From the IMG/VR virus record IMGVR_UViG_3300008111_001025, positions 62,001 through 126,000 of that record: a DNA stretch of 64,000 nucleotides; one strand, given 5' to 3'. Numbering within the stretch: position 1 is the first letter of the stretch; the number at the start of each line of letters is the position of its first letter. This stretch comes from a virus. Below are positions 1 through 64,000 of this stretch, in pieces. The position numbers were made by a program, and so were the translations under genes. The notes beneath the pieces are model-generated. The model was not told the origin of the DNA. It did not search any database and saw nothing but the letters and a program-made list of their open reading frames with translations.

Positions 1-3000
1 TGAGGGATCGTTTGGTCGTTGGCAACCTACAGGATCTTTATTTACTGAACAAGGCGAGTTCGTAGGAGAGTATGTAAGAGTTGCACCAATTGAAACATTA
101 GATGTATCTGATGATCTAGGCGGATATTGGTGGTTTAATACTACGTCAACAATCAATGTAGGATTAGTTAACGAAGATGAAGGCCGAGCGTTAGCAGTAT
201 ACAACGTTATACCTAACGGAAAAGCTGATCCAGGTGCTCGTGGCGGCAATATCTATGATTATAACAACACTATTGTTAATAGTGAAAATAATATTAATAG
301 CTATATTAGAACACTAACGTATCAAGGAGCACCAGGTGCATACAATAATCTAAACATAATTCCAAGTGATTTGTTCGTAGTTAGAGCACCAAATAGTCTT
401 ACAACTAAATTATCAACCGGTGACAGAGTTACACTTGAAGTAGTTAATTTACCTAATTATTCAGATGGTGGGTTTGTAGATATTTCACCGCTTGGTATAA
501 CTACTTTTAATACAAATAAAACACATACTATTGTCGACGTATGGAGCGGCTATATTAATTTCAATCTAGATGAGACTGATACATTTGGTAATCCGTTTGA
601 ACCGCGTGTTGGACAGTTTGTTAGAGATAGAAATACTGGCGCAACTGGTCTAATAACGTTTTATCAACGTAACGGTTTAAGTGCTACGATCTTTGTTAAA
701 AACGTTGTAGGAACTTGGTCAAGAGGTAGAAATTTTGGTAATGTTTCTAGCATTGAATTTATAGGAGAACCAACTGATCCAAGTCCAGTGTATTCAGTTA
801 CTAGAAGAATGGGCGAAATTCGCTCAGTATCTTTAGGTAATGCATCATTAGGAATTGGCGGTTTAGTAGTATTTAGATTAGCTGCACCTATTGTAACAGT
901 GCCTGTTCAGGCAGTAATAACTGGTGCAGAATATATTATCTATAGAGACGATCCTATACTAGGTATTGCAACACAGCCTAATATACCGTCACAGGCAAAT
1001 TTTGATTGGAGACCTATTTACAATGTATCTGTAAATGCCGATGGGTTTGTAGTTAATACTGATAATCTTGGCATGTTTACAGTTTATGCTAAAGAAGCTT
1101 CAACAACTTATAGTTTAGTAGGATCGTTTATTGTTCCAGAAATTCAAGATAATCTAAGATTAGGCTCAAAAGTTTTAATTAGAAAAAATAATAACTTATA
1201 CAAATTATTTGTAGGTTGTCGTGGCTCAGGAACATCTAACAATCCTGGAAGAATTTATTTTGTAAATTACGGACTTACTGCCGACGGAACTTTCTATAAC
1301 TGGGAACTTGCTAAAAATAAAAAATACAGGGGTGAGTTTGGTCCAGAAAAAGAATATTTTATAAATGATATTGTTTTCTTAGATGGAATATTTTATCAAG
1401 CACAAACTAATATTGCCCCAGGACTTCAGTTTAATATTTTAGATTGGGAAAGAGTTGCCTTTGACGGATTACAATATACTGGCATTGATTATGTAGGTTA
1501 TATTCCTAACGATACAAATTTTGTTCCAGGTAATGATAGTTCGTTAAATCTTGATCAAGAAGGGTTACTTGAGTTTGGAACTATTTTTGATGCAGACGAA
1601 AAAGGTGAAGTTGTTGTTGTTACAGCAATTTACAACAATACTAAACCTAACAGGGTTGTTATATACAGAGCAATTAATGGTAATTATATAAAAGCACAAG
1701 AGTTATTAGCTACTAATACTACATCTAATTTTGGAGAAGCAGTTAGTATTAGTCGAGATGGTACATTGATTGCAGTAGGAGCATCACTAGACTCAGCAGA
1801 TATAGATAGTCAAGGAGCAGTTTATGTATACCGACAAGTTGCCGGTGAATTTGTACTAGATCTTAATAATAACACTGGACAAAAATTAACTAGTGCAAAT
1901 GCGAAAAGAAAAGAATTATTTGGAGCATCATTAGATTTTGACGGTGATACCCTTTATGTTTCTGCTCACAACTCATATTCAGATGAAATCACAACTTTTG
2001 ATAATCATGCAAAACCAATATTCAATTATTTGTTAGGGTATGACAATGATCAAGATCCAATATATTCACAATTTGTGCTTGATCAAGAGTCGTTGTTAAA
2101 TGAAAAACGTACAACGTTTGATAATAATTTTACAAACTTTAAAAATAAGATTTTAGGTAACGGTGTTGTTTACGTTTATGATAGAATAGAAAATAGTTTA
2201 GTCTATGGTCAAACTTTAGATTTTAATGATACTGAAGCAAGATCGTTTGGACAGACCATTGTTGCCAAGCAGAATCACTTATACACAGCATTAACTGATT
2301 TTACTAATACTGGGGGTAAAAAAGGTGCAGTGTTTGATTTTCGTAGACCTGAAAACAAACGTGTTTGGGAAACATATCGTGTTCCTAAGAAAATCCCCAA
2401 CCTTGACAAGATCAAGCGAGTATTAATTTACGATAATTTAAAAAATGAAATCATAACTAACCTTGATTATATTGATCCTGTACAGGGAAAAATTGCTGGA
2501 ATAGCAGATCAAGAAATTAGATACAAAACAGTATTTGATCCTGCTACATACAATATAGGATTAAATGGTGCAACAGTAAACAAAACAAGCACTTGGGGAG
2601 CAGAGCAAACAGGTCAACTTTGGTGGGACTTGTCAATTACTAAGTTTATAAATCCTTATCAATCTAATGTAATTTATTCTACAAGTAATTGGAATAGATT
2701 ATTTGTAGGTTCGTCAATAAAGGTATATGAGTGGGTAGAAACAGAGCTAACTCCTGTAGAATGGGACGAAATAGCAGAGTCGCCTGATGGACTTTCGTTA
2801 GGAATAACAGGCAAATCCAAATACGGCAACAACGCTTATGTTTCTAAAAGAGTCTACGATCCTATAGCAGAACGTTTTACCCCTCTAAACTATTTCTGGG
2901 TCGAAGGCAAAACTACAGTCCCAGATATAGAATCAAGATCAATAAGTGCAAAAACAGTAGCTGATTTTATAGCCGACCCTGCAAGTATAGGACATAAATT

Positions 3001-6000
3001 TATATCGTTTATTAGCGAAGATACATTTGCATTATGGAATTGCGGATCGCTAATCAAAGATACTGATTGTATTTTAAATGTTCAGTACTGGACATCTAGT
3101 GATAAAAATTCTAATATACATAATCAGTATCGAATTCTCACAGAAGGTCTTGGATCTAGTAAGCCTAGTACTGATACGGAGCGTAAATGGTTTGATAGCT
3201 TAATAGGGTACGACGAACAATCGCGAGCTGTACCTAATCCTAATTTGTCTCCTAGAGAACGATATGGTATTTTAAATAAGCCACGACAAAGCTGGTTTGT
3301 TAATAGAACTGAAGCACTAAAACAGTTTATTGAAAGAACTAATTCTGTTCTTCGTAATAATCTTATTGTAGAATCTAGAGATATTAGCGAGTTATTCCAG
3401 AGTGATTTACCACCAACTAACACATCCAGACTTTATGATACAGTAGTAGACACTGAAATAGATCTACAATTTGTTGGAGTTGCCCGGGCTGAACGTGCAG
3501 TATTAACTCCAATTGTAGAAGATGGCAAGATTGTTCGAGTTGATATAAAAGAACGCGGTCGAGGTTATAAAGTTGTTCCTACTTTTGAAATTTTAGGTAC
3601 CGGTAGCGGAGCAAATATAGAACTAACTATTAATAATCTAGGACAAGTGGTATCTGCTATTGTTTTAGATGCTGGTAATAATTACAAATCTGACACACAA
3701 ATAATTGTAAGACGATTTAATGTGTTAGTCAGCAATGACTCAAGTATACGTGGAAAATGGGCAATTTATGAAAGAATTAATGAAACCCGTTCATGGAATA
3801 GGATTATAAGTCAATCTTACGACACTACTGCGTACTGGGAATATTTAGATTGGTACGCTGACGGTTATAACAGCTTTACTGAAATCGATTTTGTAATTGA
3901 TCAAAGTTTTTCATTACAAACGCTAGACGATGACCTAGGTGATATTATAAAAATATTAACAGTAGGCACAGGCGGTTGGTTATTACTTGAAAAAATTGAT
4001 GTTCAAGATACAGTTGACTATACAGTAAATTATAAAACAATAGGAAAACAAAATGGTACTATTCAATTTAAATCTGATCTTTACAATTTACAGAATAGTC
4101 AAGTAGGTTTTGATAGTCAAAGCTATGACACTAAGTTCTTTGATAGTCAGCCTATTGAAGAAGTTAGAATTATTCTTAACACAATTAGAAATAAGATTTT
4201 TACAGATAATCTAGAAGTTGAATATAATAAATTATTTTTTGCAAGTTTAAGATATGTATTTTCTGAACAAGGATATGTTGATTGGGCTTTCAAAACTAGT
4301 TTTGTTAAGGCTAGACATAATGTTGGCGACCTAAAAGAAAAACTAACATTCCAAAATGATAACCTTGCAAGTTATGAAGATTATCTGCAAGAAGTAAAAC
4401 CGTACAAAACAAAATTACGAGAATATTTAAGCACGTATGATAAATTAGAAAATTCTTCTAGCGTAATAACTGATTTTGATCTTCCACCAGCGTACGATCC
4501 TATCAGAAAAGTAATATCTCCAGTATCAGTTAAAGTTATTAACGGCTTGTTAGTAGGCGATTCTGTTAGCTCTTATCCTAACAAATATTGGCTTGAAAAT
4601 GTAGCATATCAAATAGTTGCTGTTAAAGTAAGTGACCCGGGAGAAGGGTATATAACTGCACCCGTTATCAGTATAGAAAGCGAGTCAGGAGAAGGAGCAA
4701 TAGCAGTAGCATCTTTAGGACCAAATGGAACTATTGCAAGTGTTACTGTTACAAATCCAGGCAGTGGTTATTTAACAATTCCTCGAGTAACAATTAATGG
4801 TGCTACTCGCGATGGAGGCCGTTCGGCAGTTCTTGCAGCAGAAATAGGCAATAGCTTGGTTAGAAACATACATTCTGTTGTAAAATTTGATAGAGTTTCA
4901 GGATCATTTTTAATAACACAATTAAATCAAAGTGAAAGATTCGTAGGAACTGGTTCTAAAACACAGTTTAATTTAAAATATCCAATGGATATGAGAACTA
5001 ATACTATTGAAATTACCATTAACGGAGTAGTAGTGTTAGGTAGTCAATACACATATGAAAATGTCCTTGATAGAGATAATGGATATGATAGATATAGTGG
5101 CCGAATTAGTTTTGTTTTACCGCCAGAAAATTTAAGAGAAATTATAGTTAACTACAAAAAGTCTATTAGATTATTATCAGCAGCTGATAGAATTAATTTG
5201 TTTTATGATCCTAAAACTGGTCAAATAGGAAAAGACATTTCTCAATTAATGGAAGGTATTGACTATGGCGGAGTAGAAGTTAGAAGCTACGGGTTTGTTG
5301 GCCCTGAAGGTTGGGATTCAGATCGTTGGTATGAAAATGCATGGGATCTATTTGATGAAAATTTTGACGAAGAAAGTTTCGAAACTGACGGCTCAACTTT
5401 AACATTCCAATTAAGCAAACCACTAGCTAAAGATGTAGAATACAACGTTTATATTAATGATGTAAGAGTTGACGATAATAACTATGATGGTACTACATCA
5501 ACAGATAATTTAGTAAACAAGCAAGCATTTATGGCTCCTGTAGTCGGCGACGGCATAACAGATACATTTACGTTTGAGAATGAAATAGGTTATCGAACTT
5601 ACTTAGAACAAAATTCTGCTTCAGGTCAAAATAATCCACCTATAGAAATAGTAACAATTCGTAGAAGCACTAGTGACGGTTCTAGGGAACTTAATGCAGA
5701 AAGTTTTGATACAGCATTAATAGGCGGCGACTTAGCATATACAACAGCTAAAGGTATTAAGGCTGAAGAAATTACAGTTGATGGTGACGGCTTTGTAACT
5801 CCTACAACATCAAAAGGTCCAGAAGAAATTATTCCTGGACAAATTATGGATACCTTAGATATTACAGTTTACGAACGTCCAGTTGGTGGTTCAAGCATTA
5901 TGTATAGTTCTAATCATCGAGGCGATGGTGTGACAAAAGAATTTTTTATGCAAGGATTGCCTTTCTCGTTTAGTTCTATGTTAGTTAAAGTAGACTATGA

Positions 6001-8479
6001 AATTTTGACACAGCAATCTGATTTTAGAATCGATTGGGACAAAAAGAGTGTTGTATTTTATCAAGCACCTACTGCCGGTTCTGAGATACATTTATTAGCT
6101 ATGGGACTATCTGGTGATAATATACTGGACTATGATGAGTTTACAGCCAACGGTTCTGTGGCTGAATTCTTAACAAATGTAAGATGGACAGATAACATTA
6201 ACGGATATGTAACTGTAAACGGTGAAGTAAAACCTTTTGAATTATTTGAATCAGATGACAGTTACGCTGTAGCTAATAACGTTGTAATTAAATTTGTACA
6301 GCCACCGTTAGCTGGAACTAAAATACAGTTTGCACTGTTTGAAAGTTCAGCAATTACGTTTAGTCAAGTAACAGTAGACGATTTTATTGCCGACGGCAGT
6401 TCAACGTCATATCAAATTAGTCAAGCACCGTTTAATCAAGAACCAGTACAATTTTATACCCTTGTAACTGTAAACGACAAAGTTCTAAATGCTGGTTACG
6501 TTCAACGATTTGATGTCACTACCTCTAGACAGTATCAATTGAAAAAATGGCAAGTGCCTGTAGGTTCAATAACAGGTGATAAGATTGATGTTTACTTAAA
6601 CAATAGAAAACTAAGTCTTTTACAAGAGTGGACTTATGAAGGTGCAGGATCTTTTAATCCTGCTATTAGTCCTGATGCACAAGAGGGTAGTACAGTTATT
6701 TTAAATAGCGGTGTTGGAGTTCCAGGCGACACATTGCGTGTGCATTTAATAGCTGACGGCGAGTATAGATTTGGGTATTTTGAAATAGGTGAAGATTCAA
6801 GTGACACGTTTGTAGGAACGCCTGATACAATTTATTTTGATGATACTTACCCTGCAGGCACTAAAATTCGTGTATATCAATTTAGTAATCACGACAGTCA
6901 AGGCATCGAAAGACAAAAATTTGATGTAATTGAACGTACACAAATGAGTGAAGCGTCAGACGGTTATCATGAATACAGAACACTTAAAAATGGACTAATT
7001 CAGTTACGTGAGCAAGCAGTAGATGTAGCATATATATGGGTATCTGTAAATGGTACCTTATTAACTCCTACAGCTGATTACATCTTATTAGAAAATAAAC
7101 GTTACATTAAGATGATTACACCACTTAATGATAATGATGTAGTTGATATTATACATTTTAGTAATCCGCCTGTATCAAACAAATACGGTTGGAGAATATT
7201 TAAGGATATGCTAAACAGATATCACTATAAGAGATTAGGTAATGATGCTCGATATACATTAGCAGAACCTTTACAATATTATGATAAAATAATTACTCTT
7301 GACAATGCTGAAGGTCTACCAACTCCTGCGGTACGTAGTCGTATACCTGGTGTAATTTTTATTAACGGAGAACGTATTGAATATTTCCGCAGAGAGGGAA
7401 ATGTATTAAAACAACTACGCAGAGGTACGTTAGGTACTGGAGTTAAAACAGTTCATAGTCTAGGAGACAGGGTTTATGATCAAAGCATAGATTCTAATAT
7501 TCCTTATAAGGATGAAGTAGTAACATTTGAAGCGTTCTCAGGCAACTATAAGGATATGAGTGTTGACTACAACAATATAGGTGCAATAAGTGTAAACAGT
7601 ATAACATATACAGCTAATAATAACACGGCATTTCCTTTAGGATACGAAGAACTTGATAATTTAGGTCTAGGTCTCCGTCAAAAGTGTGTTATAAAAGGTA
7701 GCGGATTTAGACCAGTTGTAAAAGTTATTATGCAAGGAACACTTGCAGATGAAAATACTCAAACAAATGTTGAACTAATAACAGAATATATTAACGATAC
7801 AGAAATTCGTTTCCGATTGCCTGCAATGTCAGTAGGAGCATACGATCTAGTAATTGTAAATCCAACTGAAACAGATCCTTTCTTAATTCCTGCTACAAGT
7901 TTAGTGGTACCAAAAGCAATTAAATATGTACAATTATTATTGCCATTTGCTCCGTTACCTAACCCAAGAACAGAAACTGGTTGGTATAAAGAACTTAGAG
8001 AAATAAATGTTTCAAGTATTATACCTGGCAGATACTATACAGTTAGCAAAATAGGCAATACAAGATGGAGTAATGTAGGCGGCGCAAGCGTAGTAGGATA
8101 CGACTTTAGAGCAACAGCGACCGGTACAGGAACAGGCACAGTTTACGACTATAGCAGTATACCATATGAATATTGGGAAGGCATGGACATTGATATATTC
8201 ATTAGTGGTCGTAGACTACGTAAGAATCCATTAACAATATGGGATTCTACAGTAGGACAAGATAGTCCAACGGGCGATATTACATTAGAAGCAGAATACG
8301 CTGTTAATAGAGTATTAGGTACTTATGTGCGATTTACTACTCCGCCTGCACCAGGAACTAAAATCGTTGTACAGAAACGTACAGGATTATTATGGAATGA
8401 ACCAGGGGTCTCATTGAGACAAAGTTCTACAGAAATAGCCACTTTCTTACGCGAGAAAACTATTGATTTACCGCGATAA
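1..8479 (+). CDS. Giant virion structural (tail/adsorption) protein, 5'-truncated
   Basis: The reading frame is open from the left edge (first full codon at base 2), so the gene starts upstream of the window; at least 2825 residues are visible. An in-frame TTG at 371 is not a believable start because coding sequence continues through it. FG-GAP-like repeats (FGEAVSISRDG, FGASLDFDGD, FGQTIVAKQN) lie near nt 1720-2340 and suggest a beta-propeller. Repeats with a GxGY core (GRGY, GEGY, GSGY) occur near 3550-3720 and 4640-4800. An IPT/TIG-like segment lies near 7630-7920. No enzymatic motif was recognised. It precedes the fiber genes on the same strand. Such giant repeat-rich proteins occur in tails of marine T4-like phages, so a role as a fiber or large baseplate-attached protein is inferred. 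Confidence 0.85.
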   Translation, partial: EGSFGRWQPTGSLFTEQGEFVGEYVRVAPIETLDVSDDLGGYWWFNTTSTINVGLVNEDEGRALAVYNVIPNGKADPGARGGNIYDYNNTIVNSENNINSYIRTLTYQGAPGAYNNLNIIPSDLFVVRAPNSLTTKLSTGDRVTLEVVNLPNYSDGGFVDISPLGITTFNTNKTHTIVDVWSGYINFNLDETDTFGNPFEPRVGQFVRDRNTGATGLITFYQRNGLSATIFVKNVVGTWSRGRNFGNVSSIEFIGEPTDPSPVYSVTRRMGEIRSVSLGNASLGIGGLVVFRLAAPIVTVPVQAVITGAEYIIYRDDPILGIATQPNIPSQANFDWRPIYNVSVNADGFVVNTDNLGMFTVYAKEASTTYSLVGSFIVPEIQDNLRLGSKVLIRKNNNLYKLFVGCRGSGTSNNPGRIYFVNYGLTADGTFYNWELAKNKKYRGEFGPEKEYFINDIVFLDGIFYQAQTNIAPGLQFNILDWERVAFDGLQYTGIDYVGYIPNDTNFVPGNDSSLNLDQEGLLEFGTIFDADEKGEVVVVTAIYNNTKPNRVVIYRAINGNYIKAQELLATNTTSNFGEAVSISRDGTLIAVGASLDSADIDSQGAVYVYRQVAGEFVLDLNNNTGQKLTSANAKRKELFGASLDFDGDTLYVSAHNSYSDEITTFDNHAKPIFNYLLGYDNDQDPIYSQFVLDQESLLNEKRTTFDNNFTNFKNKILGNGVVYVYDRIENSLVYGQTLDFNDTEARSFGQTIVAKQNHLYTALTDFTNTGGKKGAVFDFRRPENKRVWETYRVPKKIPNLDKIKRVLIYDNLKNEIITNLDYIDPVQGKIAGIADQEIRYKTVFDPATYNIGLNGATVNKTSTWGAEQTGQLWWDLSITKFINPYQSNVIYSTSNWNRLFVGSSIKVYEWVETELTPVEWDEIAESPDGLSLGITGKSKYGNNAYVSKRVYDPIAERFTPLNYFWVEGKTTVPDIESRSISAKTVADFIADPASIGHKFISFISEDTFALWNCGSLIKDTDCILNVQYWTSSDKNSNIHNQYRILTEGLGSSKPSTDTERKWFDSLIGYDEQSRAVPNPNLSPRERYGILNKPRQSWFVNRTEALKQFIERTNSVLRNNLIVESRDISELFQSDLPPTNTSRLYDTVVDTEIDLQFVGVARAERAVLTPIVEDGKIVRVDIKERGRGYKVVPTFEILGTGSGANIELTINNLGQVVSAIVLDAGNNYKSDTQIIVRRFNVLVSNDSSIRGKWAIYERINETRSWNRIISQSYDTTAYWEYLDWYADGYNSFTEIDFVIDQSFSLQTLDDDLGDIIKILTVGTGGWLLLEKIDVQDTVDYTVNYKTIGKQNGTIQFKSDLYNLQNSQVGFDSQSYDTKFFDSQPIEEVRIILNTIRNKIFTDNLEVEYNKLFFASLRYVFSEQGYVDWAFKTSFVKARHNVGDLKEKLTFQNDNLASYEDYLQEVKPYKTKLREYLSTYDKLENSSSVITDFDLPPAYDPIRKVISPVSVKVINGLLVGDSVSSYPNKYWLENVAYQIVAVKVSDPGEGYITAPVISIESESGEGAIAVASLGPNGTIASVTVTNPGSGYLTIPRVTINGATRDGGRSAVLAAEIGNSLVRNIHSVVKFDRVSGSFLITQLNQSERFVGTGSKTQFNLKYPMDMRTNTIEITINGVVVLGSQYTYENVLDRDNGYDRYSGRISFVLPPENLREIIVNYKKSIRLLSAADRINLFYDPKTGQIGKDISQLMEGIDYGGVEVRSYGFVGPEGWDSDRWYENAWDLFDENFDEESFETDGSTLTFQLSKPLAKDVEYNVYINDVRVDDNNYDGTTSTDNLVNKQAFMAPVVGDGITDTFTFENEIGYRTYLEQNSASGQNNPPIEIVTIRRSTSDGSRELNAESFDTALIGGDLAYTTAKGIKAEEITVDGDGFVTPTTSKGPEEIIPGQIMDTLDITVYERPVGGSSIMYSSNHRGDGVTKEFFMQGLPFSFSSMLVKVDYEILTQQSDFRIDWDKKSVVFYQAPTAGSEIHLLAMGLSGDNILDYDEFTANGSVAEFLTNVRWTDNINGYVTVNGEVKPFELFESDDSYAVANNVVIKFVQPPLAGTKIQFALFESSAITFSQVTVDDFIADGSSTSYQISQAPFNQEPVQFYTLVTVNDKVLNAGYVQRFDVTTSRQYQLKKWQVPVGSITGDKIDVYLNNRKLSLLQEWTYEGAGSFNPAISPDAQEGSTVILNSGVGVPGDTLRVHLIADGEYRFGYFEIGEDSSDTFVGTPDTIYFDDTYPAGTKIRVYQFSNHDSQGIERQKFDVIERTQMSEASDGYHEYRTLKNGLIQLREQAVDVAYIWVSVNGTLLTPTADYILLENKRYIKMITPLNDNDVVDIIHFSNPPVSNKYGWRIFKDMLNRYHYKRLGNDARYTLAEPLQYYDKIITLDNAEGLPTPAVRSRIPGVIFINGERIEYFRREGNVLKQLRRGTLGTGVKTVHSLGDRVYDQSIDSNIPYKDEVVTFEAFSGNYKDMSVDYNNIGAISVNSITYTANNNTAFPLGYEELDNLGLGLRQKCVIKGSGFRPVVKVIMQGTLADENTQTNVELITEYINDTEIRFRLPAMSVGAYDLVIVNPTETDPFLIPATSLVVPKAIKYVQLLLPFAPLPNPRTETGWYKELREINVSSIIPGRYYTVSKIGNTRWSNVGGASVVGYDFRATATGTGTGTVYDYSSIPYEYWEGMDIDIFISGRRLRKNPLTIWDSTVGQDSPTGDITLEAEYAVNRVLGTYVRFTTPPAPGTKIVVQKRTGLLWNEPGVSLRQSSTEIATFLREKTIDLPR

Positions 8480-8482
8480 ATA
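8475..8482 (+). promoter_or_regulatory. T4-type late promoter octamer (GATAAATA)
   Basis: GATAAATA overlaps the stop codon of the giant gene and lies 18 bp upstream of the ATG at 8501. It differs by one base from the T4 late consensus TATAAATA. An AGGA Shine-Dalgarno at 8490-8493 follows, with 7 nt to the ATG, so a leadered transcript is possible. Confidence 0.5.
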
Positions 8483-8500
8483 CATGTACAGGACATAAAC

Positions 8501-9115
8501 ATGACAGATAACTTTAAAGAAAATAACGGAATTTTACTCCAAGGTCACATAAAAATTCACGATCCGATTAGTGGAGAAGTACTCATCAATAAGCGTAATG
8601 CTATACATTACGAAAATATGAGTATTTCTTTAGCAGAAAGTTTAGCAAATGCTGGACAGGGTTGGATTTATGAAATGAGTTTTGGCAATGGAGGTACTAG
8701 TATAGACCCAACAGGGATTATTACGTATCTAACACCTAACTCAACCGGTGCTAATGCAAGTTTATATAACCAAACATTTACTAAAGTTGTTGATGACAGA
8801 AGTGTAAACAATATTGATCCTGTAAGAAATAAGATTGAAACTCGTCATGTAAGCGGAACAAATTATACAGATATTCTAGTTACTTGTTTATTAGATTATG
8901 GCGAGCCAAACGGACAAGAAGCGTTTGATACAGCAACAGATGTTAAGAGTTTATATGTTTTTGACGAACTTGGTCTTAAAGCATTTAATCCTACAGGTTC
9001 AGGACGACTATTAACACATGTAATTTTTCACCCTATACAAAAAAGTTTAAACAGACTAATTCAAATTGATTATACAGTCCGTGTTCAGAGCTTAACTGGT
9101 TTTAACGAGGTATAA
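8501..9115 (+). CDS. Putative virion structural protein (204 aa)
   Basis: No enzymatic domain was recognised. The protein is rich in Asn, Thr and Gly, with a segment like other phage beta-rich structural proteins (YEMSFGNGGTSIDPTG near residues 57-72). It has no signal peptide or membrane segment. It starts with ATG 7 nt after an AGGA ribosome-binding site, sits 21 bp after the giant structural gene and 2 bp before the collar-domain fiber, and has a late-promoter octamer just upstream. The position suggests a small tail, baseplate or fiber-connecting protein made late in infection. The function is inferred from context only. Confidence 0.75.
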   Translation: MTDNFKENNGILLQGHIKIHDPISGEVLINKRNAIHYENMSISLAESLANAGQGWIYEMSFGNGGTSIDPTGIITYLTPNSTGANASLYNQTFTKVVDDRSVNNIDPVRNKIETRHVSGTNYTDILVTCLLDYGEPNGQEAFDTATDVKSLYVFDELGLKAFNPTGSGRLLTHVIFHPIQKSLNRLIQIDYTVRVQSLTGFNEV

Positions 9116-9117
9116 TC

Positions 9118-11190
9118 ATGAGCTATACAATTTCATATACAGACGTTGCTAATAAAGGTACTATTGTAGTTGAAGACGGTACTGTTAATACAGAAACTAG
9201 TATAGGTATCCCTGGAAGAAATACAACTGCTTATGGTGCAGTTATTGCAGAAAGTTTTTTACATCTTTTAGAAAATTTTGCAAATTCAACAGAACCTAAC
9301 AATCCTTCGGAAGGGCAGTTATGGTATGATAATACCTTAGGAACCGAAACATTAAAAGTATATGACGGAACTAATTGGGTACCTGCATCAGGTATTATTA
9401 AACAGATCAATACTCCAGCAATTGCACAGATTGGTGATTTATGGGTTGATACAGACAATCAACAATTATATCTATTTACAGGCGGTGGTTGGATTTTAGT
9501 AGGTCCTAGTTTTTCACAAGGTCTTTCAACAGGAGCAACTCCTGCACAGATTTTAGGTTCTGATAACGTATCCTATAATGTATTACAGATTGAAGTTGGA
9601 TCTGAAATTATAGCAATCATTTCTAATAATATACCGTTTAGTCCAAAAGCAACTGTTGCAGGATTTGCAACTATTAATCCTGGTGTAAATTTAATTAATA
9701 AAGATACTGATAATGACGGTCAAAGCAATTTTAAATTTTACGGTACTGCGGAAAAAGCTGAAAATTTAATTGTAGCAAACGAAAGTATATCAGCAGCAAA
9801 CTTTTTAAGAGGCGATAGCACCAGTACTACAAGTTTTCCTTTAAACGTACAAAATAATCAAGGTTTAAGTGTTGGTATTAATGCAGAATTAACTGTAGGT
9901 GTTGAAGGTAACGCCGGCATTATACAACAAAATATTGGTGGCGCAAACATTGACATTCGTGTAAGAAATAACGATGTTACTCGAACGTTGATGCGATTAG
10001 ATAGTGCGTTACGTGTTGGTATTAATAACGAAGCGCCAGAAAAAGAATTAGATGTTACTGGTGATATTCAAAATAGTGGATCGTTATTAGTTAATGGCAC
10101 TACAGAATCAACAGTGTTTAACAACGGTGCTGTAATAATTAAAGGTGGTACTGGTATTGCTAAAAATTTAAATGTTGGTGGCAACAGTAGAATATCTGGA
10201 ACATTAACATCAGCGCAAATATCCCCAGACGATAATAACATAAGAGATATTGGATCACCGGCATTTAAATATAGAAATATTTATGCTTCAACATTTACAG
10301 GAAATTTAGTAGGTAACGTTAGTGGTACAATTACTGGACGTTCTACATCTTCAGACAGATTAACTTCTAGAACAACGTTTGCTATTAGAGGAGACGTTGA
10401 ATCAGTTGTTGATGTAGTGTTTGACGGGCAGTTCCAAGACCCAACATTTAATAACGGTACAGGAGTACCGGCTGGCGAGTTGCCGTTACGTAAAGTTTTA
10501 AGAACAGAAATATCAAATACATTCATTGCCGATAAAACTGCAATAACAGAGTCAGACAGCAAAGATGAATTAATTATTAACTCTGTATCAGGGGATATTG
10601 GTTTAAAGAAAATAACTAGAGAAAATCTTTTAAAGTCGGTTCCTGTCAATCCACCAGGCGTACTAGTGCCGTACGCAGGAGATGCAGCACCGGTTGGTTG
10701 GTTATTGTGCGATGGCAAAGAGTATGAACAAGAATCATTTAAAGAATTATTTGCAGTAATTGGATTTAAATTTGGTAGTAGAAGTTCAGTTACTCCAGGC
10801 TTTTTTAAAATCCCAGATCTTAGAGGTAGATTACCTTTAGGCGCTGATAATATGGGCGGCGCAAGTGCTAATATTATTGTTGCTGAATCTGCAGATAACA
10901 TTGGTACGTTTGATGGAACAGAAACTAAACCAATTACACTTGCAAACCTACCAGAACATAAGCATGATTTACGAGACAGCACACGTCAGCAATTTTATGC
11001 TATCGCAGACGTATTAGGCACACCTACTGACGATAATGTTCAGATATATGATGCTCCTACTGGCACAGGGTTAGGTCAGGCTCTTTCAAACAGCGGCGGC
11101 GTTATTTCTAGTGTAGGGTTAGGAGAACCGTTCAATGTTATGCCTCCAACTATAACACTAAATTATATCATTTATACAGGAAGAGCATAA
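9118..11190 (+). CDS. Tail fiber protein with phage tail-collar domain (690 aa)
   Basis: The N-terminal ~140 residues carry a module shared with the next two genes: EDGTV, then LLENFAN, GQLWYD, GDLWVD and a VGP ending. A long beta-rich middle contains GVNINxEAPEKELDVTG-like fiber repeats (nt ~10000-10330). The C-terminal part is a phage tail-collar domain: VPYAGDAAPVGWLLCDG near nt 10660, PDLRGRLPLG near 10815, ending in LNYIIYTGRA. Collar domains occur in T4 gp12 short tail fibers and many distal fiber proteins that touch the host surface. The stop codon overlaps the next ATG (TAATG). The likely role is a receptor-contacting fiber. The fold call is firm; which T4 fiber it replaces is not. 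Confidence 0.88.
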   Translation: MSYTISYTDVANKGTIVVEDGTVNTETSIGIPGRNTTAYGAVIAESFLHLLENFANSTEPNNPSEGQLWYDNTLGTETLKVYDGTNWVPASGIIKQINTPAIAQIGDLWVDTDNQQLYLFTGGGWILVGPSFSQGLSTGATPAQILGSDNVSYNVLQIEVGSEIIAIISNNIPFSPKATVAGFATINPGVNLINKDTDNDGQSNFKFYGTAEKAENLIVANESISAANFLRGDSTSTTSFPLNVQNNQGLSVGINAELTVGVEGNAGIIQQNIGGANIDIRVRNNDVTRTLMRLDSALRVGINNEAPEKELDVTGDIQNSGSLLVNGTTESTVFNNGAVIIKGGTGIAKNLNVGGNSRISGTLTSAQISPDDNNIRDIGSPAFKYRNIYASTFTGNLVGNVSGTITGRSTSSDRLTSRTTFAIRGDVESVVDVVFDGQFQDPTFNNGTGVPAGELPLRKVLRTEISNTFIADKTAITESDSKDELIINSVSGDIGLKKITRENLLKSVPVNPPGVLVPYAGDAAPVGWLLCDGKEYEQESFKELFAVIGFKFGSRSSVTPGFFKIPDLRGRLPLGADNMGGASANIIVAESADNIGTFDGTETKPITLANLPEHKHDLRDSTRQQFYAIADVLGTPTDDNVQIYDAPTGTGLGQALSNSGGVISSVGLGEPFNVMPPTITLNYIIYTGRA

Positions 11191-13073
11191 TGAGTTACAG
11201 ACTTAATAAAACCAACGGCGAACTACTAATAGAGTTAGTAGACGGACAAATTGATGCTACTTCAACGGATATAGTTTTAGTAGGAAGAAATTATAAAGGC
11301 TTTGGTGAATTTTTAAACGAAAACTATATTAAGCTTCTTGAAAATTTTGCAAAGACAAGTGCTCCAGGCAAGCCTTTAACTGGACAACTGTGGTATGATA
11401 CCGCAGAAGAACGACTAAAGATTTACAACGGAGAAACATTTAAGGCTGCAGGCGGACCAGTAGTAAGTAATGTAAGACCTAATCTAGTAGTTGGTGACTT
11501 ATGGATTGATAGTGAAAATAACAAGTTGTATTTTTTCGATGGTTCGGATCTAGTATTAGTAGGCCCTAATTATGACGCAGCACAGGGAAGAACAGGATTT
11601 GAAGCAGTTACTATTTTAGATAGAAATAGTCAAGACCAAACAGTATTATTCATGTATGTTGCTGGCCAATTAACTGGAATCATATCTAGAACTACATTTG
11701 TTCCTCTAATCAATATTGTTGGATATCCATTAAACCCGGATGACCTAAGTACACCTCGACGACAAATTGTTAAACAGGGTCTTAATCCTGTAAATTTAGA
11801 TTTTTGGTTTAGAGGAACATCACAGAGTACACGATCTCTAATCAGTGATGCTGGCGAAGAATTTACTGAAGCCAACTTCATGAAAACAGACAGAAATACT
11901 ACAACTACTGGTAATATTAAAATTAGAAATAGTGGTGGTTTAAGTATTGGTGTTAGTGATACAGAATTTCTTGTTTTAAAAATTGCAAGCGAAATAAGCA
12001 CTATTGAAACTCAACGATCTAATAAAGATTTTACAATTAGAACACGTCGAGGAAACTCTTTTGATAATGCGTTATATATTGATGCTACAAATAAACGTGC
12101 CGGCATTTGGACAGTAACTCCGTCAACTGATCTTGACATAAACGGAAGCACTAGAATTACTGGAGATCTTGAAGTTGAAGGTAATTTTACAGTTAAAGGT
12201 GAAACTTTATTTTTAGATGTATCTAATTTAAGAATTGAAGATAAAACAATTGAACTAGCTTCTACATCTGACAGCACATTACTTACTCCTGAAGCAGCCG
12301 ACGGCGCTGGAATTATTGTAAGAATGCAAGGTGATAGTAAAACATTAACTTGGGAATATGAGACTGGCGCTTGGACATTTAGTGAAGATCTTAATTTAGT
12401 AGCCGGAAAATCTTATAAAATAGGTAATGTTACTAAATTATCAACAAACAGATTAGATGATAGCATTTTATATGCTGAAGGATTAATTAGTATTGGTACT
12501 TTAGTAGAATTAAATGTTGACAATTTTAATTTTAACGGTTCTAATATGGTAGTATCGGGCCCACTAGGAATTTCGTCAACGGGCACAATAGTCATAAACA
12601 ATCAAAATATTACAGGAGTGTTAGATCCAACTACTAACTTTGACGTAGCAAATAAACGCTATGTAGATCAAACAGTTGCATCAGAACCTCTTGTAATGAG
12701 TTTAGACTTAACAGGGTTATCAAATCCTAATGCATCTTTTGCATCAGATGGTCCTTATAATGATGTTATTGGGATTCTCAATTTTATGTATCCTGCAATA
12801 GAAAAACAACCAGGAACAATTGCTAGAGTTTATTGTATTTCTTATACAGGAACAACAGTTTCAGGGATCGATGTTACAGCAGCATCTAATAAATCTTATG
12901 TTTCAGTCTATATAGATCCTGATGACAGTACTACTCCACAGCTAGAAAGCGTATTGCAGGATATTAACTTTGCTACAGTTTCGGGTATTGCAAATCTAAG
13001 TCCAAGCAGAGCAACTATGGAATTTACAGTAAACAGCGGAGTTTGGCAATGGGTTCGTACAAACCCACTATAA
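11190..13073 (+). CDS. Tail fiber-like structural protein, shared N-terminal module (627 aa)
   Basis: Residues 1-140 match the preceding and following genes: VDGQID, LLENFAK, GQLWYD, GDLWID, LVGP. The middle has the fiber-repeat segment with DINGSTRITGDLEVEGNFTV (near nt 12130-12200) and a DLRIEDKTIELAS-like stretch typical of phage fiber shafts. The C-terminus has no collar domain and no peptidase motif, and ends in a beta-rich segment. It starts directly at the stop of the upstream gene. It is likely a second fiber component built on the same attachment module. An origin of this trio by duplication followed by divergence of the distal parts is inferred. Confidence 0.82.
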   Translation: MSYRLNKTNGELLIELVDGQIDATSTDIVLVGRNYKGFGEFLNENYIKLLENFAKTSAPGKPLTGQLWYDTAEERLKIYNGETFKAAGGPVVSNVRPNLVVGDLWIDSENNKLYFFDGSDLVLVGPNYDAAQGRTGFEAVTILDRNSQDQTVLFMYVAGQLTGIISRTTFVPLINIVGYPLNPDDLSTPRRQIVKQGLNPVNLDFWFRGTSQSTRSLISDAGEEFTEANFMKTDRNTTTTGNIKIRNSGGLSIGVSDTEFLVLKIASEISTIETQRSNKDFTIRTRRGNSFDNALYIDATNKRAGIWTVTPSTDLDINGSTRITGDLEVEGNFTVKGETLFLDVSNLRIEDKTIELASTSDSTLLTPEAADGAGIIVRMQGDSKTLTWEYETGAWTFSEDLNLVAGKSYKIGNVTKLSTNRLDDSILYAEGLISIGTLVELNVDNFNFNGSNMVVSGPLGISSTGTIVINNQNITGVLDPTTNFDVANKRYVDQTVASEPLVMSLDLTGLSNPNASFASDGPYNDVIGILNFMYPAIEKQPGTIARVYCISYTGTTVSGIDVTAASNKSYVSVYIDPDDSTTPQLESVLQDINFATVSGIANLSPSRATMEFTVNSGVWQWVRTNPL

Positions 13074-13075
13074 TG

Positions 13076-13083
13076 GATAAATA
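13076..13083 (+). promoter_or_regulatory. T4-type late promoter octamer (GATAAATA)
   Basis: GATAAATA lies between the stop at 13073 and the ATG at 13110, with 26 bp between motif and ATG. Its sequence matches the octamers at 8475 and 47467. It is a one-mismatch match to the T4 late consensus and is placed in the only gap between the second and third fiber genes. Confidence 0.5.
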
Positions 13084-13109
13084 CTACATCGCTTTAGGGG
13101 TTAAACATA

Positions 13110-14612
13110 ATGGCATATACAATTGATAGATATAATAAAGGTCAACTAACCGTAATTGAAGACGGTACTATTGATCAAAGCACCGACTTAAAATTAGTAG
13201 GTAAGAATTATGCAGGTTACGGTGAAATACAAAACGAAAACTTTGTATTTTTACTTGAAAACTTTTCAGGAACAAATGCGCCTCCTAGAGCAGTAAGCGG
13301 ACAGCTTTGGTTTGACAGTGCAAATAGCAAACTTAAATTTTATGACGGATTCCAGTGGAGAACCACAGGCGGTGCTGAAGTAAGTAGTAATGTTCCAACC
13401 GGTCTAAAGCGAGGCGATTTTTGGTGGGATACAGCTAATGAACAGTTGTATACATACAACGGTATTGATTTTGTACTTATTGGACCACAAAGTGCAGGAT
13501 CAGGACAAACACAGATTGTAAGTCGTACAGTTAGAGATACCGGTGGTGGATCAAGAGGCATTATTACAGCAGTTGTTAATGATGAAGTTATTTTTGTCAT
13601 AAGCAATCAAGATTTTACTATTGACACTAGTGATGTTGCTAGTAACATTTCTGGATTTGACAGAATCAAACAAGGTATTACATTAAAGAATACGTTAAAT
13701 AGCTCAGGCGGAGTTACATCAGGCGATTGGAGATTCTGGGGAACTGCATCTAACACTGAAAAATTAGGTGGTCAACCTGCGGCTAATTATGTTCGATCTG
13801 ACAATCCAACATTTAACTCTTTAGCATCTTTTAGAGATGCAGGTATATTAGTAGGTGATTCTGGAGATTTTAGAATCAGTGTTGAATCAACAACTACTAA
13901 TGCTATAATTGCAAACGAAGTTGGTAATCAAATTGTTTTTAAAGCAAAGGATCTTTTAGGCAACATCAAAAATCCAATGCGTATATTTGCTGATAATATT
14001 ATACCAGGATTTGTTGCAGGTACTGAATTTACTCCAAATCCAACTAGATTAGGTTCAACAATTGGTACAGCTGATTATCCTTGGCTAAACATATATGCAG
14101 ACACATTTACAGGTTTAGCTCAACGTGCTAGTGCTCTTGTAGTAGCAGGCGAAAATAGACTTGGTTCATTAACAGCAACACCTAACACTGTTGCTATTAG
14201 AAATAATGATGGAGATATTTTTGCAAATGTATTTCAAGGAGTTGCAGCTGAAGCACGATATGCTGACTTAGCAGAAAAATATACAACTGATCAAGAACAT
14301 ATTCCAGGAACTATTATGATGGTATGTGAACATCCAGATCATGAGTTAGAAGCATGTCAAAGCACTGGCTTTCCTGTAGGTGTTGTGTCAACAGCGCCAG
14401 CATTTACAATGAATGCCGAAGCTGATGGTCAAGCCATTGCTCTAAAAGGCAGAGTTCCAGTAAGAATTATAGGCGCTGTTAAAAAGGGTGATATAATATA
14501 TGCAGGAGACCACGGCGTAGGATCATTATCAGGCCCTTATAAAATTGGTGTAGCATTAGAAAGTAATTCTTTAGAAAATGAAAAATTAATCGAGTGTGTA
14601 CTAGTATTATAA
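13110..14612 (+). CDS. Tail fiber-like protein with DLAEKY-type C-terminal domain (500 aa)
   Basis: The N-terminal ~140 residues carry the third copy of the shared fiber module (EDGTID, LLENFSG, GQLWFD, GDFWWD, LIGP). The C-terminal ~120 residues (nt ~14250-14612) read ARYADLAEKY, then PGTIMMV, FPVGVVST, a KGRVPVRIIGAV strand and KKGDIIYAGDHG. This C-terminal domain is common at the ends of T4-like marine phage fibers and resembles Peptidase_G2-type domains that assist fiber folding and can self-cleave. I see no residue that proves cleavage here. A GATAAATA octamer precedes it by 26 bp. It is probably a fiber subunit with its own trimerisation or maturation domain. Confidence 0.83.
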   Translation: MAYTIDRYNKGQLTVIEDGTIDQSTDLKLVGKNYAGYGEIQNENFVFLLENFSGTNAPPRAVSGQLWFDSANSKLKFYDGFQWRTTGGAEVSSNVPTGLKRGDFWWDTANEQLYTYNGIDFVLIGPQSAGSGQTQIVSRTVRDTGGGSRGIITAVVNDEVIFVISNQDFTIDTSDVASNISGFDRIKQGITLKNTLNSSGGVTSGDWRFWGTASNTEKLGGQPAANYVRSDNPTFNSLASFRDAGILVGDSGDFRISVESTTTNAIIANEVGNQIVFKAKDLLGNIKNPMRIFADNIIPGFVAGTEFTPNPTRLGSTIGTADYPWLNIYADTFTGLAQRASALVVAGENRLGSLTATPNTVAIRNNDGDIFANVFQGVAAEARYADLAEKYTTDQEHIPGTIMMVCEHPDHELEACQSTGFPVGVVSTAPAFTMNAEADGQAIALKGRVPVRIIGAVKKGDIIYAGDHGVGSLSGPYKIGVALESNSLENEKLIECVLVL

Positions 14613-14615
14613 ATA
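14608..14615 (+). promoter_or_regulatory. T4-type late promoter octamer (TATAAATA, exact consensus)
   Basis: An exact TATAAATA overlaps the stop codon at 14610-14612 and lies 24 bp before the ATG at 14640, followed by an AGGA element near 14630. This is the best late-promoter match in the structural region. Confidence 0.6.
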
Positions 14616-14639
14616 TAGTAGTATTTAATAGGAAATAAC

Positions 14640-15545
14640 ATGTCAGTAACAGTCGGCTCAAAGATTACAGCAGCAAATTATAATACCTTACAAAGTAGGG
14701 TTGCCAACATATTGGGGCAAGGCTTTGATCAATCTGGATACGGACAGTCATTAGTTAGTAGTTTAGTTGATGCTGAGACGTTAATAACAGCTGAACATAT
14801 GGAATTATTAAGAACTGATCTTAATAGAATTTGTGTACATCAAACTGGTAGTCTCTCAAATCTTTCAGAATTAGATTCTGGCGACAAAATTAGTGCTAAC
14901 GCAGTAAATGGTGATCCAACTAAAGGTTTTAACGCTTATGTTTCACTAATGAATGTTCTTGAACCAAATGCTCAAATAGTAGATCCTACACAAGTTACAA
15001 TAGAAACAGCTATTACAAGTGTTAGATATAGTCCATGGAACGGTCAGCCAGTACATTCTTTTACAGTAACTTGGAATAGCCAAGATCAGCGTAGAGCATT
15101 TTTTAACGCTGGCGGCGAAATACACGTATCTGCTGAAATTGCTGGAGATACAACATCAAAAGGCTTAGATTGGAATGCCATGCTTCAAAACATGGGTACT
15201 ATTAAATTTGGCAAAAATGCTACAACTAAAACAGGTAGTGGCGGAACAGCTTATTCAATTGGAAATTACCAAATAACATCTTCTTATCAAAGAATTTTTG
15301 AAAGAAATGGACAACTTAGCACTTATGCCGAAAACAGATACTACGTGTCAGCAAAAGAAATAAGTACTAGAGCGATCCAGTTTAGAATAGAATTTTTAGA
15401 TGCTGATAGCGGAGATCCAGGAAACGACGAATCAGTCTTTGGAACACTTACTAGTTTAGTTAAACAACTCCGTCCAACCGGAAGTTACGTATCAATTACA
15501 TCTCCATCATATTCTAATCAAGTTGATCTCGCCAGCGGCGCTTAA
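14640..15545 (+). CDS. Putative virion structural protein, paralogue of next gene (301 aa)
   Basis: No known enzymatic domain. The N-terminus (SKITAANYNTLQSRVANILGQG, GYGQSLVS) and C-terminus (AENRYYVSAKE, DADSGDPGNDE, RPTGSYVSI) align with the next gene, so the two are paralogues. The middle contains RRAFFNAGGEIHVSAEI and LDWNAMLQNMGTIKFGKN, which recur in the neighbour as RRHFFNTGGEIRISG and SDWAVMLQNMGAVVLGKN. It follows an exact TATAAATA octamer, so late expression as a virion protein is likely. The precise part of the particle is unknown; tail or fiber location is inferred from neighbours. Confidence 0.78.
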   Translation: MSVTVGSKITAANYNTLQSRVANILGQGFDQSGYGQSLVSSLVDAETLITAEHMELLRTDLNRICVHQTGSLSNLSELDSGDKISANAVNGDPTKGFNAYVSLMNVLEPNAQIVDPTQVTIETAITSVRYSPWNGQPVHSFTVTWNSQDQRRAFFNAGGEIHVSAEIAGDTTSKGLDWNAMLQNMGTIKFGKNATTKTGSGGTAYSIGNYQITSSYQRIFERNGQLSTYAENRYYVSAKEISTRAIQFRIEFLDADSGDPGNDESVFGTLTSLVKQLRPTGSYVSITSPSYSNQVDLASGA

Positions 15546-15557
15546 CAAGGTTAAACT

Positions 15558-16670
15558 ATGACAGTAAGTATTGGTAATGTAGCACAAAACACAGACTATA
15601 ATAATTTAGTTTCTGAGATAAGAAATATCTTAGGCAACGGTGTTGGTGCAGCAGGGTACGGTCAATTAATTTCTAACTTAACAACAGTAACTGGAAGTTC
15701 TACAAAAGATATAGCCATTACAGAATGGAACAATCTTAGAACACAAATTAATAGAATTTCTAGACATCAGCAAAATACTGATCAAAGTATTGGTGCTCTT
15801 ACTACCGGTAGAATTATTGGTGCAGATGAATCAGGTACTAGTGTAACACGGGTAGATACTGGTGGAACCATAACATTTACTCATAATAGTTCTGACACTA
15901 CTATGGGAGTTAACGATTTTATTACAGCCGTTGCAAACGTAAAAACTATATCTGATGCAGTCACTCCTACAGTTCATCCTATACAAAATACATTAACAAA
16001 TACTAGGGTATTTGCATCGAGTACACGTACTGCATCATGGGGCGGCGCTGGACAGCTACAAACAGTAAATTGTATATTTGAAATAGTTTTTGAAGGCGGG
16101 TATCAAGTTTCTGATTCTACTACCGGTGCTACAGTCACAGCAACTGGAGCAGATCATAGAAGACACTTTTTTAATACAGGCGGCGAAATAAGAATTTCAG
16201 GCGCAAATACTAGTACTAGTCAAGTTAAAGGGTCAGACTGGGCAGTGATGCTTCAAAATATGGGAGCAGTAGTACTTGGTAAAAATAAGACTACTGTGAC
16301 TGGCACAGGAAGAGCAAGAGACGGCGTTACTGATGTTAACCTAGATGGTATTGTTGATAGTAGCATAGGAAATTTTCAATTAACAACAAGTTATCAATTA
16401 ATTTTTCAACGTAATGGCGGCGGGGAAAGTGCAAACTATGCTGAAAATACCATTACAATGTATGCACGACGAAACCTTACTGGCGACATTATTACTATAT
16501 CAATTGAATTAACTGATAACGATTTAGGCGACCAAACAGGTACAGGGCCAGGAGTTGACGAGCCAGTTGACGGTACATTACAGATTGGGTTAGATCTAAG
16601 ACGAGCCACTGGCAGTTTTGTTTCAGTCCCTACTCCTGTAGCAATAGTAGCAGACGAATTATTCACATAA
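15558..16670 (+). CDS. Putative virion structural protein, paralogue of preceding gene (370 aa)
   Basis: Aligned with the preceding 301-residue protein at both ends (NTDYNNLVSEIRNILGNG, AAGYGQLIS; RATGSFVSVPTP) and across the FFNTGGEIRISG and MLQNMG segments. It is about 70 residues longer, with insertions such as GRARDGVTDVNLDGIVDS that contain a short Asp-rich, calcium-loop-like stretch (DVNLDGIVD). Start ATG 12 bp after the upstream stop. It is the last gene of the plus-strand structural block; the next gene has its own sigma70-type promoter. Function inferred from paralogy and position. Confidence 0.78.
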   Translation: MTVSIGNVAQNTDYNNLVSEIRNILGNGVGAAGYGQLISNLTTVTGSSTKDIAITEWNNLRTQINRISRHQQNTDQSIGALTTGRIIGADESGTSVTRVDTGGTITFTHNSSDTTMGVNDFITAVANVKTISDAVTPTVHPIQNTLTNTRVFASSTRTASWGGAGQLQTVNCIFEIVFEGGYQVSDSTTGATVTATGADHRRHFFNTGGEIRISGANTSTSQVKGSDWAVMLQNMGAVVLGKNKTTVTGTGRARDGVTDVNLDGIVDSSIGNFQLTTSYQLIFQRNGGGESANYAENTITMYARRNLTGDIITISIELTDNDLGDQTGTGPGVDEPVDGTLQIGLDLRRATGSFVSVPTPVAIVADELFT

Positions 16671-16673
16671 TCA

Positions 16674-16702
16674 TTGACATCCTGCACATTTTGTTATATA
16701 AT
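16674..16702 (+). promoter_or_regulatory. Perfect consensus sigma70 promoter (TTGACA-17-TATAAT)
   Basis: TTGACA at 16674-16679 and TATAAT at 16697-16702 are separated by exactly 17 bp. Transcription would start near 16709. An AGGAGG ribosome-binding site at 16710-16715 is followed by 5 nt and the ATG at 16721. It lies immediately after the last structural gene and heads the enzyme island, so early transcription by host RNA polymerase is expected, in contrast to the late octamers upstream. Confidence 0.85.
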
Positions 16703-16720
16703 AGTGTGTAGGAGGTCTCA

Positions 16721-17068
16721 ATGGACGATCGTTTAGAAAAAGCACTTGAATTTTCAAATTTTATGACTACGCTGAATAATCAGCGCAGAGTCATTCGTGA
16801 ACAATTTTTAGAAAATTGTATACATTATCTTAATGGCGGTAAATTTTCAGTTACTAGAGAACTGATCAATTTTTGCAGTTTAATGCAAAGTCGAGGTCAC
16901 GCTAATATTGTTCTTATAGATGACAACGATGCTCCGGTTGAAGTATCTGATCTAGAAAAATTTTTAGATGACATAACTGACATTTATTTTACTAACTCAA
17001 ATGAATACCTTAATAAGTACAACGAAATCAAAAAAAATAGAACAGTAAAGGGACTTGTTAATTTATGA
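16721..17068 (+). CDS. Conserved-looking small phage protein (115 aa), function unknown
   Basis: A soluble, charged, largely helical protein with no motif I recognise. It contains EQFLENCIHYLNGGKF and a C-terminal LEKFLDDITDIYFTNSNEYLNKY segment. It has the strongest expression signals in the window: a consensus sigma70 promoter and an AGGAGG Shine-Dalgarno 5 nt before the ATG. Its last codons overlap the next gene by an ATGA junction, so it is translationally coupled to the glycosyltransferase-like genes that follow. It could be an early regulatory or structural accessory protein; I do not assign a function. Confidence 0.75.
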   Translation: MDDRLEKALEFSNFMTTLNNQRRVIREQFLENCIHYLNGGKFSVTRELINFCSLMQSRGHANIVLIDDNDAPVEVSDLEKFLDDITDIYFTNSNEYLNKYNEIKKNRTVKGLVNL

Positions 17069-17925
17069 CGAGGGGAGTATTACTGTTTGCTCTTAATAAT
17101 TCTACAATTGATTATATTAAACAAGCAATCTATTGTGCAAAAAAAATTAAGAAACATTTAGGCATTCCTGTAGCTCTTGCAACAGATAATCCTGACTATC
17201 TAAAAAGTCAATTTCCGTATTATGAAAAATACATACAACATATAATCCCGTTAGATTTTTATACAACCACTCAAACTCGAAGGTTTCGTGACGGTACAAT
17301 GAGCAAGCGTGATCTAGAATGGAAGAATCATAATAGATCAAGTGCATACAATATAACGCCGTTTGACGAAACTATTGTTATGGATACTGATTTTATCATA
17401 GGTAACAATTTGCTTTTAAATTGTTTTGGTACCGACGAAGAGTTTTTCATATATAGAAATGTTGAAGATTTAAATCAAGATAGGCCTGACGGTCACGAAT
17501 TTAATAAAATTAGTGACAGAAGTATTGATATGTATTGGGCTACTGTTTTTTATTTTAAAAAAACAGAGTTTATGCAAAGTTTTTTTGAATTACTAGATCA
17601 CATTAAAGAAAATTGGCATTTCTATAGATTAATATATCAAATTCCGTTTAAATTGTTTCGTAATGATTATACGTTTAGTATAGCAATTCATATGCTAAAT
17701 GGGTTTCAGCGTACTAGCTGGCCTAAAGCATTACCTGGAAAATTATGGTTTACTACTGACGCTGACGTATTAATAAAAATGGAAGATGAGAGTTATACAT
17801 TTTTATTAGATAAAAAAGAGTGGGTAGGGCATTATACCGCCGGATACATTAAAGATACTAATATTCATATCATGAATAAGTTTAGCCTTAATCGTGCAAT
17901 AGATGAGGCCTTGACAAATGAATAA
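17065..17925 (+). CDS. GT-A-fold glycosyltransferase-like protein (286 aa)
   Basis: The N-terminal RGVLLFALNN and TIDYIKQAIYCAKKIKKHL segment followed by VALATDN resembles nucleotide-sugar transferases. A DTD motif at residues 107-109 (TIVMDTDF) fits the metal-binding DxD of GT-A enzymes. The next gene is a clear paralogue with the same order of motifs (NN.TxDYxKQA, PYDETIVLEADM). The start ATG overlaps the upstream stop as ATGA. No membrane segment is seen, so a cytoplasmic enzyme moving a sugar from an NDP-sugar to an unknown acceptor is likely. Family number is not assigned. Confidence 0.68.
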   Translation: MTRGVLLFALNNSTIDYIKQAIYCAKKIKKHLGIPVALATDNPDYLKSQFPYYEKYIQHIIPLDFYTTTQTRRFRDGTMSKRDLEWKNHNRSSAYNITPFDETIVMDTDFIIGNNLLLNCFGTDEEFFIYRNVEDLNQDRPDGHEFNKISDRSIDMYWATVFYFKKTEFMQSFFELLDHIKENWHFYRLIYQIPFKLFRNDYTFSIAIHMLNGFQRTSWPKALPGKLWFTTDADVLIKMEDESYTFLLDKKEWVGHYTAGYIKDTNIHIMNKFSLNRAIDEALTNE

Positions 17926-18739
17926 AGGATTTTGTTTACTTGCACAAAATAATGAAACTACTGATTATGTAAAACAGGCATATGCTTTAGCATTGAGTCT
18001 TCACAAGTATAACAAAGATCAAAAAATTTCGTTAATTACAAACGACACAGTTCCAACAGAATACAAAAATGTCTTTGATCAAATACTTCCAATTCCGTGG
18101 GACGATAGTGCAAAAGATGCACAATGGAAAATACAGAATCGTTGGAAGGTATATCATGCTAGTCCCTACGACGAAACAATTGTCTTAGAAGCAGACATGT
18201 TAATACTAACTGACATTACACATTGGTGGCAAGAACTAGGCAAGCGAGATTTATTTTTTGTAAGTAATGTCCGCACATATCGAGACGAATTAGTAACTTC
18301 TGCTTATTATAGAAAAACTTTTATTGCTAATAAACTTCCTAATCTTTATAGTGCCTGTCATTATTTTAAAAAGGGAGATGTTGCTAAGGAGTTTTATAAT
18401 CTAGTTGAAATGATTACAAATAATTGGCAATTATTCTATGGTAAATTTGCGTCAGAAGAATATCAAAAATGGTGTTCAATGGATGTTAGCTGTGCTCTTG
18501 CAAGTAAAATATTAGGTAACGAAACAGAAATAACTGATCCTAATAGTTTTATTACCTTTACGCATATGAAACCTCATGTGCAAGGATGGAGACAAACTCC
18601 AGAGCAATGGACTAAAGTTATTGGAAAATATTATAGACCTGATGGTACATTAATTCTGGGTAATTATGTTCAAAAAGGTTTATTACATTATGTGGAAGAC
18701 GAGTTTCTAACAGATAATATTATTGAGAAATTAATATAA
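17918..18739 (+). CDS. GT-A-fold glycosyltransferase-like protein, paralogue of preceding (273 aa)
   Basis: It shares with the preceding protein the NxxTDYVKQAYALALSLHKYNKD start, an LITND strand and the PYDETIVLEADM segment, where EAD at 91-93 replaces the DTD of the paralogue. Starts 8 bp inside the end of the previous gene. A C-terminal HMKPHVQGW segment could contribute to the active site. The pair probably adds two sugars or acts on related acceptors. The change from DxD to ExD may alter metal binding. Substrates cannot be read from sequence. Confidence 0.65.
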   Translation: MNKGFCLLAQNNETTDYVKQAYALALSLHKYNKDQKISLITNDTVPTEYKNVFDQILPIPWDDSAKDAQWKIQNRWKVYHASPYDETIVLEADMLILTDITHWWQELGKRDLFFVSNVRTYRDELVTSAYYRKTFIANKLPNLYSACHYFKKGDVAKEFYNLVEMITNNWQLFYGKFASEEYQKWCSMDVSCALASKILGNETEITDPNSFITFTHMKPHVQGWRQTPEQWTKVIGKYYRPDGTLILGNYVQKGLLHYVEDEFLTDNIIEKLI

Positions 18740-18752
18740 AAGGAAAATAATA

Positions 18753-19670
18753 ATGAAAATTTTAATGACTGGAACAAGCGGCTTTATAGGTCAACATTTA
18801 GAACCGTTGTTAAAAGAACAACACGAGATTTATTCTTTAAAAAGCGACTTACTAGATTTTGATGCAGTTACAAAAGAAGTTTTAGACTTTCAGCCTGACA
18901 TTATTGTACACCTTGCCGCACGTACAGAAGTAGAAAAAAGTTTTTACGAACAAATAACATTTAGTCAAATTAATTATGTAGGTAGTGTCAATTTAATTGA
19001 AACTGCAACAAAAATTCCTAATCTTAAAAACTTCGTGTTTGCAAGTACTATGGAAGTGTATGGTTGGCAACCTATTAGTGATATTGTCCAATCTGGTAGA
19101 GTTCCGGAAATATTTGAAGCTTTTGACGAAAACACACCGCCCAATCCTAATGCGCCTTATGCTGTGGCTAAGTATGGAGTTGAAAAATATTTAGAATATG
19201 CACATCGTTGTTTAGAACTACCATTTACTGCTATTAGACAAACAAACTGTTATGGCCGCAAGGATAATGAATTTTTTGTTACTGAACAAATTATTAGTCA
19301 GATGCTGGCTAATCCGTATGAAGCAGAGTTTGGATATGCAGAGCCATATCGTAACTTTATCTTTATCGATGACATGCTAAGTGCTTGGACTACTATTATC
19401 AATAATCCTGCACTAGTAAACACAGGAAAAATCTTAACTATTGGTCCAGATAATCCAATTAAGATTAGAGAATATGCAACTATAATTGCAAAGAAACTTA
19501 ATTGGGATGGTAAAATACATTGGCATCGCAAACTACACCGTCCAGGAGAAATTTATTGGTTGAATAGTAATCATAATTTACTTACCAAGCTAACCGGGTG
19601 GACACCTAAAGTAAGTTTAAGTGACGGTCTTGACAAAACTATTGAAATTTGGAAAGAAAAATTAAAATGA
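18753..19670 (+). CDS. NAD(P)-dependent nucleotide-sugar epimerase/dehydratase (extended SDR, 305 aa)
   Basis: A Rossmann glycine motif GTSGFIG at residues 7-13, an HLAA segment near 53-56, the STMEVYG strand at 98-104 that supplies the active-site Ser/Thr, and a YxxxK pair (Y136, K140) identify an extended SDR. The length of 305 residues is normal for UDP-sugar 4-epimerases and dTDP- or GDP-sugar dehydratases. A HRPGE-type C-terminal segment is present. It would rearrange a nucleotide sugar used by the neighbouring glycosyltransferases. The exact substrate is not determined. It has an AAAGGA ribosome-binding site upstream. Confidence 0.9.
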   Translation: MKILMTGTSGFIGQHLEPLLKEQHEIYSLKSDLLDFDAVTKEVLDFQPDIIVHLAARTEVEKSFYEQITFSQINYVGSVNLIETATKIPNLKNFVFASTMEVYGWQPISDIVQSGRVPEIFEAFDENTPPNPNAPYAVAKYGVEKYLEYAHRCLELPFTAIRQTNCYGRKDNEFFVTEQIISQMLANPYEAEFGYAEPYRNFIFIDDMLSAWTTIINNPALVNTGKILTIGPDNPIKIREYATIIAKKLNWDGKIHWHRKLHRPGEIYWLNSNHNLLTKLTGWTPKVSLSDGLDKTIEIWKEKLK

Positions 19671-20245
19671 AATGGTATTTTAATTTTAAAGATCCTGGAG
19701 GCGAGATATGGAAAATAACCAATGAGCTTGACGAGTCAACTCCGTATATAGAAGTAGAAGCCGAACTTTATAAAGAGTTTTCAACTGAACAAAAGCGAAT
19801 GCAAGACTACATTATTGTTCCTACTGGCAAGACAGATTTAAAATATGAATTGCAATTGAAACATCAAGATCTATTAACATTTGACGTAGATACAAGCGTT
19901 CATCAAATTCAAAAAGTTGATAATGTTAATACTAATAATGCAGTTGTAATCGAACAAGATGTTAAACAGGGAGTTTGGACAATCAGTATGACCGAACAAC
20001 TACGAGCGTTATTAACTCAGACTGCATATTATAAAGATAAAACTCAGCTGATATATGTTACTGATCAAGACGACCCAAATATTTTACTAGACACAATAGA
20101 AGTAAAGTTGTATAATATACTATTCGATAAATCGTTTGTGCTGCCTAATCAATTAGTAAAAGTTGCTCAACGATTAAATGTAAGTTTGTATTGTGGTAAG
20201 ATATTTGAAAATTATTATCATTTGGTAAAAAATTATGAAAATTAA
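19667..20245 (+). CDS. Uncharacterised protein in glycan operon (192 aa)
   Basis: Start chosen at ATG 19667, which overlaps the epimerase stop as ATGA; an upstream in-frame start at 19649 would add six residues inside the epimerase gene. The N-terminus reads MKWYFNFKDPGGEIWKI. There are no catalytic motifs that I recognise, and no signal peptide or membrane segment. The last 11 bp overlap the next glycosyltransferase-like gene. The tight coupling suggests a role in the same pathway, but none is assigned. Confidence 0.7.
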   Translation: MKWYFNFKDPGGEIWKITNELDESTPYIEVEAELYKEFSTEQKRMQDYIIVPTGKTDLKYELQLKHQDLLTFDVDTSVHQIQKVDNVNTNNAVVIEQDVKQGVWTISMTEQLRALLTQTAYYKDKTQLIYVTDQDDPNILLDTIEVKLYNILFDKSFVLPNQLVKVAQRLNVSLYCGKIFENYYHLVKNYEN

Positions 20246-21128
20246 AGTAGCGGAACAGGACATTATTTTCCTTAGTTATGACGAACCTAATGCTGAAAAA
20301 AATTATGCTGACCTATGTGCAAAAGTTCCTTGGGCAAAAAGAGTTCATGGAGTTAAGGGCAGCGACGCCGCACACAAAGCATGTGCCGCACTAAGCGAAA
20401 CAGAATACTTTGTTACTGTAGATGCTGATAATATAATTGATCCAAAATTTCTTGACATTGAAGTAGACTTAGCAGAATTAGGTCTCACTACTGAGCATGT
20501 GTTTAGTTGGTGCGGAAAAGTTCACGTCAACGGCCTTATGTATGGCAATGGTGGTTTAAAAATGTGGACACGTAAATTTGTTAATAATATGCGTACACAC
20601 GAAAATTCAGCAGTTGACGACGAAAAGGGAAAAGTAGAATTTTGTTTTGACGAAAAGTATTATCAGTTCAACGACAGTTATTCAGAAAGTTTTACTAATG
20701 CAACACCTTTTCAAGCCTGGCGAGCAGGATTCCGCGAAGGTGTTAAAATGAGCCTCAACCAAGGCACTAAAACTACTGATATAAAAAAGGTGTGGTGGCA
20801 AAATTATCAACGATTACTTATATGGTGCAATATTGGTGTAGACGTTGATAACGGCATTTGGAGTACAATAGGTGCTCGAGAAGGTTGTTACATGACTAAT
20901 TGTACTGACTGGGATTATGCACAGGTGCGCGACTTTGAATATTTAACTGAGTATTGGAAAGAAAAGGGATACGGTCCTACAACAGATACTTCTGATTATT
21001 TTAATTGGTTAGGTACTGAACTTAAACACAAGTGCGGTTTAGAAGTTTCCAATATTGATAGTGACGGTTCAAAATTTTTCAAGACGGTGTATCAAAACAC
21101 GCCAAGAATAATTAAAAGGGCAAAATGA
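20235..21128 (+). CDS. GT-A-like glycosyltransferase, DAD motif (297 aa)
   Basis: The N-terminus IIFLSYDEPNAEKNY, then AKRVHGVKG, then TVDADNIID (DAD at 63-65) looks like a GT-A glycosyltransferase core with a metal-binding motif. A YGNGGLKMW segment and TPFQAWRAGFREGVK follow. The gene at 29860 shares all these landmarks in the same order (IIFISYQEPYADINW, AKRVHGVKG, VVDADA, YGYGGVK, DPFNTWKSAFRECVK), so they form a family. Start overlaps the preceding gene and the end overlaps a radical-SAM gene by an ATGA-type junction. Acceptor unknown. Confidence 0.62.
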   Translation: MKIKVAEQDIIFLSYDEPNAEKNYADLCAKVPWAKRVHGVKGSDAAHKACAALSETEYFVTVDADNIIDPKFLDIEVDLAELGLTTEHVFSWCGKVHVNGLMYGNGGLKMWTRKFVNNMRTHENSAVDDEKGKVEFCFDEKYYQFNDSYSESFTNATPFQAWRAGFREGVKMSLNQGTKTTDIKKVWWQNYQRLLIWCNIGVDVDNGIWSTIGAREGCYMTNCTDWDYAQVRDFEYLTEYWKEKGYGPTTDTSDYFNWLGTELKHKCGLEVSNIDSDGSKFFKTVYQNTPRIIKRAK

Positions 21129-22507
21129 GCAACGAGCAAAAAATACAAATACTCAAAGATAAACGAGATAAAATTAACTCAGTAAGTTGTAGTTTTTGCA
21201 CAGCTAAATGGTTACAAACAACTTTATATCTGCAAAACGGTTACAATCACAGTTGCCATCATCCTGCTCCTCATAAGATTCCTCTCGAAGAAGTACTAGC
21301 AGATCCTGCGGCATTGCATAACAGTAAATTTAAAAAAAGCCAACGTGAACTGATGCTCAAAGGCGAGCGACCTAGTGAGTGTGATTATTGTTGGAACATA
21401 GAAGATTTAAATAAAGATTATTTTAGCGATAGGCATTATAAAACATCGGATTACTGGGCATGGGATAAATTTGATCAAATTGCTAACAGCGACCCTAATG
21501 ATAATGTTTATCCTAGTTATTTAGAAATTAGTTTTTCCAATGCATGTAATTTTGCGTGTATTTACTGTAGTCCTGAAATTTCATCTAAATGGATGGAAGA
21601 TATACAACAGAACGGGTCTTACCCAGTTAAGAATGGAGCTCATCATTTAGGCTGGTTAAAACAAGTGGGACGTTATCCGTATGCACATCACGATGAGAAT
21701 CCGTATGTAGACGCTTTCTGGAAATGGTTTCCAGAAACGTTACCGCATTTAAAAGTGTTGCGTATTACAGGCGGTGAACCAACTATGAGTAAAGACTTAT
21801 GGAAATTATTAGATTACTTAATTGAAAACCCGCAGCCTGAATTAGAATTAGCTATTAACACTAACATGTGTGTGCCTGATGTATTAATTGAAAAATTAAT
21901 TAATAAAATTAATAGCTTACGAGGTGTGATAAAGCGTTTAGATATTTACACTAGTCTTGAAAGCACTGGATCTCAGGCAGAATATGCAAGAGACGGATTA
22001 GACATCAGTGTATGGCAGCAGAATGTTTGTAAAGTATTAGATAATACGCAATCAACAGTGGCTATAATGACCACTGTTAACATATTAAGTTTACCTACCT
22101 TTGTAGATTTTATAGAACTAGTAATGCAGTTACGTAAAGATTACAATACAAACTTTGAACATAATCGAATTCCGCTCAGTATAAATTATCTAAGATGGCC
22201 ACCACATTTGCAATGCACTCTTTTAGATAAAGAAGAAAGACAGCAGTATGCAGATGATATCTATGTAGCTTGTGAAAAATGGCTGAAATATTATAGCTTA
22301 GAAAAGTATGCTCGAATCTATTTAGAAGAATGGGATCAAATACAAAGATTTTGTGATTACTTACGCACAGCAGAACCAGCAGTAGAACACAGACAGGACT
22401 TTGTAAGATACATACAAGAGTATAATTTTAGAAGAAACAAATCGTTTACTAAGATATTTCCTGAATTCAAAAACTTATTAAAGGAATGGGATGCCCAAGA
22501 AGCCTGA
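21125..22507 (+). CDS. Radical SAM enzyme with N-terminal auxiliary cysteine module (460 aa)
   Basis: CNFACIYC at 141-148 gives the CxxxCxxC ligands for the 4Fe-4S cluster that splits S-adenosylmethionine. ITGGEP with GGEP at 216-219 is the SAM-binding motif. Before the core lie cysteines at 22, 25, 44, 86 and 89 in the order CSFC, SCHHPAPH, GERPSECDYCW, a SPASM/twitch-like auxiliary-cluster module placed N-terminally. A HHDENPYVDAFWKW insertion precedes GGEP. The next gene is a close paralogue with the same layout. Known SPASM/twitch enzymes often modify peptides or sugars; the substrate here is unknown. Coupled to the upstream transferase by a 4-bp overlap. Confidence 0.85.
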   Translation: MSNEQKIQILKDKRDKINSVSCSFCTAKWLQTTLYLQNGYNHSCHHPAPHKIPLEEVLADPAALHNSKFKKSQRELMLKGERPSECDYCWNIEDLNKDYFSDRHYKTSDYWAWDKFDQIANSDPNDNVYPSYLEISFSNACNFACIYCSPEISSKWMEDIQQNGSYPVKNGAHHLGWLKQVGRYPYAHHDENPYVDAFWKWFPETLPHLKVLRITGGEPTMSKDLWKLLDYLIENPQPELELAINTNMCVPDVLIEKLINKINSLRGVIKRLDIYTSLESTGSQAEYARDGLDISVWQQNVCKVLDNTQSTVAIMTTVNILSLPTFVDFIELVMQLRKDYNTNFEHNRIPLSINYLRWPPHLQCTLLDKEERQQYADDIYVACEKWLKYYSLEKYARIYLEEWDQIQRFCDYLRTAEPAVEHRQDFVRYIQEYNFRRNKSFTKIFPEFKNLLKEWDAQEA

Positions 22508-23939
22508 AGAAGATTTAAAGCAATATAGAGAACGTGTTCTAGACACTAAGAGCACCAGCTTCTGCGGAGCAAAATGGTATAATGCTACTACATGGCTAGG
22601 TAGTGGTACCACAGCAAGTTGCCATCATCCTCCAGCACATAAAATTCCAATAGAGGAAATTAAACGTAATTACACTGCTATTCATAATACTGAACATAAA
22701 AAAGAAATGCGTCGAATGATGCAGTCTGGCGAACGCCCTCGCGAGTGTGAGTACTGTTGGAAAATGGAAGACATGGGCAAAGATGCTGTTAGTGATCGAA
22801 CATTTAAAAGTATCATTTATACTGATGAAGAACTACAACAGGCGTTTGATGCAGACATAAACGAAAATACTAATTTAAAAACTTTTGAAATTGCATTTGA
22901 TAGGGTATGTAATCTTGCCTGTTCATATTGTAATGCTAGTTTCTCAACTACATGGGCAAAGGATATTAAAAACAACGGTCCTTATATTAATCTTGTAAGT
23001 GACGGCGCAGGCGCATTTCATCACGATGGATCTTGGGCACAGCCTTACAAAGACGATGAAGATAATCCCTATGTACAAGCATTTTGGAAATGGTGGGATA
23101 ACGGACTATCAGAAAGTCTACAAGAGTTACGAATCACAGGCGGCGAACCTCTAATGAGTGGTAACACATGGAAATTATTTGATTGGTTTGAAGCGCAAAA
23201 CAGTGATATGAGATTTGCTATTAACAGTAACTTAATTGCAAAGTCTGATATTATAGATAAGTTAATTGCTAAATCAAAAAATATTAAACACTTTGATTTG
23301 TACACAAGTTGCGAAGCAGTAGGCGATCAAGCAGAATACATACGTGATGGTCTAGATTATCAACTATGGAAAACAAATCTAAAAAGAATTCTTACAGAAG
23401 CAAACTATAAAGGTGTACACATAATGATGACTATTAATAGTTTATCTTTGTTTAGTATTACTGAATTTCTTGACGAAATGTACCAGCTAAAAGAAATGAC
23501 ACAAAGTAGAACTCCTACTGTTAGTTTAAATCTGTTAAGATTTCCTAGTTTTCAAAGTCCGTTGGCACTACCTAATCATATTAAAGATCATTGCCATAAA
23601 AAGCTGTCAACATGGTATGCGCAAAATAAAGACCTACCAGGTTGGCACGAATTTGAACGTGCAAGTATTGAAAGATTAATTGATTATCTTGTTACAGTAG
23701 ATGCACCTCATCGCAGAACAAGTAATCCTATTACACTGTGGAGAGACTTTAAAACTTTTTATCAGCAGTACGATCAGCGCAGATCAAAATCCATATATGT
23801 ATTTCCTAAAATTTTAACAGATTGGATTGATACTATACCTGATACAGACATAGCAATAAAAGAGTTAGCAGACAAAGAAGGCTGGGTGTTAACACCTGAC
23901 TCAAGGAACATTGATGATCCTATTGCGACCTACAATTAA
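22491..23939 (+). CDS. Radical SAM enzyme, paralogue of preceding (482 aa)
   Basis: CNLACSYC at 140-147 and ITGGEP (GGEP 217-220) mark the radical-SAM core. The N-terminal auxiliary module repeats that of the previous gene: C25, SCHHPPAHKIP around C44, and GERPRECEYCW with C86 and C89. The spacing between all of these is nearly identical in the two proteins, so this is a tandem duplication. Starts 17 bp inside the upstream gene. Two adjacent related enzymes may act on successive positions of one substrate or form a heterodimer; both are inferences. Confidence 0.85.
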   Translation: MPKKPEEDLKQYRERVLDTKSTSFCGAKWYNATTWLGSGTTASCHHPPAHKIPIEEIKRNYTAIHNTEHKKEMRRMMQSGERPRECEYCWKMEDMGKDAVSDRTFKSIIYTDEELQQAFDADINENTNLKTFEIAFDRVCNLACSYCNASFSTTWAKDIKNNGPYINLVSDGAGAFHHDGSWAQPYKDDEDNPYVQAFWKWWDNGLSESLQELRITGGEPLMSGNTWKLFDWFEAQNSDMRFAINSNLIAKSDIIDKLIAKSKNIKHFDLYTSCEAVGDQAEYIRDGLDYQLWKTNLKRILTEANYKGVHIMMTINSLSLFSITEFLDEMYQLKEMTQSRTPTVSLNLLRFPSFQSPLALPNHIKDHCHKKLSTWYAQNKDLPGWHEFERASIERLIDYLVTVDAPHRRTSNPITLWRDFKTFYQQYDQRRSKSIYVFPKILTDWIDTIPDTDIAIKELADKEGWVLTPDSRNIDDPIATYN

Positions 23940-25206
23940 TTTATATTACGATAATATTGTTAACGGAATACCTGTTCCTAACGGCATAACACGATATAAA
24001 ATTAATAAACAGTACGATATTCCAGTGATGTCTAGTTTAGAATACAGTGATCAAGTCCTTAAAACTACGTATTTTTATAATGTAATGAAGGCAAACGAAG
24101 TCACAGTTAATTTGTTTACTAAAAGAGATATGGCGTCAAATTTATTTTATCCATTGGAGCTTTCAAAAACAGCAATACGGAATCGTCTTATTGATATTAT
24201 TCCGGAAAAGACATTAACTCGTATTAAAAAACGAAAAATGAAATTATTATTACTTTATCAACAATGGATAGGTGATTATAACTTTATGCAAAATCTTAAA
24301 GAAAGAATTGATGTATTAATTCGAAACGGAGTTCCTACTGATCAAATTTATTTAATAACCGGTGATATTAATTGTTCCTATCAGGAATTATTTGACAAGG
24401 TTAAAGTATTTGGTATTGATTGGTGGCAAATTGCTTATCAACTAACTTGTAAATCTAAGTATCAAAATATTGATTATCATTGGGTCACATTTTTACTAGA
24501 TGATGAAGTGCGTGAAAGTTTTGATATCAATAATTGGAATAATCCCAGTTTACTATTTACAGCATTAACTGGTGAATCGTCAATGCATTCACTGGCTACT
24601 ATTACTGAACTAGAATCTAGAGAATTATTAGATAAAGGTTGCTATGAATTTAATGTTAAGAAAAACAAAAATCTAAATTTAGATAGTAAAATATTTACTA
24701 ATGAGTCATTGTTAAATAACAAACAGTCAAAAAAAGATATAATTAATAATTTATTATCATCTGAGACAACTATCGCAAATATATCGGAGTCATTAGAAGA
24801 CAGTCTATTTGCAATTGTAGCAGAGCCGTTCACACCTATGATGGATAAAACGTATCTGTCAGAAACAAATGCACTATGGGTATCGCCAAATATATGGAAC
24901 GCTATTGCTCAAGGTTATCCTTTTATGGTAGTAGGAAGTTTATCTACTATGCGTTATCTTAATAACGAAGGATATTTTAGTTATGTAGATCTGTTTAATG
25001 AAACATATGATAGTGTTAGTGATTTAAAAATTAAATTAAATTTAATAATGACTGAAGTTGACAGATTATCTAAATTGTCTAAAGAAGAAATTAATGATCG
25101 TATAATTTTAACAAAACCATTTATCGAGGCCAATAAGAAAAAGTTTTATGATAAAAAACACACTTGGAAATTTTACGACCTTTTCAAAGAAATGCAATAT
25201 GAATAA
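23914..25206 (+). CDS. Uncharacterised protein, possible GT-B-like C-terminal half (430 aa)
   Basis: ATG 23914 is chosen because an AAGGA element lies just upstream; a TTG at 23911 is the alternative. The C-terminal part has AIVAEPFTP, LSETNALWVSPNIWNAIAQGYPFMVVG and MRYLNNEGYFSY. This echoes the ISEGPN, ITEKTWRT, HPFIFAG, FRYIKxLGF series seen more clearly in the genes at 54497 and 56663, where it resembles the acceptor-end motif of GT10-like enzymes. The TEK core is not conserved here. A transferase role is possible but weak. It lies between radical-SAM genes with overlaps on both sides. Confidence 0.6.
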   Translation: MILLRPTINLYYDNIVNGIPVPNGITRYKINKQYDIPVMSSLEYSDQVLKTTYFYNVMKANEVTVNLFTKRDMASNLFYPLELSKTAIRNRLIDIIPEKTLTRIKKRKMKLLLLYQQWIGDYNFMQNLKERIDVLIRNGVPTDQIYLITGDINCSYQELFDKVKVFGIDWWQIAYQLTCKSKYQNIDYHWVTFLLDDEVRESFDINNWNNPSLLFTALTGESSMHSLATITELESRELLDKGCYEFNVKKNKNLNLDSKIFTNESLLNNKQSKKDIINNLLSSETTIANISESLEDSLFAIVAEPFTPMMDKTYLSETNALWVSPNIWNAIAQGYPFMVVGSLSTMRYLNNEGYFSYVDLFNETYDSVSDLKIKLNLIMTEVDRLSKLSKEEINDRIILTKPFIEANKKKFYDKKHTWKFYDLFKEMQYE

Positions 25207-26458
25207 AGATTTTAATAATTTTTGTGTAGCACCCTGGATGCACTTGCACGTCATCAACGACGGTAGAGCTTTTGCATGTTGTCAAACCCCATTAAAAAAC
25301 GAAAATAGTTTTGGAAATGTAAAAACTCAAAAACTTATAGAAATTGTTAATAGTGATCAAGCTAAAGTAATGAGGAAAAATATGCTTGAAGGCAAGCCTC
25401 TGCCTACTGCTTGTGAAAGATGTACTTCTAAAGAAGCTGTTGGACTTAATAGTATGCGAACAGGCTTTAATGATAGATGGTATGCAGAAATGCAACCGTT
25501 AATTGAACAAACAGATATAGACGGTGCCATTCCTTCATTGCAATTAAAATACTGGGATTTTAGATTTAGTAACTATTGTAATCTAGCTTGCACAACATGT
25601 TCACCACTGTTTAGTACACAGTGGGCATCTGATTGGATTAAACTACATCCTGGATACGACAAATATTCTGAAACAAGATTAATTGATTTAGAAAAAGCAG
25701 ATTTATTTTGGGACGACATTGCACAAAATTTAGATACAATGAAGCAGATACATTTTGCAGGTGGCGAACCACTAATGATGCCTGAACATTGGAAAATTTT
25801 AAAACTACTTGATGAACGTAAAAAATATGACATTGAATTAAGATACAGTACCAATGGGACCACGTTAGGTAGAGATAAAGACAATGTATTAGATTATTGG
25901 AAAAAATTTAAACATGTACATTTAAGTTTGAGCATCGATGGCGAAGGTGATGCATTTGAATATATCAGATATAAAGGTAACTGGAAATCTACATTTGAAA
26001 ATTTAAAACGTATACGAGAAAGCGGAGTAGTTGATTATTGGTTTCATCCTACAGTGAGTATATTAAATATATTTAGATTAACAGAATTGCATGAAGTTTT
26101 ACATAAAGCAGATCTTATGCCTTTAAAATCAATACACAAGCACATGGGCTTCAACATTGAAAATTATTGGGTTGATAGATTTCACCTGAATCCTTTGTTT
26201 ACTCCTGATTATTATAGTATAACAGTTCTTCCTGCCCATTTAAAAGATCAAGCCGCTGAAAAAATAACAAAGTATGGCAAGAAGCTTGAGGCTGACACAG
26301 CAATACCTTTTAGCGGTTGGCAAAATATTATTGATTTTATGTATAGTGAAGATCGCAGCATACTATTTGAAAAGTTTAAATGGAAATCGCAACAGATTGA
26401 TACTATTCGAAACAATGATGTTTTTGCATTTAATCCGGAGCTTATCAATGTTAAATAA
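25199..26458 (+). CDS. Radical SAM enzyme with N-terminal SPASM/twitch-like module (419 aa)
   Basis: The start is placed at ATG 25199, 8 bp inside the upstream gene; a longer frame to 25148 would lie entirely within that gene. The N-terminal module has C9 (FCVAPWMHLHV), CC at 27-28 and ACERC at 72-75. The core CNLACTTC (127, 131, 134) and FAGGEP (GGE 188-190) follow, then an LSIDGEG strand. The FCxxPWxH-CC-CxxC order is that of a SPASM domain, but placed ahead of the core. The 33072, 38163 and 49512 genes share this layout. Substrate unknown. Confidence 0.85.
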   Translation: MNKDFNNFCVAPWMHLHVINDGRAFACCQTPLKNENSFGNVKTQKLIEIVNSDQAKVMRKNMLEGKPLPTACERCTSKEAVGLNSMRTGFNDRWYAEMQPLIEQTDIDGAIPSLQLKYWDFRFSNYCNLACTTCSPLFSTQWASDWIKLHPGYDKYSETRLIDLEKADLFWDDIAQNLDTMKQIHFAGGEPLMMPEHWKILKLLDERKKYDIELRYSTNGTTLGRDKDNVLDYWKKFKHVHLSLSIDGEGDAFEYIRYKGNWKSTFENLKRIRESGVVDYWFHPTVSILNIFRLTELHEVLHKADLMPLKSIHKHMGFNIENYWVDRFHLNPLFTPDYYSITVLPAHLKDQAAEKITKYGKKLEADTAIPFSGWQNIIDFMYSEDRSILFEKFKWKSQQIDTIRNNDVFAFNPELINVK

Positions 26459-27299
26459 AATAAAAAAATATATAAGAGGTTTAACTCTTGAAGAGTATAT
26501 AAAATATGTAAAAACATCATCAAGTCATGTTAATAGTATTGACGACCTTGCACAATTTGGTATTAAAAAATCAGTATGGTCTAAAGATGACTATGAGCGC
26601 GGCTATACAACTGTACTAGGTATGAATTCAGCAGAGGAAAAAATAGTAAAACCTGGAGATTGGGAGTACGTTATCAATAGATACAATTTTAGAGAAATAT
26701 GGGACTTTAATTCTCCTAGACCTAAAATTGGATTTTTTGGTTGTAGTTTTACATTTGGTGAAGGTATAGAATATAAAGATACATTTGTTAGTATGGTTTC
26801 AAAGCAGTTTGACCTTAATTGTTTTAATTTAGCTATAGGTGGATCTTCTTTACAAAGGGTGGCAAAAACGTTTAGTGCTGCCTCTAAAGTAATAGATCTT
26901 GATTATGCTGTGTTTACCTTGCCGCAATGGCATAGACAAATGTATCTTGACGATCAAGGTAAAATTGTTAATCTTATACCCCAATGGCCGCATCAACAGT
27001 ATGAAGAATTAAGTAATCAGCTTACTGCTTTAGACGAGGAATATTATATAGTACAAGCAGTATCTTATGTAAACTGGATACATGATTTAGCAGAACATAA
27101 AAATATAAAAATAATTTTATGTTCTTGGGATTATCCACTAAACGATTTATGTGAGGTTATGTACCCTAATGAAACAATAAAACCTTTTCCTAATATTGAT
27201 GATAAATGCGCTAGAGATAAAATGCATCCTGGTATACGTTCTCAACATGCACATGCAGAGCAAATTAAAAGAGCAATATATGATAGAGCTTGGTTTTAG
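26448..27299 (+). CDS. SGNH-hydrolase-like protein (283 aa)
   Basis: Start at ATG 26448, 7 nt after GGAG at 26437-26440 and overlapping the radical-SAM stop. FFGCSFTFGEG places a candidate nucleophile Ser at residue 100 (block I of SGNH/GDSL hydrolases). NLAIGGSS near 127-134 fits block II, and DKMHPG near the C-terminus fits the Asp-x-x-His block. Members of this superfamily remove or transfer acyl groups, including O-acetyl groups on glycans. Three more relatives lie in the island. A longer N-terminal extension (about 90 residues) sets it apart from the other copies. Confidence 0.75.
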   Translation: MLNKIKKYIRGLTLEEYIKYVKTSSSHVNSIDDLAQFGIKKSVWSKDDYERGYTTVLGMNSAEEKIVKPGDWEYVINRYNFREIWDFNSPRPKIGFFGCSFTFGEGIEYKDTFVSMVSKQFDLNCFNLAIGGSSLQRVAKTFSAASKVIDLDYAVFTLPQWHRQMYLDDQGKIVNLIPQWPHQQYEELSNQLTALDEEYYIVQAVSYVNWIHDLAEHKNIKIILCSWDYPLNDLCEVMYPNETIKPFPNIDDKCARDKMHPGIRSQHAHAEQIKRAIYDRAWF

Positions 27300-28242
27300 A
27301 AATAAAGATAATCAAATAAAATATCTTCAGATTAAACCTGATGATACAGCATTGGCATCTGCATGGACTAAACAATTAGATCATTTATTACTAACACATA
27401 ATAACAAAATATTTCAAAAGAATTTTAGTTTGTTAGGGTTTCATAACGATTGCAGAACGCGAGAACATATTTGTAATGATTTAGATAGGAGTATCCAAAC
27501 AATAAATTATTATAAAGCATATAGAATTAATGAAGATTTTAGTTCTTTAAGATACGAACACAATCAAGATCTTCTTAATGTTCTACATCATCATTTTGAA
27601 ATAACACAAGGACAATTATGGAAACCAGGTACTGTTTTAGCTAAAGCTAATGGGGAAACAAGAAATGCAATATCTATGCTTAACCATTGTTGCCATGAAT
27701 TAGAGGCATGGTATGAAACAGAAAAAAATAGCCCTGAATGGACCAACGGATATTTTTATTATAATGTACTTGGAGTAACAGATCGTATTGAAATTCCTCT
27801 AGAAGAAAAACGAAATTTTACTAGAGACATTACTGATGGTTTAGTTTATCTTCATTATGCGCAAACAGGCAAGACATGGTACGAAGCATATCTTGACAAT
27901 GATAATATAGTAGAAGCAAATGGCATTTCAGAACACAGAATAATCAGCGGCGAGTTTAATTGTTACTTTGGAACAGGCTATGAATTGCCTATGGATGACA
28001 ATTTTACAAAATGGTTAGAAGCAAGAGGAGTAGATCCTACAGACGAACAGCTTGCACTTGGTTATGCACCTGTGGGAAAAATTATTGATATGCCATATAC
28101 TGAGGCAGTAGATTTTTTTAAAGAATATACAGATTTTTACTCAATTGAATTTAATAAAAAACGCATAGAATACGACTACAGACATACTGATATTGGTTAT
28201 TTTCCTATGTTAGAACGTATGTGGAGTAAATGGAATGGCTAA
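27280..28242 (+). CDS. Uncharacterised protein (320 aa)
   Basis: Start at ATG 27280, inside the last codons of the SGNH-like gene; an upstream start at 27196 would create a long overlap. No domain recognised. It has paired His residues (LHHHFEITQGQLWKPG) and HCCHELEAWYE, possible metal ligands, in an otherwise acidic soluble protein. A GEFNCYFGTGYELPMDD segment near residue 222 and VGKIIDMPYTEA near 265 are good alignment handles. The ATG of the next frame overlaps its stop. Role unknown; placement suggests the same pathway. Confidence 0.65.
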   Translation: MIELGFRNKDNQIKYLQIKPDDTALASAWTKQLDHLLLTHNNKIFQKNFSLLGFHNDCRTREHICNDLDRSIQTINYYKAYRINEDFSSLRYEHNQDLLNVLHHHFEITQGQLWKPGTVLAKANGETRNAISMLNHCCHELEAWYETEKNSPEWTNGYFYYNVLGVTDRIEIPLEEKRNFTRDITDGLVYLHYAQTGKTWYEAYLDNDNIVEANGISEHRIISGEFNCYFGTGYELPMDDNFTKWLEARGVDPTDEQLALGYAPVGKIIDMPYTEAVDFFKEYTDFYSIEFNKKRIEYDYRHTDIGYFPMLERMWSKWNG

Positions 28243-28874
28243 TTTTATTAATGGTATATGGGAAAATGCTGGAAATGAATTTTGGAATATTAAGAAACCT
28301 GACGAAATATTAGGTATAGCTCGTGTGTCTACTTACACATGGATTTTTTACTGAAGGCGGTCTAAGAAAGCCAGTTGGGGTTCATTGGAGTCCTGTGTCT
28401 CTTGACTGGAGAATACATCCGGGTGGAACAAGACAAGCAATTATAAAATATTTTGCACCCGATGAAATAGATTGTCTTTGTTTTAATACAGGCGGTCAAC
28501 CTATGCAATTTATAAAAGAATTTAACACAGTAGAAGAAATTGCTGAATATACTAATAGCTCTAAAGTTTTTTTAGTAGTTACAGATGAACGCGGTCATTA
28601 TATACCGCATGTTCATTTAGATGGATTTACTATTAAACCTGCAATGGTCGAGACACATGCACAGATGAAAAAGTTTTTTAGAAAAACTAAGATTGAAGCT
28701 AATTTTGATTTAGCTGAGTTAGGATATGATGAAACAAAAATATTAAAAACTGAAAAAAAACGCATAAAAATAACTATTGAAGATCAGTCTATGGATACAA
28801 AGGTAAAAGCAATGCTACTATTACCGTCGTTTAATAATTTTGAAGGACATGGAGTTAAAATTGAGCGTACCTAA
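28235..28874 (+). CDS. Uncharacterised gene with apparent frameshift at a T6 run
   Basis: An ATG at 28235 overlaps the upstream stop and opens 39 codons to a TGA at 28352-28354. The rest of the protein lies one base ahead in another frame, which is closed upstream by TAG at 28317. Removing one T from the six-T run at 28344-28349 joins the two halves as TYTWIF then TEGGLRKPVG. The second half carries HWSPV, WRIHPGGTRQ and PHVHLDGF. This could be a sequencing or assembly indel, true inactivation, or a programmed shift. A GTG at 28323 would start the second frame alone but lacks a ribosome-binding site. No function assigned. Confidence 0.6.
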
Positions 28875-29844
28875 TCTAGAACGTGCAGTAGTTGAAGTTT
28901 TTGGGGGATGTAATTATACCTGTCAAATGTGTCCACAGACTGAAGGTAGAGGCAAGGCCTGGACACGTAAAATGCCACTTAATATGTTTGAAAATATATT
29001 AGATCAGTTACCAGGTAATCCAGTTATTAATCTTGAAGGTAGTGGCGAACCTACTCTTGCTAAAGATTTGCCTTTGTACATAGAAGCATGCACTAAACGA
29101 AATTTTCCTAGTTTTATGTATACTAATGGAAGTTTTTTCAGCGGTCATTTCATGCAAGATTGTGTAGACGCTGGACTAAGTTTTGCAAGATTTAGCTGTA
29201 TTGGATACAATAAAGAAAAATATCGTGAGTGGATGAATGTTGATAATTTTGATTTACTAAAGACCAATGTAATAAAGGCCAAAGAGTATATTAAAAAATC
29301 TAACAGCAAATGTATACTGTCTAGTTATCATTTGATATTAGATAATACGCAAATAGATTACGAAGTTGAACAGTACCGTAATAATTTTATTGGCCCAACT
29401 GGAACGTTAGGATACATATGGAAAATGCACAACTGGAGTGGCAATTATACTCCTGTATATTTTAGAGATCCTAAAAAACGTAGAACTTGTGGTAGACCAT
29501 TTGCTCCTGAAATTACAATCCGAGCCGGTGGCAATAATGGTCTTACAGGCGCAGTTACTTCGTGTTGTCAAACAATGGGTCCACCAAACGAAAGTTTAAG
29601 TGTGCTAGGACATGTAGAAACACAATCAATAGAAGAAATATGGAACGGAGAAGCATACAATAAATTACGTGATGCACATGCTAACAAAAATTTTGATAGT
29701 ATTGATTACTGTAAGAATTGTGATTTTTTATACGACGACCCCGAGGTGTTAGTTTGGAGTAACGACAAAGCAGCATCACTAGATCATATGCTTGGAACTA
29801 ATTTTAGTCTTAAAGACTTTATGGTTGACAATACTTTAAAATAA
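28849..29844 (+). CDS. Radical SAM enzyme with C-terminal SPASM-like cysteines (331 aa)
   Basis: CNYTCQMC at 21-28 gives the cluster ligands. The usual GGEP is replaced by LEGSGEP, then TLAKD. C-terminal cysteines (TCGRPFAPE, TSCCQTMG, YCKNC) with SIEEIWNG between them form a normally placed SPASM domain. ATG 28849 is used; the alternative TTG at 28861 has a better-spaced GGAG (28851-28854) and would trim four residues. SPASM enzymes of this size (about 330 residues) include peptide and aminoglycoside modifiers. Overlaps the preceding gene by 26 bp. Confidence 0.83.
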   Translation: MELKLSVPNLERAVVEVFGGCNYTCQMCPQTEGRGKAWTRKMPLNMFENILDQLPGNPVINLEGSGEPTLAKDLPLYIEACTKRNFPSFMYTNGSFFSGHFMQDCVDAGLSFARFSCIGYNKEKYREWMNVDNFDLLKTNVIKAKEYIKKSNSKCILSSYHLILDNTQIDYEVEQYRNNFIGPTGTLGYIWKMHNWSGNYTPVYFRDPKKRRTCGRPFAPEITIRAGGNNGLTGAVTSCCQTMGPPNESLSVLGHVETQSIEEIWNGEAYNKLRDAHANKNFDSIDYCKNCDFLYDDPEVLVWSNDKAASLDHMLGTNFSLKDFMVDNTLK

Positions 29845-29853
29845 TAGTATAAT
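29825..29853 (+). promoter_or_regulatory. Perfect consensus sigma70 promoter, likely leaderless
   Basis: TTGACA at 29825-29830 (inside the end of the radical-SAM gene) and TATAAT at 29848-29853 are exactly 17 bp apart. The expected start site, 6-8 nt downstream, coincides with the ATG at 29860. No Shine-Dalgarno fits in the gap. A leaderless early transcript is implied if the promoter is used. Confidence 0.65.
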
Positions 29854-29859
29854 AATAAT

Positions 29860-30543
29860 ATGTATGATATCATTTTTATTTCTTATCAAGAACCTTATGC
29901 AGACATTAATTGGGAAAGATTAAAGTCTAAATTTCCTACAGCTAAAAGAGTTCACGGAGTAAAAGGAATTCATCAAGCACACATCCAAGCGGCAAAATTG
30001 TGTTTTACAAAGATGTTTTGGGTCGTAGATGCTGATGCAGAAATAGTTGAAGATTTTAAATTTGATTATGTTGTTCCTGAATGGGATTTAGAAACAGTAC
30101 ATGTATGGCGCAGTATAAATCCTGTTAACGATTTAGTTTATGGTTACGGAGGTGTTAAACTACTTCCTCGTAAATTAACAATAAACATGGATACATCAAA
30201 AACTGATATGACAACAAGTATTAGTACGTTGTTTAAAGCAATGCCTGAAATATCTAATATTACAGCATTTAATACTGATCCGTTTAATACGTGGAAAAGT
30301 GCATTTAGAGAATGTGTAAAATTATCAAGCAAAACAATCGATAGGCAAGACGATATAGAAACTCAGTTAAGACTAGAAGCGTGGTGTACATTAAATGAGT
30401 CAGCGCCATACGGCAAATATGCACATCTGGGAGCTATTGCTGGAAAATATTTTGGTTTGTTTTGGCAAAATGCACCTAGTGAATTAGCGAAGATAAATGA
30501 CTTCGAATGGTTAAATGAACAATTTTCAAAAAATACCTTTTGA
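29860..30543 (+). CDS. GT-A-like glycosyltransferase, DAD motif (227 aa)
   Basis: Paralogue of the gene at 20235: IIFISYQEPYADINW, AKRVHGVKG, VVDADA (DAD at 57-59), YGYGGVKLLPRK and DPFNTWKSAFRECVK occur in the same order. It is about 70 residues shorter, lacking the insertion after the DAD region and part of the C-terminus. It stands 15 bp after the upstream gene with a consensus sigma70 promoter directly in front, so it can be expressed apart from the upstream genes. Likely an NDP-sugar transferase; substrate unknown. Confidence 0.6.
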   Translation: MYDIIFISYQEPYADINWERLKSKFPTAKRVHGVKGIHQAHIQAAKLCFTKMFWVVDADAEIVEDFKFDYVVPEWDLETVHVWRSINPVNDLVYGYGGVKLLPRKLTINMDTSKTDMTTSISTLFKAMPEISNITAFNTDPFNTWKSAFRECVKLSSKTIDRQDDIETQLRLEAWCTLNESAPYGKYAHLGAIAGKYFGLFWQNAPSELAKINDFEWLNEQFSKNTF

Positions 30544-31501
30544 ACAAATAGTACGCTTTGGTCAAAAAACTTTATTAGATACTCGTCTTTTTACAGTATC
30601 GTGGATCCTTGCAAGATTCTGTAATTATAATTGTTCCTATTGCTGGCCCTATGCTAGGTCTGACAAACCAGATCATCAAGAATTAGAATTATACCTACGT
30701 ACTATTGACAGTATAAAAGCTCAAGCTCGCGCAAATAATTTTCCAGATTTTCATTTTAGTTTTAGTGGCGGCGAACCTACTGCTTACAAACAATTTGATA
30801 AAATTATAGAACATTACTGTGCGGATAGTAATGCTTTGTATCAAAGCATCCACATGACCACTAATTTATCCCCTGGCAGTAAATGGTGGAACAATTGGTT
30901 AACTACTACAGACTCTTTACAGCGAAGAAGTATTACAGCAAGTTATCATGCTGAGTTTGCAAAAGAGCAAGAGTTTGGCGACAAATGTTTATATCTTATA
31001 AACAATGGAGTATTTGTAACCATTAATCAAGTTATGGTTCCTAATCAGTTTGATGACTTATATGCTAGATGTGAAAGATTTGCTGAACGAGGTATTAATG
31101 TTACTTTAAAACCTCAAAGTGACCCCACCGCAAGTTTTGTAATAAATGAATACACAACGGATCAAATTGATAAAATGCAAATAGGGTTTCCGCAAGTGTG
31201 GCAAAGCGAAAATGTATCTCAAATTGAATTAGAGGATGCAACAGGTAATAAGTATTATATAGATCAAGCTGAGCGATTCAATGCATTTGGATTTAATAAA
31301 TTTAAAGGTTGGTTATGTAATGCAGGATATCAAGGAATAGTAATTCGAGAAAACGAAGTAAAGCGTAGCTATAGTTGTTACGAACAACCTTTAGGAACAT
31401 TAGAGCATGGGTTTGATATTTTTAAATCAGCAAAACACTGTGTAACACCTAGTTGCGTTAGTAGCGCAGATAGCAAAATACCAAAGATGAAAAATGTATA
31501 A
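30515..31501 (+). CDS. Radical SAM enzyme (328 aa)
   Basis: CNYNCSYC at 36-43 and SFSGGEP (GGEP 85-88) identify the radical-SAM core. The C-terminal part has GWLCNAGYQGIVI, then YSCYEQPLG, then HCVTPSCVS, a cysteine set that could bind one auxiliary cluster. A similar GW-C-NAG and CR layout is seen in the minus-strand genes at 35499 and 37283, so these three may form a subgroup. Starts 29 bp inside the previous gene and overlaps the next one by 8 bp. Substrate not known. Confidence 0.85.
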   Translation: MNNFQKIPFEQIVRFGQKTLLDTRLFTVSWILARFCNYNCSYCWPYARSDKPDHQELELYLRTIDSIKAQARANNFPDFHFSFSGGEPTAYKQFDKIIEHYCADSNALYQSIHMTTNLSPGSKWWNNWLTTTDSLQRRSITASYHAEFAKEQEFGDKCLYLINNGVFVTINQVMVPNQFDDLYARCERFAERGINVTLKPQSDPTASFVINEYTTDQIDKMQIGFPQVWQSENVSQIELEDATGNKYYIDQAERFNAFGFNKFKGWLCNAGYQGIVIRENEVKRSYSCYEQPLGTLEHGFDIFKSAKHCVTPSCVSSADSKIPKMKNV

Positions 31502-32480
31502 ATTAGAAGATATACGAGACATACACTTAGAAATTACCAGCAAGTGCCAGGCTCGTTGTCCTATGTGTCCTCGAAGGATAAACGGCGGTGTAATTAATCC
31601 GTTAATTAAATTAGATGAAATTAATCTAGACAAATTTAAGTCTTGGTTTCCTGACTCATTTATTAAACAACTAGATAGTTTGTTTATGTGTGGTAACTTA
31701 GGTGATCCTATTATTGCTAAAGACTGTTTAGAAATCTTTGAATATCTTAGAACAGTAAATCCTTTAATACAATTATCAATGCACACAAACGGTAGTGCAA
31801 GAGATAAATCATGGTGGCAAGGTCTAGCCCGTGCAAATGTTCGAACAGTATTTGGTATAGACGGGTTAGAAGACACTCATAATTTGTATCGAATTAACAC
31901 AGACTTTGATAAGATAATTGACAATGCTTATGACTTTATACAAGCTGGTGGATATGCTGAATGGCATATGTTAGTGTTTGATCATAACGAGCATCAAATA
32001 GAAAAATGTAAAAAACTAAGCGAAGAGCTTGGATTTAAAAAATTTCAAATTAAACATACTACTAGATTTGAAAAAGGTAAATTCAATGTACTTGACGATG
32101 TAGGTAAAACTACACATATCTTATACCCTACACAAAAAAGCAAAGATATGATGAGTAAGGTAACTGGTTACATTACAGATGTTAAACCAGAGATAAAATG
32201 TAAAGCACAGAAGAACAAAAATTTCTATGTATCCTCGTGTGGTAAAATTACTCCGTGCTGTTGGTTAGACTTTGATTGGATACTGCCTAATCAAAATCGG
32301 CGGATTGATTATATGGATAAAATTGGAGTATTACCAGATCTAAATAGTCATTCCTTGGGTGAAATTTTTAACAGTGGGTATTTTGATAAAATAGCAGAAA
32401 CTTGGAATAATGATCCTCTAATAGAATGTAGTAAACAGTGTGGAACGTTTGACAAATTAGGAGCGCAGTTTGAAAGTTGA
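31494..32480 (+). CDS. Radical SAM enzyme with GNLGDP motif and C-terminal SPASM-like module (328 aa)
   Basis: CQARCPMCP at 18-26 provides the cluster ligands. CGNLGDP replaces GGEP as the SAM-contact loop, as in some SPASM enzymes. The C-terminus has SSCGKITPCCWLDFD, SLGEIFNSGYF and ECSKQCGTFDK, which is the normal SPASM order. The HLEITSKCQARCPMCPR start and MHTNGS strand are typical of the family. It is the least like the tandem pair at 21125-23939. Overlaps both neighbours; the following methyltransferase-like gene starts within its last codons. Confidence 0.85.
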   Translation: MYKLEDIRDIHLEITSKCQARCPMCPRRINGGVINPLIKLDEINLDKFKSWFPDSFIKQLDSLFMCGNLGDPIIAKDCLEIFEYLRTVNPLIQLSMHTNGSARDKSWWQGLARANVRTVFGIDGLEDTHNLYRINTDFDKIIDNAYDFIQAGGYAEWHMLVFDHNEHQIEKCKKLSEELGFKKFQIKHTTRFEKGKFNVLDDVGKTTHILYPTQKSKDMMSKVTGYITDVKPEIKCKAQKNKNFYVSSCGKITPCCWLDFDWILPNQNRRIDYMDKIGVLPDLNSHSLGEIFNSGYFDKIAETWNNDPLIECSKQCGTFDKLGAQFES

Positions 32481-33075
32481 TATACAAGATGTTTTATTTT
32501 GGATGGATGCAATTCGTAACAGCGATAATCAACATCGCACACTTGAAAGTTTTTGGAAAGGACAAATTAACAGTAAAGTTTGGTTAATAGAATCTTTAGA
32601 AAAAACGTTCTCATGGCTTCCAGTAACAGCAAATATTGTTATATATGGAGGATGGAATGGAGTACTTGCAAGTTTGTTGTTTAATACAGATATAGGTATT
32701 AATCATATTACAAGTATTGACATTGACCCTGAATGTGAAAAAATTGCATCTACAGTTAATAAGAGACAAGAGATAGAAGGTAGATTTAGTGCTATTACAG
32801 GTGATATGTGTCATTACACTAATCCCGAAGCTACTATAGTTATTAACACAAGTTGTGAACATATAACACAACAACAATACGATCAATGGTTTAATTTACT
32901 CTCTGACGATGTATTAATTATTGTGCAAGGTAATAATTACAATATACCAGAGCATGTTAGAATTTCTCAAGATTTAGAAGAATTCAAATCTCAGTGTAAT
33001 ATTAAAAATATTTTATATGCTGGCGAAATTGATCTTCCTCTATATAAAAGATTTATGATTATTGGTAAAAAATGA
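32470..33075 (+). CDS. Class I SAM methyltransferase-like protein, TTG start (201 aa)
   Basis: IVIYGGWNG at 56-64 takes the place of the glycine-rich SAM loop, and TSIDIDPE at 81-88 supplies the acidic residue that binds the ribose. NTSCEHI follows where motif IV is expected. A TTG at 32470 is used as start because AGGAG at 32459-32463 lies 6 nt before it; the next in-frame ATG at 32503 has no such site. Known phage relatives are annotated only as methyltransferases. Sandwiched between radical-SAM genes, it may methylate the same product. Confidence 0.72.
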   Translation: MKVDIQDVLFWMDAIRNSDNQHRTLESFWKGQINSKVWLIESLEKTFSWLPVTANIVIYGGWNGVLASLLFNTDIGINHITSIDIDPECEKIASTVNKRQEIEGRFSAITGDMCHYTNPEATIVINTSCEHITQQQYDQWFNLLSDDVLIIVQGNNYNIPEHVRISQDLEEFKSQCNIKNILYAGEIDLPLYKRFMIIGKK

Positions 33076-34466
33076 ATAAAATTAAACAATGGCAAGATAA
33101 AATTGAAGTAGTATCAGGAAGCAAGACTTTTTGCATATTGCCATGGATACATTTTGCTACACGACCCAACGGTGATATGCGATTGTGCTGTAGTGCTAAT
33201 GCTAGTGGTGCAGGTGAGAATCATACTGTAGGCCTTGTTAAAAACGAAAAAGGGCAACCAGCAAATTTTGGCCGTGAAACTCCTATGAGTGCTTGGAACA
33301 ATGAGTATATGAAAGATGTACGCTTAACTATGCTTGAAGGGAAGATACCTGCTAGTTGTAGTAAGTGCATTGCTGAAGAGTCACGTGGGGTTGCCAGTAA
33401 ACGTATTTGGGAAACAGGTTCTTGGATGGAAGATGGAATTGATGTTGAAGAACTTATTAAACAAACCAAAGAAGATGGCACTGTTCCTGAGAAACTTGTT
33501 TATTTAGATTTAAGATTAGGACACACTTGTAACTTAAAGTGTGTTATGTGCAGTCCGCATGACAGCAGTCAATGGGTTGGTGATCACAAGAAAATCTATC
33601 CACTATTTCAAGCAAAAGAACTTAAAGAACAAATGCAATGGGATAGAAAAGATTTTAATAACTTTTGGCATGAAAATCCAGACTTCTGGAAAGAAATGTA
33701 TGCACAGATTCCTAATTTAAAACAAGTATACTTTGCTGGCGGAGAACCATTGATGATTCGCGAGCATAAGTGGTTCCTTGAAGAAATTATTCGTCAAGGG
33801 TATTCAGATAAAATTCTTATACGTTATAATACAAATGGATTATTAGTTGATGACGAAATTATTGAGCTTTGGAAAAAATTTAAAAAAGTTAAAGTGGGAT
33901 TCAGCATCGATGCAGTCGGCGATCGTAATTATTATATACGCTATCCTAGTGACTGGGATACTATCGAGCGTAATCTTCACAAGTTAGATAATACACCTGA
34001 CAACATACAAGTTAGTATTGCTACTGCTATACAAATTCTTAATATTAAACACTTGGCTGATTTTGCTAAATGGAAAATTAAACAGAATTTTAAGAAAGTT
34101 AATCTTGAAAATACTGTAGGCGGTATACAAGCTGGCGGCGGAATTGTTAATATGCATCTGTTGTACATACCTACATTTTTAAGTATTAGACTATTGCCCG
34201 AAGCAGACAAAGAAGAAGTACGTAAGAGTTTTGCAGATCTTGCTAGTTGGTTATATGAAAATTACAGACAAGATGAAGACTTCTGGAAAAATAATCCGTA
34301 CGGTTGGAAACGTTGGCAAGCAGTATTAGATTTTATGAATGCAGAAGATCATACTGATCAACTACCTGCTTTTAAAGAATACATTGAAAAATTAGAAGCA
34401 TTACGTAAGACTAATTTTAAATCTACGTTTCCAGAGCTGGCACATTTGCTACATTGCCCAGTCTAA
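33072..34466 (+). CDS. Radical SAM enzyme with N-terminal SPASM/twitch-like module (464 aa)
   Basis: The N-terminal module has FCILPWIHFATRPNG (C21), CC at 39-40 and SCSKC at 96-99. The core CNLKCVMC (153, 157, 160) and FAGGEP (GGEP 223-226) follow, then FSIDAVGDRNYYIRY. It belongs with the genes at 25199, 38163 and 49512. It is the last gene of the first plus-strand cassette, and its 3' end overlaps the convergent minus-strand radical-SAM gene by 44 bp, leaving no room for a separate terminator. Substrate unknown. Confidence 0.86.
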   Translation: MNKIKQWQDKIEVVSGSKTFCILPWIHFATRPNGDMRLCCSANASGAGENHTVGLVKNEKGQPANFGRETPMSAWNNEYMKDVRLTMLEGKIPASCSKCIAEESRGVASKRIWETGSWMEDGIDVEELIKQTKEDGTVPEKLVYLDLRLGHTCNLKCVMCSPHDSSQWVGDHKKIYPLFQAKELKEQMQWDRKDFNNFWHENPDFWKEMYAQIPNLKQVYFAGGEPLMIREHKWFLEEIIRQGYSDKILIRYNTNGLLVDDEIIELWKKFKKVKVGFSIDAVGDRNYYIRYPSDWDTIERNLHKLDNTPDNIQVSIATAIQILNIKHLADFAKWKIKQNFKKVNLENTVGGIQAGGGIVNMHLLYIPTFLSIRLLPEADKEEVRKSFADLASWLYENYRQDEDFWKNNPYGWKRWQAVLDFMNAEDHTDQLPAFKEYIEKLEALRKTNFKSTFPELAHLLHCPV

Positions 34467-35520
34467 CTTTAGGGTTATTAAAGACTGGATTAGTTAGCAC
34501 TTCTTTAAATGCTGTATATTCTGGATGTTCTGTTTTCCAGATAGTACGTTGATTGTAAATGTCCTCACTCCATGTTCCCCAATCAATAACTAACTGAAAC
34601 TCTACATAATAAAAATTAGGGTAACGTGTAAGTATTAAGTTAGTATAGTCGATCATTTCTTTATAATTTAAATCTTGTACTACAAATTGTGTTAGTACGT
34701 TAATGTTGGGATATTTGCTTATTTCGTTATTGATGTAGTCGCAGTTTATTAGCAACGTTGGCCAATTTCCTCCCCGCCGCACTACGTTATAAGTTTCCTC
34801 GCAAGCCGCATCAAAGCTAATTCGAATACTTCTAATTTTACTGTGCCACTTAGCTATTCTACGCCAATATGCTGGTGTAAGCATTACCCCGTTGGTTTGT
34901 AGGTCTAATATTAAGTTAGGCCACGGTGTTGGATCAAAATTAACTAGAAACTCACGAAATATTTTAGAACCAAATGGATCTCCACTGCCGGTCATATCTA
35001 ATGTAATATGTTTGTTATGTGGTTTGTCAAATACAGTATTGATAATTTTATAATGTAATGCCAACTTACGTTCATAGTCCGGCCCTTCATGGTCGTATAT
35101 TTTTTCAGTACGACAACTTGGACAAGTTAAATTACAACTAGCATCGTTTTCAAACATAATGTGTGTTGGAAATCCTGCTGGTGTAGGAGTGCCTTCAATA
35201 TCAGGCAACCGGTTATCGGATATATCGCCACACACTGTATGATTACAATATCTAAAACTTCCGTCTAGTATAGATTCACGAATTATAGTGGCCACTTCGC
35301 CGTGCCATATATCTTCAAATGACTGTTCGTTTAAATTGCCAATGCTATAAGGTAACCAGCTTGTACAGCACATCCAGCAACTGCCATCATCACGCACTGA
35401 TAATGTTTCAAATGGCTTACTACAAAATTTACCCTGTAAATTCTTTGTTTCGTGATTAAGGCCGGCAAGGTCACGCCCATTATCTACCTTAATCATTATT
35501 ATTTTACTAGTTGAGTCCAT
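34423..35520 (-). CDS. Radical SAM enzyme with N-terminal SPASM-like module (365 aa)
   Basis: FCSKPFETL (C33), CWMCC (48, 51, 52), YCNHTVC (92, 97) and then CNLTCPSC (129-136) show an auxiliary module before the core. GSGDP replaces GGEP. RISFDAACEETYNVVRRGG is a typical late core strand. ATG 35520 gives 365 residues and a 22-bp overlap with the upstream gene; ATG 35496 would avoid the overlap and lose eight residues. It is the last gene of the minus-strand operon that begins at 40676, and it is convergent with the 33072 gene. Confidence 0.83.
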   Translation of the reverse strand: MDSTSKIIMIKVDNGRDLAGLNHETKNLQGKFCSKPFETLSVRDDGSCWMCCTSWLPYSIGNLNEQSFEDIWHGEVATIIRESILDGSFRYCNHTVCGDISDNRLPDIEGTPTPAGFPTHIMFENDASCNLTCPSCRTEKIYDHEGPDYERKLALHYKIINTVFDKPHNKHITLDMTGSGDPFGSKIFREFLVNFDPTPWPNLILDLQTNGVMLTPAYWRRIAKWHSKIRSIRISFDAACEETYNVVRRGGNWPTLLINCDYINNEISKYPNINVLTQFVVQDLNYKEMIDYTNLILTRYPNFYYVEFQLVIDWGTWSEDIYNQRTIWKTEHPEYTAFKEVLTNPVFNNPKVRLGNVANVPALET

Positions 35521-36590
35521 ATTACTTTAAAGTCCTTTTCATCTCTTGCTTTAGGAGTACACATACCACATCCGCATCGTTGATTTGGACAAATAATTGG
35601 TGTTGGATTTTTTAAACGTTCTTTTAAATCTGCAATAAGTTTTTCACCATCTTTAAGATTACCAATAGCACCTATCTTCTCACCGTGTAATGCTCGGCAA
35701 GTTTGATGATGGAATATATCTCCAAACTCTTGATTAATATGTAAAAAGTACCAGTCAACTGTACAACTCCAGCCTTTAAAGTGATTGTCAACTAATTTTA
35801 TATCTTGCCATTCGTCTTCTACTTTTCCTATTAAACATCTACCGCCACAACATTTACGACCAATATTTGTGCCCTCATTACTATTACTAGCTGAACCTTT
35901 AAAGTTAGTTTTCTTCCAAAACCATTCTTGTTGTTCTTTATTGTAAACATGACTTGTACGTCGATTGTTTCCGTCGGCATCAATGAACCAACCACTGATG
36001 GCTCTATTGCCATCTCCAATCGGAACAGGGTTATATTTGATTCCTTTAGAATCTAGAAAGTCACATACTTGTACAACCTCATCCCAATAATCAACATGAA
36101 GCATTACGTTAACTTGTAACCAAAGACTAGTCTGCGCAATTTCAACAATATTTTTTAAAACACGGTCTTTTAATTTTTTATCTGCTTCTGGGTGATAACT
36201 AATTGAAAGACCAAATAATGTATCAAGCACAGTGTCCATACGCTTATAATGCCAAGTGCCGTTAGTAGTTAAACTTAGTCTCCAGCGATCATCGATAGTT
36301 TTAATCTCTTTAATTAATTTCCAAAAGTTAGGATTGTTAGTTGGTTCACCACCAGTGAAATCAATGCCAGGATCGTACACTGGATTCGCACGATGAGCTG
36401 TATAAGTTTCATACCACTCTTTTGCAAAATGAAAAGTCTTTAAAAGTTCATCTAAACTAGAATGTTTGCTATAATTAGTATGTCTGGTTGCATCACAATA
36501 TGTACAGTCGTAGTTACATCTACGTCCAGTATCCCATGTAATCATCATACTAGATTGAACTTTTTCGTTGATTGCTGTTGTCTTTATCAT
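35499..36590 (-). CDS. Radical SAM enzyme, Cys-rich C-terminus (363 aa)
   Basis: CNYDCTYCD at 25-33 and FTGGEP (GGEP 80-83) mark the core. C-terminal cysteines are numerous: RKCCGGRC, GWSCTVDWYFLHI, HHQTCRALHG and CPNQRCGCGMC, enough for one or two auxiliary Fe-S clusters. The GW-C and TCRxxHG elements are shared with the 37283 gene. A GGTCAGTA stretch before the ATG gives a plausible ribosome-binding site. Operon member between an SGNH-like gene and another radical-SAM gene. Confidence 0.85.
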   Translation of the reverse strand: MIKTTAINEKVQSSMMITWDTGRRCNYDCTYCDATRHTNYSKHSSLDELLKTFHFAKEWYETYTAHRANPVYDPGIDFTGGEPTNNPNFWKLIKEIKTIDDRWRLSLTTNGTWHYKRMDTVLDTLFGLSISYHPEADKKLKDRVLKNIVEIAQTSLWLQVNVMLHVDYWDEVVQVCDFLDSKGIKYNPVPIGDGNRAISGWFIDADGNNRRTSHVYNKEQQEWFWKKTNFKGSASNSNEGTNIGRKCCGGRCLIGKVEDEWQDIKLVDNHFKGWSCTVDWYFLHINQEFGDIFHHQTCRALHGEKIGAIGNLKDGEKLIADLKERLKNPTPIICPNQRCGCGMCTPKARDEKDFKVIWTQLVK

Positions 36591-36614
36591 TACTGACCTT
36601 TTTTTAATTGTATA

Positions 36615-37286
36615 TTATTGTATATCGATAGCAGATTTAATGTAATTAAATACTAGTTCATTTTTTAATTTATTGGATAAATGATTGGGAGCTGTATCAT
36701 TAAAGATATCATCTAAAGGGTTATCCATCATACACACCGACATTAACGACGGCCTAACTTCAACACCATTTTTCCAAGTATAATAATATTCAAGATTACT
36801 TGCGTTAAATCCTGCCGTATTCCATTCTTTTGGTTTTCCAAACGACCACAGATGTACAATTTTAGTTTTAGTTGGTAGTTTAGGTAACACGTTATTATCA
36901 ACATGTTCTAATAATGCTACATATTGTAATTCTAAAAATTCCTGATCATTTAAGTATGTAAAATAATCTCGAGCTGAATCCCATACCTTAGATCGTTCAG
37001 TATTAGTTTGTACCGATGCGTAATTTAAATTTCTAATAGTTCGATGAAATAATCTACCTGGATCAGTCCATGCAAAAACACAAATATCAGGAACCTTGTT
37101 TTTTTGAATGAATGGTTTTAATTGCAACAAAATAAGATCGCCAATAGAACTACCGCCAGTTCCCAAATTTACAATTTTAGCATTATAATAATCAGAAAGC
37201 ATTGAGGTATAAGTTTTGTAGTTAAACGACAATGAATATCGACTAGCACAAAAGCTATCACCAAAAAATCCAATAGTACGTTTCAC
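36615..37286 (-). CDS. SGNH-hydrolase-like protein (223 aa)
   Basis: IGFFGDSFCA near residues 5-14 is the GDS block with a candidate nucleophile Ser at 11. VNLGTGGSS near 40-48 is block II. A terminal APNHLS segment may supply the catalytic His. It aligns with the plus-strand gene at 48294 (GFFGDSFCA, AKIVNLGxGGSS, VHLWSFGxxKxW, NHLxxK). The pair forms one subfamily, the genes at 26448 and 39400 another (GCSFTxG). Overlaps the upstream radical-SAM gene by 4 bp. Probably an acyl esterase or acyltransferase on a glycan, inferred. Confidence 0.75.
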   Translation of the reverse strand: MKRTIGFFGDSFCASRYSLSFNYKTYTSMLSDYYNAKIVNLGTGGSSIGDLILLQLKPFIQKNKVPDICVFAWTDPGRLFHRTIRNLNYASVQTNTERSKVWDSARDYFTYLNDQEFLELQYVALLEHVDNNVLPKLPTKTKIVHLWSFGKPKEWNTAGFNASNLEYYYTWKNGVEVRPSLMSVCMMDNPLDDIFNDTAPNHLSNKLKNELVFNYIKSAIDIQ

Positions 37287-38170
37287 AATTTTTCCTTAGT
37301 TAACGGTATGTCTGCCGCGCAGGTACAGAAATTACGGTTGCACGTAACTGGTTCGCTAGGAACAACAAAGTTATCTTCATAAATATTGCCTAGACTACCA
37401 CCAACTCTACAAGTTGCCCTGTGTACATCTCCATCCCAATTTATCATCAGGCTTTCTATACCTGCGTTGCAAGTCCAACCATTGTATTTGTTTAAATGCA
37501 ATTTAATTACATCGTTGGCATGTATTAATTGCGTGTCATCTATTATTGTATTTGGCTGAACTGTTGCATCTTGTTCTTTTAACCAATTTAAGTCATTTGC
37601 ATTATATCGAAGATCGTCAAATAAATCGTGATCACCCTTAGTCCATCGTATACGTCTAACAGTACTAGGAATTTCTGCTAGCAAACACTTTGCTCGTAAT
37701 TGTAATACAGCGTCCATATAATTGTGATGAGCCATAATTTGTGCTATTACATTTATCTTAGTAATGTCAACAACACTTTCTATAGTGTTAAAAACACGTT
37801 TCCAGTCATACTCTAGATGTATGCTGAATACATATTGATCTACTGGAAGACTAGCATAGAATTCGTACGGTAATGTGCCGTTAGTTGTTACACTAATCCA
37901 ACTAATGCCTACATGTTTACAGTATCTTACTAATTCTAGGAACTTAGGATGAACGCATGGTTCACCGCCTGTAAAACTTAAACGTATAGATTTGCCTAAT
38001 GTTACTAATTTATCTACAGTACGTTTAAGTATTTCTATATCAGTATGTGGACTTGAGTTGTCGTGTATACTACTTGGACAATAACTACAATCATAGTTAC
38101 AACGTTTGCCGATGTTCCATTCGATCTTAATACTATTCTGGTGCGGCCACCTACTTGTAACTTTATACAT
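37283..38170 (-). CDS. Radical SAM enzyme (295 aa)
   Basis: CNYDCSYC at 24-31 and SFTGGEP (GGEP 68-71) form the core. GWTCNAGIESLMINWDGDVHRATCRVGG and a terminal CNRNFCTCA add cysteines for an auxiliary cluster. The GW-C-NAG and TCRxxG elements recur in the genes at 30515 and 35499, suggesting a common subfamily. It is compact, shorter than most members here. 8-bp overlap with the upstream radical-SAM gene and 4-bp overlap with the downstream SGNH-like gene. Confidence 0.84.
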   Translation of the reverse strand: MYKVTSRWPHQNSIKIEWNIGKRCNYDCSYCPSSIHDNSSPHTDIEILKRTVDKLVTLGKSIRLSFTGGEPCVHPKFLELVRYCKHVGISWISVTTNGTLPYEFYASLPVDQYVFSIHLEYDWKRVFNTIESVVDITKINVIAQIMAHHNYMDAVLQLRAKCLLAEIPSTVRRIRWTKGDHDLFDDLRYNANDLNWLKEQDATVQPNTIIDDTQLIHANDVIKLHLNKYNGWTCNAGIESLMINWDGDVHRATCRVGGSLGNIYEDNFVVPSEPVTCNRNFCTCAADIPLTKEKL

Positions 38171-39410
38171 ATGGCCTAAACTCTGGAATTACATCAAACA
38201 AACTTTGATTGCGTGTGGCATCTAAAGCTAGATTAAACTCTAAAAAGTCTCTCCATAGATTATGCTGATCTTTTGCTTGAAGATAGTTAATATTATCTTG
38301 TATTTGTTGATGTGTAACTGTTCTTAGTAAAGGATTTTTCTTAACTGCTTCCCATTCATCTACTTGAGACTTAACTGCTAACAATTTAGTAATAGCTAAT
38401 GCTTTTAAATCGTTAGGCAATACCTGTGCTGATAAGCAATTAGGGTAGCTTACGCGATGACTATAAAATACTATGTCCATTTTGTTAATAAAATAATCAA
38501 TACATTCTGCGGCTTGTAGTATGTTACCAGCCTGTGCTGTAAATGCACCAACTACACGACTTACATTTGGAATCTTTTTTATCTCTTTAATGTTTCTTTC
38601 AACGTCATTAAAGTTACCGTTACCACGTATGTAATTGTAAATATCGTGAATGCCGTCAATGCTGACATTAACGGCAACACTTCTAAAATGTGGCCAATAA
38701 TCATGTATAGTCCTTCCTTTGCTTATGCCTAATGTTGTGCCATTAGTGGCATATTTAATTTCTATATTCTTACCATATGGTTTAAGCATATCAAGTATTT
38801 TGTAATGCTGCGGATCCATTAGTGGTTCTCCGCCTGCAAACTCAACTCGTTTAAAATGTGGAATTAATTTTTCAAAACTTGTCCACCAATTATCTGTGTC
38901 GTCAAATGGTCCAATATATTGACCTGGTGTTTTAACAAGACTTTCTATAGTAGGTACAAGATAGTTATTTTCTTTTTTATAAAATGGAACAACCTCATTC
39001 CAATCTTTCCAGTTAGTGCTATCTAGCGGATTGCACATACGACATTTTAAATTACATAAATTATTAAGTTTAATTTCCATTGTAGGAAATTCAAAAGGCA
39101 TTATTTCTTGTAGCGGTGTATTAGGATATAAGTTAATACGTGCTTCAGGTATAACACCATTAATGTGACGTTGTCGTAAACTTTCTACACCTTGATCTTC
39201 TAAATCAAAACAGGGTTTACAAACTTCAGGACGTTCTCCGCACAATACTTGCTTGCGAACAAGTTGCATATTGTCACTATTCCACACCTCTTCTAAACTT
39301 TGATTTTGTATCCAGCCAATAGGTTGGCTCCGGCAGCAAATTTTAATTGCACCATCTTCGCGTGTTGCTAACCCTGTAAAAGGGTGCATACAAAATGTTT
39401 CACTTTTCAT
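38163..39410 (-). CDS. Radical SAM enzyme with N-terminal SPASM/twitch-like module (415 aa)
   Basis: C7 (FCMHPFTGLATREDG), CC at 25-26, and CKPC at 64-67 with SLEEVWN between them match a SPASM domain placed N-terminally. The core CNLKCRMC at 119-126 and FAGGEP (GGEP 193-196) follow, then VSIDGIHDIYNYIRG. It is closest in layout to the 25199 and 33072 proteins on the plus strand, so this family is present on both strands of the island. Overlaps neighbours by 11 and 8 bp. Confidence 0.86.
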   Translation of the reverse strand: MKSETFCMHPFTGLATREDGAIKICCRSQPIGWIQNQSLEEVWNSDNMQLVRKQVLCGERPEVCKPCFDLEDQGVESLRQRHINGVIPEARINLYPNTPLQEIMPFEFPTMEIKLNNLCNLKCRMCNPLDSTNWKDWNEVVPFYKKENNYLVPTIESLVKTPGQYIGPFDDTDNWWTSFEKLIPHFKRVEFAGGEPLMDPQHYKILDMLKPYGKNIEIKYATNGTTLGISKGRTIHDYWPHFRSVAVNVSIDGIHDIYNYIRGNGNFNDVERNIKEIKKIPNVSRVVGAFTAQAGNILQAAECIDYFINKMDIVFYSHRVSYPNCLSAQVLPNDLKALAITKLLAVKSQVDEWEAVKKNPLLRTVTHQQIQDNINYLQAKDQHNLWRDFLEFNLALDATRNQSLFDVIPEFRPYV

Positions 39411-40020
39411 TTATAATCTTATAAAGTTTTTCTGCGGCAATACTGTGTGAAATAGGACCAGGATGACTGTTATCGCTTGCTAAATCAACAATGTTTAAAA
39501 TATTACTATACAGAGTATTTTTACCAACAAATTTAGGTATACTTCCAAGATACTGTCCGGCAACAGAATCTAATATCTTATCCAATATAGAATCTGCATA
39601 AGACGGAGCCCAAAAATTACAATGTTTAATGCCTATACTATTCATATATAACTCTGCGTGATGTATATAAATTCCTGCTCTCACATTATTATCATAATTG
39701 CTATGTAGCTCAGTCCATTTTTTAAATAACGTACTATCTCTGCCTGGCGAAATTCTTATATCTGGCAATAATTTATTAAACACTATATCTCTATGACAAT
39801 ATGTCCATCCTACAACAACTATATCATCTTCTTTAAATTTAAACGATAATATGTTATTAAGTATTTCAAGATTACTACTTCCTGGAATACTTTTATTAAC
39901 TACAGTCCGTTTAATAAGTTTACCTAAAACTACAGGCCATGCTTGTGATGAATCTGTTAGTCCGTAACCAGATGTAAACGAACACCCGAATGTTATAAGC
40001 CTTGACACTCTAATGCCCAC
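39400..40020 (-). CDS. SGNH-hydrolase-like protein (206 aa)
   Basis: LITFGCSFTSGYGL near residues 8-21 is the block-I segment with the candidate nucleophile Ser14. NKSIPGSSNLE near 42-52 is block II, and DNSHPGPISH near the C-terminus holds the Asp and His of block V. The GCSFTxG form is shared with the gene at 26448. Overlaps the QueC-like gene by 28 bp and the radical-SAM gene by 11 bp. Likely an esterase or acyl-transfer enzyme acting on a small molecule or glycan. Confidence 0.76.
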   Translation of the reverse strand: MGIRVSRLITFGCSFTSGYGLTDSSQAWPVVLGKLIKRTVVNKSIPGSSNLEILNNILSFKFKEDDIVVVGWTYCHRDIVFNKLLPDIRISPGRDSTLFKKWTELHSNYDNNVRAGIYIHHAELYMNSIGIKHCNFWAPSYADSILDKILDSVAGQYLGSIPKFVGKNTLYSNILNIVDLASDNSHPGPISHSIAAEKLYKIINEK

Positions 40021-40676
40021 TCACGTTCTTTACACCAGAAACAATTACCGCATACAGGAACATATTGTCCTGGTGTATATGTTGTATAATCTATATCTTC
40101 AAATTCGCCCTCACAACTACGAGTTAATTTTAAAAGGTCTTCAATGTTGTTTTTAAAATACTGTTTTATTATCCAGTCTTTCATAGTATACACGAAAGGA
40201 TGATAAATGTCAATACCCATATGTTTCATATGAATGGGTAACACGCCTTCATCTCTTTCTTTTAAAGCTCCTACTATATCTATATTTGGATTTTTAGTTA
40301 CAGCAGAAAACCAAGCATCTAATTTATATGTATGAATTATGAATTCGTTATGGGCCCTAAGTATTATCCTATTACCTGGTTTAGTTTGTCCGTATTCGTC
40401 TTTAATATAGGTAGTATTTGGTTCTTCTAATTCTGGCGGAATAAACCCTTCGTGTCTTACAAATTTATTTTTTGGAAAACGCTTTTCTAACCATTTAAAC
40501 ACTTCCAAACTATTATGTCGTTGCCATGGTCGATTTTTCCAACATCTTACTTGACTAACAATATGTATTTCTGCATCTGTTCTAAGACAAATTAGATAAG
40601 CAAGAAGTGCGCTATCAGCACCACCACTTAGACTTATTCCAATTTTTTGCCACGCAGGATTTATATAAAGTTCCAT
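39993..40676 (-). CDS. QueC-like PP-loop ATPase (227 aa)
   Basis: SLSGGADSALLAY with SGGADS at 17-22 is the PP-loop that binds and adenylates with ATP. The C-terminus has a Cys near 188 followed by CGNCFWCKER (C209, C212, C215), like the zinc site of QueC 7-cyano-7-deazaguanine synthase. The length is close to QueC. No other 7-deazaguanine gene (queD, queE, queF, dpd) is visible, and it heads an operon of radical-SAM and SGNH genes. It may build a nitrile or amide on another substrate instead. Fold confident, reaction uncertain. Confidence 0.78.
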   Translation of the reverse strand: MELYINPAWQKIGISLSGGADSALLAYLICLRTDAEIHIVSQVRCWKNRPWQRHNSLEVFKWLEKRFPKNKFVRHEGFIPPELEEPNTTYIKDEYGQTKPGNRIILRAHNEFIIHTYKLDAWFSAVTKNPNIDIVGALKERDEGVLPIHMKHMGIDIYHPFVYTMKDWIIKQYFKNNIEDLLKLTRSCEGEFEDIDYTTYTPGQYVPVCGNCFWCKEREWALECQGL

Positions 40677-40681
40677 GTTAA

Positions 40682-40689
40682 TATTTACC
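40682..40689 (-). promoter_or_regulatory. Late-promoter-like octamer (GGTAAATA)
   Basis: On the minus strand GGTAAATA is followed by 5 nt and the ATG at 40676. It has two mismatches to the T4 late consensus. Its mirror on the plus strand, at the other side of the same 54-bp gap, has the same octamer and the same 5-nt spacing. No Shine-Dalgarno lies between motif and ATG. Confidence 0.35.
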
Positions 40690-40717
40690 AGGATAACTGC
40701 GCACTTAATTTAGAAGC

Positions 40718-40725
40718 GGTAAATA
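40718..40725 (+). promoter_or_regulatory. Late-promoter-like octamer (GGTAAATA)
   Basis: GGTAAATA is followed by 5 nt and the ATG at 40731, the same layout as the minus-strand copy at 40689-40682. If it is a promoter the transcript would be leaderless, as also implied at 47467 and 53649. Confidence 0.35.
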
Positions 40726-40730
40726 TTATT

Positions 40731-41390
40731 ATGCTAGTAAAAACGACAATAACAGTACCTTCTGATCTACTATTAATTGCAGAAACAAAGTCTTTTGATG
40801 TGATGAAAACTACATTAAATGAGCCGACGGGCGATCTATTTTATGATCCTTGGACATTAAAACAAGAATTTATTGGATCTGTATGGGAAAAACTAATTGA
40901 GCCTCTAGGCCCTAACATAGGTGAGGTTAGAATTATTGTATTAGATTCACCAAGTGCTTATACACAACATGCTGATATTGACGATAGATATCATTTAAAC
41001 ATTACAGGGGACGGTAGTTACTTGTTGGACCTCAATGATTTAAAAATATATCCTTTAATTAATGATGGCATATGGTATATAATGAATGCTGGTAAACTAC
41101 ACACAGCAATCGCTGTTGGAAAGAAATACAGAATTCAATTAGTTGTTAGAAAATTATTAACTCATTCTGTATTAGTAGATCCAATTAATGTTAAATTAAC
41201 ACAAATTGATCCAAACTCAAGATATGACTTTGATAATTCTATAAGTAGTTGGTTAAATCAAGCAGTTAAAAGAAGTATTTTAGACAACTTTAGAATAGAA
41301 GGTAATAGTGCGTTATTTGCAGTTGAACATAAGTGTTTGCATGAGTTACTAACAATAGTACCATCAACTATAAAGATTTATATGAATTGA
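40731..41390 (+). CDS. Aspartyl/prolyl-hydroxylase-like 2OG-Fe(II) oxygenase (219 aa)
   Basis: YTQHADID gives a candidate HxD metal pair (H80, D82). NAGKLHTAIAV gives the distal His (H124), and YRIQLVVR the Arg (R134) that would bind 2-oxoglutarate. Start set to ATG 40731, since an in-frame start at 40647 would run into the divergent gene. It opens the plus-strand cassette 40731-45259, which holds three more oxygenases of this fold. Likely hydroxylates an unknown substrate. Confidence 0.65.
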   Translation: MLVKTTITVPSDLLLIAETKSFDVMKTTLNEPTGDLFYDPWTLKQEFIGSVWEKLIEPLGPNIGEVRIIVLDSPSAYTQHADIDDRYHLNITGDGSYLLDLNDLKIYPLINDGIWYIMNAGKLHTAIAVGKKYRIQLVVRKLLTHSVLVDPINVKLTQIDPNSRYDFDNSISSWLNQAVKRSILDNFRIEGNSALFAVEHKCLHELLTIVPSTIKIYMN

Positions 41391-41391
41391 T

Positions 41392-42069
41392 ATGCAGTGG
41401 ACACCTTATTTAAAACTTAATGAAGAAGGTATTTCTAGTATGGCTCAGCAAACCTATGAGCCATTAATAAGTAGTGACGGAAAAATTTTCTGCAAAAACT
41501 ACAGTTGGCCAAATAACTATCAGTTCATGTATGAAAAAGAAAGACCGCTTTATACCAAAGAAGTCGTAGATTGGTTTTTTTCTAATGAATTATATTGGAT
41601 AGAATATTTTAAAGATAGTGCATATGCACCTGAAGTAACTGATATTGATTTAATCAATAAGAAAATATACATTAAGTGGTACGGCGAAAGCTGTAATCAA
41701 ATTATATACAGCGGAAAATTTTGGCCACAGCAAGAATGGCGTAAACAAATAAAAGATATAATTATTGATCAATATTCTAAAGGAGTTTATAAATTAACAA
41801 TGTATCCTCATTGTCATTATATTGATAATAACAACAATATGAGAGCAATAGATTGGTATGGATGTGTACCGGTCAATGAACCTTATATACAGGAAAAATT
41901 TATGCAAGGTATTATACACGAAACTGCAAAATTTAGATTAGATGAAACTGGATCTTCAATTAATAATTTATTAAATTTAGAAACTATGTTCAAACGTAGT
42001 TTAAACACACATGTAATGTGGGGTAATCAAAATATGAATTACATTTACAAGGAGATTTTTAATGCCTAA
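41392..42069 (+). CDS. Kinase-like protein (225 aa), function unproven
   Basis: KLTMYPHCHYIDNNNNMRAIDWYG near residues 143-160 resembles the catalytic loop and metal-binding segment of aminoglycoside/LPS-kinase-like folds (HxxN, then IDW in place of DFG). A WIEYFKDSAYAPEVTDIDLINKKIYIKWYG N-lobe-like strand pair precedes it. The minus-strand gene at 45777 matches over this same region (KYSLHPSSYFVVNGQLKSINYFF). An invariant nucleotide-binding Lys is not clear. It is a candidate sugar or lipid kinase, or an inactive relative. Overlaps the next gene by 8 bp. Confidence 0.5.
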   Translation: MQWTPYLKLNEEGISSMAQQTYEPLISSDGKIFCKNYSWPNNYQFMYEKERPLYTKEVVDWFFSNELYWIEYFKDSAYAPEVTDIDLINKKIYIKWYGESCNQIIYSGKFWPQQEWRKQIKDIIIDQYSKGVYKLTMYPHCHYIDNNNNMRAIDWYGCVPVNEPYIQEKFMQGIIHETAKFRLDETGSSINNLLNLETMFKRSLNTHVMWGNQNMNYIYKEIFNA

Positions 42070-42637
42070 AAGAGTAGGAACAACACAGGGCTTAATTGAC
42101 TGGGATAAAGTTGTTGCTGATATTCAACATCATGTTGGTGATCATAATACTGTTACTAGTGTAGTGGATCGCAGCGAAGCAGAAGCAGTAGACGACCAAG
42201 AATTACTAAGCTCTTATAGAGAAGTAATTGGTACTTGGGAAAAAGCTGGTTACGATTTAAAACAAATAGAATGGTGGGACTATTATCCAGGGCAACACTT
42301 TGATATAGAAGTACAACAGGTGTTTGAACGTATGTTTAATATAAAACCTCGACGAGTGTTTATAAGCAAAGTAATGCCAGGTAACATGGTTCCTTATCAC
42401 TGGGACGTCGAGGATCATGAAAAGGAATGGTTAAAAGAAGGTACATTAGTGCGCTACGTTTGTTTTATAGACCCTCCAAAATTTGGTCACGTAATGATTT
42501 TAGAAGACAAGGCCTTTCATAATATTAAACGTGGAGAAATATATCAGTGGGATAATTATCGATCCCATCACGCAGGTGTTAATGGCGGCGAAGGACCGCA
42601 ATATCTATTTCATTTTTTAGGATCGTTAAATGATTAA
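42062..42637 (+). CDS. 2OG-Fe(II) oxygenase-like protein (191 aa)
   Basis: VMPGNMVPYHWDVED gives an HxD pair at H113 and D115. NYRSHHAGVN gives the distal His at 169 or 170. The next gene has the equivalents at H113, D115 and H170, so the pair is a tandem duplication. The FGHVMILEDKAF and KRGEIYQWD strands are shared with the next gene too. Probably an aspartyl-hydroxylase-like enzyme; substrate unknown. Confidence 0.72.
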   Translation: MPKRVGTTQGLIDWDKVVADIQHHVGDHNTVTSVVDRSEAEAVDDQELLSSYREVIGTWEKAGYDLKQIEWWDYYPGQHFDIEVQQVFERMFNIKPRRVFISKVMPGNMVPYHWDVEDHEKEWLKEGTLVRYVCFIDPPKFGHVMILEDKAFHNIKRGEIYQWDNYRSHHAGVNGGEGPQYLFHFLGSLND

Positions 42638-43190
42638 ATTTTTAGGTAACTCTAGCGATATAATTAACTGGGACGAAGTTATAGCCGGACTAGAAAAATG
42701 TGGTCACGAAAGTCATCCAGGCCCGTTTACTGGGCCAAGTCACAAAGAAGGTGATGATATTCCTAAGTTAAATGAAGTTATTGAGTTATGGAAGCAAAAT
42801 GGATACAAAGCCGTAGAAGAAGGTGGTACTGTGCAATGGGATATGTTTTTTCCCGGTGTACACTTTGATCAGAGTGTAGTAGATGCATTTTGTAAAAAGT
42901 ATAGTATTGAAAAGTATGACTCTGCGTGGATTAGTCGAGTGTGGCCAGGCCGCTTTGCCCCAATACACTGGGACGTAAACGACAACGAGGAATACTACCT
43001 GTCTATTCCAGATAGATTAAGATGGCATGCTCATATTAGCAAGCCAGCATTTGGTCATGTATTTGTAGTAGATGATGAAATACTGTATAGTAAAGAACAA
43101 GGTGACGTATTTCAGTGGGATAGTCGAAGGTTATGGCACTCGGGTATGAACTGCGGCTTAGTACCAAAATATTTATTTAACATATGGTGA
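42630..43190 (+). CDS. 2OG-Fe(II) oxygenase-like protein, tandem paralogue (186 aa)
   Basis: VWPGRFAPIHWDVND places HxD at H113 and D115, and RRLWHSGMN the distal His at 170. FGHVFVVDDE and EQGDVFQWD match the upstream paralogue. The N-terminal NWDEVIAGLEK also matches. Overlaps the upstream stop by 8 bp and ends 4 bp before the cold-shock/P4H fusion. The tandem arrangement suggests two hydroxylations or alternative substrates. Confidence 0.72.
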   Translation: MIKFLGNSSDIINWDEVIAGLEKCGHESHPGPFTGPSHKEGDDIPKLNEVIELWKQNGYKAVEEGGTVQWDMFFPGVHFDQSVVDAFCKKYSIEKYDSAWISRVWPGRFAPIHWDVNDNEEYYLSIPDRLRWHAHISKPAFGHVFVVDDEILYSKEQGDVFQWDSRRLWHSGMNCGLVPKYLFNIW

Positions 43191-43194
43191 TAAA

Positions 43195-44226
43195 ATGGAA
43201 AAAGGTATAGTTACATGGTTTAATGATGCTAAAGGCTTTGGATTTGTTAGAACAGATCAAGGTGACGAAATAATCTGTGACAAGCGACACTTAATTACAG
43301 AACCAAAGACTATGAAGGAACTACAACAAATTTCTTTTGAGCGTGTAACTGTAAATGGCAGAGATCACGCAACTGTTATTTCTGTTATACGTGATGATGC
43401 TATAGCTAAACCCATTCTTACTATGAAAAACTGCAAAGTATATTCTATGATGCCGTTCATAGCTGTATTTGAAGATGTAGTATCTATTGATATGTGTAAC
43501 GAAATAATAAACAAACATGTCTTAGATGGTATGAATCCTAATAGTGGCGGTCAATCAAGACAAGAAAGCTACACTCAAGTAACTGAAGATGTTGAAAATC
43601 GAGGAATTAGCCTAGGTATGGATCCGCATCATTACAACATTATTGCTAGAACTATCGTAGATAACATTGGTATACCTTATTCGTATATAGAAGCGATCGA
43701 CATATACAATTATGAAGTAGGACAGTTCTTAGATCTACATCACGATTACCCTTATGATCCTACGCAGATTAATTATTACAGTCACGGTGGTGATAGAGTT
43801 GGTACAGGTATTTTATATTTAAACGATAACTTTGACGGCGGCATTACTAGTTTCCCTAAATTAGATGTACACATTAAACCAAAAACTGGTTCAATGTTAT
43901 ATTTTAAACAAGGATACGAGGACGAAGCTATAAATTGGTCAACAATTCATGAAAGTACACTAATAACCAAAGGTACTAAATGGGTAGCTAGTTGTTTTTT
44001 TAGTGCTAGTGAACGAATTGGATTTACTGACAGAGAAGATTTTGTTCCTCAGGAAAATCCTCAACTACGTAACGAATTTTATGTTAAGAAGTTTATGGAC
44101 ATACAAAGGGGTAATATTCAACTTTATAGAAAATTAAAAAATCTTGAAACCAGTCCATTAAGAACAAAAGTTGAAGAAGTGTTAGGTATAGACTTTTTTA
44201 AAAATATAGATGATTTAGTTAAATGA
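43195..44226 (+). CDS. Cold-shock domain fused to prolyl-4-hydroxylase-like oxygenase (343 aa)
   Basis: Residues 1-65 are a cold-shock domain: GIVTWFNDAKGFGFVRTDQGD holds the RNP1 motif KGFGFV. Residues ~85-270 are a P4H-type 2OG-Fe(II) domain: FLDLHHDYPYD (H182, D184), the GILYLND and GGITSFP strands, the distal HES (H252) and KGTKW (K262) that would bind 2-oxoglutarate. The ~70 C-terminal residues are helical. The frame is continuous, so the fusion is real in this sequence. A nucleic-acid-binding domain on a hydroxylase is unusual and could target the enzyme to RNA, DNA or a ribosomal protein. Confidence 0.85.
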   Translation: MEKGIVTWFNDAKGFGFVRTDQGDEIICDKRHLITEPKTMKELQQISFERVTVNGRDHATVISVIRDDAIAKPILTMKNCKVYSMMPFIAVFEDVVSIDMCNEIINKHVLDGMNPNSGGQSRQESYTQVTEDVENRGISLGMDPHHYNIIARTIVDNIGIPYSYIEAIDIYNYEVGQFLDLHHDYPYDPTQINYYSHGGDRVGTGILYLNDNFDGGITSFPKLDVHIKPKTGSMLYFKQGYEDEAINWSTIHESTLITKGTKWVASCFFSASERIGFTDREDFVPQENPQLRNEFYVKKFMDIQRGNIQLYRKLKNLETSPLRTKVEEVLGIDFFKNIDDLVK

Positions 44227-44663
44227 AAGTCGGTATTACTGGAACTACTCGCGGACTTGGCCAAGCACTACACGACCATTTTGTTAACAAAGGTCATCAT
44301 GTTATAGCCTTTAATAGAGGATCAGACATTGGTGACGCAGTTGGTTGTGACTTGCTTATTAATAACGCCTATGGTATACAAATGGATATACTTAATCAGT
44401 TGTACACAAGTGTTGGCAAAATGGTTGTTATGGGCAGTATAGTTACAGACTTTCCTGATGTAGAAATGCCAGACTATACACAGCAAAAAACAAAATTAGA
44501 AGAACGTGTACTAGATCTTAAAAGTCCGAACGTAGTTCTATTAAAACTATCTAGTACTGCCTACAACGATTCGCAAATCGTAATCAATGCTATTGAGTAT
44601 TGGCTGGCAAATCCATTAGTTAATGTTATATCGTTCAGAGCAACCGGAGGTCCTAATAGATGA
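44223..44663 (+). CDS. Compact SDR oxidoreductase (146 aa)
   Basis: GITGTTRGLGQAL carries the TGxxxGxG NAD(P) motif near residues 6-12. LLINNAYG is the NNAG-like segment, VVMGSI supplies the Ser, and YTQQKTK gives YxxxK. At 146 residues it is shorter than classical SDRs (about 250), with the mid loops missing. The next gene is a 199-residue relative. ATGA overlaps tie it to both the P4H fusion and the next SDR. Likely reduces or oxidises a small-molecule or sugar intermediate. Confidence 0.78.
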   Translation: MKVGITGTTRGLGQALHDHFVNKGHHVIAFNRGSDIGDAVGCDLLINNAYGIQMDILNQLYTSVGKMVVMGSIVTDFPDVEMPDYTQQKTKLEERVLDLKSPNVVLLKLSSTAYNDSQIVINAIEYWLANPLVNVISFRATGGPNR

Positions 44664-45259
44664 CAAAGAAAATAATTATAACAGGCCATACACATGGTAT
44701 AGGTAAAGCAATATATGATAAGTTTACAGAAATAAGTTGCCACGAGATTATAGGAATGAGTCGTAGCAACGGTTACGATATTGATAAAGACTTTGACAAG
44801 ATAGTTGCTGAAGCGGAAGGATGTGAGTTGTTTATCAATAATGCTTACCGTGATCAGCAACAGACTAAACTAGTTAATGCTCTTAAAGACAAAGTAGATA
44901 TGATGGTAGTTATGGGAAGTGTTAGTAGATTCTACCCTGAACTTATACCTACGCAATATGTACATGATAAACAAGAACTAGCAGAAACTTGTAGACTAAT
45001 AAGTTTGAATCCAGATGGTATTCCTTTATTACATTTAGACTTAGGATTTTTAGAAGGTACAGCAGTAGATAATGCTGACCCAACTGCGTTTGTTAGCGAC
45101 TACAATACTAAATTAGACGATATTGTTGATACAATTATATTCTGGGCGCAAAAGCCTAGCATTAGGCAAATTGAATTTAGATGGAAATTAACTCCACATG
45201 TATTAGCAGAATTAAATCGTATCAATCCTAACCTAGATCCATCTAGGATACAGTTCTAA
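44660..45259 (+). CDS. SDR oxidoreductase (199 aa)
   Basis: IIITGHTHGIGKAI has the TGxxxGxG motif, FINNAYRD the NNAG-like segment, VVMGSVS the active-site Ser and YVHDKQEL the YxxxK pair. It is longer than its upstream relative, and has LHLDLGFLEGTAVDN near the place of the substrate loop. Overlaps the upstream gene by 4 bp; its 3' end overlaps the convergent acyltransferase-like gene by 27 bp. Confidence 0.78.
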   Translation: MTKKIIITGHTHGIGKAIYDKFTEISCHEIIGMSRSNGYDIDKDFDKIVAEAEGCELFINNAYRDQQQTKLVNALKDKVDMMVVMGSVSRFYPELIPTQYVHDKQELAETCRLISLNPDGIPLLHLDLGFLEGTAVDNADPTAFVSDYNTKLDDIVDTIIFWAQKPSIRQIEFRWKLTPHVLAELNRINPNLDPSRIQF

Positions 45260-45784
45260 ATTAGCAAGAAATCGATCTGGATATATTCGCCAGACAGTTT
45301 GATCAGTATTGCGATAATTCATTTCGCACACACGTTCTACAATCCCTAGTTTAGCAAGTGTAGGAAAATAATGTCTATGTACTAGACGTTGACTTGCTAC
45401 AACACTTTCATTGCTTGTAGCATACAAATCCCCCTTTGCCCAGTTAATACATGCAGGGAGTAAAAACTGATCTGTTAAGTTTTGATGTTCAGCAATTAAT
45501 TTCTTAGCTGTAATCAATCCAGTGTTTAAATTAGCCTCAGCAAGTGTACAGGTACGTGCTAGTACACGATAAGCGTTAGGCCCCATGATATTAAAACTAT
45601 GTGCAGCTACACTTCCAATAGCACGATCATTTTGATATAGAATCCATGCTGCCCACTCTGGTTCATTTTGAAAACAGTCAATCATTACTTTTTGATTACT
45701 ATTGTTTTCAAACCCCCTACGTTTTGCATTAGAATAGAATTCGGTTAAGTCTAATTCTTCTGACCATGGAACAATTTTAAACAT
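45233..45784 (-). CDS. Acyltransferase-like (GNAT-like?) protein (183 aa)
   Basis: Start placed at ATG 45784, which overlaps the stop of the kinase-like gene upstream on the same strand; longer starts at 45802 or 45841 are possible. EWAAWILYQNDRAIGSVAAHSF looks like GNAT beta strands, and ARTCTLAEANL may follow the acetyl-CoA pocket. The classic Q/RxxGxG/A signature is not evident, so the family call is tentative. Last gene of the minus-strand cassette 45233-47433, and convergent with the SDR gene. Confidence 0.5.
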   Translation of the reverse strand: MFKIVPWSEELDLTEFYSNAKRRGFENNSNQKVMIDCFQNEPEWAAWILYQNDRAIGSVAAHSFNIMGPNAYRVLARTCTLAEANLNTGLITAKKLIAEHQNLTDQFLLPACINWAKGDLYATSNESVVASQRLVHRHYFPTLAKLGIVERVCEMNYRNTDQTVWRIYPDRFLANLELYPRWI

Positions 45785-46472
45785 ATAATTTTTTACATTC
45801 ATCCATAAAGTCTGAAGGAAAATTTGTTTTAAAACTTTCAAATGCTAGTAACTGTATATCTTTAAAAGGAGTTGGCATATTTACGTCTATACCCGCAGCA
45901 GTCATTTTAGGTAGCAAGTCCTTTTGTCTATCTTCGCTGATGTGACTCATCACACTACGTAAACTAATTTGCTGATCAAGGTCTCGATAACAGAAAAAAT
46001 AATTGATACTTTTAAGCTGACCGTTAACAACAAAATAACTACTGGGATGTAAACTATATTTGTATATTCCTAATGACGTATGCGCCTTAAATATTTCCAA
46101 CATTTGTTCACGCCAATTGGGTAGTACACTATCATAGTCTTGTTTAATAGGATCAGCTTGTTGCCAAAAATCAACACCGTCTATTTCAAGATAGAGTTTT
46201 CTTTTTTCTAAATCTATATTAATAATCTTAGGAACTAGATGCGGAAATGTATTACGCATTTGAGTAATGTAGTTTACTTCACGTAACCATTTTTCCTCCA
46301 TTAAGTCAGGATCAACAATTTGATTTTGTCCTCGATGATAATCAGTATCATTATGGTACCATTGACAAAATGTTTTACGATCCTTACTTATAAGACTTGT
46401 ATAAATTAAATTATTACGACATAATCCTTTACCAGGTACGTCATTATAATAGTATTCAAAATTAGTGGACAA
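45777..46472 (-). CDS. Kinase-like protein, paralogue of 41392 gene (231 aa)
   Basis: IDLEKRKLYLEIDGVDFWQ (near 84-102), then NWREQMLEIFKAHTSLGIYKYSLHPSSYFVVNGQLKSINYFF aligns with the 41392 protein's IDLINKKIYIKWYGESCNQ, REWRKQIKDIIIDQYSKGVYKLTMYPHCHYI and RAIDWYG region. The Asp of IDW is replaced (INYF), so catalytic competence is doubtful if it is a kinase. Starts 11 bp inside the methyltransferase-like gene. Role unknown. Confidence 0.48.
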   Translation of the reverse strand: MSTNFEYYYNDVPGKGLCRNNLIYTSLISKDRKTFCQWYHNDTDYHRGQNQIVDPDLMEEKWLREVNYITQMRNTFPHLVPKIINIDLEKRKLYLEIDGVDFWQQADPIKQDYDSVLPNWREQMLEIFKAHTSLGIYKYSLHPSSYFVVNGQLKSINYFFCYRDLDQQISLRSVMSHISEDRQKDLLPKMTAAGIDVNMPTPFKDIQLLAFESFKTNFPSDFMDECKKLYV

Positions 46473-47433
46473 AGTTAATCACCTTATTTTTTGGTGTTTC
46501 AATTATATTGTACTTGTGCTTGTGTTCTTCTTTGATTAAATGTATTGTTTGATCATTATATGAAAATATAAAATTTCCGTCAGCAAAATTTTGTTCTATT
46601 CTAAAATTATTGTTGGCATTTACAATTAATGGATATTGTGCAAAAGTTCCCCAGTTGTCACAAATGTCTGTATAAAGTTTATGTTCTTTGTACTTGATTC
46701 CAGTTCTAAATATTAACAAATAATTAGTTCCTGTTTCTAATTCAATGTTCCAATCAATACCTTCTTGTGTAACAGGTTCGTTAATATTAATATTATACAT
46801 TTTTGTAGGTAAACTGTTTGATATTTCGCAAACATCTAATACTTGATGTATATTATTGATAGTTATACCATGAAGACCATCTTTAAGTTGTACTTCTGAT
46901 TTATTTAATATTTTGTTTACTACTGCACTAAATTTTTCAGTAATTTCTAAACCGGGATTACAAACTTCTTTATCGTCATTGATTAATCTTTTTGCATAAT
47001 TATTGCTAATTGGAACTGCATATACTTCTAAAAAATAAATGTTCGGTAAAATTTCTGGAAGCGCACCACCTACTGCCTTAAGCATAGACTCTCCAAACAG
47101 AGTGTGATTAATTGTTTCAGTAAAAATGTAATCTATATTTTTGTGGTTGTGTATTTTATCTGGTCTAAACTGTTGGCCTATAAGTTCAATTTTATTTTGT
47201 AAACCTAAATTTTGAATAATCTCAAGTCCTAGTTGATAAGTTTCTAAATCTTCTTCGTAAGCAACAATATGATTAGCACCCGCTTCAAGTGCAAGGATAG
47301 ATAATATACCAGATCCAAAACCTATTTCTAAACAGTTTTTATTTTTTGTATCTTTTAGAATCTTTTTATAAAAACTATTTCGAACAACGTCATTTATCAT
47401 TGTCATGCCGTACTTGAGATGTTTATATACCAT
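46462..47433 (-). CDS. PRMT-like class I methyltransferase (323 aa)
   Basis: CLEIGFGSGILSILALEAGA has the motif I EIGFGSG at 36-42, and VAYEEDLE the ribose-binding acid. IFTETINHTLFGESML (E106 and E115) resembles the double-Glu loop of protein arginine methyltransferases. The C-terminal half is a beta-rich domain with DWNIELETGTNYLLIFRTGIKY, as in PRMT barrels. Arginine or another guanidino group is the inferred acceptor; the amidinotransferase at 59991 could supply such a group. Starts the minus-strand cassette. Confidence 0.78.
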   Translation of the reverse strand: MVYKHLKYGMTMINDVVRNSFYKKILKDTKNKNCLEIGFGSGILSILALEAGANHIVAYEEDLETYQLGLEIIQNLGLQNKIELIGQQFRPDKIHNHKNIDYIFTETINHTLFGESMLKAVGGALPEILPNIYFLEVYAVPISNNYAKRLINDDKEVCNPGLEITEKFSAVVNKILNKSEVQLKDGLHGITINNIHQVLDVCEISNSLPTKMYNININEPVTQEGIDWNIELETGTNYLLIFRTGIKYKEHKLYTDICDNWGTFAQYPLIVNANNNFRIEQNFADGNFIFSYNDQTIHLIKEEHKHKYNIIETPKNKVINFVH

Positions 47434-47451
47434 GTGTCAGTTTCTCGATTG

Positions 47452-47459
47452 TATATATA
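47452..47459 (-). promoter_or_regulatory. Weak late-promoter-like octamer (TATATATA)
   Basis: On the minus strand TATATATA followed by C lies 18 bp before the ATG at 47433. It has one mismatch to TATAAATA. AT-rich sequence makes chance matches likely, so it rests mainly on the placement in a divergent gap. Confidence 0.25.
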
Positions 47460-47466
47460 ATTACCA

Positions 47467-47474
47467 GATAAATA
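47467..47474 (+). promoter_or_regulatory. T4-type late promoter octamer (GATAAATA), leaderless spacing
   Basis: GATAAATA is followed by 4 nt (TTTT) and the ATG at 47479. The same octamer is found at 8475 and 13076. Transcription from it would start at or next to the ATG. No Shine-Dalgarno is present in front of this ATG. Confidence 0.45.
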
Positions 47475-47478
47475 TTTT

Positions 47479-48294
47479 ATGATTAAAGGAATTGGCGGTA
47501 AGCCTTATATAAACTTAGATCCATTTTTAGATATTGATGGATTTAAAAATCTACATCCAGAAATATGTAAAGGGTTTGCCCTAGCTAGAGATTATGCCAA
47601 GGAAGGCACTTGGATGAAACCAGGGTTTGATTGGAAAGATGCTAGTTACATAGTTAATTGGAAACCAATTTATAAAGCAGTAGAAGAATATCTAGCTTTA
47701 CCCAAGGAGCATCCTATTCGTGTACACGGCGATCCTATGTATTTTACAGACTTGAGTGATTTTAAAAATCGTAACTTATTCACACGTTATCTTAAAATGG
47801 CCATGGGTGCGAGTGATCCTTATATTTACTACTTTCTGTGGGAACAAGGTGATTGGAACGACCGTAGCGCAGAACGCAAACCTACAGAAGAAAGCAAATA
47901 CTTTCCTGGTGTAGTAACGTGGGTAAACAATCTAGTAGAACAAAACATTATTAGCCAAATTGGTCGAGTTATATTCTTTCACTGTGATCATAATGGACTA
48001 GGGTTTGAGCACAGAGACTTAGATGCTAACAATGGTGTATTAGAAAAGAACTCCTACACTGACCACCGCAACGAATTTATACACATACGTTTTAGAACCA
48101 AGCGTGGATTTTATATTTGGGATCCGGATACTGAGAACAAACACTATATCAATAGCAATGCCGGCTTCTGGAATGACGAAGACTGGCATGGCGGCGACAG
48201 TATAGGCGAACAGGATTATGCTTTACGTGTAGATTGTAAATTTACAGAAGAGTTTCGCAAGGCTCTTAAGATAGATTATTTGGAAAATTATTAA
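47479..48294 (+). CDS. Putative 2OG-Fe(II) oxygenase-like protein (271 aa)
   Basis: VIFFHCDHNGLGFEHRDLD gives a candidate HxD pair (H178, D180). NDEDWHGGDS gives the distal His (H237), and YALRVDCKF the Arg (R250). The spacing is as in other double-stranded beta-helix oxygenases. The N-terminal half (WMKPGFDWKDASYIVNWKPIY) has no known domain. It opens a plus-strand cassette with a late-promoter octamer 4 nt before the ATG. The oxygenase call rests on these residues only. Confidence 0.6.
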   Translation: MIKGIGGKPYINLDPFLDIDGFKNLHPEICKGFALARDYAKEGTWMKPGFDWKDASYIVNWKPIYKAVEEYLALPKEHPIRVHGDPMYFTDLSDFKNRNLFTRYLKMAMGASDPYIYYFLWEQGDWNDRSAERKPTEESKYFPGVVTWVNNLVEQNIISQIGRVIFFHCDHNGLGFEHRDLDANNGVLEKNSYTDHRNEFIHIRFRTKRGFYIWDPDTENKHYINSNAGFWNDEDWHGGDSIGEQDYALRVDCKFTEEFRKALKIDYLENY

Positions 48295-49028
48295 TGAAAA
48301 TAGGTTTTTTTGGCGACAGCTTTTGTGCAGAAATGAATAATACTTATACTTGGAAAAACAAGTATGATACTTATATCAACAAATTGCAGGATCATTACAA
48401 AGCAAAAATAGTAAATTTAGGATATGGGGGTAGTAGCTATTGGGATCTAATACTGTATCAATTTCCAAAGTTTATTAATAACTTACCTGATGTATGCATA
48501 TTTGTATGGACTTCGCCTGGACGAATTTATCATCCTGAGTGTCGAAACATTACTTCTTGGGTTTTAGATATAGATAATGTGCCTATTTCAGAATTTCATT
48601 ATACTAGACTTTTATATAAGAAAAAATATAAAGTTGCAGCTGAATTTTATAAAGAGCTCTATAATGAGGAAAAAGAAAAGCGAGAAAGATTAGCAGCCTT
48701 ATATCATTACGATAGAGAAGTATTACTTCCCTTAATGGAAAAAACTAAAATAATTCATCTATGGAGTTTTGGTAACTTTAAAACTTGGCACGACCCTAAC
48801 ACACGTTATAGTGCAAACAACATGTATTATGATTATAGATTTTTAAGTGGCACAGAGTGTAGACCAGCTTTAGAAAATTTTTCTAAGTATAATAAAGATG
48901 TTGATTATAATACAGATACAGTTTCAAATCATTTATTTGGTAATGAAATTAATGATCTTGTAAAAAACATGTTAGTAGAAGCAATTGACAATCATGGTAA
49001 CGGAAAAGTTTTAGATTTTAATTTATGA
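48294..49028 (+). CDS. SGNH-hydrolase-like protein (244 aa)
   Basis: IGFFGDSFCAEMNNT has the GDS block with candidate nucleophile Ser near residue 8. IVNLGYGGSSYWDLILYQF is block II. IHLWSFGNFKTWHD and a terminal SNHLFGN segment align with the minus-strand gene at 36615 (VHLWSFGKPKEWNT, NHLSNK). The two are one subfamily on opposite strands. Shares the last base of the upstream stop codon; the next gene overlaps by 4 bp. Likely acyl-ester hydrolysis or transfer on a sugar. Confidence 0.75.
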   Translation: MKIGFFGDSFCAEMNNTYTWKNKYDTYINKLQDHYKAKIVNLGYGGSSYWDLILYQFPKFINNLPDVCIFVWTSPGRIYHPECRNITSWVLDIDNVPISEFHYTRLLYKKKYKVAAEFYKELYNEEKEKRERLAALYHYDREVLLPLMEKTKIIHLWSFGNFKTWHDPNTRYSANNMYYDYRFLSGTECRPALENFSKYNKDVDYNTDTVSNHLFGNEINDLVKNMLVEAIDNHGNGKVLDFNL

Positions 49029-49522
49029 AATATATAGGAAATTATAGTTCTTGGATAAATGACAATTGGATTTCTAAAATATTAGAAACTCCAGGACAAG
49101 CCCGCCCCAGAGATTGGCCGCCAAATTCTAAAATTGAACAAGAAGAATATCAGCGATATGCAACTTCTGGATACGATCTAAACGCAGTTAATTGGTGGAT
49201 TTACGAAAGTAAAGATCTAGATATAATAATTTCCCCGCCTTGGACCAATGGAAAAATTCATTGGTGGATTACTAAATTAACCCCAGGACAATTCATGCCA
49301 ATGCACACTGATCCTCATACACACGATGTTAGCTGTTTGCGATATTGGGTTCCGTTACAGGACTATCATCCTGGGCATATATTTGTATACAAAGATGAAA
49401 TGATCACTAATTATAAAAAAGGTGATGTATATGTTTACACTAGTTCTACAGATTTACATGGCGCTGCTAACATAGGCCAGATACCTAGACTTGTTTTACA
49501 AATTACAGAATATGACATCTAA
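49025..49522 (+). CDS. 2OG-Fe(II) oxygenase-like protein (165 aa)
   Basis: KLTPGQFMPMHTDPHTH gives an HxD pair (H94, D96), DLHGAANIG the distal His (H145). WVPLQDYHPGHIFVYKDE and YKKGDVYVYT match the strands seen in the 42062 and 42630 proteins. Length is close to minimal for the fold. ATGA overlap with the SGNH-like gene upstream; the radical-SAM gene after it starts within its last four codons. Confidence 0.7.
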   Translation: MKYIGNYSSWINDNWISKILETPGQARPRDWPPNSKIEQEEYQRYATSGYDLNAVNWWIYESKDLDIIISPPWTNGKIHWWITKLTPGQFMPMHTDPHTHDVSCLRYWVPLQDYHPGHIFVYKDEMITNYKKGDVYVYTSSTDLHGAANIGQIPRLVLQITEYDI

Positions 49523-50666
49523 GACATATTGCGTATATCCTTTTATAAGTTCTAGTCTGCAAGCAGATAACACAGTTTTGCCTTGCGGACAGTTTATGAA
49601 ATCTACTCTATTTCAAAACATTATTCCAATAAATGAAGTAAGACACGGCCCTGTAATGCAAGAAATGCGTAGAAAAATGTTAAACGGCGAACGAGTAGAA
49701 GGATGTCAATGCTATGCTGAAGAAGATGTAGGTATTCCGTCAATGCGCCAAAGCGGACTTAACAAATATGAATTTACTACTGACACTACAATAAAAAAAT
49801 TAGAATTAGTCATGGATAACATCTGTAACATAAAATGCAGAAGTTGTGGTTCACCTAATAGTCATACTTGGCACGAAGATGAAATAAAAATTTACGGAGA
49901 ATCTTTTTCTAAGAAAAAATATATTAAAAATACTTTATACAAAGATCTTGAGTTAGATAGCTTAATTGAAATAGAAGTTCTTGGTGGTGAGCCAATGTAC
50001 AGTCCGGGAACTAGAGATTTTTTTAAATTATTAAAAGACAAGGACATTTTAAAAAATCTTTCTATACAACTAAGCACAAACGGAACTATAGAACCAACTG
50101 ACTCTGTATTAGACAGTTTATTAAGTTGTAAAGAATTAAGTTTAAATATTAGTATAGACGGATTTGGTCATTATAATGATTATATTAGAAGCGGCTCCGA
50201 TTGGAATGCAATTGAACAGAATTTAAAATTTTATGATAACTTAATTGATTTAAGAAAAGATAAAAAAACATCAATGAACGTGCATACGGCAGTAAGCATT
50301 TATAATGTAAACCAACTCGACTTGTTAGACAACTACGTTAAAGAACACTTCCCTAGATTTTCTAAAACATTTCAACTAGTACAATATCCAGTATTTTTGT
50401 CTATTAAAAACACTCCATTAGAATATAAAGAACTAGTCTCTAAATACATTAATAACGATAGTATTACTGAATATCTCAACTCAGAAGGAAATGATCATTT
50501 CCAACATTTTATAAACTATTCTCAACAGCTTGATGAAATTAGATCGGAAGATATGGCAGAATTTAATCCGCTGTTAAAACAATATATTGAAAAGTATACT
50601 TCTAAGGTAACTAGAGCAGAAAGTAAAGTTTTTTTAATAAAAGAATTTAAAAAACTACAAAATTAA
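49512..50666 (+). CDS. Radical SAM enzyme with N-terminal SPASM/twitch-like module (384 aa)
   Basis: Start at ATG 49512 (11 bp inside the oxygenase gene). YCVYPF (C7), LPCGQF (C25) and GCQC (65-67) form a reduced N-terminal module, with a single Cys where relatives have CC. The core CNIKCRSC is at 105-112, VLGGEP at 157-161, and ISIDGFGHYNDYIRSG follows. VGIPSMRQSG is the S-R motif seen before the core in all family members here. The 3' end is convergent with the 50663 gene (4-bp overlap). Confidence 0.85.
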   Translation: MTSKTYCVYPFISSSLQADNTVLPCGQFMKSTLFQNIIPINEVRHGPVMQEMRRKMLNGERVEGCQCYAEEDVGIPSMRQSGLNKYEFTTDTTIKKLELVMDNICNIKCRSCGSPNSHTWHEDEIKIYGESFSKKKYIKNTLYKDLELDSLIEIEVLGGEPMYSPGTRDFFKLLKDKDILKNLSIQLSTNGTIEPTDSVLDSLLSCKELSLNISIDGFGHYNDYIRSGSDWNAIEQNLKFYDNLIDLRKDKKTSMNVHTAVSIYNVNQLDLLDNYVKEHFPRFSKTFQLVQYPVFLSIKNTPLEYKELVSKYINNDSITEYLNSEGNDHFQHFINYSQQLDEIRSEDMAEFNPLLKQYIEKYTSKVTRAESKVFLIKEFKKLQN

Positions 50667-51886
50667 TTCCAGTCTAGATTATAATGCCAAGTTGGTTTTT
50701 TTAAAGTTTCCATATTAGTAATTTTAAAATCTTTACTAATTCCCAATGTCTTTAAATTTTCTACAAATCCAACTGCGGCCCTAATATTAAAATTAATTGT
50801 ACATTCAGGAACTTTTTCTTTTAATGAATTAATAATTTCATTTTCTTTGTGTACCCTATAGTACAACGGTGACAAACATGCTGTACCTTCGTAGCAAAAA
50901 ATATTTGATAAATTAATTAACGTAGTTGAATTATGCTCTGCGTTGATGTAATCTATAAGATTATTTTCTAATAGTAAATCGGCTTTTACAAATATATACT
51001 CAATATTATTCTTTTGTTGAATTTTGTTCTTCCAGTAGTTTAAAGCATTATCATTGTAATCATAAACAACGATTCGACCCTCGTCAATTAAATCAGTATA
51101 AAGTAGACCACTAGCTGGAATAATTAATTGTGTAAATTTTTTATTAACATTGCTATGTTCTTCGGTATTTTCTGTATGAATAAATTCAGATGCTGCATAC
51201 TTTTCTCGAAAGTATACCCAATTAAGATTTTCTAAAAAGTCTTTTTTAGATTCTGGATAAAGATGTTTTTTGTTATGTCTAATATCGTTATTAAATATTT
51301 TAACAGGCAGATTATATGTAAGTGCTAAACTTAATATATTCCATCCGTGACATTTATGATCATATGATTTAGTTTGATATCCAGTTTTAACCCAAATAGG
51401 TGTATAATCATCGTGTATATTTTCTACACTTCTTTCTGGAATCACTTGAGTATGTTTAGTACCAAGCTCTAATTGACCAATTGCTGGACAACCTAATTTA
51501 CGATATATTTCTAAATTTATTAGATAACACTGATTGTGCAGTTCATAATATGCGGTACCTCTATCTAGAATATGTCCATAGATAAAAAAATCGTCTTTGA
51601 TAAGATCTTCTAATGAATTAAAAAACTCACTTCCGTTAATAAATTCTGTCCCAGTACTAAAGACAAGAGCATAGGTATAATCTAAATTTGCTACATGTTG
51701 TAATACAGTATCCTCATTTAAAGACTGATATACATCATAATTTTTATTTAGTACATTTGATAATGTATAATCAGACTGATTTTTTATAATTTCCTTACAA
51801 AAATTATCTTGTATCTGATTAGTATTATCTATAAAACAAAATGCAATCTTATTAGAAGAATTATAATTGTACTCAACTACATTCAT
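50663..51886 (-). CDS. Two-part protein: GT-like N-terminus and Rossmann/methyltransferase-like C-terminus (407 aa)
   Basis: The N-terminal ~200 residues have FFIYGHILDRGTAYYELHNQCYLINLEIYRKLGCP, a pattern seen in GT-A-like phage proteins, but no clear DxD. The C-terminal ~170 residues carry LIIPASGLLYTDLI, then RIVVYDYNDNAL (a SAM-site-like acidic turn) and LINLSNIFCYEGT, suggesting a Rossmann-type methyltransferase fold with a degenerate glycine loop. Both assignments are structural guesses. Last gene of the minus-strand operon from 53617. Confidence 0.5.
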   Translation of the reverse strand: MNVVEYNYNSSNKIAFCFIDNTNQIQDNFCKEIIKNQSDYTLSNVLNKNYDVYQSLNEDTVLQHVANLDYTYALVFSTGTEFINGSEFFNSLEDLIKDDFFIYGHILDRGTAYYELHNQCYLINLEIYRKLGCPAIGQLELGTKHTQVIPERSVENIHDDYTPIWVKTGYQTKSYDHKCHGWNILSLALTYNLPVKIFNNDIRHNKKHLYPESKKDFLENLNWVYFREKYAASEFIHTENTEEHSNVNKKFTQLIIPASGLLYTDLIDEGRIVVYDYNDNALNYWKNKIQQKNNIEYIFVKADLLLENNLIDYINAEHNSTTLINLSNIFCYEGTACLSPLYYRVHKENEIINSLKEKVPECTINFNIRAAVGFVENLKTLGISKDFKITNMETLKKPTWHYNLDWN

Positions 51887-52884
51887 TTTTTATAAAATTT
51901 AATAGGCAAAACATTTTCTTCGGTCAATATTACTTCATTTTGAGATGACGGACACATTGAACATTCACTAATTGGTTTATACTTAGAAATAGAAAAATTT
52001 TCTACTTCTTCGTCAGTACAATTAGTTAAGTCAAGAGGTTTGTATGCTAAAAATTTCTGCCATTCTTCGTCGTCGACTGCATTATGTCTTTCTAAAAAGT
52101 TTTTTAAAGTTCCTAATGCTGCACACTTATAAAGTTTTTTATTATACATAAATGTACAGTAACAACTTGGACAGTTACCATAATAAGCCTTTTCAATATC
52201 CGTTGAGTTAAACGGTTTTGGTTTATTATCTTTCATGTAAAAATGTTTTAGATGGGAATCTTGATCAATTGAAAGTACACCGTACTGGCCGTTCCACCAA
52301 AAGTCATCATCAGGCGGAATTGGTGATTTATTTTCTATAGCACAATAAGCATTATGTCTATAGTCCTTAACATCAATCCAATAATTCCTCCAACCATCAG
52401 TAGAGTCGTACATCATCTTTGACCAAAAATTCTCACTAGGAAGTTTTTGAATATCAAGTTTTTCTGTTAACACTTCAACGGCAGCTTTTATTCTATTTGA
52501 TCGAGTCTTATCTTCAAATTGAATAAAGTGATCACTAACTAATATCATAACTTTATACTTAACAATAATATTAGATAAGAAGTCTATGTTCTTATCGATA
52601 AGTTCGCCATTAGTTGGAATCCATACTGGTGTAGTTTGATCAAAGCTTCTAATAAATTCTAGGAGTGATTCAATTCTGTCTTTGTATAACAGTGGTTCAC
52701 CGCCTAGTAAACTATAGTGTTCAATATGAAACTTTTCTTTAGTTAACAGAATTCCTTCTTTGATTGTTTCAAGGTCAGGATCATGTTCTCCTTTTCTAAT
52801 CAAGTCACTACGTGTATCACACTGTTGGCAGGCAATTTGACATTTATTGCCGTAAAAAATATCAAAAACTTTAAGATTGGGCAT
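51883..52884 (-). CDS. Radical SAM enzyme (333 aa)
   Basis: Start at ATG 52884, which has AAAAGGA 6 nt upstream and overlaps the hydroxylase stop by 14 bp; longer starts to 52929 would lie inside that gene. CQIACQQC at 15-22 and LLGGEP (GGEP 61-64) form the core. NCPSCYCTFMYNKKLYKCAALGT and ECSMCPSS supply C-terminal cysteines. The plus-strand gene at 53661 has the same plan (LGGEPLL, DCFQIYNGDIYKCSNL, FCSMCPNS), so they are paralogues across the divergent promoter. Confidence 0.84.
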   Translation of the reverse strand: MPNLKVFDIFYGNKCQIACQQCDTRSDLIRKGEHDPDLETIKEGILLTKEKFHIEHYSLLGGEPLLYKDRIESLLEFIRSFDQTTPVWIPTNGELIDKNIDFLSNIIVKYKVMILVSDHFIQFEDKTRSNRIKAAVEVLTEKLDIQKLPSENFWSKMMYDSTDGWRNYWIDVKDYRHNAYCAIENKSPIPPDDDFWWNGQYGVLSIDQDSHLKHFYMKDNKPKPFNSTDIEKAYYGNCPSCYCTFMYNKKLYKCAALGTLKNFLERHNAVDDEEWQKFLAYKPLDLTNCTDEEVENFSISKYKPISECSMCPSSQNEVILTEENVLPIKFYKK

Positions 52885-53617
52885 TATATTCCTTTTTATA
52901 ACTTCTAGCAACGAGTTTAGTAAACTCACTTGTTTTATTTTCTAATTTACCGTGCGCAATTAAATGTATCCTAGACGTGTTAGATAAATTTATTACGCTA
53001 TGATAATTTCTAATATTTATGATAAATGCTTTTCCGGTTTTAAATGGAACACATCCGTAACCGTCCAAGCTCATATAACATTCTTCTGGATGTACTAATG
53101 CTATGTTTATGGGAACTCCAAATTTGAGAGCATCAAAGTTTTCTTCACCAGGTAATTTACCAGGGGCATCACTATGCGGGCTAATATGCCCTCCTGCTTC
53201 CAATTCCATAAATCTTATTCTTCTATAAGTATCGTACGGAAAGTTCTTCCAAAATTCTTTAATTACAGGTGTTTTGGATGCTACCGGGGTCCAATCATAT
53301 GGTACTTGATCTTCATGGGTGTAACCATACGAAGTCCATGCACCGGTGCTAGCCGCGTTTATACCGTGTATACAGCAACTATTCCACCCATGACTATCGC
53401 TTTCTCTATGAGGAACTAAATGTACTTTTGAATCCTCAGCTTCTTTAATCCATTTATCAACATCAAACTCAATATCAAGTTCTAACCAACCAAAATTACT
53501 TTTGTTCAATAACCAATCTGCTATTTCATAATCAGTTTTCGCCCATTCAGGCATTTTAGGTAAGTTAGATTTTATATTTTTGTTTTTGTGATAAAAATCC
53601 AACGCAGTGGTATTCAT
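52871..53617 (-). CDS. Aspartyl/asparaginyl beta-hydroxylase-like 2OG-Fe(II) oxygenase (248 aa)
   Basis: LEAGGHISPHSDAPG gives HxD (H148, D150); IRNYHSVINLSNTSRIHLIAHG gives the distal His (H206) and Arg (R216). This is the clearest match to the Asp/Asn beta-hydroxylase family in the island. Known members hydroxylate peptidyl residues or free amino acids. Heads the minus-strand operon 53617-50663; a shared palindromic late-promoter element lies upstream (27 nt from octamer to ATG). Confidence 0.82.
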   Translation of the reverse strand: MNTTALDFYHKNKNIKSNLPKMPEWAKTDYEIADWLLNKSNFGWLELDIEFDVDKWIKEAEDSKVHLVPHRESDSHGWNSCCIHGINAASTGAWTSYGYTHEDQVPYDWTPVASKTPVIKEFWKNFPYDTYRRIRFMELEAGGHISPHSDAPGKLPGEENFDALKFGVPINIALVHPEECYMSLDGYGCVPFKTGKAFIINIRNYHSVINLSNTSRIHLIAHGKLENKTSEFTKLVARSYKKEYNAQS

Positions 53618-53644
53618 GTCATTAACCTAGTATTTTATATCTTG

Positions 53645-53656
53645 TATTTATAAATA
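53645..53656. promoter_or_regulatory. Palindromic bidirectional late promoter element (TATTTATAAATA)
   Basis: The 12-bp palindrome contains TATAAATA on the plus strand (53649-53656) and TATAAATA on the minus strand (53652-53645), both exact T4 late consensus. The plus-strand octamer stands 4 nt before ATG 53661, the minus-strand octamer 27 nt before ATG 53617. It is the only such element in the 43-bp gap between two divergent genes. Confidence 0.6.
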
Positions 53657-53660
53657 GTTT

Positions 53661-54494
53661 ATGAACACAAAAATAAAAATCCCACATCTTGAGTGGCATG
53701 TTGCTCATGCTTGTAATCTATCTTGTAAAGGTTGTTGCCATCTTTCTGATTATGGGCAAAAAGGAATAGTTAGTTATAATGAGATCAAAGACTGGTATTC
53801 AAAATGGAGTCATAGACTAGCACCAAAATCAATAGACATTTTAGGGGGAGAACCTTTATTAAACAAAGATATCTGTAAAATTATTTCTTTAACAAGAGAA
53901 ATGTGGGATGATCCGTATCTAGAACAATTACAATTAACAACTAACGGACTTTTAATTCACAAATTTCCAGATTTACCTAAAGTATTAAAAGATTCTAATT
54001 GTTCTATTTCAGTGTCTTGGCATAGTGAAGATCCAAGTTATAATAAATTGTTTGATAAATCTAAAAACATTTTAAATGAATGGGTAGAAAAATACGGAAT
54101 CCAAGTTCGTATACTAGATTTTTATAATTATTGGACTCCATTTTATAAAGGTTACGGTAGCACTATGGAACCGTTTAACGAAGAAAACTTTGAAAAAAGT
54201 TGGGATAATTGTATAACGGGACAAGATTGTTTTCAGATATATAATGGCGATATTTATAAATGCTCAAATTTAGCGTACTTGCCTATGACTAAACAAAAAA
54301 TTAATCTTTCAGAGAATTGGGATTATTATCTAAGTTATGTTCCACTAAAGCCGGAAGCTTCGGACAATGAAATTACAGAGTTTTTTAATAAAGGTGCAGA
54401 AAAATTTTGTAGTATGTGTCCCAATTCAGTTGAAATGATTAAAAAACCAGATCCTTTAAAATTTCGTAAACAAATACTGATGAAGAAAATTTGA
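53661..54494 (+). CDS. Radical SAM enzyme (277 aa)
   Basis: CNLSCKGCC at 18-26 and LGGEP (GGEP 62-65) make the core. NCITGQDCFQIYNGDIYKCSNL and FCSMCPNS are the C-terminal cysteine elements, as in the divergent gene at 51883. It is the shortest radical-SAM protein here. It starts 4 nt after a TATAAATA octamer with no Shine-Dalgarno. The downstream transferase-like gene overlaps or abuts its stop. Confidence 0.84.
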   Translation: MNTKIKIPHLEWHVAHACNLSCKGCCHLSDYGQKGIVSYNEIKDWYSKWSHRLAPKSIDILGGEPLLNKDICKIISLTREMWDDPYLEQLQLTTNGLLIHKFPDLPKVLKDSNCSISVSWHSEDPSYNKLFDKSKNILNEWVEKYGIQVRILDFYNYWTPFYKGYGSTMEPFNEENFEKSWDNCITGQDCFQIYNGDIYKCSNLAYLPMTKQKINLSENWDYYLSYVPLKPEASDNEITEFFNKGAEKFCSMCPNSVEMIKKPDPLKFRKQILMKKI

Positions 54495-54496
54495 TT

Positions 54497-55699
54497 ATGA
54501 AACAAGGAAGATTAATAAACTTTGAATTACTGTGGGATACTGACCTAAGCGTCAATGTTGTATTACCAAAACTACTTGAATTAGAATTTCAAGAAGCAGT
54601 AGCTGACGGAGTAACTACCATTTTTGGAATGTTTTTAATGGAGGGAATTTATCCGCATGATTGTCATAATCAACAACTGTTTTTAGAAATTAAAAAAATA
54701 GCTGACAAATACAATTTAGAAGTTATTCTATTGTCAGGCCTTGGAGAAAGTTTTAACAATCAGTATAGTATAGAAAATGGTAGTATTTTAAACAATCTTC
54801 CATTTGAGGTAATATACTCATCATATCCTTTAAGAGTATGTTACAACATCATTAATAATATTCCTAGAAAATCAAAAACTATCAATAATAAGTTTTTATT
54901 CTTAGGTGGAATTCCTACTAGATTAAATAGAATTTATTTATTAAGTAAGTTGTATGAAAACAATCTTTTAATAAATGGTAAATGGTCATTTTTTATTCCG
55001 TTATCCCAAGAAGATAAAAATTATTGCAGAAATTTATTATCACATTATTCAGATGAAGAGTACGAAACTTTTTTAAAAAACTGTACTAGCTCAATAGATG
55101 AAAAATATCAAGAAATGGCTAACTTTTTTCAAGACTATGCACCGTACGAAGAAGGCGATCTTGAAAAGTGGGGCGAAATAGTTCATACTGATTTTTGGAA
55201 AAATCCTATATACATAGATCCTGAAGTTTACGATGAAACTTCGTTAAGTATAATTTCTGAAGGTCCAAATTATTGGTCGCCTGATTATAAATTTATTACA
55301 GAAAAAACATGGCGGACAATAATTTATAAGCATCCTTTTATATTTGCAGGCCCGCCTGAACAGTTTAGATATATTAAACAAATGGGATTTGAAACATTTG
55401 AAAAATATATGCTTATTCAAAATTATGCACAGGTGGAAGATGAAAAAGAAAGAATTGAATTGATTGTTAAAAATGTAGAACATTTTTTAAAACACCAAAC
55501 TTATCATCAAAAAGAAATACAACAAGATATTGAACATAATTTTAACTTATTCTTAAAACTAGCCAATGATCAAAATTGTCTACTAACATCTTTAAAATCA
55601 AAATACAATATTCCTGATGCTGAGTTTTCAAAATTTTTTAGTACAACCGGCTATGAAAATTTGATTAGGCCCGTTGCCGACCTCAAAAAATTAGGCTAG
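54497..55699 (+). CDS. Glycosyltransferase-like protein with TEKT motif (400 aa)
   Basis: ATG 54497 chosen; TTG 54491 overlapping the upstream stop is an alternative. SIISEGPNYWSPDYK, then FITEKTWRTIIYKHPFIFAG, then FRYIKQMGFETFEKY match the 56663 protein and recall the E-x-TEK-x-P-G segment of GT10 fucosyltransferase-like enzymes. The N-terminal half has the shared INFELLW and LEFQEAVADGVTTIFGMFLMEG stretch. It is one of two paralogues that flank a PLP enzyme gene. Sugar donor unknown. Confidence 0.6.
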   Translation: MKQGRLINFELLWDTDLSVNVVLPKLLELEFQEAVADGVTTIFGMFLMEGIYPHDCHNQQLFLEIKKIADKYNLEVILLSGLGESFNNQYSIENGSILNNLPFEVIYSSYPLRVCYNIINNIPRKSKTINNKFLFLGGIPTRLNRIYLLSKLYENNLLINGKWSFFIPLSQEDKNYCRNLLSHYSDEEYETFLKNCTSSIDEKYQEMANFFQDYAPYEEGDLEKWGEIVHTDFWKNPIYIDPEVYDETSLSIISEGPNYWSPDYKFITEKTWRTIIYKHPFIFAGPPEQFRYIKQMGFETFEKYMLIQNYAQVEDEKERIELIVKNVEHFLKHQTYHQKEIQQDIEHNFNLFLKLANDQNCLLTSLKSKYNIPDAEFSKFFSTTGYENLIRPVADLKKLG

Positions 55700-55731
55700 C
55701 ATCATATTCGTAGTTATCAATAGTGTATGGT

Positions 55732-55739
55732 TATAAATA
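55732..55739 (+). promoter_or_regulatory. T4-type late promoter octamer (TATAAATA, exact consensus)
   Basis: An exact TATAAATA in the 68-bp gap before the ATG at 55768 (28 bp from motif to ATG). The gap contains no clear terminator hairpin and no other feature that I can support. Confidence 0.55.
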
Positions 55740-55767
55740 AGTTTATGACTATATCTGTTAGACTATC

Positions 55768-56682
55768 ATGAAAAATAATTACGATAAACGGCATCTTCCT
55801 TTTGGACATTCTACAGCTATACAAGACAAAGAAACATTATCTTTTATCAATAATTGTAGTATCTCAACACAAACATTAAACGATCAAACAATTAACGAAC
55901 AATTCCTTAGCAAGTATGTAGAATGGATATTGACTACAACAAATAACAAAGTAACTGGTATTGATCAGTATCCATTCAAATGTTTTTCGCAAGGGACATC
56001 TGAAGCGTTTGAAAAATTTTATATGAATTATTCTCATAGAAGATTTCGATGTTTTAAAGGCGAGTATGTTTATCATAAATTAGCTTGGAGAGATGATAGA
56101 TTTAATTGGAAATACTTAGAGGATGATGCGCTTGATGCCAATGACGTAGTAATAATTAGTCAACCTTTTTCTGATACAGGCGATCAGCATCCTTTACTTA
56201 ATGATATTTTAGATCAATGTGACAAACTAAATATTCCTGTAGTACTTGATTGTTGCTACTTTGGTATTTGTAGTAATATAAATTTTGATTTTACAAGACC
56301 TTGTATAAAAGAAATCATCTTTAGTTTATCTAAAACTTTTCCAGTAGCTCATATTAGAATAGGTATGCGTCTTTCAAGGATTGATAATGACGATTTGTTA
56401 TTTGTGTATAACAAAAGTGGCTACACAAATAGATTAGCAGCAAGTATAGGACTTAATCTTATTAATCATTTTGATTCTGACTACATAGTTAATAAGTATA
56501 AAAATAAACAAATTGAAATCTGTAAAAAATTAAATGTAACTCCTAGCAATACTGTGTTGTTTGGAATAGGCGGCTCTGAATGGCAGGAATACAATCGTGA
56601 TAGAGCTACTAACAGATTAGGATTACATAATTTTTTACACATGGAAGATACAGAGTGCTTAGATGAATATGTCAAAATCTAA
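55768..56682 (+). CDS. PLP-dependent aminotransferase-like protein (304 aa)
   Basis: SLSKTF gives the Lys (K189) that would form the PLP aldimine. VVLDCCYFGI gives Asp161 and Tyr164, which contact the ring nitrogen and oxygen. RIGMR gives Arg197, as in fold-type I aminotransferases. SQGTSEAFEKF near 74-84 is the phosphate-binding region. It is short for the fold (about 360-400 is usual); the N-terminal or the small-domain part is reduced. It sits between two transferase-like paralogues and could add an amino group to a keto-sugar, inferred. Confidence 0.7.
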   Translation: MKNNYDKRHLPFGHSTAIQDKETLSFINNCSISTQTLNDQTINEQFLSKYVEWILTTTNNKVTGIDQYPFKCFSQGTSEAFEKFYMNYSHRRFRCFKGEYVYHKLAWRDDRFNWKYLEDDALDANDVVIISQPFSDTGDQHPLLNDILDQCDKLNIPVVLDCCYFGICSNINFDFTRPCIKEIIFSLSKTFPVAHIRIGMRLSRIDNDDLLFVYNKSGYTNRLAASIGLNLINHFDSDYIVNKYKNKQIEICKKLNVTPSNTVLFGIGGSEWQEYNRDRATNRLGLHNFLHMEDTECLDEYVKI

Positions 56683-57850
56683 AATTATAAATTTTGAATG
56701 GATGTGTGATCACAATCATTACACCCATGAACAATTTGATAAAATTAAAACTGATTTAATTAAAAAAGACATTGATCAAGCCATAGATGAAAATGTTGAT
56801 ACTGTTGTAGGGCTTTATCTAATGGATGGGTTTTTACAACCTAAGTATAGATACAAAGAGTTTATTTTGCACCTAAACGAAATAAAAGATTATGCTTACA
56901 ATGCTGGAATTAAAAAAATAATTCTAATAAGTGGCCATGGCGAAACATTAGATAATTGTCCCTTTGAATACCTGTTTTTAGATTTTAATCTTAGATTATT
57001 AATTAATAGCTATCCTGATCTAAATGTATTACCTAAATTCAATCCTGAAAATACAAAGTTTCTCTTTTTAACTGGCATGCCAAATAGACCTAATCGTATA
57101 GGTCTATTGAGCAAGTACTATGATAAAGATTTATTAGACACTGCTGAGTGGAGTTTTTTTGGCCCATGGACACCTATGGATCAATCTTGGTGTAGAGAAT
57201 ATCTTAAACATTATAGTGATGAACACTACAATACATTTTTAATTAATTGTGAAAGATCTTTTGATAATAGATATGAAACGTGTAAGCCATTCTATGGATC
57301 GTATACTTCAACGGAAAATGCACCGCTATGGTATGATGTAGTTAATATTGACTGGGTTCAATTACCCAGTCATATTGATTCTAAAGTATATAGCGATACA
57401 CTTTTTAGTGTTATATCTGAAGGTCCAAATTTTTGGTCTGAAGATTGGAGTTTCATTACAGAAAAAACATGGCGAACTTTTTTACATCGTCATCCTTTTA
57501 TATTTGCCGGGCACCCTGATCAATTTAGATATATTAAGAAACTTGGATTTAAAACATTTGAAGAATATTTGTTAATCAAAGATTACGCCTATATTGAAGA
57601 TGAAAATGAAAGACTAGATGCTGTAGTCAAAAATACAGAATACTTATTAAAAAATATAAAAAATAATTTAGATGCTATAGAAAAAGACGTAGAATATAAT
57701 TATCAAATGTATTTTAATCATGTAAACAATCAGGATAAAATTTTTAAATTCTTAAAGCACGATTTAAATGTTTCGTCAGATGATATCCAGCCATATGCTA
57801 ATATCAAAGGTTATCCGTATCTCATTAGGAGAATACCTGATGGATTCTAA
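56663..57850 (+). CDS. Glycosyltransferase-like protein with TEKT motif, paralogue of 54497 gene (395 aa)
   Basis: SVISEGPNFWSEDWSFITEKTWRT, HPFIFAGHPDQFRYIKKLGFKTFEEY and FLFLTGMPNRPNRIGLLSKYY match the 54497 protein (ISEGPNYW, ITEKTWRT, FLFLGGIPTRLNRIYLLSKLY). The IINFEW start corresponds to its INFELLW. Overlaps the PLP gene by 20 bp; ATG 56669 would also be possible. Its end overlaps the next radical-SAM gene. A duplicated transferase around an aminotransferase suggests insertion or duplication of a cassette. Confidence 0.6.
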   Translation: MNMSKSKIINFEWMCDHNHYTHEQFDKIKTDLIKKDIDQAIDENVDTVVGLYLMDGFLQPKYRYKEFILHLNEIKDYAYNAGIKKIILISGHGETLDNCPFEYLFLDFNLRLLINSYPDLNVLPKFNPENTKFLFLTGMPNRPNRIGLLSKYYDKDLLDTAEWSFFGPWTPMDQSWCREYLKHYSDEHYNTFLINCERSFDNRYETCKPFYGSYTSTENAPLWYDVVNIDWVQLPSHIDSKVYSDTLFSVISEGPNFWSEDWSFITEKTWRTFLHRHPFIFAGHPDQFRYIKKLGFKTFEEYLLIKDYAYIEDENERLDAVVKNTEYLLKNIKNNLDAIEKDVEYNYQMYFNHVNNQDKIFKFLKHDLNVSSDDIQPYANIKGYPYLIRRIPDGF

Positions 57851-58772
57851 ATGTGCAGCTTTCTGGAAACATACTAATGTTCGTAGCGATAACAAAATAT
57901 TTCCCTGTTGTAGATTTAAGAATCCTGTAGATAATTTCAACGGCGATTTAATTCATATATTAGAGTCCAGTGCATATAAAGAACTTAGAAAAAAAAGTTT
58001 AAACGGTGAATTTATCCAAGGTTGCGAAAAATGCTATTACGAAGATGCCAACGGTAGGCAAAGTCTTCGACAACGATTAAACAAAGAATATACTACTGAC
58101 ACAGTTGAATTAGAATTTTTAGAAATAGGGTTTGACAATATATGTAATTTAACCTGTGACGGATGCTGGAGTGATTTTAGTTCCGAGTGGAGTAAAAAAC
58201 TTAACCCTACTGCAAACAAGATTACTCACTATCGTTCAGTTGATGAGATTGTTAAAGTTCCGTCTAGTATTAAAAAAATACTCTTTTTAGGCGGTGAACC
58301 TTTAATGACCAACCGGCATGAAAAGTTTTTAAAACTAATTGAAAATCCAGCAGCAGTTGAAATAATTTACAACACTAACGGAATGTTTTTGTTAAAAGAA
58401 GAATTTATTAATTTTTTACATCAGTTTAAATCGGTAAAATTTACGTTAAGTATTGATGGGTACAAAGATCTAAATAACAAAGTTAGATCTGGAAGTAAGT
58501 GGGAAGATATTTTAAGTTTTATAGAACAGATATCTAAATCTAACTTTGATCTAGAAGTGAATACAGTGTTACATTTAAATAACTGGCACGGAATAAAGGA
58601 GCTTGAATCCTTTATACAACAATTAGGAGTACCGTGGATAGTAAATGTTTTAACATATCCTACACATTTAGATATTTCTAATTTTGAACAAAAGGAACAA
58701 ATTATTAATTTGATTAGCGAAACAAACATTCCAAATAAAACTTATGTCATTAACCATCTATTACATAATTAA
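57840..58772 (+). CDS. Radical SAM enzyme with N-terminal SPASM/twitch-like module (310 aa)
   Basis: ATG 57840 lies 8 nt after AGGAG (57827-57831) and overlaps the upstream stop by 11 bp; an in-frame start at 57768 would put 24 extra residues inside the upstream gene. C5, CC at 23-24, GCEKC at 62-65 and SLRQR precede CNLTCDGC (102-109) and LGGEP (GGEP 151-154). It is the shortest member of the N-terminal-module family, so its core looks truncated at the C-terminus. LSIDGYKDLNNKVRSG is present. Confidence 0.84.
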   Translation: MDSKCAAFWKHTNVRSDNKIFPCCRFKNPVDNFNGDLIHILESSAYKELRKKSLNGEFIQGCEKCYYEDANGRQSLRQRLNKEYTTDTVELEFLEIGFDNICNLTCDGCWSDFSSEWSKKLNPTANKITHYRSVDEIVKVPSSIKKILFLGGEPLMTNRHEKFLKLIENPAAVEIIYNTNGMFLLKEEFINFLHQFKSVKFTLSIDGYKDLNNKVRSGSKWEDILSFIEQISKSNFDLEVNTVLHLNNWHGIKELESFIQQLGVPWIVNVLTYPTHLDISNFEQKEQIINLISETNIPNKTYVINHLLHN

Positions 58773-58787
58773 TAAAAGGAGTTATTT

Positions 58788-59408
58788 ATGAGTTCAGAAT
58801 TTTATCAGTATTTTGATTATCCAAATTGGTTAGAACATCAAAAAAAATTGTTAGCATATAGACAATTAAAGATGGCTGACATCGTAACTGACAATCAATC
58901 ATGGGCTGCGTTAAACTATGATGAATTTTCTATGGATTTAAAAGATGTTATTGACGATTATGCACAGCTTGGTCTATACATAAAACAGTTAATTTTTATA
59001 TCTTTCCCCCCTACTGATTTAAATTCTACAGACATGAATGATCCAAAAACAATTTATATACATGTTGACAGTAAGGATGACGATGAACATTTGTTAAAGG
59101 AATCAGCTCCTACATTGTTTTCTCCAAGATATGTATTTAATATTCCATTAATAAATTGTGAAAACAGTACTACGTTTTTTTATGATTTTATAGATCCAAA
59201 TAAACACACAAAAGACACTCATGTATATTTTGGAGGTTGTGTCGATTACAGTAATGTAGTTGAAGTGGATAAATTTACTCTTAACAAACCTGCATTTCTA
59301 AAAGTTAGTGTTCCCCATGCAGTGCATAATCCTACTGATAGTTTAAGAATTGTTTGTAGTATGCGTGTTGATGATAGTAGTCCATTACTAAAAAGGCTTT
59401 TCAAATGA
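58788..59408 (+). CDS. 2OG-Fe(II) oxygenase-like protein (206 aa)
   Basis: IYIHVDSKDDD gives a candidate HxD (H92, D94), and VPHAVHNPTDSLRIVCSMRV the distal His (H176 or H179) and Arg (R186). The RYVFNIPLINCENSTTFFYDF strands fit the same fold. It starts after a strong AAAAGGAG site. The next gene overlaps by 4 bp and is another likely member. The assignment depends on these residues and the neighbourhood. Confidence 0.62.
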   Translation: MSSEFYQYFDYPNWLEHQKKLLAYRQLKMADIVTDNQSWAALNYDEFSMDLKDVIDDYAQLGLYIKQLIFISFPPTDLNSTDMNDPKTIYIHVDSKDDDEHLLKESAPTLFSPRYVFNIPLINCENSTTFFYDFIDPNKHTKDTHVYFGGCVDYSNVVEVDKFTLNKPAFLKVSVPHAVHNPTDSLRIVCSMRVDDSSPLLKRLFK

Positions 59409-59980
59409 CATCAACTATAAGCTGTAAACGGTATATTGAATATAACAAGATTATTAGTGCTGTAGATTCAATGGCTAAAAAAGTTGCAGAATTTAGAGAA
59501 ACTATGTCAAGTGATATGTACGACTTGACTCAAGTTGACCCGGCTCCTGATTTAACAGACATACATCCTAGAGATAGAAAAAATGTTAAAATTCTTTGCG
59601 GTGCTTTGCCCTTTGATGGAAAACCAAACTTAGGCAAACTATTAAAAGAAGAATCAGATATACTAACAAATTTAAAAGGATATTCTGCTGGGTTTGTTTT
59701 CTTTATGACTCCAAATTCAATCTTACCATTACATGTACACGGCGAATATGTAGCGAAAGATTCAAACGATACAATAGGAGTTTGGAATGCCTGTTTTGGA
59801 ATTACAGTACCGTCGACAGATTCTAACATGGTAGGTATAGAAGTAAACGGTGAAGTTTATTCTCATGGTCATAATGTAGATGTAACATTTGACCCACAAA
59901 CACCGCATCAAGCATGGAACCACACTAACGAGTGGTGGACTATGTTAATCTTAAATATTGATAAGAGATTTTTTATTTAA
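59405..59980 (+). CDS. Cupin/aspartyl-hydroxylase-like protein with HxH (191 aa)
   Basis: NSILPLHVHGEYV has H110 and H112 where relatives have HxD, and DPQTPHQAWNHTNEWWTML provides H168. The Asp-to-His change means the metal site is of a cupin-like kind, or the protein is not a 2OG enzyme. FGITVPSTD and YSHGHNVDVTFD are further strands. Located between an oxygenase and an amidinotransferase with 4-bp and 10-bp spacing, so probably same operon. Confidence 0.55.
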   Translation: MTSTISCKRYIEYNKIISAVDSMAKKVAEFRETMSSDMYDLTQVDPAPDLTDIHPRDRKNVKILCGALPFDGKPNLGKLLKEESDILTNLKGYSAGFVFFMTPNSILPLHVHGEYVAKDSNDTIGVWNACFGITVPSTDSNMVGIEVNGEVYSHGHNVDVTFDPQTPHQAWNHTNEWWTMLILNIDKRFFI

Positions 59981-59990
59981 AGGAAATATT

Positions 59991-61049
59991 TTGAAAATAT
60001 CAACAAATAATCATTGGGATCCATTAGAAGAAATAATTGTAGGCATAGCTGATCATGCACGAGTGCCTACAGTGGACAGAAGCACCATGAATATGAGCTA
60101 CAGTAACTATAGTATGGATAGTGTTAAACCTTTAGAAGGAGCATATCCTCAATGGTTAATTGATGAAGCTAACGAAGACTTGGAAGGATTGGCTACCGCG
60201 CTAAGAAAAGCCGGAGTTAAAGTACATAGACCAAAGCCGTTAGATCACAGTAAACAGTTTAGTACACCAGAGTGGCAAACTACTGGTTGGTATACTTGGT
60301 GTCCTAGAGACTTACTGTTGCCGTTAAAAAATCTAATTATTGAAACGCCTAGTGGGTGTCGTTCTAGATATTTTGAAACTAGGGCATATCACGATATAAT
60401 GTTAGAAGCAGTTCGAGATGGAGTTGAATGGATAGCAGCACCTAAACCTATTCTATTAGATGAAGGCTATCAATTTGAAGATATACAAGGAAAGCCAAGT
60501 TTATTAAATTTAGAACCTATATTTGATGCTCCTAACTGTGTGCGTTTGGGTAAAGATATTTTATTTCAAATTTCAAACACTGGTAATCATTTAGGAATGC
60601 AATGGTTAAAAAATGTGCTTGAACCTAGAGGTTATAGAATACATGCGGCAGAGCATATTTACAGTTTTGCTCATATGGATAGTACCATCGTTCCTTTAAG
60701 TCCGGGGAAAGTTTTGTTAAATAGTACTAGAGTCACGCCTGAAAATTGTCCTAAGATATTTGAAAAATGGGATAAGATATGGTTTAAAGATGTAAATATT
60801 AATCCTACTACAGAAACCGGACCAGGCAGTATCAGTCCGTGCAGTCCGTATATAGGAATGAATATTTTAAGTATAAACCCTAGTACAGTAATAGTAGGCG
60901 AAGATCAGATTAATTTAACAAGAGTTTTAGAAAAACAAGGATTTGATGTAGTACATGTAAAAATGCGGCACGCTCAAACACTTAGTGGCGGACTTCATTG
61001 TACTACTTTAGATTTAAGAAGAACAGGATCGTTAGAGGATTATACATGA
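59991..61049 (+). CDS. Glycine-type amidinotransferase, TTG start (352 aa)
   Basis: WDPLEEIIVG opens the fold. EPIFDAPNC, AEHIYSFAHMDSTIVPLSPG (candidate catalytic His and Asp) and SGGLHCTTLDLRR (candidate catalytic Cys337) match the amidinotransferase family, which moves the amidino group of arginine to an amine. TTG 59991 is chosen because AAGGA at 59980-59984 lies 6 nt before it, after the upstream stop; an earlier TTG at 59958 lies inside the previous gene. Known uses include creatine, streptidine and some toxin pathways. It may form a guanidino group on the product. Confidence 0.85.
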   Translation: MKISTNNHWDPLEEIIVGIADHARVPTVDRSTMNMSYSNYSMDSVKPLEGAYPQWLIDEANEDLEGLATALRKAGVKVHRPKPLDHSKQFSTPEWQTTGWYTWCPRDLLLPLKNLIIETPSGCRSRYFETRAYHDIMLEAVRDGVEWIAAPKPILLDEGYQFEDIQGKPSLLNLEPIFDAPNCVRLGKDILFQISNTGNHLGMQWLKNVLEPRGYRIHAAEHIYSFAHMDSTIVPLSPGKVLLNSTRVTPENCPKIFEKWDKIWFKDVNINPTTETGPGSISPCSPYIGMNILSINPSTVIVGEDQINLTRVLEKQGFDVVHVKMRHAQTLSGGLHCTTLDLRRTGSLEDYT

Positions 61050-61540
61050 TTGAGTTTGTAACAAATATAAAAGATTTTTGGTCAACTGATTTAGAAAAAT
61101 TTGTCTTTCCAGTTATGTCACCTCTTAACACTAATGTAAGAGATTATTGGAATCATCCTAATTTTCAAAATGCCAAACCTCTCTTGCAAGCATTTGACAA
61201 TGATTTACCAGAGTATTGGAATAAATTTCTAATTGAGCTAGGTACAACAGAAGGTACAGTATCTTGGACTAACCTAGTACCGGGTCAAGTCCTACCTGTT
61301 CATACTGATGAGTTTTATAAACTAAGAACCAAGTACAATGTTGATATAGAAAAATGTAGAAGATATTTAATTTTTCTAAATGATTGGGTACTTGGACATT
61401 CTGTTGATTTTGAAGAAAAGACTATAACAAGATGGAAGTGTGGAGATGTTTGGTTATTTGATCATCGTTCATTCCACTGCGCCGCTAATGCTTCTACAGT
61501 AGATTTTATAACCTGTCAGGTTAATACTATTACGATTTAA
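61046..61540 (+). CDS. 2OG-Fe(II) oxygenase-like protein (164 aa)
   Basis: Start at ATG 61046, overlapping the amidinotransferase stop as ATGA, with AGAGGA 6 nt upstream. VPGQVLPVHTDEF gives HxD (H86, D88), and DHRSFHCAANAS the distal His (H144). CRRYLIFLNDWVLGHSVDFEE and WKCGDVWLF are the fold strands. Layout is like the 49025 protein. It is the last gene of the enzyme island; its stop overlaps the convergent fiber gene by 4 bp. Confidence 0.74.
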   Translation: MIEFVTNIKDFWSTDLEKFVFPVMSPLNTNVRDYWNHPNFQNAKPLLQAFDNDLPEYWNKFLIELGTTEGTVSWTNLVPGQVLPVHTDEFYKLRTKYNVDIEKCRRYLIFLNDWVLGHSVDFEEKTITRWKCGDVWLFDHRSFHCAANASTVDFITCQVNTITI

Positions 61541-62682
61541 GGATTTAGAGGATATAGTGGAAGTGCATAATCTACGCCATCAACTATAATTCTAATATAT
61601 TTAACTGTTCCACCTGTATTAACTTCGCCGGAACCAGCACCAGCTACTATTGAATTATCTTGTATTCCGATAATCCCCTCGCTGTCTATAGATAACATAG
61701 TAACAAGTTCTTCTGTAGCATTTACACAACCTAATTCTATTCTACCTGGAATATACCCAGCACCCGGAGTGTCATCTACAAAAATTTGAATACCGGCTAC
61801 TACAGCAGGACTACCGTTGCTATCTGCACCAAGCCAGTATTGACTAACAATTTTATCACCAATTTGAAGTGGCAATGGTGTTTCATGCGTTCCTCTATAT
61901 CTACTATACAATACTGCTGGCCCTTCTACAGTATTAGAAGCGCCATAGATAGACATAGCGTCATACGCATCGTCCGCAGTACCAGTAGTATATACAGCTA
62001 ATCCTGCTAAAGTACCGTTATTATTTTGTCCTGATAATGTAATTGTAGCACCGTTAACATCTTTAGTAGTAATGGCAATATTATCAACTTCGCCAACAAT
62101 TTTTCCAGCTACTGAATCAACAAGAGTGCTAGAATCATCAGCAAAAACAGAACCTGTTAAATCGCCTATGATTTCTCTTGCAGTAAGTGTATCAGTTTCT
62201 GCGTCCCATAGCACTAAATTACTATCTGCTGAGCCGCTTGAGAGTTTAATAATTTGTGAACCAACTGCTAACGTAGTGTCTACGTTTGCTTGAGTAGCCC
62301 AAAGATTACGCCACTGTTTGGCACTTGTACCTAAATTATAAGAATCGTCAATGGCTGGAGTCAGTGACGAATTAATTAAACCAAGTACACTGATATTGTC
62401 GGTTGCATTGTCACCTAAGTTAATAGATCCAGTAGCAGTAATATTACCAGTAATATTAATGTTACCTGTGCCTATTATGTTATTACCGTTTAAGTTTAAA
62501 TTGCCGCCCAGCAGTGGACTTGTTTCAGTTGAAAGGGCAGTTGGGCCAACGAGAATACCACCTGTAGTAGCTCCGTCGCCTACAAATAACTTTTTCGTAT
62601 CAGTAACGTAGACAATTTCGCCTATGTCTACGAATGCAGTAACACGTTCTGCTTCAGTACCGCGTCTTAATTTCAAAGCCAT
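61537..62682 (-). CDS. Tail fiber-like protein (381 aa)
   Basis: The N-terminus MALKLRRGTEAER, IGEIVYVTDTKKLFVGDGATTGG is the short module found at the start of many T4-like marine phage fibers. A beta-rich shaft with GTGNINITGNITATG repeats and a DDSYNLGTSAKQWRNLW segment follow. The C-terminus (IRIIVDGVDYALPLYPL) is a small beta domain. AGGAG lies 7 nt before the ATG, and a CATAAATA octamer upstream suggests late expression. Probably a host-recognition fiber, on the opposite strand to the main fiber block. Confidence 0.83.
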   Translation of the reverse strand: MALKLRRGTEAERVTAFVDIGEIVYVTDTKKLFVGDGATTGGILVGPTALSTETSPLLGGNLNLNGNNIIGTGNINITGNITATGSINLGDNATDNISVLGLINSSLTPAIDDSYNLGTSAKQWRNLWATQANVDTTLAVGSQIIKLSSGSADSNLVLWDAETDTLTAREIIGDLTGSVFADDSSTLVDSVAGKIVGEVDNIAITTKDVNGATITLSGQNNNGTLAGLAVYTTGTADDAYDAMSIYGASNTVEGPAVLYSRYRGTHETPLPLQIGDKIVSQYWLGADSNGSPAVVAGIQIFVDDTPGAGYIPGRIELGCVNATEELVTMLSIDSEGIIGIQDNSIVAGAGSGEVNTGGTVKYIRIIVDGVDYALPLYPLNP

Positions 62683-62712
62683 GTAAATACTCCTGGTATC
62701 AATATCATATAG

Positions 62713-62720
62713 TATTTATG
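62713..62720 (-). promoter_or_regulatory. T4-type late promoter octamer (CATAAATA)
   Basis: On the minus strand CATAAATA (62720 to 62713) lies 30 bp before the ATG at 62682, followed by AGGAG 7 nt before that ATG. One mismatch to consensus. Confidence 0.5.
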
Positions 62721-62735
62721 CCTTTGAATAAAAGA

Positions 62736-63071
62736 CTACTTGTTCTTTTTTAAGAAGCTTTTAGTGCGAGTTTGTATATCTCGTTTGATACGATCTGTAT
62801 CTAACCTAAAATCAACGTTAATAATGTGCTCGTCGTACTCTTTAAACATCTGTTCGAGAACAGATTCTAAGTCTAAACTAGAGTGTTTTTGTCGAGATTT
62901 TTCAACGTCAATATCCCATACTTTTCCGCCCTTAAAGCTAACTCTAACGGAATGGAGATACTCTATGGGTACTGCTTCAACTCTAACATCTTGAAATACT
63001 TCAGGCCAATGTGCTATTACATCTTCAGGAAGTTCTGTTATTTTTTTAGGCACTTTCTTCGGATTTTGCAC
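62736..63071 (-). CDS. Conserved-looking phage protein (111 aa)
   Basis: Charged, soluble protein with VRVSFKGGKVWDIDVEK and a Lys/Arg-rich C-terminus (RIKRDIQTRTKSFLKKNK). No catalytic motif. Overlaps the upstream 207-residue gene by 26 bp. Small proteins of this sort accompany structural genes in T4-like marine phages; a role in particle assembly is possible. Function not known. Confidence 0.72.
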   Translation of the reverse strand: MQNPKKVPKKITELPEDVIAHWPEVFQDVRVEAVPIEYLHSVRVSFKGGKVWDIDVEKSRQKHSSLDLESVLEQMFKEYDEHIINVDFRLDTDRIKRDIQTRTKSFLKKNK

Positions 63072-63669
63072 TCTTTTTCTTTACAGGTGATAACTTATCT
63101 GCTTCTTCTCTAAGACGTTTAGCTTCTTTATATAATCGATCAGCATCGCTGCGATATTTAGAAGCTATTTGATCATCTGTAAGTACGCCGTCGGCTGGTG
63201 CCGCAAGTGTTTGTATAGTAGCAATATCTGTAACCTCAACGGAGTTTTCGTCAGTATTTACTACTGATGCAGTTTGCATATCAGAACTCTTAAGAGCTAA
63301 TTCGTCAATACTTACACCTTTTTGTTGTGCAATTGCTTGATTTAAATCGCTTAACAAAATAGTAGTTTTCATATCCGGCGTCATTTCTACTAAATTAGTG
63401 GCCATTTTTACCATTTTACCTGTAACGTGAAATGCTGCCAACATATTCCTACCGTCTGGTAGTGATGTGCGAGCCATTGCTTCTGCAAATTCATAAGCAG
63501 TTTGGCCAGCATTTGATTCAATCAATTTCATTAAAGTGTCATGCTCGTCTGCTTGTAAGTTCTCTGTAGTAACTACAATACAGTTTTCTGCATCACCTGG
63601 TATTGTACGATACGCTACAACTATTTTTCTTTGGTTATTTTTTACTCTACCAACATGTTTTAGAGACAT
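63046..63669 (-). CDS. Conserved-looking phage protein with Ala/Lys-rich C-terminus (207 aa)
   Basis: The N-terminal half (KHVGRVKNNQRKIVVAYRTIPGD, CIVVTTENLQADEHDTLMKLIES) is globular, and LPDGRNMLAAFHVTGKMVKMATNLVE is a further good alignment handle. The C-terminal ~45 residues (SDADRLYKEAKRLREEADKLSPVKKK) look like a charged coiled coil or helix. Starts with an AAGGAGAAT ribosome-binding site. Structural or assembly role inferred from place and from similarity in style to T4-like conserved proteins. Confidence 0.75.
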   Translation of the reverse strand: MSLKHVGRVKNNQRKIVVAYRTIPGDAENCIVVTTENLQADEHDTLMKLIESNAGQTAYEFAEAMARTSLPDGRNMLAAFHVTGKMVKMATNLVEMTPDMKTTILLSDLNQAIAQQKGVSIDELALKSSDMQTASVVNTDENSVEVTDIATIQTLAAPADGVLTDDQIASKYRSDADRLYKEAKRLREEADKLSPVKKKSAKSEESA

Positions 63670-63670
63670 A

Positions 63671-63904
63671 TTATTCTCCTTCTTTTTTAGGTTGTTGTGA
63701 AGCTACAGCGGCTAGAAATGCTTCTAGTTTATTGTATGTCTGTCCTACTACAACCATTTCGCTGGGTTTAAAAGTACCCCTTTGACTTGCAACATCAATA
63801 ATTTGCTTTAGGGCGTTTAGATCCTGCACAGTTAGTTCTGCGCTAGGTTGTGCAGGTGCAGTTGTTGCAGTAGTTTCAGGTTGTTTCTTTTGTTCATCGC
63901 TCAT
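63671..63904 (-). CDS. Small phage protein with Pro/Thr/Gln-rich N-terminus (77 aa)
   Basis: The first ~25 residues are low-complexity (EQKKQPETTATTAPAQPS). The rest is a helical pair (VQDLNALKQIIDVASQRG, VVVGQTYNKLEAFLAAVAS). An AAGGAG element lies 5 nt before the ATG. It is followed directly by the 207-residue gene. Function unknown; virion or assembly role inferred. Confidence 0.75.
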   Translation of the reverse strand: MSDEQKKQPETTATTAPAQPSAELTVQDLNALKQIIDVASQRGTFKPSEMVVVGQTYNKLEAFLAAVASQQPKKEGE

Positions 63905-63937
63905 AATATCTCCTTAATTAAATGCGCTTTTTATTTA

Positions 63938-64000
63938 CTAGTATTTTAAATATGGACACGCCAAAGTGAAATAAGAAAGTTCTTTATGATCTTCAAAACC
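63938..64000 (-). CDS. Possible 3' end of a further minus-strand gene
   Basis: On the minus strand a frame is open from the right edge to TAG at 63940-63938, giving 20 codons ending in YFTLACPYLKY. A second frame is open for about 17 codons over the same bases, so this is not conclusive. The position, 33 bp upstream of the 77-residue gene, would fit another member of the same operon. Confidence 0.35.
   Translation of the reverse strand, partial: GFEDHKELSYFTLACPYLKY

Follow-up and report, generated by a model that had tools for sequence, protein, structure and literature searches.

An island of radical-SAM genes

The DNA analysed here, which we call the window, is a 64,000-nt stretch (positions 62,001-126,000) of IMG/VR record IMGVR_UViG_3300008111_001025, a record of 145,344 bases from a T4-like phage known from environmental DNA alone; its portal gene matches phrog_213 at E 4e-113. 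Coordinates count from the start of the window, genes lie on the plus strand unless marked minus, and some starts are shifted relative to an earlier note on this DNA because the first start codon was used here. One stretch of the record holds 15 radical-SAM proteins among 42 genes. It is flanked on the left by a baseplate-wedge gene, a 5217-aa ORF and tail genes, and on the right by an Mtd_N gene at 61537 (minus). Packing is tight, with overlaps at 38 of 47 gene junctions and no gap larger than 80 bp. Proteins of the core described below recur at 100% identity in five IMG/VR contigs, and two loci, L015 and L017, have an identical gene order; the island is therefore not an assembly accident.

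The earlier note counted 15 proteins with a CxxxCxxC motif, and all 15 have it, out of 48 ORFs starting within 20-61.6 kb, where residue shuffles averaged 0.15 and never exceeded two (500 rounds). Their identity as radical-SAM enzymes also held, with every one matching PF04055 at E<1e-3 and 12 scoring above the gathering score; those below it are 22491 (20.5 bits), 31494 (29.2) and 34423 minus (21.4). A PF04055 scan of the whole record found 15 places, 14 in the window and one weak match outside it (17 bits), and missed 34423 minus. Exact GGEP, claimed for most of the proteins, is found in 12 of the 15, with variants in 28840 (GSGEP), 31494 (GNLGDP) and 34423 minus (GSGDP). The claim of at least three architectures is likewise sound: auxiliary cysteines precede the radical-SAM core in eight proteins and follow it in seven, and Pfam SPASM domains occur at either end, N-terminal in 25148, 33072, 34423 minus, 38163 minus and 57768 and C-terminal in 28840 and 31494. 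At least five window proteins belong to NF033640 (N_Twi_rSAM), a family named for a domain and not for a pathway. This count is a lower bound, as scoring covered ten proteins and left out 31494, 49491, 51883 minus, 53661 and 57768; among the ten, 21125, 22491, 25148, 33072 and 38163 minus exceeded the 170-bit cut-off, and 34423 minus (54 bits) and four more missed it.

The core cassette and its known relatives

Judged by comparison of sequences, the 15 radical-SAM genes are not one unit; five of them form a conserved core. Together with a methyltransferase-like and a 2OG-hydroxylase-like gene, these occupy 30515-41390 and each recur in 29-32 of 32 distinct viral loci; R37 is present in every locus by construction. 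Other comparison sets comprised 160 loci, seven long relatives, 94 phage-island representatives and 290 Bdellovibrionota genomes.

R30 (30515..31501) carries CNYNCSYC, GGEP and C-terminal cysteines (PF04055 E 2e-12); its family is in 29/32 loci, and it shares 53-58% identity with three Bdellovibrionota copies. R31 (31494..32480), with a C-terminal SPASM domain (E 1.6e-4; PF04055 E 1.3e-6), has relatives in all 32. MT32 (32470..33075), present in 30/32, was assigned as methyltransferase-like by eye, and a Pfam search gave no match. NTWa (33072..34466), an N-terminal-twitch enzyme (NF033640, 415 bits), is in 32/32. The signature enzyme, R37 (37283..38170, minus; PF04055 E 4e-13; alignment A1), has eight cysteines past the motif, and relatives of it (E<=1e-3) turn up in as many as 498 viral stretches, of which 80 were kept, each with at least 72% identity. 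NTWb (38163..39410, minus; NF033640, 320 bits), a second N-terminal-twitch enzyme, occurs in 32/32 loci, always on the strand of R37 and upstream of it within two genes.

The layout is also conserved. NTWb and R37 share a strand, U40 is the divergent neighbour of NTWb, and R30, R31, MT32 and NTWa lie on the strand opposite to R37; across the 32 loci NTWb is beside R37 in all, U40 is divergent in 31 and NTWa is convergent near R37 in 28. When 27 loci were picked by NTWa, on contigs that overlap the 32-locus set, R37 and NTWb were found in all 27, U40 in 26, R30 and R31 in 25 each and MT32 in 24. Among the seven long relatives, R30, R31, R37, NTWb and MT32 are each present in all and NTWa and U40 in six. 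The core families retain the radical-SAM motif and auxiliary cysteines. That five radical-SAM enzymes are kept in nearly all 32 loci, with R37 relatives so widespread, argues for selection for one chemical outcome.

U40 (40647..41390; 32/32 loci) has an HxD...H...R motif that is invariant in the 15 sequences of alignment A2. Its sequence matches Cpz10, the caprazamycin beta-hydroxylase (PMC9814697), at E 1.9e-20, and its model (pLDDT 89) aligns with Cpz10 over 144 residues (Z 18.4, rmsd 2.5), with the same fold and metal/2OG motif at about 22% identity in the structural alignment. Motif and model both fit, and on these grounds U40 is assigned a 2OG-hydroxylase jelly-roll fold. Cpz10 hydroxylates a small amino-acyl nucleoside, and we count the resemblance in favour of the tailoring reading given below. 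The island as a whole has a natural-product-like mix of radical-SAM enzymes, this Cpz10-like hydroxylase and PLP-like, kinase-fold and methyltransferase-like genes, as might be expected if it made a secreted effector, RiPP-like or nucleoside-antibiotic-like, directed against rivals or the host. We consider such a peptide or small molecule improbable, as the packing of the island leaves little room for a precursor gene in our search of ORFs of at least 60 aa, and no transporter is among the Pfam matches listed for the scanned window genes.

Radical-SAM enzymes are sensitive to oxygen and hard to produce, and those with SPASM domains act mostly on peptides. To our knowledge, few phages have been reported with several of them. 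The idea that such a density is undescribed nevertheless finds no support: PMC2853527 (2010) gives 11 radical-SAM proteins for Campylobacter phage CP220 and 12 for CPt10, and PMC5332604 (2017) gives 12 radical-SAM genes for the T4-like EVG TARA_ERS488813_N000010, a 183-kb ocean genome. Each cluster of 10-12 genes in CP220 and CPt10 combines five radical-SAM genes with a putative glycine amidinotransferase (PMC2853527). Our T4-like phage resembles them in its 15 radical-SAM genes and in 59958..61049, the amidinotransferase of the earlier note, which is indeed arginine-deiminase/amidinotransferase-like (PF02274 E 3e-6) and a distant homolog of the CPt10 protein (tblastn 23% over 308 aa, E 6e-15). 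However, no orthologous radical-SAM genes were found in a 30-kb CPt10 stretch, where the core gives only low-identity matches: for R37, 21% over residues 14-246 and 31-36% over shorter parts, and for NTWa and NTWb none at E<=0.01. Across 50,697 phage records, R37 and NTWa had no match spanning 80% of the protein. The ocean genome, compared here through its published gene counts and Fe-S context, carries an A-type carrier gene, whereas this record has none by PF01521. Pelagimyophages offer another likeness, since their host-recognition clusters, for which O-chain glycosyltransferases are reported too, gain radical-SAM cassettes in a large variable island of the structural region beside the tail fibres (PMC7029224, 2020, consulted in part). 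That island is bordered by VrlC and gp14, and the passages on it consulted here do not mention a conserved radical-SAM core. Phages with many radical-SAM genes are thus already known as a kind; for the conserved core and its bacterial counterpart, topical searches of the literature gave no description.

Variable genes around the core

The ten other radical-SAM genes are each present in 0-3 of the seven long relatives. Those with an N-terminal twitch are 21125..22507 (NF033640, 325 bits; 3/7), 22491..23939 (302 bits; 0/7) and 25148..26458 (twitch/SPASM; 379 bits; PF04055 E 6e-14). The enzyme at 28840..29844 has a C-terminal SPASM domain (E 6e-11; PF04055 E 1e-10). An N-terminal one marks 34423..35520 (minus; E 8e-11, PF04055 E 3e-4; 1/7) and 57768..58772 (residues 29-90; PF04055 E 2.5e-13). 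The rest are R35 (35499..36590, minus; PF04055 E 4e-12; 62/160 loci, 2/7), 49491..50666 with N-terminal cysteines (E 8e-8), 51883..52929 (minus; E 4.5e-8) and 53661..54494 (E 8e-10). The earlier suggestion of one dedicated pathway hence survives for the five-enzyme core, which looks like one, but not for these ten. Their scatter is consistent with a landing zone in which unrelated auxiliary genes accumulate and no single pathway exists, and 10 of 17 portal-selected records, several of them fragments, lack a PF04055 match. As an account of the whole island we find this decidedly improbable, as it fails to explain either the core or the sub-cassette found in bacteria; it is probably a fitting picture of the outer genes.

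The oxygenases reported earlier were confirmed by Pfam for 43195..44226, a 2OG-Fe(II) oxygenase with a cold-shock domain (PF13640 E 3e-10, PF00313 E 5e-8), and for the Asp/Asn beta-hydroxylase-like proteins at 52871..53617 (minus; PF05118 E 3.5e-8) and 59405..59980 (PF05118 E 4e-6). Small 2OG-oxygenase-like proteins recognised by motif, by eye, are OX42 (42062..42637; family in 26/32 loci; no match in a Pfam search), a second protein that clusters with it (42630..43190) and OX49 (49025..49522; family in 21/32). A further conserved protein, U47 (47479..48294; alignment A8; 24/32 loci), has an HRD...H...R pattern that, by eye, suggests an oxygenase; it had no Pfam match and no PDB match better than E 0.9. 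K41 (41392..42069; 24/32 loci) is protein-kinase-fold-like through PDB kinases (E 6e-5, profile A7), in which its relative K45 (45777..46472, minus; 20/32) is aligned. Transferases were borne out as well; one gene, 55768..56682, is PLP-aminotransferase-like, slightly below the cut-off (PF00155 E 6e-4). The SGNH assignment stands in part: 36615..37286 (minus) has a GDSF motif and 39400..40020 (minus; 35/160 loci) an SGNH-like motif, both by eye, and Lipase_GDSL occurs in two of the 94 island representatives of relatives, but 26274, 36615 minus, 39400 minus and 48294 have no Pfam match.

PP39 (39993..40676, minus; alignment A6; 21/32 loci) is PP-loop ATPase-like, with SGGADS and a QueC-like C-terminal cysteine motif. 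Its relatives give weak C-terminal PF06508 matches, one of which (G055) is just above the QueC cut-off, and the record encodes, outside the window, a GTP cyclohydrolase I (E 6e-40) near a weakly matching radical-SAM protein that is perhaps QueE-like. These genes could belong to a pathway for DNA or nucleotide hypermodification, a reading that we judge highly improbable: PF06508 finds nothing at E<=0.001 in this record (G000), PP39 included, and PP39-type genes do not track PTPS/QueD in 12 virus records (both in three, PP39 alone in five, PTPS alone in two, neither in two), some of which may be fragments and three of which are one near-identical phage.

The bacterial counterpart and candidate substrates

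A sub-cassette of the core (R30, R31, NTWa and often MT32) is present patchily in Bdellovibrionota, with R30 in 17 of 290 genomes. Nine stretches picked by R30 contain R31-like genes in nine, NTWa (>=45%) in eight, MT32 homologs in seven and GT29-like and PLP-like genes in four each; NTWa homologs have 45-50% identity in contigs L176-L193. The phage copies and the bacterial ones fall into clades of their own, with SH-aLRT values of 100 for R30 and 99 for NTWa. The contigs that hold the sub-cassette reach 1.6 Mb; its surroundings there are housekeeping or glycan genes, and glycosyltransferase-2-like genes often lie nearby. Of its 99 non-radical-SAM neighbours, ten match Glycos_transf_2 and three Polysacc_synt_2. 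A GT2 model matched 14 ORFs in six of the nine stretches, compared with none among the 263 ORFs of 18 further stretches taken from the same or sister genomes; it was built from six of those 14 ORFs, and some matches may be to second domains. A single general GT2 query matched only itself.

On the phage side, a nucleotide-sugar epimerase gene (18753..19670; PF01370 E 4e-37) and GT29 (20235..21128) lie left of the core. GT29 is glycosyltransferase-like by a DxD-type motif only and belongs to a family common to the Bdellovibrionota cassettes; a second member is at 29860..30543, without a Pfam match. GT29 itself had no Pfam match and no PDB match better than E 0.15, an hhalign comparison with GT2 gave 9.8% probability (E 0.003), and the family is within about 10 kb in only 4/32 phage loci. 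No glycosyltransferase family is among the matches listed (25 of 62 Pfam families) for the 94 phage-island representatives.

We tentatively suggest, at somewhat less than an even chance, that the island, placed in the tail-fibre region of this T4-like phage, encodes an orphan tailoring pathway whose target would most likely be a surface glycan. A sugar- or amino-acid-like unit would undergo radical chemistry by R30, R31 and NTWa. Its methylation, hydroxylation, amination or acylation may fall to MT32, U40 and a set of interchangeable genes (2OG, PLP, kinase-like, acetyltransferase-like, SDR-like and SGNH), and glycosyltransferases could put the unit onto a surface glycan. The phage might thereby alter the host surface, masking receptors or excluding rivals, or place the glycan on its own adhesins, and the variable outer genes would make the decoration differ from phage to phage. 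We count against this glycan reading the weak identity and scarcity of GT29, the lack of a glycosyltransferase family among the matches listed for the phage-island representatives, a GT2 model made from cassette neighbours, the solved structures nearest to NTWa and the mostly peptide substrates of SPASM enzymes.

The NTWa model resembles SPASM-type radical-SAM folds (Z 10.4), and its nearest structures include many peptide or protein maturases, in tied rows at that score. They would suit post-translational modification of tail-fibre or adhesin proteins encoded by the phage itself, whose fibres could become tougher or more variable, with radical-SAM/SPASM enzymes acting on side chains or backbone and the Asp/Asn-hydroxylase-like enzymes hydroxylating residues. 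The position of the island between tail/baseplate genes and the Mtd_N gene, and the six Asp_Arg_Hydrox and three Mtd_N matches among the 94 neighbour representatives, point the same way. Nevertheless, the bacterial sub-cassette lies in large contigs with housekeeping or glycan surroundings, and we regard fibre modification as rather unlikely.

A possible but doubtful reading is that of a virus-borne assembly line, in which at least five radical-SAM enzymes and a 2OG hydroxylase would act sequentially on one scaffold to give a novel compound or surface decoration. The rare bacterial three-radical-SAM cassette would have been extended by the virus-specific-looking R37, and perhaps NTWb and U40, with accessory swaps diversifying the product. 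Identification of the product would reveal new chemistry and its benefit to phages, and, given the small counterpart in bacteria, the question can be tested in cells with no need to culture the phage.

The island and its radical-SAM proteins

The segment from 21125 to 58772 holds 42 genes, 15 of which encode a CxxxCxxC motif; shuffled proteins gave a mean of 0.15 carriers. The earlier note had taken these 15 for radical-SAM proteins, and profile searches bear this out, with PF04055 matching all 15 and its gathering score passed by 12. Extra cysteines are present in every one of the proteins, ahead of the radical-SAM core in eight and behind it in seven, and five of the ten tested match NF033640, the NCBIfam "twitch domain-containing radical SAM protein" family, at 302-415 bits (cut-off 170). 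The predicted structure of NTWa (33072..34466, plus strand; pLDDT 84) aligns with radical-SAM enzymes of the SPASM type and of other types; anSME is the top match (Z 10.4, rmsd 4.3, 213 aligned) among many that are tied.

The window forms bases 62001-126000 of a 145,344-base IMG/VR virus record that encodes a portal (phrog_213, E 4e-113), a baseplate-wedge gene (phrog_10646, E 1e-298), an SbcC-like nuclease subunit and a DNA polymerase, a set from which we take the record to be a T4-like phage. Window positions 14001-39000 have no near DNA match in the phage collection searched. Directly after the baseplate-wedge gene lies an ORF of 5217 amino acids (record bases 54826-70479, ending at window position 8479), possibly a VrlC-type baseplate protein. 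Two similar proteins of about 400 amino acids (54491-55699 and 56663-57850), with no Pfam match, flank an aminotransferase-like gene.

Such a density of radical-SAM genes had been proposed as undescribed, a claim that published precedents do not support. The Campylobacter phages CP220 and CPt10 are reported to have 11 and 12 radical-SAM proteins, with exchangeable clusters that each hold five of them plus an amidinotransferase (PMC2853527); an ocean T4-like genome has 12 radical-SAM genes (PMC5332604); and the host-recognition islands of pelagimyophages acquire radical-SAM cassettes and bear glycosyltransferases (PMC7029224). Because of these reports, this kind of island must be considered already known. 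In the window, the gene at 59958 encodes a protein distantly homologous to CPt10's putative glycine amidinotransferase.

A seven-gene core among viral relatives

Relatives of NTWa and of R37, a second radical-SAM protein (37283..38170, minus strand), were drawn from viral contigs. Among the best 80 of 141 R37 relatives, 34 loci were at least 18 kb long, forming 32 groups at 95% R37 identity. All 32 distinct loci contain R37, NTWa, two further radical-SAM families, NTWb (38163..39410, minus) and R31 (31494..32480, plus), and U40, a 2OG-Fe(II) hydroxylase-like protein (40647..41390, plus). The methyltransferase-like MT32 (32470..33075, plus) is found in 30 and the radical-SAM protein R30 (30515..31501, plus) in 29. 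Gene order is likewise maintained: NTWb stands ahead of R37 on the same strand in all 32 loci, U40 is divergent upstream in 31 and NTWa converges toward R37 in 28. Around this core, OX42 occurs in 26 of the 32 loci, the conserved protein U47 and K41 in 24, PP39 and OX49 in 21, K45 in 20, a PLP-like family in 16 and a GNAT-like family in 15. The 27 loci picked in the same way by NTWa, on contigs that overlap those picked by R37, give the same core picture.

Loci picked by R37 or NTWa extend only about 10 kb from either gene, and genes farther out were therefore invisible in this test. Seven long relatives (40-60 kb each) contain R30, R31, R37, NTWb and MT32 in every case and NTWa and U40 in six, in stretches cut at fixed points where a gene can escape detection, as NTWa in G032 spans one such cut. 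The ten non-core radical-SAM genes have their best-assigned matches in only 3, 0, 1, 0, 1, 2, 0, 1, 1 and 1 of these seven records, so the idea that all 15 radical-SAM genes form a single pathway was abandoned. A rival explanation, that the island is an unlinked pile-up of genes, probably holds for the outer genes; each core gene recurs in six or seven of the same seven records.

The R37 profile found a relative at E<=1e-3 in 498 viral stretches, a count that may include other radical-SAM proteins; the matches listed (80 of the 498) are at least 72% identical. In 42 related records of at least 40 kb carrying a relative, three of them (G001, G002 and G024) near-identical to the window's phage, the number of radical-SAM genes ranges from 4 to 16. 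When records were picked by portal (17 of at least 35 kb among the best 80 of at least 598 relatives), seven had radical-SAM genes (2, 12, 2, 6, 6, 4 and 16), and such islands are therefore common in this phage group, not universal.

Counterparts in Bdellovibrionota

Homologs of NTWa at 45-50% identity are encoded on Bdellovibrionota contigs, where R30, R31 and often also MT32 and GT29 adjoin them; three loci (L176, L178 and L181) share the order R30-R31-NTWa-MT32. These contigs reach 1.6 Mb, and the long ones, at least, are therefore chromosomal DNA of cells. R30 was detected in 17 of 290 sampled Bdellovibrionota genomes, six of the sample having been found beforehand, with one match in 16 genomes and two partial matches in one. 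A topical literature search, in the portions of sources it covered, returned no description of the seven-gene core, its spread or this bacterial sub-cassette.

In trees that omitted bacterial sequences below 44% identity and counted L193, perhaps a phage contig, as bacterial, phage and bacterial copies separate cleanly (SH-aLRT 100 for R30 and 99 for NTWa), which would fit one old sharing event in either direction. Two short R37 patterns found 39 stretches in cellular genomes, none a relative, and the R37 profile gave only weak or partial matches in 13 of the 290 genomes, of which the strongest, at 145 bits, spans positions 9-177 of 297. We read R37 as virus-specific, with distant cellular orthologs possible. 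A gene resembling U40 (31%) was seen in one of the bacterial stretches. In L193 (a 140-kb contig from a Bdellovibrionales MAG) and L346, homologs of the phage tail-region genes 14640, 16721, 17065, 17918 and 20235 adjoin R30 and NTWa; the cassette may therefore belong to a Bdellovibrionota phage or provirus. L175, a 3.5-kb contig titled Thermoplasmata MAG, has NTWa at 66% with R35-like (radical-SAM; 35499..36590, minus) and R37-like genes and is probably a piece of viral DNA that ended up in an archaeal bin.

Pfam families were tallied for 99 proteins from beside the bacterial cassette and 94 from phage islands (taken from 109 family representatives), excluding CxxxCxxC and short proteins. Among the Pfam families listed (25 of 130 and 25 of 62, respectively), the bacterial set includes Glycos_transf_2 (10), Polysacc_synt_2 (3), Asp_Arg_Hydrox (2) and QueC (2), and the phage set includes no glycosyltransferase family. 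A GT2 model, built from six cassette neighbors, biased toward them and possibly matching some ORFs via a second domain, found 14 ORFs in six of nine cassette stretches (148 ORFs); in the control, 18 other stretches from such genomes with 263 ORFs between them, it found none. One general GT2 sequence used as a query matched only itself.

Partner proteins and possible function

Across the aligned U40 sequences the HxD, H and R residues never vary, and both the U40 profile (E 2e-20) and the U40 model (Z 18.4; next protein 13.5) match the caprazamycin hydroxylase Cpz10, which acts on an amino-acyl uridine (PMC9814697). K41 and K45 are protein-kinase-fold-like (E 6e-5). The methyltransferase (MT32), GNAT, SDR, SGNH and small 2OG-oxygenase (OX42, OX49) labels were assigned by eye; other oxygenases lie at 43195 (+), 52871- and 59405 (+). 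GT29 (20235..21128 and 29860..30543, both plus) is a putative glycosyltransferase family, assigned by a DxD-type motif; it has no PDB match better than E 0.15, and hhalign gives 9.8% probability for a match to GT2.

Of the readings considered, the evidence best fits an orphan tailoring pathway, whose substrate unit would end up on a surface glycan. The core would supply radical-SAM, hydroxylase and methyltransferase-like steps, accessory enzymes would be interchangeable around them, and the tailored unit would then pass to the glycan. The data show how the genes are conserved and ordered, which enzyme classes they encode, and that GT2-like genes lie close to the cassette in bacteria; we infer the substrate, product and target. 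The packed island is flanked on the left by tail/baseplate genes and on the right by an Mtd_N gene (61537-), and a rival reading would have the enzymes modify tail proteins. Another would have them make a secreted compound; a separate RiPP precursor gene is disfavored by tight packing, as 38 of 47 island junctions overlap (an overlap exaggerated by calling ORFs mechanically from the first start codon) and the widest gap is 80 bp.

A further rival to the surface-glycan reading is nucleic-acid modification, and here PP39, a PP-loop protein with a QueC-like C-terminus, is the relevant gene. It has no match to the QueC family in the window's own record, leaving DNA modification via QueC unsupported, and across 12 virus records PP39 and PTPS are uncoupled, which argues against a deazaguanine role. 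Neither PP39 nor U47 has a PDB match better than E 0.36. Outside the window, at record bases 131666-134516, a radical-SAM protein with a weak PF04055 match (28 bits), perhaps QueE-like, lies near a GTP cyclohydrolase I (E 6e-40); this pair suggests a separate deazaguanine pathway, and the record has no PTPS/QueD match. Absent from this record, Fe-S A-type carrier genes (PF01521) occur in the related phages G006, G010, G019 and G030, four of 12 records tested.
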